Under the pieces are notes generated by a model. It was not told the origin of the DNA, ran no database searches, and worked only from the letters and a program-made list of their open reading frames with translations. A stretch of 21,858 nt of DNA from positions 1 to 21,858 of IMG/VR virus record IMGVR_UViG_3300044984_002179; one strand, written 5' to 3'. Of the stretch, positions 1 to 21,858 are shown piece after piece. Within the stretch, counting starts at the first letter, position 1. Each line of letters starts with the position of its first letter. A program made the position numbers and the translations under genes. Source of the DNA: a virus.

Positions 1-426
1 TGGACAGCAACAACAACTCTTGACATCGTAAGGGACTCTGACAGTCAAATACGATGTACGGACATTGTGCTGGTCAATACATCCTTCGCTCTAGGCCCAT
101 CGTTCAATAGTTACATCCAAGGTCTGTACCTCTGGACCACGGTAGATCAGACAGCTACTTATCCTGATGACATGACCACGGTGACATTCACTGGCTTGCC
201 GTCTGGTTGTGACATTGTGATTCTGACCGCTGGCACGAACACCATCATTGATCAGGTTGATCAGAACGTAGGGACTTCCTACGCCTATGCCTACGCAGGC
301 ACGCCCACGATTGATGTGGGATTCATTAAGCCAGGGTATCAGGTGCAATTCATTCGCAATCTGACGCTAGGGCTGACCAGTTCCAGCATTCCTGTTTCTC
401 TCTCCCAAGACCGTAACTATCAGTAA
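1..426 (+). CDS. Virion structural protein, 5'-truncated by window edge (tail fibre/tail tip type)
   Basis: The reading frame is open from base 1, so the gene begins upstream of the window; an internal GTG at 67 is not needed as a start. The visible 141 residues are rich in Thr, Ser, Gly, Val and aromatic residues with no charged clusters, as in beta-sandwich virion proteins. A segment ending GFIKPGYQVQFIRNLTLG followed by a terminal DRNYQ looks like a beta-rich domain common in phage tail proteins. It is followed after 11 bases by another structural gene in the same direction. I infer a tail fibre or tail tip component; the exact role is not visible. Confidence 0.6.
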   Translation, partial: WTATTTLDIVRDSDSQIRCTDIVLVNTSFALGPSFNSYIQGLYLWTTVDQTATYPDDMTTVTFTGLPSGCDIVILTAGTNTIIDQVDQNVGTSYAYAYAGTPTIDVGFIKPGYQVQFIRNLTLGLTSSSIPVSLSQDRNYQ

Positions 427-437
427 GGAATTACATC

Positions 438-1829
438 ATGGCAAAAATCACATCTAAATCATTACTTGCGGTTGGGGTCGAGGTCACGATTGACGAACCC
501 GGTCGCATCATTACGCTGAATGTCGCTGGCGATCTGGTCGCAAAGGATGGTGTTACTTGGCAAGCACTGTACTCATTCTTTGTGGATCTGTGGGCTACCA
601 GTACCTATCAAGATAGCCCGTTCCCTTTTTATGCCATTGATGCGTTGTCTGGTCAGTTCCAGATTGGTACAGATGGTGCAACTTTCTCGGGTTGGAAGTT
701 CAGCGATACTGACTCCAACGCTACCCGCAACATGATGCGTGATGGTGGCTGGTCTGAATACTCGGCTGCTGGCGTGCTGCTGCAACAGTTCTCAGGCTTC
801 GTGGGCCTGGGCGGTTTGACTCCTGCAACTACAGTACAGCCTTACTACCATCTGGCTTCCATTGATGCACCGACGAACTTCCCGTTTACGGATCAGTTCA
901 ACGTGGGTATCAAGGTATTTGGTGATGCTACACATGGCAACTTCGATAAACGTACCTATGCAAAGGCATTCTGTCGTGAGTACGGCAAGAAATTCAAGTC
1001 TTCGATCCTGGCTGACACCGGGGCGACCGCACTTGGAGCGAACAAGCAGAACTTTCTGATATCGAACGAAGATGATTTGAAGCTTACAACGCTGCTTAGT
1101 TCAGTCCAGGCAACTGCCGACGCTGCAATGTTAGGTGCGCCTTACTCCGGTATCACTGTTGCCTATTACACGGCAAATCAGACTAGAAGCATTGGCGGAA
1201 GCAACTACAACTTCAAGATCATCATCACCAACACAACCGGAACGCTTGAGCAGGTTTACGCAAAAGTCCAGTACCTTCTGCGCCAGAACAGCGACATCAA
1301 TACTGGCGGCACTGCGGGTGCCAAGGTGGGCAAGATTCAGGATGAATTGTTGAAGTTCGTCGGCGAAACACTGGTTACGAGTCAGTCGGTCTACATTGAT
1401 AACGTGCTGCCGACTGACGCGAATCGAGTTGATTTCTACGACGACAGCAACAATGTCCAGCGCAATACGTACAGCGCAGCCGGCGTGATGTCGTTCAACT
1501 CGGTGCTGGTCGGCGCTGGCTCAAGCTATCGGTTGATGTTTACCTCGCCGCCTGGTGCTGGTAACGACTATGGCGAGGCGGGCGCAATCACCGTCAACAA
1601 TGCTGCTGGCACACCCATTACCGGGGCAATCAGCAGCGTGTCGATTGGGTTTGACTACGACTATGACGGCAACGTCCAGGGTGGATACACTGGCGGCACA
1701 GATCGTCCGGTTACGCTGATCGGGATCAAGCCCGGCACAGGTAAGTTCGCCGTTGCAACCGGCACGCTGACTCGCTCCAAGGGCATCAGCTTGTCTTTGG
1801 TGGCTGAAACGGATCGCGTCTACGCATAA
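438..1829 (+). CDS. Virion structural protein, probable tail fibre or tail-tip component
   Basis: 463 residues, with AAGGA (424-428) placed upstream of ATG 438. Composition is Gly/Thr/Ser/Ala/Asp-rich with many short beta-type stretches, no signal peptide and no membrane segment. The N-terminus contains ITLNVAGDLVAKDGVTWQALYSFFVDLW (split: residues about 24-52), whose TW-x2-LYS-x2-VD core recurs in the next gene. The middle has a Cys-containing FDKRTYAKAFCREYG segment; the C-terminal half is a run of Gly-rich beta segments (for example GNDYGEAGAITVNNAAGTPI). It ends by overlapping the next start in TAATG, so the two genes are translationally coupled. Function is inferred from position before the lysis genes and from composition, not from a catalytic motif. 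Confidence 0.6.
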   Translation: MAKITSKSLLAVGVEVTIDEPGRIITLNVAGDLVAKDGVTWQALYSFFVDLWATSTYQDSPFPFYAIDALSGQFQIGTDGATFSGWKFSDTDSNATRNMMRDGGWSEYSAAGVLLQQFSGFVGLGGLTPATTVQPYYHLASIDAPTNFPFTDQFNVGIKVFGDATHGNFDKRTYAKAFCREYGKKFKSSILADTGATALGANKQNFLISNEDDLKLTTLLSSVQATADAAMLGAPYSGITVAYYTANQTRSIGGSNYNFKIIITNTTGTLEQVYAKVQYLLRQNSDINTGGTAGAKVGKIQDELLKFVGETLVTSQSVYIDNVLPTDANRVDFYDDSNNVQRNTYSAAGVMSFNSVLVGAGSSYRLMFTSPPGAGNDYGEAGAITVNNAAGTPITGAISSVSIGFDYDYDGNVQGGYTGGTDRPVTLIGIKPGTGKFAVATGTLTRSKGISLSLVAETDRVYA

Positions 1830-2326
1830 TGGCTATCATCTTTGATCCTGCCACACGCCGGATCATTCTCGATACGGTAGCCGCCACCTGGACTGAGATT
1901 TACTCTCGCTGGGTGGATTGGGCTGCACTGTCGGACAATGCCAAGTATGGCATGGTTGTCCGTCAGGTCGGGTCCGATGATCTGGGTGGAGGTCTATCGA
2001 TCCCGCCGTACTACTTCCTTCAGGGGGCATGGCGCGTGCGGCCAATGGAGGCTGACCACGATCTGACGCTGACCGGCAACGGTTTCGTGGAGGGCGGTGG
2101 TACGCCAGTCGTTCGCACGCTTGGGCCGCATCAGGTCAACGTCAATTACACCGTGCCAGTGCAGGCGCAGGGAATCAGTACCAGCGGCTCAAGCGGCCCA
2201 AGTGCTGTCGAAATAGCAGAGGCGATTTGGGCAAAGCAAACTTCCTCGATGTCGGTTGATGGTTCTATCGGGAAATACGTCGCCACAAAACTACTTTCAA
2301 TTCGAAATTATATCGGATTAAAGTAA
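1829..2326 (+). CDS. Small virion structural protein, last of the tail gene block
   Basis: 165 residues, starting at the ATG that overlaps the preceding stop (TAATG). The N-terminus (FDPATRRIILDTVAATWTEI then YSRWVDWA) repeats the TW-x2-IYS-x2-VD pattern of the previous protein, suggesting a shared assembly or docking module. The centre has short hydrophobic beta segments ending in VNVNYTVPVQ. A flexible Ser/Gly stretch then leads to SAVEIAEAIWA and a C-terminal YVATKLLSIRNYIGLK, a helical ending of a type seen in phage tail-associated proteins. The stop codon TAA (2324-2326) overlaps the left half of a dyad, and lysis genes follow. Likely a tail-associated or baseplate protein. Confidence 0.55.
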   Translation: MAIIFDPATRRIILDTVAATWTEIYSRWVDWAALSDNAKYGMVVRQVGSDDLGGGLSIPPYYFLQGAWRVRPMEADHDLTLTGNGFVEGGGTPVVRTLGPHQVNVNYTVPVQAQGISTSGSSGPSAVEIAEAIWAKQTSSMSVDGSIGKYVATKLLSIRNYIGLK

Positions 2327-2339
2327 GTCACGAGTGACT
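2326..2339 (+). promoter_or_regulatory. Dyad copy 1, AGTCA-CGAG-TGACT, perfect
   Basis: Perfect half sites; also extends one base pair inward (AGTCAC..GTGACT). It begins within the stop codon of the last tail gene and lies 23 bases before the holin ATG, so it would control the lysis cassette if it is an operator. Confidence 0.75.
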
Positions 2340-2362
2340 GGACATTTAAACGGATTTGAGCT

Positions 2363-2719
2363 ATGCTCCACAAAACAATTCGGGCAAAAATCATGCAAGA
2401 TAAAGTGTTCTTATTCAGTCAAGTGGAGTGGGCGCATGTTTGGCTTGCTGGCTTGACTGCCATGTGGGGTGGGGCGATTTCTTACTTTCACCGAATTCAA
2501 TCAGGGCTGCCTCACTCTTGGTTGTCCGTACTCGCGCACATGAGCATGTCTGGCTTTGCTGGATTTATGTGTTGGTTGGGTTGCGTTCAATTTGATGTTC
2601 CAGTTCCATTAACCGCGATATGTACCGGGCTTGCTGGTCACATGGGCGCTGAGTTTGTCAAGCTTATCGAGGCTCATTTCTCGAAACGACTTTCAAATGG
2701 CGTATCGGAAATTAAATGA
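2363..2719 (+). CDS. Holin, LydA/phage holin superfamily III type
   Basis: 118 residues. Three hydrophobic segments are visible: about 27-45 (WLAGLTAMWGGAISYF), about 57-75 (LAHMSMSGFAGFMCWLG) and about 80-100, the last containing TAICTGLAGHMGAEFVK, a pattern I associate with the LydA-like holin family (PF16083). Holins accumulate in the inner membrane and open it at a set time to release the endolysin. It lies directly before an endopeptidase with an ATGA overlap, as expected for a lysis cassette. Two possible starts exist, ATG 2363 and ATG 2393, with four basic residues (His, Lys, Arg, Lys) between them, the arrangement that in lambda S gives antiholin and holin. Neither start has a strong ribosome site, so the start is uncertain. 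Confidence 0.75.
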   Translation: MLHKTIRAKIMQDKVFLFSQVEWAHVWLAGLTAMWGGAISYFHRIQSGLPHSWLSVLAHMSMSGFAGFMCWLGCVQFDVPVPLTAICTGLAGHMGAEFVKLIEAHFSKRLSNGVSEIK

Positions 2720-3141
2720 TTACGTCGGCTGAGTATTACAAAGGTCGCGACAAGCAATATGCCTCCGAACTGACGGAAGAAATTCGCAAAAATTCAATCG
2801 AAACAATTCGGCGCGCAAACGCTTTGCTTGAATTGTTTTACGCGACGAATCCCAACGCAAAGCGCGACAGAACCGCAACCTCGGGTTGGCGACCGCCGGC
2901 GGTGAATGCAGCCACCAAAAAAGCGGCGACTAAATCAAAACACATGCTTGGGCTGGCTATTGACATCGGTGATTCAGATGGAAAGTTGGACGCTTGGCTG
3001 ATGACAATAAACGGACAAAGGGCGCTTGAAGTTATTGGCCTTTGGATGGAGCATCCATCAGCAACTCAAGGTTGGTGCCATTTGCAGACGGTTCAAAATA
3101 GAAGTTGGAAAGATGGAAAACCGAGGGTGTTCTATCCATGA
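2716..3141 (+). CDS. Endolysin, M15-family zinc peptidase (L-Ala-D-Glu or D-Ala-D-Ala type endopeptidase)
   Basis: 141 residues, starting at an ATGA overlap with the holin. The M15 pattern is clear: SGWRPPAVN (residues 56-64), then the zinc ligands in KHMLGLAIDIGD, His76 and Asp83 (H-x6-D), and the third ligand His122 in GWCHLQ. Members of this family cleave the peptide stems of peptidoglycan. No signal peptide or cell-wall-binding domain is seen, so it would depend on the holin to reach the wall, and it is a single-domain enzyme of typical size. Placement between holin and spanins supports the lysis role. Confidence 0.88.
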   Translation: MITSAEYYKGRDKQYASELTEEIRKNSIETIRRANALLELFYATNPNAKRDRTATSGWRPPAVNAATKKAATKSKHMLGLAIDIGDSDGKLDAWLMTINGQRALEVIGLWMEHPSATQGWCHLQTVQNRSWKDGKPRVFYP

Positions 3142-3156
3142 GCGCCCGCAACGATT

Positions 3157-3170
3157 AGTCACAGGTGACG
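3157..3170 (+). promoter_or_regulatory. Dyad copy 2, AGTCA-CAGG-TGACG (9 of 10)
   Basis: One mismatch in the right half. It ends one base before ATG 3172 and supplies the only Shine-Dalgarno-like sequence there (AGGTGA, 3163-3168), so a protein bound to DNA or a structure in RNA at this site could affect the second membrane gene of the lysis cassette. Confidence 0.55.
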
Positions 3171-3171
3171 T

Positions 3172-3393
3172 ATGGACAGCGAAAAGCTTATTGAAGTAAT
3201 CCACAAGTCGGTTCGCCCGTTGCTGACCGGCATCATTACGTTGCTATTTAATGGTGTATGTCTTTGGGCGTGGATCGAAGGTCAATTAAATATCAAGGAA
3301 TACATTATGGCTATGGCTCCGGCCAATAGCATGATTCTCGGTTTTTGGTTTGGTGAGCGGGCAGCTTTGAAAACGCCCGGAGAAGCCTCGTGA
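3172..3393 (+). CDS. Small two-segment membrane protein in lysis cassette (holin-like or antiholin candidate)
   Basis: 73 residues with two hydrophobic segments, about 16-36 (RPLLTGIITLLFNGVCLWAW) and about 44-60 (IMAMAPANSMILGFWFG), then a basic tail. The ending SMILGFWFGERAALK resembles the C-terminus of short phage holin-like proteins. It sits between endolysin and the spanin genes, where second holins or antiholins are common. The start ATG 3172 is chosen because AGGTGA lies just upstream, inside dyad copy 2. The stop overlaps the next start (GTGA). Which of the two membrane proteins forms the lethal hole cannot be told from sequence. Confidence 0.6.
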   Translation: MDSEKLIEVIHKSVRPLLTGIITLLFNGVCLWAWIEGQLNIKEYIMAMAPANSMILGFWFGERAALKTPGEAS

Positions 3394-3920
3394 TCGACCA
3401 AGTAAAAAACATTCTAATTGCCGTCACGATCGCTTTAACTGTTGGCTTTGGAGTTGGTTTTTACACCAAAGGAAAGTTTGTTGATGCCGCCATTATCAAA
3501 CAAGTCAACGTATCGCACAAAGAAAGCGCCAGCAACATTATCAAGTCAAACGAGACGTCCACAAAAATTGAATCAAAAGTTGAAAACGTAAAAAAAGCCG
3601 GAGCTGACATCCGTCAGCAAATTGCTCGTCATATTGAAACGAAGGAAAAGAAAGATGAAGTCAGCAAGAAGCCTGATGATTGTCGGCCTGTTTGGACTCT
3701 TGATGCTCGTACTTACTGGCTGTTGCGCGCCAGTCGCGAAGCCACCACTTTTGACCCCGCCTCAATCAGCGATGATGAAGGCGAAGCCTCTACCGGAATT
3801 ACCCAAGCCGAAATATTCCATAGTGCAACCGAAGTCCACGACGAATACAACGAACTCGCAATAAGGCACGGTGAGTTGGTGGATTATGTTGATGGTTTAA
3901 TTAAAGCGCAGGCTAAATGA
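3390..3920 (+). CDS. Inner-membrane spanin (Rz-like)
   Basis: 176 residues from GTG 3390, which overlaps the previous stop and has GGAGAAG (3379-3385) upstream. An N-terminal membrane anchor (about 7-26) is followed by a long polar region, about 35-90, rich in Lys, Glu, Ser and Ile with a helical coiled-coil look, then a variable C-terminal half. This is the build of i-spanins, which reach across the periplasm and pair with an outer-membrane lipoprotein to fuse the membranes in the last step of lysis. The assignment is greatly strengthened by a lipoprotein gene wholly inside it in another frame (3655-3864). Confidence 0.8.
   Translation: MIDQVKNILIAVTIALTVGFGVGFYTKGKFVDAAIIKQVNVSHKESASNIIKSNETSTKIESKVENVKKAGADIRQQIARHIETKEKKDEVSKKPDDCRPVWTLDARTYWLLRASREATTFDPASISDDEGEASTGITQAEIFHSATEVHDEYNELAIRHGELVDYVDGLIKAQAK
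3655..3864 (+). CDS. Outer-membrane spanin lipoprotein (Rz1-like), fully embedded in Rz
   Basis: 69 residues in the +1 frame relative to the Rz-like gene. ATG 3655 is chosen because AAGGA (3641-3645) precedes it and because it gives a normal lipoprotein signal: MKSARS, a hydrophobic core, then lipobox L20-T21-G22-C23. An in-frame TTG at 3622 would add 11 basic residues and is less likely. The mature part, about 47 residues, is Pro-rich (AKPPLLTPPQ, LPELPKPKY), as in Rz1 proteins. Signal peptidase II processing and lipidation at Cys23 would anchor it in the outer membrane facing the Rz-like partner. The gene lies completely inside the Rz-like gene, the lambda-type nested arrangement. Confidence 0.88.
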   Translation: MKSARSLMIVGLFGLLMLVLTGCCAPVAKPPLLTPPQSAMMKAKPLPELPKPKYSIVQPKSTTNTTNSQ

Positions 3921-5035
3921 CAAGAGATATTTCAGTTCCGTTATCCGAATCACTGATCGACAAACTCAAGGAAGGCTCAAAAGAAGACTGCATTGCGGAC
4001 TTGGTCGAAATGGTTGAGCGGGAGCCTGAAAAGGTCATCAGCCGCAACTATTATCGAGTTCACGGCAAGTACGCAGAATCGGTTTGGAGCGCCTGGGCAG
4101 GTACATTTTCCGAATTCAAACGCCAAGCCGGCGTCGTTCTTTCCCGTCAGCAACACGCGATGGAAAGATCCATTGCAAAACATGCCTCTGTGGACCACTA
4201 CAGACGCCTTACGGTCGAGCGAATGGATTATGGCGACAAGTATCTACGCGAGAATTCAAATCGCTTTAAGACCATTCTGGCGTGTTCTGATCTGCACGAC
4301 GTTGAAGTAGACCCTTTCTTCCTCCGCGTACTGATCGATACCGCCCAACGCGTTCAGCCGGATGTGATTTCGCTGGTCGGTGACATCTTCGATTTGGCTG
4401 AGTTCGGCAAGTACACCGTCGATCCGCGCGATTGGGATGTGGTAGGTCGCATCAAGTTTGCCCATGACAACATCTTGAAACCGCTGCGCGAAGCTTGCCC
4501 CAATGCTCAGATTGACTTCATCGAGGGCAATCATGAAGCGAGACTGCTGCGTCAGCTTGCGGACGCGACACCAGCGCTCAGAGCGGTTCTGTCAGACCTT
4601 CACGGATTCACGGTAGGCAAGTTGCTTGGTTTGGAGCAGTTCGAAATCAACTACGTTGCAAAGTCAGACCTTGCGGCCTGGACGAAGCGTGACTTCGAAA
4701 AAGAGCTTGCCAACAACTACAAGGTTTACTGGGACACGGTCATGTGCCACCACTTTCCACACGCCCGCAACATGGGTCTGCCGGGAGTGAATGGACACCA
4801 CCACCAACATCAGACTTGGGGCATGTTCAGTCCCGTTTTCGGCGCCTACGAATGGCACCAGATGGGCGCCGGCCACAAGCGTAGCGCTTCGTATTGTGAG
4901 GGTGAGAAGTGGCATAACGGCTTCGCCCTGATCAATGTCGATACGCACACCAAGGCAACCAACTTCGATTACGTCTCGGTGACTGACTTCGCCATTTCTG
5001 GTGGCAAGTGGTATCACCGAAACTCCCTCGAATAA
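3917..5035 (+). CDS. Calcineurin-like metallophosphoesterase with N-terminal helical/DNA-binding-like region
   Basis: 372 residues, starting at an ATGA overlap with the Rz-like gene. The metallophosphoesterase motifs occur in order: D125-L-H127, G155-D156-I-F-D159, G204-N-H206-E207, H278-H279 and G293-H294-H-H296. This is the dinuclear-metal core shared by phosphatases and by Mre11/SbcD nucleases. The first 110 residues contain SRNYYRVHGKYAESVW followed by AGTFSEFKRQAG, a pattern like the short repeats found beside HNH and other phage DNA-binding domains. The substrate cannot be read; a role in nucleic acid processing is possible because PhoH and replication genes follow. No SbcC-like partner is visible. 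A site-specific nuclease or a phosphatase are the main options. Confidence 0.8.
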   Translation: MTRDISVPLSESLIDKLKEGSKEDCIADLVEMVEREPEKVISRNYYRVHGKYAESVWSAWAGTFSEFKRQAGVVLSRQQHAMERSIAKHASVDHYRRLTVERMDYGDKYLRENSNRFKTILACSDLHDVEVDPFFLRVLIDTAQRVQPDVISLVGDIFDLAEFGKYTVDPRDWDVVGRIKFAHDNILKPLREACPNAQIDFIEGNHEARLLRQLADATPALRAVLSDLHGFTVGKLLGLEQFEINYVAKSDLAAWTKRDFEKELANNYKVYWDTVMCHHFPHARNMGLPGVNGHHHQHQTWGMFSPVFGAYEWHQMGAGHKRSASYCEGEKWHNGFALINVDTHTKATNFDYVSVTDFAISGGKWYHRNSLE

Positions 5036-5049
5036 TAGGACAAAGAATA

Positions 5050-5063
5050 AGTCACTACTGAGA
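5050..5063 (+). promoter_or_regulatory. Dyad copy 3, AGTCA-CTAC-TGAGA (8 of 10)
   Basis: The left half is perfect within ATAAGTCAC and the right half degenerate; a wider symmetry AGTCAC..GTGATT spans 5050-5069. It lies between the phosphoesterase and PhoH genes, 37 bases before ATG 5101, the only gap in this stretch. Confidence 0.5.
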
Positions 5064-5100
5064 GTGATTTCAGATTCCCACAACCACAGCAGGAAACCAC

Positions 5101-5871
5101 ATGGCTCGCAACAGCGGTAGAAAATTTCCCAAACGTCAACGCGGCAACGACACGTATGAGGAAATGGATCAAATTCCGGACAGAGTTGAATATCAGCAGG
5201 TAAAGCGAAGCACTTCGCCTCTCAAGCCCCTCAACGACGCGCAGGGGCGCTATCTTGACGCCATGAAGACGTTTACCCTGACCTTTGCAACCGGTTCAGC
5301 CGGCACCGGCAAAACATGGTTGTGCGCAGCCCTAGCGGCTCAAATGCTTGAGAGTGGGCAAATCAACAAGATCATCATCACCCGACCGGCGGTAGAGGCG
5401 GGCGAATCACTGGGTTTCCTGCCTGGCGAAATCGAAGAAAAATTCGATCCGTACTTGCAACCGTTCCGCGACGTTCTGAACGAGCGCTTGGGTAAGACCC
5501 ATGTGGAATATTTGGTCAAGCGCGGCGTGATTGAAGCGGCACCGCTGGCGTACATGCGGGGCAAGACGTTCAAGAACGCCTTCGTAATTCTGGACGAAGG
5601 TCAAAATACCACGCCGAGCCAAATGAAGATGTTTCTGACCCGTATCGGACACGACTGCAAGGTGGTTGTGAACGGCGACATCAGTCAGAAGGACATCATG
5701 GGCAAGTCTGGGCTTGATGATGCCGTGGAACGACTGTCTTGGATTCCGTCAATCAAGCACATCGAGTTCACCCGTTCCGACGTTGTTCGCAGCGGTTTGT
5801 GCCAAGAAATCGTGCAAGCGTATGAAGATGGCCCGGTCATCCCGCGTCGTCGGGGTGTCTCTATCGGGTAA
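5101..5871 (+). CDS. phoH: PhoH-like ATPase
   Basis: 256 residues with AGGAAA upstream of ATG 5101. The first 40 residues are basic and polar (RKFPKRQRGN). A P-loop ATPase domain follows: Walker A G65-SAGTGK-T72, the PhoH-typical ITRPAVEAGESLGFLPG-type stretch (residues about 97-114, ITRPAVEAGE then SLGFLPG), and Walker B VILDEGQN with D165-E166. The VNGDISQKD segment is the usual sensor region. PhoH proteins are RNA/DNA-dependent ATPases with helicase-like folds and are very common in phages, but their role in infection is not settled. It has its own intergenic dyad upstream and is followed by a likely promoter region. Confidence 0.93.
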   Translation: MARNSGRKFPKRQRGNDTYEEMDQIPDRVEYQQVKRSTSPLKPLNDAQGRYLDAMKTFTLTFATGSAGTGKTWLCAALAAQMLESGQINKIIITRPAVEAGESLGFLPGEIEEKFDPYLQPFRDVLNERLGKTHVEYLVKRGVIEAAPLAYMRGKTFKNAFVILDEGQNTTPSQMKMFLTRIGHDCKVVVNGDISQKDIMGKSGLDDAVERLSWIPSIKHIEFTRSDVVRSGLCQEIVQAYEDGPVIPRRRGVSIG

Positions 5872-5931
5872 CTTGGGAATCACTTGGGCATTCCGACGCT
5901 TATCGCTATAAGTAAACTGTCTCTATAGTAA

Positions 5932-5949
5932 AGTCACTATTCACTGACT
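5932..5949 (+). promoter_or_regulatory. Dyad copy 4 (variant spacing) with upstream -10-like hexamers
   Basis: AGTCA and TGACT are both perfect but separated by eight bases (CTATTCAC), the only copy with this spacing; an N4 reading gives AGTCA-CTAT-TCACT. Upstream are TTGGGC (5884-5889) with a 17-base gap to TATAAG, and TATAGT (5924-5929) ending just before the dyad. The dyad would lie at or just past a transcription start for the gene at 5962. Confidence 0.55.
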
Positions 5950-5961
5950 ATTGAGCGCGGA

Positions 5962-6690
5962 ATGATCCAACACCCAACATGGCTAGGGAACTTCTACGGA
6001 GGCAGATTCGGCTTCCTGAACTACGAAGTTCTGACGATCCAAAATATCCCTCACAAAGAACTGAAGCCGGAAGCAGGCTTGATGCTGTCGAAGTGGTTCG
6101 ACTATCGCAAGTTGCATCCGATGCAGGCGACCTACTACTTCGTCAAGTGCTACACGGACGCGTATCGCAACTTTTGTAGAAAGGCAGTCAACTTCGAAAC
6201 GGCTGACTATATAAGCTCGATCAAGGGCAAAGATTTTCTCAAGGCGAGAGAGATGCTTTCGTTTTGGCGCTTGCGTCAACTGGTCGATCAAACCGGCATG
6301 AGGTATGACTTTTTCCTAAGCTTTGCGATGTCCTGGTTCTACCGAATGGTCAGCGTCGATGGCAAGGTCTACCCGCCGCGCCCCGCGCATCTACTGAGAA
6401 ACGAGGATCTGATCGCGGAAGTCATGATCGCTTGGGAAGAGCAGTGTTCGGTATCCCTTCAAGTAGCTCGCGACCCCTACTACCGCGTCGTAAACTTCAC
6501 CGGTAGCAAAAATCAGCTTGCGCATGAAGCGTTCGTGATTGGTCAGGCTAAGGCTAGACCTTTCCCCGAATATTCATTGCGGTCTTTGATTTATGAATTT
6601 GACGCCATTCGAATTGAAGAGGCGCTTCGTCGCTTTGATCAGCGTGTAGTTTTGAGTGCGATTCCTCCCGTTGAGGTTTTGCAAGAATAA
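5962..6690 (+). CDS. Hypothetical phage protein, function not recognised
   Basis: 242 residues, ATG 5962 preceded by a weak GAGCGCGGA site. The protein is rich in aromatic and charged residues (FWRLRQLVDQTGMRYDFFLS, FAMSWFYRM, YPPRPAHLLRNEDL) and looks like a soluble, mostly helical globular protein; there is no signal peptide, membrane segment or zinc motif. The pattern DFFLSFAMSWFYRM followed by PPRPAHL gives the impression of a family found in other phages, but I cannot name a function. It stands between PhoH and the Hfq-like gene with dyads on both sides, so it may be its own transcription unit close to the replication genes. Confidence 0.8.
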   Translation: MIQHPTWLGNFYGGRFGFLNYEVLTIQNIPHKELKPEAGLMLSKWFDYRKLHPMQATYYFVKCYTDAYRNFCRKAVNFETADYISSIKGKDFLKAREMLSFWRLRQLVDQTGMRYDFFLSFAMSWFYRMVSVDGKVYPPRPAHLLRNEDLIAEVMIAWEEQCSVSLQVARDPYYRVVNFTGSKNQLAHEAFVIGQAKARPFPEYSLRSLIYEFDAIRIEEALRRFDQRVVLSAIPPVEVLQE

Positions 6691-6703
6691 GTCATTGCTG
6701 ACT
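6690..6703 (+). promoter_or_regulatory. Dyad copy 5, AGTCA-TTGC-TGACT, perfect, abutting TATAGT
   Basis: The left half shares its first A with the TAA stop of the preceding gene, and the right half shares a T with the -10-like TATAGT (6703-6708). TTGCAA (6679-6684) lies 18 bases before that hexamer as a possible -35. If this is a promoter, the dyad fills its spacer; it would drive the Hfq-like, helicase and primase genes. Confidence 0.7.
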
Positions 6704-6746
6704 ATAGTTCAACTGTCGTTTGACACTAACTTTTAGGAGAAGAAAA

Positions 6747-7061
6747 ATGGAACACCAACAATTTGAAGGCTACCCGAAATCGGTTTCAAGGCCCATTTTG
6801 GGCGCCGATCGCAAGCAGAAGTCTCAGGTATCCCCAAAGGGTCATGAGGCTTACCTGAAGGCTCTGGAGGCGTCTGGCGCTACCGTTACCATCGAGAAGA
6901 TGAGCAGCGGCGAGCAAATCTCAGGACAAATCAAAACAAGCGACAAATTCACCATATCCGTGAAGGTCTTCGTTCAGGGTGGCGATAGCTACATTACGCG
7001 CGTCTTATTCAAGCATGACGTTTCTGAATTCAGGGCATCCAGGCCGGAGTTCGATCAATGA
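6747..7061 (+). CDS. Hfq-like (Sm-fold) RNA-binding protein, phage-encoded
   Basis: 104 residues from ATG 6747, chosen because AGGAG (6736-6740) precedes it; a TTG at 6720 has no such support. After a polar N-terminus, residues 33-100 follow the Hfq pattern: HEAYLKAL (bacterial Hfq QDPFLNAL), VTIEKMSSGEQISGQIKTSD (Hfq VSIYLVNGIKLQGQIESFD), KFTISVK (Hfq QFVILLK, F68), an insertion of about five residues, then LFKHDVSEF (Hfq VYKHAIST; K89 and H90 match the Sm2 Lys-His), ending SRP. Length equals host Hfq (about 102). Hfq hexamers bind sRNA and mRNA; a phage homologue could act on phage or host RNA, or form mixed rings. It overlaps the helicase start (ATGA). Identification is by eye and needs a profile search. 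Confidence 0.7.
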   Translation: MEHQQFEGYPKSVSRPILGADRKQKSQVSPKGHEAYLKALEASGATVTIEKMSSGEQISGQIKTSDKFTISVKVFVQGGDSYITRVLFKHDVSEFRASRPEFDQ

Positions 7062-8479
7062 GTGAGGCCGCAGAGGCAGAAAAGTCAATCGTTGCAATGA
7101 TCGGCGATAGCTATTCTGGCGTCTCTGAGCCGGTTGAAGAGGTTGAAAAGTTCGATTTCGAGGCGGACTTTCAGACGGCGGTCGCCGCTTTGGTTTGTCG
7201 CGATGGCGAGTTCATGCGTCGCGCTTCGCATCTGATCAAACCCGACTATTTCGAAAACGTCGGCGAGGCGTCTTTAGTGAATCTGGTCGTTCAGCATTAC
7301 GCGAAATATCGTTGTATTCCCGACAACGTGACGACGGCCAGTTTGATACGTGACGCGGCGAAGTCTGGGGCGATCAGAAAGGACGTTTTGCCGGAACTTT
7401 TGACTGCCAGAAAGAAGATCATCAGCGACGCCTTAACCAGCCGTGAGTACGTTGAGGACAAGCTTGCGCAGTTCGTTCGTCACCAAGCGGTCGGTGCGGC
7501 GATCATGAAGTCGGTCGCTTTGCGTGAAACGGGCCAGTTCGACAAGATCGAAAAGCTGATGAAGGCCGCGATCGAAATTGGGCTGAATGAGGATGGTGAC
7601 GCGTATAGCTACTTTGACAACATCGATGAGCGAACAGAGGCACGTCTTGATATTGCGTCGGGCAAGAGACAGCCGCAGGGCATCACTACTGGCGTTATGA
7701 AACTGGACGAATTGCTGTATCACCGGGGTTGGGGCCGCAAAGAGCTGGCTTCAATTATGGGTGGTGCAAAGTCGGGCAAAACGACGGCGCTGATCAACTT
7801 CGCAAAGGCCGCTTCGCTTGCCGGCCACAACGTTCTGTACATCACGTTGGAGGTTGGATCGGGCATTGTGTCTGACCGTATGGATGCTTCTCTGACAGAA
7901 ACGCTAATGAGCGAGCTGGCCGTCAAGCTGCACCATGTTCGCGAAAAGGTCGAGTTGGCAAGAAAGAAGGCTGGAAAGCTGGAAATCTGTGAGTACGCTT
8001 CCGGCACGATGAACGGCAAGATGTTGCGTGAGCGAATCGAGTCCTACAAGTCACCGGGCCGCAACAAAGACGGCAGCGTTCGCGCTCCAATCAAGTTCGA
8101 TCTGGTGGTCGTTGACTATGCAGACATCATGGCGCCAATCTTTCGAACGAACGACGCCATTGAAAATTCCAAGTCGGTCTATGTTGACTTGCGGGCTATC
8201 GCTTTCGAGGAAGACGTAGCGATGCTGACGGCAACGCAAACGAACAGGGAAGGGCACAAGGCAACGGTTGCGCTTGCCACACACGTTTCGGATGACTTCA
8301 ACAAGGTTAGGACTGTCGACTTGATGATTTCAATCAACAAGACGGAAGAAGAGGCGCGTGACGGGGTGGCTCGTCTGTACTTTGCCGCCTCGCGAAATCA
8401 GCGCTCCGGCTTTACTGTCGTGGTCAAGCAAAACTTGGAATGTATGCAGTTCATCACTGGCGTTCTGAGGATCGAATAG
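7058..8479 (+). CDS. dnaB: Replicative DNA helicase, DnaB/RecA-like
   Basis: 473 residues, coupled to the Hfq-like gene through ATGA. The N-terminal 190 residues are helical, matching the DnaB N-terminal and linker regions. The RecA-type motor follows: Walker A G235-GAKSGKT-T243, YITLEVGSG (residues about 267-275), Walker B VVVDYADI with D353, and a TATQTNREG sensor loop followed by an NQRSG segment that fits the arginine-finger region. It would unwind the phage fork as a hexamer in the 5'-3' direction. Its stop overlaps the primase start (TAGTG), so helicase and primase are made together. The length is close to bacterial DnaB. Confidence 0.9.
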   Translation: MSEAAEAEKSIVAMIGDSYSGVSEPVEEVEKFDFEADFQTAVAALVCRDGEFMRRASHLIKPDYFENVGEASLVNLVVQHYAKYRCIPDNVTTASLIRDAAKSGAIRKDVLPELLTARKKIISDALTSREYVEDKLAQFVRHQAVGAAIMKSVALRETGQFDKIEKLMKAAIEIGLNEDGDAYSYFDNIDERTEARLDIASGKRQPQGITTGVMKLDELLYHRGWGRKELASIMGGAKSGKTTALINFAKAASLAGHNVLYITLEVGSGIVSDRMDASLTETLMSELAVKLHHVREKVELARKKAGKLEICEYASGTMNGKMLRERIESYKSPGRNKDGSVRAPIKFDLVVVDYADIMAPIFRTNDAIENSKSVYVDLRAIAFEEDVAMLTATQTNREGHKATVALATHVSDDFNKVRTVDLMISINKTEEEARDGVARLYFAASRNQRSGFTVVVKQNLECMQFITGVLRIE

Positions 8480-9558
8480 TGACCGCCGGTAACGAAGAGC
8501 TTGGCGAGATTCTGGATGAGATTGATATTGAGTCGTGGCTTGACCGCGAAGGTATCAGGTATCGGGTAACTCGCGGCTCCAGAGGCATTCAGTTGAACGT
8601 CAGGGAATGCCCCTGTTGTGGCAATTCGCACTACAAGGTCTTTCTCAATCAGGAGACGGGGCTTGGCAATTGCTTCTCTGGCGACTGCGAGCAGACTTTC
8701 AATAAGTGGAGCTTCATTCGTCACAGTCTTGGGCTGACGAATCGCCAGGTTGTCGAGCATGTCAAGGAGTTTGCGAGAGAGCAGGGTTGGAAGCCGAGAC
8801 GCGTCAAGTCGGCGGCGGTGGATCTGAAAACGAATTTGGTTTTGCCCGAATCGGTTGAGCTGCCGATCGGTAACAAGAACATGAAGTATTTGAACAATCG
8901 CGGAATCAGTGGCGAGATTACCCGCTACTTCAATCTGCGTTATTCGCAAAGCGGCACGTTTAGCTACGTGGGCGAGGACGAGAAGGTTCGAACTCAGTCG
9001 TATGCTAAGCGAATCATCATCCCGGTGTTTGACCTTGACGGCGACCTTGTCAGCTTTCAAGGCAGGGACATTACCGGGCTTGCTGAAAAGAAGTACCTTT
9101 TTCCGCCGGGCTTTGCATCGACAGGCACGCATATTTACAACGCTCATAACGCGCATGGCGTAGAGGACGTTGTAATCGGTGAGGGTGTCTTTGACGTGAT
9201 GGCAATCAAGATTGCGCTCGATGGGCAGAAAGAGCTTCGCGCCATTACGCCGCTCGGGACATTCGGCAAGCACCTTTCACACGGCGATGACGCCAGTCAG
9301 CTTGCGAAGTTGGTGAGGCTTAGAGAGGCTGGACTGAAGCGCGTTACGTTCATGTGGGATGGCGAACCAAAGGCGATAGAAGCAGCGATCGAATCGGCGC
9401 TGCTGCTGCGTAAATATGGCTTTGTCGCCAGAGTCGCAATTTTGCCGAAAGGGCGTGATCCAAATGAGGTTCCGGCGTCGGTTGTGCGGGATGCGTATTG
9501 GAAGGCGACGGCAATTAACGAAGGCAGTGCGGTTCGCTTGCTTTTAGCGAATAAGTAA
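8479..9558 (+). CDS. DNA primase, zinc-finger plus TOPRIM domain
   Basis: 359 residues from GTG 8479, which overlaps the helicase stop and has GAGGA (8467-8471) upstream; ATG 8440 in the same frame would add 13 residues but lies inside the helicase without a ribosome site. An N-terminal zinc-binding segment has C44-P-C46-C47 and C65-x4-C70. The TOPRIM domain shows VVIGEGVFDVMAIK with E235 and a later FMWDGEP with D294, the acidic residues that hold the catalytic metals. The N-terminus SWLDREGIRYRVTRG resembles the helical start of phage primases. It makes RNA primers at the fork together with the helicase. Compared with DnaG it lacks a separate C-terminal helicase-binding domain. Confidence 0.88.
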   Translation: MTAGNEELGEILDEIDIESWLDREGIRYRVTRGSRGIQLNVRECPCCGNSHYKVFLNQETGLGNCFSGDCEQTFNKWSFIRHSLGLTNRQVVEHVKEFAREQGWKPRRVKSAAVDLKTNLVLPESVELPIGNKNMKYLNNRGISGEITRYFNLRYSQSGTFSYVGEDEKVRTQSYAKRIIIPVFDLDGDLVSFQGRDITGLAEKKYLFPPGFASTGTHIYNAHNAHGVEDVVIGEGVFDVMAIKIALDGQKELRAITPLGTFGKHLSHGDDASQLAKLVRLREAGLKRVTFMWDGEPKAIEAAIESALLLRKYGFVARVAILPKGRDPNEVPASVVRDAYWKATAINEGSAVRLLLANK

Positions 9559-9571
9559 GTCAATAATGACT
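9558..9571 (+). promoter_or_regulatory. Dyad copy 6, AGTCA-ATAA-TGACT, perfect, abutting TATACT
   Basis: The first base is the last base of the primase stop codon. TATACT (9571-9576) shares its first T with the right half, the same geometry as copies 5 and 10. No good -35 hexamer is found at 16-18 bases. It precedes a run of small genes leading to DNA ligase. Confidence 0.7.
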
Positions 9572-9623
9572 ATACTTATAGAAGTTAAATTGATTATGCG
9601 CTTGTGCGCTTGGGGGTTATCCG

Positions 9624-10091
9624 ATGAGTGACGTTATTATTGATTCTGCTTATTTCGGTCACGATAGCGGAACGAAGTTTTATGAAGTTAATTCGTTTGC
9701 AAACGCCAGTGAAAACACATTTATTCTGGTAAAGCGTTATGGCGCGTCAACAGCGTCAAGAAATGGTGGGGCGATAAAAATTGAGCATGAAGTCAGTCGA
9801 GAGTATTTGAAGGTTGCCTTCAATAACGCGATAAGAGATAGGCTAAGAAGAAAGGCTGGGAATGGGGGCTTCTATGAAAAGATGGAATCTTCAAGCCATA
9901 TTAAAGGCTCGGGCGTTGCTACTGGTGATCATATAGAAGACTTGATTCAACGGCACTATAAGCCAATTGCCGCGTCTCAAGTATTGGAAGCGCTGACGAT
10001 GACAAAGTCTACGAACACGGCAAAGCCGAATTTCATAGTTCAAGATCCAGTTGAAGAGCCGCTTCGCGAACCGGATTGGGGAAGTTGGTGA
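9624..10091 (+). CDS. WGR-domain-like small protein with acidic aromatic C-terminal tail
   Basis: 155 residues; GGGGG (9611-9616 region) precedes ATG 9624. Residues about 17-85 (TKFYEVNSFA, NTFILVKRYGAST, then a Ser/Arg helix ending KAGNGGFYEKM) follow the layout of WGR domains: a YE strand, a strand with the K/R-Y/W-G-x signature, and a helix ending in K-x-G-G-F/Y. WGR domains occur in PARPs and in phage and plasmid proteins and bind nucleic acid. After a low-complexity linker the protein ends PLREPDWGSW, an acidic tail with Trp residues similar to the tail of the next gene. It belongs to the replication operon; no enzymatic domain is visible. Confidence 0.6.
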   Translation: MSDVIIDSAYFGHDSGTKFYEVNSFANASENTFILVKRYGASTASRNGGAIKIEHEVSREYLKVAFNNAIRDRLRRKAGNGGFYEKMESSSHIKGSGVATGDHIEDLIQRHYKPIAASQVLEALTMTKSTNTAKPNFIVQDPVEEPLREPDWGSW

Positions 10092-10294
10092 GTGAATTAT
10101 TAACGGGGATTTCCAATATAACCGGCATTGATTGGAAGGCGCTTGTTGCAGAAGACCCAACCGCTTTTAACTCAATCCTGAACGCGGTTAGTAATATACG
10201 TTCTGAAGAAGCAAAGAAAGCGCGAGAGAAAGAACCCGCTAAGTTCTCTCGGACGCAAGACAAATCTGTCTATCCCGATTTTGGCGATTGGTAA
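10088..10294 (+). CDS. Small hypothetical protein with DFGDW C-terminal tail
   Basis: 68 residues from GTG 10088, which overlaps the previous stop (GTGA) and has GGGGA (10078-10082) five bases upstream; an in-frame TTG at 10076 is less likely. A hydrophobic/helical N-terminal half (SELLTGISNITGIDWKALVA) is followed by a Lys/Glu-rich helix and a tail SVYPDFGDW. The tail mirrors the DWGSW ending of the gene before it. The function is unknown; the shared ending suggests that both bind one partner. Confidence 0.65.
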   Translation: MSELLTGISNITGIDWKALVAEDPTAFNSILNAVSNIRSEEAKKAREKEPAKFSRTQDKSVYPDFGDW

Positions 10295-10304
10295 GGAGAA
10301 TTAA

Positions 10305-10898
10305 ATGAGTCAATTTGTTGATGAAGAGGTATATCCGGTTTCTGAATCTAGCAAGGGCTACAACGCATTCAGCGTCACCAATTGCGAATCGGCTGGTCAT
10401 CAGCCAAGTTATTGCATTTGCTTGATGAAGATTGACGCAATGCGCCGCGATGGGAATTTGCGCGGCCTGTCTTGCGAGTCGGACATCTCCAATAAGACTT
10501 GTATTGCGTTGAATATGCGAGAAGAAGAAGTCACGGCGGGTAAGGCGATTTATTTTCTGAATCGCAAAAAACTCAACGAGTTCAACAATGCGCGTGACGC
10601 CAAAATGGTCGTTAAGGTAACGCCAAGCAATAAGCCGAGAAGGGCTATTTCACCCGAAGCGGAAGCAAGAGTTGCCAGTCAGTTTGAACATTCGCAACCC
10701 ATTCAGCCAGTCATTCGAAAGTTGGAACCGGCGATCGAATCGGGTTCTTACGCTGACGCAATCAATTCGGCTATCGCTGAAAGTTTAAAACCGAAGGAAC
10801 CCGCTCTTGTAAAAGAGCAAATCAATACCCCGCCACCGTCGGCGGGAATGAGTATGCGGGAATTGGCTCGATTGAGTCTTGCTGCGAAAAATCAGTAA
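10305..10898 (+). CDS. Hypothetical protein with cysteine-rich N-terminal half
   Basis: 197 residues, AAGGAG just upstream of ATG 10305. The N-terminal 70 residues hold five cysteines (C27, C37, C39, C57, C66) in the order NCESAGHQPSYCICLMKIDA and LSCESDISNKTC, consistent with a small zinc or iron-sulfur site, followed by a helix and a basic segment (TPSNKPRRAI). The C-terminal half is probably disordered and Pro/Glu/Ala-rich before a final short helix (SMRELARLSLAAKN). I do not recognise a family. It is in the ligase operon. Confidence 0.7.
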   Translation: MSQFVDEEVYPVSESSKGYNAFSVTNCESAGHQPSYCICLMKIDAMRRDGNLRGLSCESDISNKTCIALNMREEEVTAGKAIYFLNRKKLNEFNNARDAKMVVKVTPSNKPRRAISPEAEARVASQFEHSQPIQPVIRKLEPAIESGSYADAINSAIAESLKPKEPALVKEQINTPPPSAGMSMRELARLSLAAKNQ

Positions 10899-10912
10899 TC
10901 AAAGGAGAAACT

Positions 10913-11212
10913 ATGGAACACGAAAATATGGAAAATCCCGAAGTGGCAGAAATCGCCGCCACTTTCAAAGAATATCAATCCAAGCTGAATGAAGTCATCA
11001 GAGGTATGGTTGAGGATGGTGCAAACCCACCTATTTTGGCTTTTGCTTTGGGCTTTCAAATGGCTGAACTGGCGGCAAGCTTCATGAGCTTTCACGAATA
11101 CGACGCCGACAGGGCATGTAACGCCTTCGATACGATGACGGCGGATATTCGGACGGGTTTTGTTGAAATGCTCGAATTGTCGCTGGCTCAAGTTGAAAAG
11201 GCTAAAGCATGA
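10913..11212 (+). CDS. Small helical hypothetical protein
   Basis: 99 residues, AAGGAGA upstream of ATG 10913. It is almost entirely helical and acidic, with regular hydrophobic spacing (EIAATFKEYQSKLNEVIRGM, then ILAFALGFQMAELAASFM). The hydrophobic centre is too polar for a membrane span. No motif is recognised. The stop overlaps the ligase start (ATGA), so the two are co-translated. Confidence 0.7.
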   Translation: MEHENMENPEVAEIAATFKEYQSKLNEVIRGMVEDGANPPILAFALGFQMAELAASFMSFHEYDADRACNAFDTMTADIRTGFVEMLELSLAQVEKAKA

Positions 11213-12600
11213 ATTCCAACGACATTTTTCAACTGATCGAAAACGTCGCTGCGACGGCCAGCAAAAACGAGAAGCAGGCTCTCGTTACGCGGTACATGAA
11301 GGAAGACCTCTTCAAGCGCGTCTGTCAGTACGCCTATGACCCGTTCAAGACCTACGGCATTCGCAAGCGTCCAGAGACGACCCGCGAGAACGGAAACGCC
11401 GAATTTGATCCCGGCACCTGGAATCTTTTGGATGATTTGATCGCCCGTCGCCTTACCGGCAACAACGCAATCGATGCGGTACGCGGTGAAATGACGGCGC
11501 TCTCGAAAGATTCTTCCGAGTTGTTATGGCGGATCATCAGCAAGGATCTTCGCGCCGGCTTCAGCGAGTCCACGATCAACAAGGCGTCGAAAGGGCTGAT
11601 ACCGGACTTCCCCTACATGCGCTGTTCGTTGCCAAAAGACGCAAAGCTGGAAGAGTGGCCGTTCGATTCAATCGGCTGTCTCAGCCAAGAAAAAGCAGAC
11701 GGCATGTTTGCCAACATCGATCATGAAGTTGGCGGGCTTGTGAGTATTCGCAGTCGTCAGGGTTCGGAATTCCCGATTGACAAGTTTCCTCGCATCGTCG
11801 AGGAAGTCAAAAAACGTCTGTATCCGGATCATCAACAACACGGCGAGATTGTCGTTGTTCGCGACGGTGTTGTCTGTAAGCGTGAAATTGGCAACGGCAT
11901 TCTGAACAGCGTGCTGAATGGTGGCGACTTCGCCGAAAACGAATATCCGGTGTATTTGATTTGGGATCAAATTCCACTTGAGTCGGTGGTGACTAAAGGA
12001 AAGTACGACATGCCGTACAGACACCGTCTCGCCAGCGTGATCAGACAGTTAAGCGGTCAGACTGGTGACAGCTTGATGCTGATTCCGACAAAGGTTGTCA
12101 AGTCGCTGGCCGAAGCTTACGCACACGCCGCCGAATTGATGAAGACCGGCAAGGAAGGGTCTGTGGTCAAGAATCCCGAAGGTATTTGGAAGGACGGCAC
12201 CAGCAAGCACCAAGTCAAGCTGAAATTGGAATTCGAAGTCGATCTGGTGGTAATTGGAATCGAATTGGGTCGCATCGGTTCGAAGAATGAAGGAAGGCCG
12301 GGTGCGCTTGCTTGCGAAACGTCGGACGGTAAGCTTCGCACATCTGTTGCCGTGAAGAATGAGGCGATGCGTGACAACGTCGAGAGAGACCCGGAAGATT
12401 GGATCGATCGCATCATTCCGGTGACGGCAAACGACATCATGATGCCTGGCGGCAGCAGCGACTTTCACGCACTGTTCTTGCCGCGTATGACTGAAGCGAA
12501 CTACCGCACGGATAAAACCGAGGCGGACAGTTTGACTCGCGTCTTCAAACAAAAAGACGCCGCGATCTTCGGTAAATCCATCTTGAGCGACGCGCTGTGA
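11209..12600 (+). CDS. ATP-dependent DNA ligase
   Basis: 463 residues. Motif I is present as E-K162-A-D-G-M in SQEKADGMFANI; Lys162 is the residue that would take AMP. Downstream are RQGSEFP (motif Ia region), EIVVVRDGVVCKREIGNG (motif III region), EGSVVKNPEGIWKDGTS (motif IV) and KLKLEFEVD (motif V, the K-x-K pair). The N-terminal 140 residues form a helical region that can embrace DNA. The length is close to T4 ligase (487). It seals Okazaki fragments and other nicks during phage replication. It ends by overlapping the next gene in GTGA. Confidence 0.9.
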   Translation: MNSNDIFQLIENVAATASKNEKQALVTRYMKEDLFKRVCQYAYDPFKTYGIRKRPETTRENGNAEFDPGTWNLLDDLIARRLTGNNAIDAVRGEMTALSKDSSELLWRIISKDLRAGFSESTINKASKGLIPDFPYMRCSLPKDAKLEEWPFDSIGCLSQEKADGMFANIDHEVGGLVSIRSRQGSEFPIDKFPRIVEEVKKRLYPDHQQHGEIVVVRDGVVCKREIGNGILNSVLNGGDFAENEYPVYLIWDQIPLESVVTKGKYDMPYRHRLASVIRQLSGQTGDSLMLIPTKVVKSLAEAYAHAAELMKTGKEGSVVKNPEGIWKDGTSKHQVKLKLEFEVDLVVIGIELGRIGSKNEGRPGALACETSDGKLRTSVAVKNEAMRDNVERDPEDWIDRIIPVTANDIMMPGGSSDFHALFLPRMTEANYRTDKTEADSLTRVFKQKDAAIFGKSILSDAL

Positions 12601-12848
12601 ACCAGGCGGAGTTCGACGCCGTAAAGAGCACCTTCCCCTGGACTGAGCAAGTTCAGGTTATTGGTCCTGGCGGGTTGGTTCGGATGATTGACCGTTACGG
12701 TAGAGAAGTGCCTATCTTTACTATGACTCAGTTCTTGATGTTGATTACAGACAAGATGCAACCGCAACCGCAACCGCAACCGCAACCGCAACCGCAACCG
12801 CAACCGCAACCGCAACCGCAACCGCAAGACGAAACAGTTCCGGGGTGA
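12597..12848 (+). CDS. Small protein with Gln-Pro repeat tail
   Basis: 83 residues from GTG 12597, overlapping the ligase stop; the ribosome site is weak, consistent with translational coupling. Residues 1-53 form a compact head (NQAEFDAVKSTFPWTEQVQV, GPGGLVRMIDRYGREVPIF). Residues 55-77 are (QP)11Q, encoded by the CAACCG repeat, then DETVPG. An extended Gln-Pro rod may act as a spacer or a protein-binding arm. The family is not recognised. Confidence 0.65.
   Translation: MNQAEFDAVKSTFPWTEQVQVIGPGGLVRMIDRYGREVPIFTMTQFLMLITDKMQPQPQPQPQPQPQPQPQPQPQPQDETVPG
12759..12824 (+). repeat. CAACCG hexanucleotide tandem repeat, 11 perfect copies
   Basis: 66 bases of uninterrupted CAACCG followed by CAA. 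The unit length is a multiple of three, so changes in copy number would change only the number of Gln-Pro pairs. No base has drifted in any copy, which suggests recent expansion. Confidence 0.97.
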
Positions 12849-12872
12849 TAGTCTTGAGTGAAGGAGAAGCAC

Positions 12873-13274
12873 ATGCCTTCACTCAAACTCTTCACAGCAG
12901 GACAGTTACGTCGAGGTCTTGAATCTCTATCAAGGCCAGCGCCAGCAGCAATCATGTTTGGCCTTGAGTCCGGGCTTGACATCGACTCCGTGGTCACTCT
13001 GACTTGGTCAGGCGCCAAAAAATATAAATCATGCGTCACATACGTTGGTCGCGTCCTTGATCTTCAGCCGATTCACATTCGCAGCAAGTATGTTTTTTGG
13101 CGCCTTGAGTCTGATGGTTCGCCGTCTCTCTTGTTCGGAATCAACCAAGAAATCTTCGATGCTTTTGGCATGGTCTGGGGAGAACTTGATCTGGCTTACA
13201 AGACGATGCTCATGATCGATGAGGACGCAGAGGCGGCAGACCTTCTAAATCGCGTCAGTCGTCATGACTCGTAA
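12873..13274 (+). CDS. Hypothetical protein resembling a shortened, catalytically dead tyrosine recombinase
   Basis: 133 residues from ATG 12873, with AAGGAG (12861-12866) six bases upstream; GTG 12858 is in frame but lacks support. The segment AAIMFGLESGLDIDSVVTLTW looks like the first catalytic box of tyrosine recombinases (the usual form is ...TGLR-x-SE-x-x-x-L-x-W), with Asp where the catalytic Arg should be. No H-x-x-R box and no C-terminal Tyr follow. The rest (RSKYVFWRLESDGSPSLLFG, then a helical end) would fit the middle of such a fold. Its place directly before attP and the true integrase is suggestive. The assignment is tentative; it could be an unrelated helical protein. Confidence 0.6.
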   Translation: MPSLKLFTAGQLRRGLESLSRPAPAAIMFGLESGLDIDSVVTLTWSGAKKYKSCVTYVGRVLDLQPIHIRSKYVFWRLESDGSPSLLFGINQEIFDAFGMVWGELDLAYKTMLMIDEDAEAADLLNRVSRHDS

Positions 13275-13289
13275 GTGTATGATTACAAA

Positions 13290-13348
13290 GGTAGAGCGTC
13301 TGCCTTACACGCAGAATGTCAGCGGTTCGAGCCCGTTAGCACCCACCA
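13290..13348 (+). other. attP: Probable attP core: 3' part of a tRNA-Val(UAC) gene including CCA
   Basis: 59 bases read as a tRNA from the D-loop end to CCA: GGTAGAGC (13290-13297), anticodon stem TCTGC/GCAGA (13299-13303 with 13311-13315), loop CTTACAC with anticodon TAC (13306-13308, reads GUA, Val), T-stem/loop AGCGG-TTCGAGC-CCGTT, acceptor strand AGCACCC, then ACCA. Upstream there is no GGGTGCT acceptor strand and no proper D-stem, so this is not a working tRNA gene. A 3' tRNA piece directly before an integrase gene is the usual form of a phage attachment site: on integration it would rebuild the host tRNA gene. Confidence 0.85.
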
Positions 13349-13509
13349 GATATTTGTAACAAAATCAAAGACTTAGCGGAAATTCGATAGGTCTGATGAT
13401 TTGTTTGACGCCTTCAACTACACTCTATCCCACTCTAAGACGCTCACAAAAACGTCAAAGACGACCGTATGACATGCCGTTAGGCAGAATGTTGGGAAGG
13501 GGTGGTCAA

Positions 13510-14601
13510 GTGGCATCGAAAAGAGAGAAGGGCCGAGGTTGGGAATTTACGGTCAAGCGGGCGGGCTTGTTGGAGAAGCCGCTGATCTTGACGTTCGCTA
13601 CTGAGGCTGAAGGTGATCTGTTTTGCAAAAACTTGGAATCGTTGCTTGATCGCGGCATTGTGCCGACCGAGTATCGACCCAAGACCCGCGTTGTTTCGTT
13701 CGGCGATTTATCTGGGCAGTATTTGCGAGACGCGCAGGTATCAACAAACGACCGGGAGATTCTGCGCAGCCTGTCAGAAATAGCCAACACGCCGCTTTTG
13801 GCGATCAACGTCGAATGGGTAGACGCACAGGTTCAGCGAATGAAGCGCGAACTACATTACCGACCAGCAACGATTCGAAAGAAGATCGGGGCAATGGCCC
13901 GGTGCTGTGACTGGGGCATTCGACGCAAGTTACTCATTCTGCCAGACGCCCCATTTCGAACGCTGCCAGAAGGTTATGCGGCATACACCGAGACGGATGC
14001 TGCTTTGGCTGGCGGGGCGAAGTCGGACACGGAGCGCGACCGTCGCCTGGAGTCTGGGGAAGAGTTGGAGATTCGCAAAGTGTTGGAGCGCGGGGTTCTG
14101 TCAAGAAAGCAAAGAGAGTTCACCATTCCCAACCGTCAGGACATTGTTGCGCTATTTGAAGTGCTGCTTGAGACCGCCATGCGTTTGCGCGAGGCGTACA
14201 CGCTGACGTCCGATCAAATCGACTTCAAAAGACAAACGATCAATCTGGACAAGACTAAAAATGGAGACAAGCGACAGGTGCCGATGTCCTCTATTGCCGT
14301 CAAGGTGCTGCGACCGTATTCCAAAAAAGATGGGTACATATTCCCGTGGCTAGAAGAGCAGGGCGGCAACCTGAAGCTGACGACGAATTATCTCAGCAAG
14401 ATGTTTGCCCAAGTCTTTGCCGACGCCGGTTGTCCGGATTTGCACACGCATGACTTGCGGCATGAGGCGACGAGTCGCCTATTTGAACGCACAGACTTTA
14501 AGGCGGAAGAGATTATGAAATGCACCGGACACAAGTCGCATCGGATGGTGATGCGCTATCTGAATCTACGCGGTTCCAATCTCGCCGCTAGACTCTGGTA
14601 G
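13510..14601 (+). CDS. int: Tyrosine-family integrase
   Basis: 363 residues from GTG 13510, preferred because AAGGGG (13497-13502) precedes it and because the product then begins MASKREKGRGWEF, a normal start for this family; ATG 13396 in frame adds 38 low-complexity basic residues. All six catalytic residues are visible: R225 (TAMRLREAY), K250 (DKTKNGDKRQVP), H314 and R317 (THDLRHEA), H341 (CTGHKS) and Y350 (MRYLNL). The N-terminal half would hold the arm-binding and core-binding domains. It lies 160 bases after the tRNA-Val fragment, so its target is most likely a host tRNA-Val(UAC) gene. The 3' end overlaps the convergent excisionase-like gene by 14 bases. Confidence 0.93.
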   Translation: MASKREKGRGWEFTVKRAGLLEKPLILTFATEAEGDLFCKNLESLLDRGIVPTEYRPKTRVVSFGDLSGQYLRDAQVSTNDREILRSLSEIANTPLLAINVEWVDAQVQRMKRELHYRPATIRKKIGAMARCCDWGIRRKLLILPDAPFRTLPEGYAAYTETDAALAGGAKSDTERDRRLESGEELEIRKVLERGVLSRKQREFTIPNRQDIVALFEVLLETAMRLREAYTLTSDQIDFKRQTINLDKTKNGDKRQVPMSSIAVKVLRPYSKKDGYIFPWLEEQGGNLKLTTNYLSKMFAQVFADAGCPDLHTHDLRHEATSRLFERTDFKAEEIMKCTGHKSHRMVMRYLNLRGSNLAARLW

Positions 14602-14797
14602 TTCGCCCGATCCCCATTCGTGCGGCGGTCTGCTTCACGATCTGCGACGTGGCGTAACCAATCACATCGCACTCCAACATAACGTAAGCCCTGCCGATTT
14701 TTGCGGCGGGGATGTCGCCAGAATGAATCAGCTTGGCGACCGTGTTGACGTGGACGCACAAAAGCTCGGATGCGCGAAGAATATCCACGGTACTCAT
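14588..14797 (-). CDS. xis: Excisionase-like helix-turn-helix protein (HTH_17 type)
   Basis: 69 residues from the ATG at 14797; an upstream ATG at 14899 would add 34 residues that do not look like part of this family and would run through two dyads. The sequence LRASELLCVHVNTVAKLIHS, GDIPAAKIGRAYVMLECDVI matches the excisionase/MerR-like winged helix (usual form: E-A-A-E-L-L-x-V-S-x-x-T-V-x-x-L-I-x-x-G-x-L-P-A-x-x-I-G). Such proteins bend att DNA and steer the integrase toward excision. It faces the integrase tail to tail and overlaps it by 14 bases, which could allow antisense effects. Two dyad copies lie in its promoter region. No strong ribosome site precedes ATG 14797. Confidence 0.72.
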   Translation of the reverse strand: MSTVDILRASELLCVHVNTVAKLIHSGDIPAAKIGRAYVMLECDVIGYATSQIVKQTAARMGIGRTTRV

Positions 14798-14838
14798 GTT
14801 GAGGCGGGCTTTGTGGTTGATGTCATGGTTGTCCGATA

Positions 14839-14852
14839 AGTCACAGATGAGT
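14839..14852 (-). promoter_or_regulatory. Dyad copy 7, AGTCA-CAGA-TGAGT (9 of 10)
   Basis: One mismatch in the right half. It is 42 bases upstream of the excisionase-like start and 46 bases (centre to centre) from copy 8, so paired binding on nearby faces of the helix is possible. Confidence 0.6.
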
Positions 14853-14884
14853 AATGATGGTATCGGCACATTCAGATAAAAGCA

Positions 14885-14898
14885 AGTCACCAATGACA
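14885..14898 (-). promoter_or_regulatory. Dyad copy 8, AGTCA-CCAA-TGACA (9 of 10)
   Basis: One mismatch at the outer base of the right half. It lies between the terminator of the repressor gene and the excisionase-like gene, as expected if the latter has its own regulated promoter on the minus strand. Confidence 0.6.
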
Positions 14899-14915
14899 TA
14901 TCTACAGACGAAAAA

Positions 14916-14936
14916 AAAGCCTCACTAGGAGGCTTT
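14916..14936 (-). terminator. Intrinsic terminator of the repressor gene
   Basis: Read on the minus strand, AAAGCCTC and GAGGCTTT form an 8-base-pair stem with a five-base loop and are followed by a run of T (plus-strand A8 at 14911-14918). It lies 20 bases past the repressor stop. There is no T run on the plus-strand side, so it acts on leftward transcripts only. Confidence 0.85.
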
Positions 14937-14956
14937 GGTTATGTGGTGTCGGGTGG

Positions 14957-15379
14957 TTAATTGGTGGCGTTGTCAGGCTTCAGCGTGTTGACAGCGTCAA
15001 CTATTCGCTGCCGCTCATCATCGGTGCGAAGTCGTGGATTGGTGACGTCTGCGCCACGAATAGCCTCAATGATTTCAATTTCGTTCAAGGTCAGCACCGG
15101 CTGGTTGAACATCTTCTGAATCTCATTCCAGGTGTCCGGTTGGTACTCCTGCATACACATTTTGAAGAAGTGAATGGGGTCAATCTCCAACGCCTTCGCT
15201 AGAGGCCCGATCTTTTCCATCGGAATCTTGGTGTCGCCCTTCTTGAACATCGTGATGATGTTCGGCTTGGCGAAACCAGCCTCTAGTGCGATTTGACGTT
15301 GCGGTTTGCCGCATAGATCGATTTGCCAATCGACATACTCAGCAACGGTTTTAACTTTTTGGCGAAAACTTGCGCTCAT
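14957..15379 (-). CDS. XRE/Cro-CI-type transcriptional regulator, probable phage repressor
   Basis: 140 residues from the ATG at 15379, preceded on its strand by AAGGAGAG; an in-frame start at 15424 is less likely. Residues about 5-70 form an HTH_XRE domain: QRQIALEAGFAKPNIITMFK is the helix-turn-helix, followed by GDTKIPMEKIGPLAKALEID. The C-terminal half is helical, without the Ala-Gly and Ser/Lys residues of a LexA-type self-cleaving domain, so induction is probably not by RecA-driven autocleavage. It is the only gene besides the excisionase-like one on the minus strand, is flanked by four dyads, and ends at a terminator. By position and fold it is the best candidate for the lysogeny repressor. 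Confidence 0.82.
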   Translation of the reverse strand: MSASFRQKVKTVAEYVDWQIDLCGKPQRQIALEAGFAKPNIITMFKKGDTKIPMEKIGPLAKALEIDPIHFFKMCMQEYQPDTWNEIQKMFNQPVLTLNEIEIIEAIRGADVTNPRLRTDDERQRIVDAVNTLKPDNATN

Positions 15380-15467
15380 GGTTACTCTCCTTTGTTTCGA
15401 GTAGATTGTGTACAACACAATCATGACAGTTTGCCTATCTGCTGCCCTTGCGTCAGCTCTGAAAATA

Positions 15468-15497
15468 AGTATAGCGCAAAGTCACTAATGCGTTACT
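15468..15497 (-). promoter_or_regulatory. Dyad copy 9 with minus-strand -10, likely repressor promoter
   Basis: The dyad is 15480-15493 (AGTCA-CTAA-TGCGT, 8 of 10). On the minus strand, the perfect half TGACT is followed after six bases by TATACT (15468-15473), close to the arrangement at copy 13. This is the only good -10 within 120 bases of the repressor start. The weak dyad just upstream fits autoregulation. No good -35 is seen. Confidence 0.55.
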
Positions 15498-15602
15498 TTT
15501 TTAAAAAACGCTGTTGGCTTTTTCGATCGCCATCTATTACTAAAGATATATGAGGATGTTGAAGTATTATTTGGATCGACAAAAAAAACCCTATCGTCGG
15601 TA

Positions 15603-15616
15603 AGTCAAAGGTGACT
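15603..15616 (+). promoter_or_regulatory. Dyad copy 10, AGTCA-AAGG-TGACT, perfect, abutting TATACT
   Basis: TATACT (15616-15621) shares a base with the right half, the same geometry as copies 5 and 6, and the following bases (TATACTTGTAG compared with TATACTTATAG at copy 6) are also nearly the same. This would be the first rightward promoter facing away from the repressor. Confidence 0.75.
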
Positions 15617-15672
15617 ATACTTGTAGTGGTTTCTTGACGTTCATCGTTTTATTTACTACAAGGAGAAAGTAA

Positions 15673-15855
15673 ATGTCCGCTGGTTTGTCTTCTAAGTCAG
15701 TCACCTTTGAGGAGGGCGCTGACATACTCGAAAAGTCTGTCGTTGGGGGTCGCTTGGATTTGGGGCACTCGCTTGTTTATGATTTGCTGCATCCCGTTCT
15801 CGGAAGCATTGTACTGTTTTCGTCAACTATTGGCAAAAGCGTTGTCGTTTCGTAG
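15673..15855 (+). CDS. Small hypothetical protein, first rightward gene opposite the repressor
   Basis: 60 residues with AAGGAG (15661-15666 region) upstream of ATG 15673. The sequence is short, mildly acidic and without a recognisable helix-turn-helix (VTFEEGADILEKSVVGGRLD, LGHSLVYDLLHPVLG, SIVLFSSTIGKSVVVS); the end is hydrophobic. It is too unlike Cro to call by sequence. Position, as the first gene downstream of a perfect dyad and divergent from the repressor, is where phages often place antirepressor or cro-type genes. A good ribosome site supports its being real. Confidence 0.55.
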   Translation: MSAGLSSKSVTFEEGADILEKSVVGGRLDLGHSLVYDLLHPVLGSIVLFSSTIGKSVVVS

Positions 15856-15922
15856 TTGAGTACGTCAGGCGGTGTGATTAAGTCGTTGCGCTTCCTGATT
15901 CTTTTTTTTATGATAGCTCATC

Positions 15923-15936
15923 AGTCAATTGTGACT
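15923..15936 (+). promoter_or_regulatory. Dyad copy 11, AGTCA-ATTG-TGACT, perfect, downstream of TATGAT
   Basis: A -10-like TATGAT (15909-15914) precedes the dyad by eight bases, so the dyad would cover the start of transcription. The ribosome site AAGGAG of the vWA gene follows within a few bases. Confidence 0.7.
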
Positions 15937-15951
15937 TACAAGGAGAGCTAA

Positions 15952-17895
15952 ATGAACGAACGTGTATTTCTGTTGCGTGAGGCGGTTGTAACCATCACGC
16001 AGATGCTTGCCGGTAAAGAAATTGATGTGACGCAGCGCGGAATCAGCGCCTACGTCAAGTGCGATGCCGTTGGTAAGCCCATACAAGTCAACCTGCCTTA
16101 CTTGCCCGACAACGCCACAGACGAACTCTGTGTCGCGATTCAGGGTTTTTTGGACCACGAAGTTGCGCATATCCTGTTCAGCGATTTCACGCTGATTCAA
16201 GTCGCAGCGAAAGCTGGCGCTCAGCAAATGCTGAACATTCTGGAAGACGCCAGAATCGAAAAGCGCATGGCTCATCGCTTCGCGGGCAGCGGCAGCAACT
16301 TGTCGTCAACCGGAAAATTCTTTCTTGATAATTACGTCATTCCCAAAATTAAAGAGGCGGGCAGCGACACCAACAGGGTTGTTGCGTTGCTGATGGTTCC
16401 GCTAATCCGCGCAATGTCGGGCCAGACGATTTTTCAAGAGTTCATGCGGGATAAGGCCAGTCTGATGAAACCGGTGACGGACAAGATTGCTGACCTGGCA
16501 CCGAAGATGGAAGCCGCCGCATCGACTCAAGCTTGTCTGGACTTGGCACTCGAAGTGAATAAGCGTCTTCGCTCAAAAGAGACACCGGACGAAGGTGAAG
16601 AAGGCGACTCTCCGTCCACGAGAGCGAAAAAAGCACCCAAGTCCAAGCCAGCTTCGGAGAAAGCCGAAGAGAAAGAAGAGGAAGAGAAAGAAGAGGAAGA
16701 GAAAGAAGAGAAAGAAGAGAAGGGCGGCGAAGATGAAGATGAAGGCGAAGGCGAAGAGAAAGAGAAGGCCGAAGAGGAAGACGAAGAAGGCGAAGAGGAA
16801 GGTGAAGGCGAAGAGGAAGGTGAAGGCGAAGGCGAAGGTGACTCGCCGGGCGGCTCTGAACTTGAAGAATCTGATCCTGAAGATTCGGAATCGAAAACGG
16901 GCATTTCGTCGGCGATGATGGACGAAATCGACAAAGAAACGGCGAACGGGTATGACGAATCCATCAGCACCATCATTAGTGACGGCGCTACAGAGGCGGC
17001 AAAGAATTCGAAGTATCTGGTTTTTACGAAAGAAGGCGACAAGGTTGAAAGCTTGCACGTTGGGCGAGCTTACGATCCGGAGATGGCGGTAAGTCTTTCC
17101 AGCGCCGTTGATCACATGGTTGGCCCATTGCAGAAAGACCTTGAGCGAGCCATCGCCGCTCGTTCGTTGTCGTCATGGGAATCTGGCCGAAAGTCTGGTC
17201 GGTTGCATCCGGCCAACTTGTCTCGACTTGCCGTTGGCGATGCGCGAGTGTTTCGCAAGCGTCACGAATCCACCAGCAAAGATGTGGCGGTCGAGTTGGT
17301 GATTGACGCCAGCGGTTCGATGCAAGGTTCGAAAATTCATCTGGCTACGCAGGCTGCGTATGCACTTTCTCAAGTGCTTGAGCGTATCGGCATCGCACAT
17401 GAGGTTATTTGTTTTACGACAGGCCCGTCAGCCGCCGGCGATTCGGAGCTTGCTGCTGAATCCAAGAAGATCGGTCGTCAGTTTTCCAGAGTGGAGAGTT
17501 TGTATATGCCGATTCTGAAAGGCTACAGCGAAAGGTTGAAAACGGAAGTCCGCTCTCGGTTTGGTTGGCTTCCCCACTCAAACATTCTGCGGAACAACGT
17601 TGATGGCGAGTGTATTGAGATTGCGGCGCGTCGTCTTTTGGCTCGTCGCGAGAGCGGCAAAGTCATGATCGTTCTGTCTGATGGTTCACCTAACGCCGCC
17701 GGCGATGGCGGTTCGTTGTCGCCGCATTTGGTGAAGGTAGTGAAGGACATCACGAAGGCTGGAGTCAATGTTGTCGGTATCGGAATCGAATCGTCCGCCG
17801 TTCAGAGGTTCTATCCAAAGAATATCGTCATCAATAACGTGAGTGAGCTGCCGAACAGAGTAATCAAGGAATTGCGTCATCTGCTGGTCGGTTAA
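15952..17895 (+). CDS. CobT-like von Willebrand factor A protein with N-terminal HExxH and acidic linker
   Basis: 647 residues, AAGGAG upstream of ATG 15952. Three parts are seen. Residues 1-205 contain H69-E-V-A-H73 in FLDHEVAHILFSDF, followed by NILEDARIEKRM with E98 and E103, the layout of a zinc metallopeptidase helix and a third acidic ligand. Residues about 209-310 are a disordered linker dominated by Glu, Lys, Gly and Asp. The C-terminal part is a vWA domain with MIDAS residues D452-A-S454-G-S456-M and LSD577GSPN. CobT of cobaltochelatase has the same order: N-terminal domain, acidic linker, vWA. No CobN-type subunit is seen, so the target in phage infection is unknown; with the next gene it forms a MoxR/CobS AAA+ plus vWA pair. 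Whether the HExxH is active is not known. Confidence 0.85.
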   Translation: MNERVFLLREAVVTITQMLAGKEIDVTQRGISAYVKCDAVGKPIQVNLPYLPDNATDELCVAIQGFLDHEVAHILFSDFTLIQVAAKAGAQQMLNILEDARIEKRMAHRFAGSGSNLSSTGKFFLDNYVIPKIKEAGSDTNRVVALLMVPLIRAMSGQTIFQEFMRDKASLMKPVTDKIADLAPKMEAAASTQACLDLALEVNKRLRSKETPDEGEEGDSPSTRAKKAPKSKPASEKAEEKEEEEKEEEEKEEKEEKGGEDEDEGEGEEKEKAEEEDEEGEEEGEGEEEGEGEGEGDSPGGSELEESDPEDSESKTGISSAMMDEIDKETANGYDESISTIISDGATEAAKNSKYLVFTKEGDKVESLHVGRAYDPEMAVSLSSAVDHMVGPLQKDLERAIAARSLSSWESGRKSGRLHPANLSRLAVGDARVFRKRHESTSKDVAVELVIDASGSMQGSKIHLATQAAYALSQVLERIGIAHEVICFTTGPSAAGDSELAAESKKIGRQFSRVESLYMPILKGYSERLKTEVRSRFGWLPHSNILRNNVDGECIEIAARRLLARRESGKVMIVLSDGSPNAAGDGGSLSPHLVKVVKDITKAGVNVVGIGIESSAVQRFYPKNIVINNVSELPNRVIKELRHLLVG

Positions 17896-17910
17896 GGCGG
17901 TATAAAAATA

Positions 17911-17924
17911 AGTCATAAGTGACT
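17911..17924 (+). promoter_or_regulatory. Dyad copy 12, AGTCA-TAAG-TGACT, perfect
   Basis: It lies between the vWA and AAA+ genes, with TATAAA (17901-17906) just upstream and TAATAT (17947-17952) downstream as possible -10 elements. Its presence means that the AAA+ gene can be expressed separately from the vWA gene. Confidence 0.7.
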
Positions 17925-18000
17925 ACTCATTCCTGACTGACATCTGTAATATCTGTTCTGTCGCAGCAAGTGTGCTGCATTGATCATCAAGGAGATTCAA

Positions 18001-19185
18001 ATGAGCGACAAAATCACCTGTAAGCTTTGTGGCGCAATGGTTCACTCCATTCAGGTACACCTGAAGAGCAACCATCCAGAAGAGACAATCGAAGGCTACA
18101 TTCGACAGTTCGGCGAAGATGTGCCTTTGATGTCTGACATGGCGTTGCAAAAGCTTGCCGAGCGTCGCGCTGCAAAAGAAGCCGAGTCAAGTCAGAAGAT
18201 CGAAATGTCCGGTACGAAAGATGAGATTTCCACTTCTAGCGTCATCCCCCAGGATGCGGTCGTCAAGAAGGCGTTTCATGAAGTCTTCAATCTTGGCAAC
18301 GGCAAAGCAGCCAAGTCCGCTAAGGGTGAGGCGATTCCAATCTCTGTCGTAGCAAATCCCGCCATGCCCGACATGGTGCCGACCCTGTCCAATGATTACG
18401 TTTATGACATCGATGAACTCAAGAACGTCATTCTGGCGCTGGAGTTGAACATCCCCTGTTACGTTTGGGGCCACAAGGGTTCGGGCAAGTCTGAGTTGTT
18501 GGAGCAGATCGCCGCTCGTACCGGTCGCCCCTACATGCGGGTTCAACATACGGTCAACACTGAAGAGAGCCATATCGTTGGTCAGTGGACTGTTCGTGAT
18601 GGTCAGACCGTATTCGAGCTTGGCCCACTTCCGTTAGCGATGATTAACGGCTGGATGTACTGCGCCGACGAATACGATTTTTCACTGCCGAGCGTTCTGT
18701 CCGTCTATCAAGCGGTATTGGAGGGTAAGTCACTGGTGATTAAAGAGGCTGACGCCGCTAATCGCATCATCAAACCGTCTCCAAACTTTCGCTTTTGTGG
18801 AACGGGGAACACGAACGGCAGTGGCGATGAGACGGGTCTGTATCAGGGAACGTCAATTCAGAATGCCGCAAACTTCGACCGTTTTGGCGTCGTGATTCAC
18901 AAGCAGTATATGAAGAAAGCGGCAGAGTCTCAGATCCTCGTGAACCGTGTCGGTTTGGTCAAAGAAGATGCGGACAAGATGGTCGATTTCGCCGGGCTGG
19001 TTCGCGAGGCGTATGACGGTGCAAAGATCAGTGATGTGATTTCGCCGCGAACCCTTATCTTCGCCGCAAAGATCGGCGTCAAGCGTGGCAGTTTCCGTCA
19101 GGGCATCGTGCTGTCATTCATCAACAAGCTTTCGAAGGTGGACCGCGAAATTGTCGACGGCTTGGCTCAAAGGGTCTTTGGCTAG
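18001..19185 (+). CDS. MoxR/CobS-like AAA+ ATPase with N-terminal C2H2-type zinc finger
   Basis: 394 residues from ATG 18001, with AAGGAG (17989-17994) six bases upstream. An N-terminal finger has C7-x2-C10-x9-H20-x4-H25 (CKLCGAMVHSIQVHLKSNH). A linker of about 100 residues leads to the AAA+ core: Walker A G157-HKGSGK-S164, HIVGQWTVRDGQTVFELGPL (MoxR-type insert), Walker B MYCADEYDF with D223-E224, sensor 1 CGTGNTNGSGDETG, and ISPRTLI as the sensor 2 region. CobS/MoxR ATPases work as hexamers with a vWA partner to remodel or activate a target, here presumably the 15952 protein. The finger may bring the complex to nucleic acid or a protein. Used in CobNST for cobalt insertion, but no such pathway is seen here. 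Confidence 0.9.
   Translation: MSDKITCKLCGAMVHSIQVHLKSNHPEETIEGYIRQFGEDVPLMSDMALQKLAERRAAKEAESSQKIEMSGTKDEISTSSVIPQDAVVKKAFHEVFNLGNGKAAKSAKGEAIPISVVANPAMPDMVPTLSNDYVYDIDELKNVILALELNIPCYVWGHKGSGKSELLEQIAARTGRPYMRVQHTVNTEESHIVGQWTVRDGQTVFELGPLPLAMINGWMYCADEYDFSLPSVLSVYQAVLEGKSLVIKEADAANRIIKPSPNFRFCGTGNTNGSGDETGLYQGTSIQNAANFDRFGVVIHKQYMKKAAESQILVNRVGLVKEDADKMVDFAGLVREAYDGAKISDVISPRTLIFAAKIGVKRGSFRQGIVLSFINKLSKVDREIVDGLAQRVFG
18728..18741 (+). promoter_or_regulatory. Intragenic dyad-like site, AGTCA-CTGG-TGATT (9 of 10)
   Basis: Inside the AAA+ gene, with TA before and TA after so the outer symmetry is TAAGTCA..TGATTA. No promoter is seen. It may be chance, or a site where bound repressor blocks elongation. 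Confidence 0.3.
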
Positions 19186-19208
19186 TCAGTAGTGACTTAT
19201 GCTATAAT
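19178..19208 (+). promoter_or_regulatory. Dyad copy 13 in an extended -10 promoter for the GIY-YIG gene
   Basis: The dyad is 19184-19197 (AGTCA-GTAG-TGACT, perfect), beginning in the TAG stop of the AAA+ gene. TGC-TATAAT (19200-19208) is a consensus extended -10; TTGGCT (19178-19183) is a possible -35 at 19 bases. The dyad fills the spacer, so a bound dimer would exclude RNA polymerase. Confidence 0.78.
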
Positions 19209-19238
19209 CTAGCACAGCGCAAATCACTTGGAGCCAAC

Positions 19239-20090
19239 ATGAGCCTTAAAGATTCTGGAATTTACTGCATCACGCATATCGCCTCTCAACGACGTTACGT
19301 TGGGAGTGCGGAAAACTTGGAGAGACGCTTCAAAAAACACCTAACGCAACTTCGTAGAGGCGCCCATCACTCCTACAAGCTGCAAGAGGCTTGGGATAAG
19401 TTTGGAGAAGGGGCATTCGAAATGACTGTTGTTATCAGGTGTCCGGTCGAGAAGTTGATGGATCTGGAACAAAAGGTCATTGATAGGTTCGGTGCTGCGA
19501 TTTCTGGATACAACGTGGCGAGCTTCGCAGATTCTCCAAACAAAGGAAAACATCACTCTGAAGAGTCGCTGGCGAAAATGCGGGAGTCACACAAAAAACG
19601 CAAGCCAATCTCGGAAGAAACCAGACAGCGGTTGCGTGACGCGGCGGCTGAACGCGAGCGCATGAAAAAAGAAAGTGGATTTCGCGTTTCGGACGAAACG
19701 AGAGAAAAGCTCGCCGCTGCCGCGACCGGTCGTGAAGTTTCCGAAGAGACTCGGAAGAAGATTGCTGCGGCCAACTCAGGCAAGCCTTTATCTGAAGAAC
19801 ATCGCCGAAAGCTGTCGGACGCTCAAAGGGCGAGAGAGAAAAACTCAGAAGCGGAAGTCGCCGGTCGCATTACCGCCGCTTTGAAAAATAAAGGAAAAGA
19901 GCGATCTGCCGAGTTCAAGGCGCTGATGTCAAGCTTGGCAAGCAACAGGTCTGAAGAACATCAGGCAAAGCTGACGGCTGCGCTTATTGGCAAGTCGCCT
20001 TCGGAAGAGTCGAGGGCAAAAATGTCAGCCTCAAGACGTGCTTATTGTGAGGCGAAAGCCGTCGCAGACTTATGTTTGGAGGGCAAATAA
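19239..20090 (+). CDS. Free-standing GIY-YIG homing endonuclease with NUMOD3-type repeats
   Basis: 283 residues. The catalytic domain opens with G7-I8-Y9 and Y20-V21-G22, followed by R29-R30-F31 and WDKFGEGAFE, which carries the glutamate expected near residue 60. From about residue 100 a short helical unit of the form S-E-E-T/H-R-x-K-L/I-x-A-A-x-x-G/R is repeated at least six times (SEESLAKMRESHKK, SEETRQRLRDA, SDETREKLAAAATG, SEETRKKIAAANSG, SEEHRRKLSDAQ, SEEHQAKLTAALIG, SEESRAKMSAS), the NUMOD3 DNA-binding repeat. Such enzymes cut a rival phage or an uninvaded allele and spread by repair. It is inserted between a transcription unit end and the sigma-like gene, with its own promoter; its stop overlaps the next start. 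Confidence 0.9.
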   Translation: MSLKDSGIYCITHIASQRRYVGSAENLERRFKKHLTQLRRGAHHSYKLQEAWDKFGEGAFEMTVVIRCPVEKLMDLEQKVIDRFGAAISGYNVASFADSPNKGKHHSEESLAKMRESHKKRKPISEETRQRLRDAAAERERMKKESGFRVSDETREKLAAAATGREVSEETRKKIAAANSGKPLSEEHRRKLSDAQRAREKNSEAEVAGRITAALKNKGKERSAEFKALMSSLASNRSEEHQAKLTAALIGKSPSEESRAKMSASRRAYCEAKAVADLCLEGK

Positions 20091-20743
20091 TGGAGCGACA
20101 GGGCTTAGACCGCTACTACGCGGATAACGTTGGGCTGATTCACTCGGTTGCCCGAAAGGGCTTCCGAAGACTTCAAGCGATTGGCGCGATAACGGATTAC
20201 GACGATCTGGTTCAGGAGTTGGCCGTCACTTTCATCAAGTCCTATGATCTTTTTGATGAAAGCAAAGGCGCTTTTTCCACGTACTTTGTTCGATCCGCCT
20301 TCAACAAGGTGAACCGTATCGCCGAAGCGCATGAGATTGAGCGCTTGGAACTTCGCATTCGCTCGGTTGAGGAAATGTCCTCATGGCAAGAAGACGGTGA
20401 GATGTCTGTCGAAGAAACCATCGCCGGAAACGAGCCGACGCCGGCGCAGCACTATGAGGCGAAAAATGTGCGCTTGGGGATTCTCGATGCGCTGTCGCCT
20501 GTAGCTGAAATGATTGTCGAGATGGCGATCGATCCACCTGACTTTATCGAGCGGGAGTTTGCCGCACAGGTCGCTCACGCCGAGTTTGCAAGAAGCAATG
20601 GCGTTGAAAAACGTTCGCGTGGCTCGCTCAACGTGGCGTTCGTTTGTTCCGTTTTGGAGCGCACCACCGAACTGTCGTCTTCAATTTTGAGAGCGGCAAA
20701 GTTGGAAGTTCTTTCTGCTGCCGAGAGGTTAAAAAATGATTGA
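20090..20743 (+). CDS. Sigma-70 region 2-like protein
   Basis: 217 residues from ATG 20090, chosen because GGAGGG (20078-20083) precedes it and it overlaps the stop of the endonuclease gene (TAATG); ATG 20072 is less likely. Residues about 8-78 follow sigma region 2: NVGLIHSVARKGFRRL, DYDDLVQELAVTFIKSYDLF, DESKGAFSTYFVRSAFNKVNR, with the DDL-x-QE and FD-x-x-KG-x-FSTY core that binds the polymerase clamp and the -10 element. No region 4 helix-turn-helix is recognised in the C-terminal half, which is helical and Ala/Glu-rich. It could be a phage sigma factor that reads only the -10 region, or a protein that modifies host polymerase. It overlaps the next gene by eight bases. Confidence 0.75.
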   Translation: MERQGLDRYYADNVGLIHSVARKGFRRLQAIGAITDYDDLVQELAVTFIKSYDLFDESKGAFSTYFVRSAFNKVNRIAEAHEIERLELRIRSVEEMSSWQEDGEMSVEETIAGNEPTPAQHYEAKNVRLGILDALSPVAEMIVEMAIDPPDFIEREFAAQVAHAEFARSNGVEKRSRGSLNVAFVCSVLERTTELSSSILRAAKLEVLSAAERLKND

Positions 20744-21389
20744 TGCTCCGTTCGATGCGCCGGCGTGTTTTGCTGCCGCCAGCGTATTTAGCCACGACTC
20801 TGATATTTGCAAGATGTGTTCGGCGTTTGAAGGTTGTGCGGCGGCTTCCGTCGTCACGCTTGAGACGATAAAGGGCATTGTGAATGTGGAGGATCTTCTG
20901 AAAAGACACACTAAGGCGAAGAAGATCGCTCGGGTAACGGTCGCGGCGAAAGACAAGCTAGAAGCTGAAACGCGACCGCCAGGCGCAAACCTAAGACCTT
21001 TGATGCTGCCGGTTGAGCGCCAAACGAAAGTGATTCAAGTGAAATTCGAATTGACGGAAGAAGAGCGATTGATTGTTGAGAAGCTGCCAGTCAAGTTAGT
21101 CAAGTTGGCGCCGAGTCTGATCGAACATGGTTTGATTGATCGCATGAAAAAAGACATACCCGAAGGGCGCAACACGTTCGCTACACGAGGTCCGCAATGG
21201 TTACGGGTAGCACTGACAGCGCTGCTCGCTGGAGGCTTCACTAAACCGTCTCTACGCGACTCTATGATGTCCGAGTTCACCTGGACGAGCGGAACGGCGG
21301 CATCGCACGTCAGCATGGTTTGTTCCATCTTCACAGCGTTTGGAATCACAAAAATTGTCGATGGGAAGATGGTTCCTGCGACCGCTTGA
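20736..21389 (+). CDS. Four-cysteine-motif hypothetical protein
   Basis: 217 residues; AGAGG precedes ATG 20736, which overlaps the sigma-like gene. The N-terminus shows C11-x13-C25-x2-C28-x5-C34 (SDICKMCSAFEGC), a compact pattern seen in zinc- or iron-sulfur-binding phage proteins. The middle has a Lys/Thr/Val-rich segment, and the C-terminal 110 residues (from KFELTEEERLIVEKLPVKLV onward) look like a mixed helical domain ending in a possible winged helix (MVCSIFTAFGITKIVDGKMV). I cannot name the family. Being next to the sigma-like and polymerase genes, a DNA- or polymerase-binding role is possible. Confidence 0.65.
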   Translation: MIDAPFDAPACFAAASVFSHDSDICKMCSAFEGCAAASVVTLETIKGIVNVEDLLKRHTKAKKIARVTVAAKDKLEAETRPPGANLRPLMLPVERQTKVIQVKFELTEEERLIVEKLPVKLVKLAPSLIEHGLIDRMKKDIPEGRNTFATRGPQWLRVALTALLAGGFTKPSLRDSMMSEFTWTSGTAASHVSMVCSIFTAFGITKIVDGKMVPATA

Positions 21390-21402
21390 TACAATACAGA
21401 TC

Positions 21403-21416
21403 AGTCATTAGTGAAG
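21403..21416 (+). promoter_or_regulatory. Dyad copy 14, AGTCA-TTAG-TGAAG (8 of 10), upstream of dnaE
   Basis: The left half is perfect. TACAAT (21390-21395) precedes it as a possible -10, so the dyad would lie at the start of transcription, and the right half runs into the AAGGA ribosome site (21414-21418) of the polymerase gene. Confidence 0.55.
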
Positions 21417-21423
21417 GATAAAA

Positions 21424-21858
21424 ATGAGTTTAAGACACGCGCATATCAGAAGTGATTTTTCGATTGGAAAGTCGCTTCTTCAGATTGACCACGCCATTGA
21501 AAGGGCGAAGGAGCTTGGTTACGAGTCCGTAACCCTGTGCGACGAAATGAGTCTGCACGGCATGGTCGACTTCTCCAACAAGGCCAAGAAAGCGGGAATC
21601 AAACCGATCATTGGCTGCAATTTGCGCGTCTACGATGATCCGACGTACCGCAAACCGCCAAAGAGTTCGGGTGATAAAGAAAAGCCGAATCTTTCCTATC
21701 AGATCAAGGTTTACGCGATGGATGAGCGCGGGATCAAGTCACTACTGAAGTTATTGTCGAAGGCGTATTCGGCTGAATATTTCTACTATCACGCCAGATG
21801 CGGACTTGACGACGTAATGGCGTTGGAGGGCATCGCGGTATCCACCGGCGACTTCTAT
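21424..21858 (+). CDS. dnaE: DNA polymerase III alpha-type (DnaE-like) polymerase, N-terminal PHP domain, cut by window edge
   Basis: 145 codons are visible from ATG 21424 (AAGGA five bases upstream) and the frame is still open at the end. The N-terminus is a PHP domain: H5-A-H7-IRSDFS, then ERAKELGYESVTLCDEMSLHG and KAKKAGIKPIIGCNLRV, the arrangement of bacterial DnaE. The family form TDHGN is replaced by C39-D40-E41-M-S, so one metal ligand is changed; gammaproteobacterial DnaE has a similarly altered site and does not use PHP as a nuclease. Together with helicase, primase and ligase it gives the phage a host-like C-family replisome. The catalytic palm lies outside the window. Confidence 0.9.
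   Translation, partial: MSLRHAHIRSDFSIGKSLLQIDHAIERAKELGYESVTLCDEMSLHGMVDFSNKAKKAGIKPIIGCNLRVYDDPTYRKPPKSSGDKEKPNLSYQIKVYAMDERGIKSLLKLLSKAYSAEYFYYHARCGLDDVMALEGIAVSTGDFY

Follow-up and report, generated by a model that had tools for sequence, protein, structure and literature searches.

The stretch of viral DNA analysed here (the window; 21,858 nucleotides) carries a genuine, dispersed set of AGTCA-N4-TGACT dyads, very probably the symmetric operators of an XRE-family lysogeny repressor encoded within it (14957..15379, minus strand), acting like C1 of phage P1 on a 14-bp dyad. An earlier note on this DNA had preferred this reading, and our comparative tests support it: the dyads co-occur with XRE orthologues and are absent from two relatives that lack one, the half-site changes together with XRE, the spacing over core promoter elements is variable, and dyads also precede the XRE gene. 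What was computed are the copies, their placement, the co-occurrence with XRE and the half-site change.

In the proposed mechanism, an XRE dimer would read two AGTCA half-sites, 14 bp in all, and at many lytic promoters at once would sit over the spacer between -35 and -10, over the edge of the -35 element or over the start region. It would also cover the promoter of its own gene, suggesting autoregulation. One protein may in this way silence the holin, replication, CobT/CobS-like, polymerase and excision genes of the prophage, and its residue K38 may help to set half-site specificity.

The dyads are concentrated in gaps between genes

Rescanning the window recovered all 14 previously listed copies (2326 to 21403) at their exact positions. 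Seven are perfect, as had been claimed, four have one mismatch (3157, 5932, 14839 and 14885) and three have two (5050, 15480 and 21403). A fifteenth gap dyad with one mismatch, absent from that list, lies at 17925 and abuts the copy at 17911. With up to two mismatches allowed, the motif occurs at 30 places, compared with a shuffle mean of 8.68 (sd 2.97) and a maximum of 17 over 100 shuffles.

Non-coding DNA makes up 1403 of the 21858 bases (6.4%) according to a hand-made gene list, and dyads with at least 8 of their 14 bases non-coding were counted as gap copies. All seven perfect dyads lie in gaps (binomial P 4e-9 at ~6% non-coding), three wholly and four (2326, 6690, 9558 and 19184) overlapping a stop codon by 1-2 bases. 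Five of the seven one-mismatch dyads are gap copies as well (P 2e-5), the other two lying inside genes at 11981 and 18728. This count drops to 3/7 if the excisionase gene starts at 14899, its longest possible start, instead of 14797, because the dyads at 14839 and 14885 then become coding. With 3 of 16 copies in gaps (P 0.08), the placement of the two-mismatch dyads as a group is not significant. The joined gap sequence held five perfect matches, three real and two completed across a joint, and none appeared in 300 shuffles. This virus is also represented by a 69-kb record (99.93% identity over the window) with 21 perfect dyads, of which 18 fall in the 10.7% of that record left non-coding by greedy ORF calling. 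The gap enrichment that the earlier note had proposed to check thus holds for perfect and one-mismatch dyads, and the motif is not equally common inside genes in either the window or the longer record.

Arrangement along the window

The leftmost perfect dyad (2326..2339) overlaps the stop of the gene at 1829-2326 and precedes the holin gene (phrog_785, PF16083). It is followed by promoter-like elements, TGGACA (2339-2344) and TATGCT (2362-2367), 17 bp apart. The one-mismatch copy at 3157..3170 lies directly ahead of a small gene at 3172, and the two-mismatch copy at 5050..5063 lies before phoH at 5101 (PF02562). The next copy, downstream of a TATAGT (5924-5929), can be read with N4 spacing and one mismatch (5932-5945) or with perfect halves and N8 spacing (5932..5949). 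Ahead of the helicase-primase genes, the perfect dyad at 6690..6703 is fused with a TATAGT (6703-6708), as is the perfect dyad at the primase stop codon (9558..9571) with a TATACT (9571-9576).

The lysogeny region contains a tyrosine integrase gene (13471..14601, plus strand; PF00589, phrog_1) and xis, encoding an excisionase-like HTH_17 protein (14588..14797, minus strand; phrog_1840, PF12728), with the one-mismatch dyads 14839..14852 and 14885..14898 upstream if xis starts at 14797. Beyond the XRE gene, the two-mismatch dyad at 15480..15493 is located just upstream of a minus-strand TATACT (15473-15468), which would serve the XRE gene itself. The perfect dyad at 15603..15616 is fused to the TATACT (15616-15621) of a rightward promoter divergent from XRE. 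Between XRE and CobT lies a small protein gene (15673..15855, plus strand); seven relatives also have a small gene there. Perfect dyads precede the CobT/VWA gene (15923..15936) and the CobS/MoxR-like gene (17911..17924, abutted by 17925..17938). Another (19184..19197), with TATAAT at 19203-19208, precedes a GIY-YIG gene. A sigma-70 region 2-like protein is encoded at 20090..20743 (plus strand; PF04542, 2.7e-7), and the last dyad, with two mismatches (21403..21416), lies just before the gene for DNA polymerase III alpha (PHP domain), with TACAAT upstream.

The XRE protein and its homologs

The XRE protein (140 aa) matches a phrog_8 transcriptional regulator (2e-6), with no Pfam family at E 0.01 and no PDB sequence match at E 1. 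Its AF2 model (pLDDT 91.4) has helices at 12-23, 27-33, 40-47, 54-63 and 68-79, and the helical HTH fold with a predicted DNA-reading third helix points to the Cro/C1 type. P22 C2, 434 Cro and DdrO were among the best structure matches (2r1j: Z 9.3, 66 aligned, 2.2 A; 2cro: Z 8.8, 64 aligned), although Z scores of 8-10 are modest for a helical fold and the best Foldseek E was only 2.9e-3. The predicted fold resembles those of the 434 and P22 repressors. The 434 operator measures 14 bp, as does the window dyad, whereas lambdoid phages have few, clustered operators, not tens across the genome.

Homologs were detected by tblastn (E 1e-3) in 879 plasmid records, which may not all be phage-plasmids; in 419 of them the match spans at least 80% of the protein. 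The orthologue in Cyrano, CYRAN_45, is annotated as a putative repressor and described as transcribed 10-fold above local background in the lysogen (PMC9928086).

Dyads in related genomes

Among 23 XRE-bearing records of at least 60 kb, the most enriched dyad is of AGTCA, AGTAA/TAAGT or AATCA/TCAAT type in 22, and in the remaining one, pJN2-26, such a dyad ranks second. Thirteen records of 69-118 kb contain 12-34 perfect dyads each, and 167 of these 248 dyads are non-coding where the non-coding share is 5.5-13.3%. As with P1 C1, many copies of one operator-like site are spread genome-wide in gaps.

With up to one mismatch allowed, a dyad was found at the CobS gene in 44/47 records, at XRE in 30/48, at CobT in 26/48 and at PhoH in 17/32, against 0-2, 0-2, 0-3 and 0-4 of the same records, respectively, for three scrambled dyads. 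No family-conserved dyad was found at the primase (3/43 records) or polymerase III alpha gene (1/44).

No AGTxA-N4-TxACT was found in full scans of two relatives lacking XRE, ANB28 (108 kb) and hairong (113 kb). SSU5 and the record G008 have dyads and no XRE match; SSU5 has other annotated repressor-like genes (SSU5_116 and SSU5_121). An XRE homolog with no AGTxA dyad in the sequence scanned was seen in a 34-kb plasmid of Lichenihabitans that has no annotated phage genes and in L116 (17 kb), as well as within 9 and 12 kb in L107 and L108. In G020 (52 kb), which also has the homolog, there was no enriched dyad of the AGTCA kind.

Promoter geometry

The -10-like hexamers reported beside the dyads (TATACT, TATAGT and TATAAT) are present, at spacings that vary between upstream, fused, +6 and +29. 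Across 162 oriented non-coding sites, such hexamers start +6/+7 from the dyad centre in 34 cases and +29 in 15, and the median distance from dyad end to called start codon is 32 bases. Only 10 of the 34 sites of the +6/+7 class have a -35 match of at least 4/6 (control 16%). On the opposite strand 22 matches occur at offset -10, compared with five on the forward strand; by our reading they are the TGACTATA flank read backwards (TATAGTCA). This imbalance between the strands speaks for a real -10 box, yet the flank may instead be an extended palindrome.

A -10 box at +29 places the dyad near -41, the position of class II activators, so XRE might activate certain promoters, either as its sole role there or in addition to repression. 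We regard this as unlikely. In the larger class the dyad occupies the -35/-10 interval, and a dimer bound there would block; several of the -41 cases look alike by eye and may count one orthologous promoter, probably that of CobS, repeatedly in several genomes.

Still less probable is that the dyads are promoter elements read by the phage sigma factor (20090-20743) or an otherwise altered polymerase, the alternative named in the earlier note and disfavoured here, if less firmly. A sigma-like gene is present in the window and in 37 of 56 records, and the preferred hexamer offsets would suit such a reader. Sigma gene and dyads nevertheless occur separately: ANB28 has a sigma homolog (3.9e-8) and no dyad, and Cyrano and pJN2-26 have dyads and no gene annotated between CobS and polymerase III alpha, the usual place of sigma. 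A sigma search of the latter two gave no match at E 10, although the same search missed the annotated sigma of X66. The variable spacing between dyad and -10 box also argues against this alternative, and a perfect dyad would be expected of a dimeric reader rather than of a sigma factor.

Half-site and XRE change together

Two A. baumannii plasmids with two different XREs, of 107 kb (90 kb scanned) and 113 kb (89 kb scanned), differ at half-site position 4, with 47 C:3 A in one and 0 C:23 A in the other (Fisher 4.6e-16). Host-factor sites are generally common on phages and plasmids, but we consider a host transcription factor a most improbable reader of these dyads because the two plasmids differ at this position within one host species; moreover, the same AGTCA dyad is found in elements of Methylobacterium and Acinetobacter. 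Equally improbable is that the dyads act as RNA hairpins (5-bp stem, 4-base loop) serving as terminators or as translational or processing signals: they do follow stop codons and precede start codons at short distances, but several are located upstream of a -10-like box or overlap it and are hence outside that transcript, G-U pairs on the strand read occur in 13 of 104 one-mismatch non-coding dyads (11 records), no excess over the reckoned one-sixth, and the window has no Rfam match.

Returning to XRE as the reader, the A-fraction at position 4 was higher with N than with K or R before helix 3 (9 vs 23 records, P 2.8e-5). The difference held in a hand-thinned set (7 vs 16, P 2.9e-4), when the Acinetobacter pair was dropped (8 vs 22, P 8e-5) and in another choice of rows without L023 and L103 (9 vs 22, P 1.1e-5). 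The main comparison included L103 (K, 5 C:1 A) as well as L023, an exception that has K and 3 A:3 C, and left out L112 (K, 0 A:12 C). As redundant, G001, L128, L106 and L112 were removed from it, from the column scan and from the pair test; G001 and L128 are near-copies of the window and X66, while redundancy of L106 and L112 was assumed. The K/R-vs-N test did not take in records with fewer than six A+C letters, G008 (no XRE), or RHEph10 and Aeromonas, in which Q occupies the site. The XRE of A. baumannii CP059475 has a turn one residue shorter, the alignment placing Q in the K column; it was entered as N by hand and is not K/R on either reading.

The residue before helix 3 changes at least five times on supported branches of a tree of CobS, CobT, helicase and primase (quick method, SH-aLRT support only), which was used because the XRE-only tree was weakly resolved, with one supported independent pair. 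Four of five independent pairs behaved as predicted, none opposite and one without difference, and five pairs cannot reach 0.05. An unguided column scan did not distinguish XRE from the control proteins (adjusted R2 0.54 for the XRE K column, second of 140; CobS 0.55, CobT 0.63). Relatedness confounds the residue test, as CobS and CobT columns match or exceed the K column. Exceptions to the residue rule are G016 and L023, with K and A-fractions of 0.31 and 0.50, and G028 and G029, with K yet AATCA-type dyads. The half-site thus appears to change with XRE, the plasmid pair arguing for this more strongly than the residue comparison.

Lineage and possible immunity groups

Gene order places the window in the SSU5-type phage-plasmid lineage: helicase, primase, ligase, lysogeny module, XRE, CobT, CobS and polymerase III alpha follow each other as in Cyrano, X66 and RHEph10. 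The row is headed by phoH in the window and in the Rhizobium phages, where XRE is on the opposite strand; phoH is not annotated in the Cyrano stretch compared. No plasmid replication or partition genes were found in the window or in the incomplete 69-kb record, which also gave no terminase match. Because the window has an integrase, xis and a tRNA-like 3' end, this virus is probably an integrating member of the lineage.

The main texts of a phage-plasmid typing paper and a review name no SSU5-type operator, the word operator occurring in neither (PMC12977533, PMC11652158). The literature matches listed for phage-plasmid, SSU5, pHCM2, P1 and stoperator topics, with few subscription journals among them, include no report of an AGTCA-dyad operator set. 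Being able to read the operator would allow elements to be assigned to immunity groups by sequence alone, would account for the silencing of a 100-kb genome by a single small protein, and would offer a natural experiment on the co-evolution of tens of operators with their repressor. It also predicts that SSU5, with sites but no XRE, would still be blocked by lysogens of its relatives.

More speculatively, and in our view doubtful as a whole, there may be a family-wide, evolving immunity code among alpha- and gammaproteobacterial phage-plasmids and their integrating cousins, perhaps hundreds of elements. One XRE family would read ~10-35 symmetric operators in each; the residue preceding helix 3 would chiefly set specificity (K/R for AGTCA, N admitting AGTAA), with operators shifting along, repression acting from the -35/-10 spacer and activation maybe from -41. 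If true, mutual exclusion between elements could be predicted from it, independently of the integration or plasmid module that each carries.

Relation to known repressor systems

The earlier note had likened the set to P1 C1 operators and L5 stoperators, which stands for the dispersed working, not for the type of site, since the sites of both are asymmetric. In P1, one C1 repressor is reported to silence lytic genes from 22 operators dispersed over the phage-plasmid DNA, each 17 bp long and asymmetric in contrast to the 14-bp dyad (PMC8546580); C1 and XRE are likened by description. Mycobacteriophage L5 is described as having more than 20 repressor sites genome-wide, in promoters and short intergenic spaces; these are asymmetric 13-mers, orientation-bound and with a predicted monomer reader (PMC9283540). 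Asymmetric sites oriented with transcription, as in stoperators, were not what we found, perfectly symmetric dyads being present in the window. Conserved inverted repeats are also read by the phiC31 repressor, and KorA and KorB have palindromic, multi-copy operators on IncP-1, a conjugative plasmid and not a phage, likened to the window by description. The IncP-1 plasmid is described as controlled by a network of such global repressors (KorA, KorB; PMC4889941).

Dispersed dyads in the window and its relatives

The 14-bp dyad AGTCA-N4-TGACT is real and family-wide. The window is a 21,858-bp record of the same virus as a 69,167-bp record, with 99.93% identity over the entire window. It encodes a holin, PhoH, a DnaB-like helicase, a primase, an ATP-dependent ligase, an integrase, an excisionase, the Cro/C1-type protein XRE (14957–15379, minus strand), CobT-like VWA and CobS-like AAA proteins, a GIY-YIG protein, a sigma-70 region 2 protein (20090–20743, plus strand) and a protein with a PHP domain, which we take to be DNA polymerase III alpha. 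This order matches the core of SSU5-type phage-plasmids, as compared with Cyrano and the Rhizobium phages X66 and RHEph10. A short in-frame repeat coding for (Pro-Gln)n lies at 12760–12830, at the end of the 12597–12848 open reading frame.

The dyad positions claimed for the window were confirmed, with seven perfect copies, and a 15th gap copy was found at 17925, adjoining that at 17911. Allowing up to two mismatches, the window holds 30 sites (shuffle mean 8.68, maximum 17; 100 shuffles). According to a gene list made by hand, non-coding DNA comprises 1403 of the 21,858 bases and contains 7/7 perfect, 5/7 one-mismatch (3/7 if the longest possible xis start is taken) and 3/16 two-mismatch dyads. 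The two in-gene one-mismatch copies lie at 11981 and 18728. Four of the seven perfect dyads (2326, 6690, 9558 and 19184) overlap the preceding gene's stop codon by 1–2 bases.

We ranked all 5-mer dyads with gaps of 0–12 and at least four copies by observed over (expected plus 0.3). AGTCA-N4-TGACT led the ranking in the 69-kb record, where 21 copies stand against 0.17 expected, and in the relatives G002–G006, G010, G022, G027, G030, G031, G033, G034 and G036. The top dyad was of the AGTAA/TAAGT type in X66, Cyrano, G016, G021 and G023, of the AATCA/TCAAT type in G028 and G029, and AGTCA with N8 in RHEph10; in pJN2-26, TAAGT ranked second, behind an unrelated dyad. Altogether, AGTCA or a kindred dyad was first in 22 of the 23 XRE-bearing records of at least 60 kb and second in the remaining one. 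Searching plasmid records by tblastn yielded 879 with an XRE homologue, 419 of them covering at least 80% of its length.

The XRE-less relatives ANB28 and hairong have no dyads over their full lengths. SSU5 has eight TAAGT-N4-ACTTA copies and no XRE match in the 100 of 103 kb scanned. We read these dyads as a probable relic of recent XRE loss, and SSU5 looks like a virulent derivative carrying relic operators. Between tRNA-Asn and CobT of SSU5, neither integrase nor XRE is annotated. G008 likewise has dyads and no XRE match; its contig starts ~2.4 kb before CobS, so the XRE locus is cut off.

A second dispersed palindrome, AAACAA-N1-TTGTTT, occurs 9–11 times per enteric SSU5-type phage (Cyrano, L074–L076; SSU5, L081–L082; pJN2-26, L085–L086). 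In Cyrano most copies lie ~25–50 bp ahead of annotated starts, and they may form a second operator set.

Promoter geometry and genes with a dyad in front

The earlier note had placed dyads close to -10-like hexamers (TATACT, TATAGT, TATAAT), and this is seen in the window. Those at 6690, 9558 and 15603 are fused to TATAGT or TATACT, that at 19184 lies 5 bp before TATAAT, that at 5932 downstream of TATAGT, and that at 15480 6 bp before the minus-strand TATACT of XRE's own gene. In 34 of 162 oriented non-coding dyads from 18 records, a -10-like hexamer begins at +6/+7 relative to the dyad centre, which puts the dyad between -35 and -10; in 15 it begins at +29, with the dyad at the -35, and in others it lies upstream. 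Such variable spacing fits steric repression and would not be allowed by a sigma element or by a strict activator. At the XRE promoter the copy is weaker, with two mismatches, and the promoter divergent from it carries a perfect copy, an arrangement that would suit an autoregulated repressor. In 104 one-mismatch non-coding dyads, mismatches are scarce at half-site positions 3 and 5, with 3 at each, and G-U pairs (13) are not in excess.

Targets were counted as AGTMA-N4-TKACT with at most one mismatch, in a span reaching 200 bp upstream and 120 bp downstream of each reading frame's open start, omitting seven records (G001, L128, L106, Lichenihabitans, hairong, ANB28 and SSU5). Judged against three scrambled dyads (maximum 4/32 at PhoH and 3/48 at CobT), CobS (44/47 records), XRE (30/48), CobT (26/48) and PhoH (17/32) are common targets. 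Counts were 4/4 for holin, 9/43 for helicase and 6/43 for ligase. Dyads ahead of primase (3/43) and polymerase III alpha (1/44) are at control level.

The probable reader of the dyad

The dyads are very probably dispersed operators of the XRE lysogeny repressor, as the earlier note preferred; the XRE-less ANB28 and hairong without dyads and a pair of A. baumannii plasmids argue for this. The XRE model (pLDDT 91.4) resembles, with modest scores, the helix-turn-helix of P22 C2, 434 Cro and DdrO. K38-P39 is predicted directly before helix 3 (40–47); N40, with which this helix begins, does not vary across 31 aligned sequences. The 434 operator has 14 bp, the same size as the dyad. The Cyrano orthologue is named a putative repressor, with lysogen expression 10-fold over local background (PMC9928086).

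The two A. baumannii plasmids (90 of 107 kb and 89 of 113 kb scanned) are sisters on a tree of CobS, CobT, helicase and primase (SH-aLRT 100), yet carry different XREs. The one with R-P-N before helix 3 has 22 perfect AGTCA dyads and 47 C:3 A at half-site position 4; the one with N-Q-N has AGTAA dyads and 0 C:23 A, plus 4 T and 1 G (A versus C, Fisher 4.6e-16). Because both come from one host species, a host factor is an unlikely reader of these differing half-sites.

Where a record offered six or more informative letters, the A-fraction at position 4, after smoothing, was 0.19–0.95 with N before helix 3 (9 records) and 0.01–0.50 with K/R (23; P 2.8e-5), a difference that alone is confounded by descent, since in an unguided column scan the K column was only second within XRE and CobS and CobT columns were equal or better. 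On the four-protein tree, supported branches carry at least five changes of this residue; of the five independent pairs, four follow the rule, none goes against it and one shows no difference, too few for 0.05. We let the A. baumannii pair and the XRE-less relatives weigh more. G028 and G029 have AATCA-type dyads despite K before helix 3, and position 2 seems to change through some other residue.

That the sigma-70 region 2 protein reads the dyads as a promoter element is very improbable. ANB28 has a sigma homologue and no dyads, and Cyrano and pJN2-26 have dyads with no sigma gene annotated at the usual place and no search match, although absence elsewhere in their genomes is not proved because the same search missed the annotated sigma gene of X66.

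The XRE system is best read as working like P1 C1 on a symmetric 14-bp site. P1 C1 likewise uses many dispersed operators, 22 in all, but each is an asymmetric 17-mer (PMC8546580). The likeness to L5 is partial: its more than 20 operator/stoperator sites are asymmetric 13-mers (PMC9283540). Among the matches listed in the literature on phage-plasmid and SSU5 repressors and operators, we found no earlier report of such a dyad operator set.

The lysogeny module beside XRE

Ahead of the integrase, ~13290–13348 resembles, by eye, a tRNA 3′ end with CCA, so the window member probably integrates, with this stretch as the likely attachment site; ARAGORN found no whole tRNA. A similar integrase adjoins XRE in G006, G034 and G036, a ParA gene in G002, G003 and G004, and RepC in G029, G030, G031 and G033. 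Across these records the neighbouring gene is exchanged, while XRE and dyads are retained.

Between XRE and CobT lies a small gene (15673–15855) with a counterpart at the same place in seven relatives. The interval proteins have 60–82 amino acids and weakly similar C-terminal halves; the window copy gave no PHROG match, and the protein is a candidate Cro-like or antirepressor protein.
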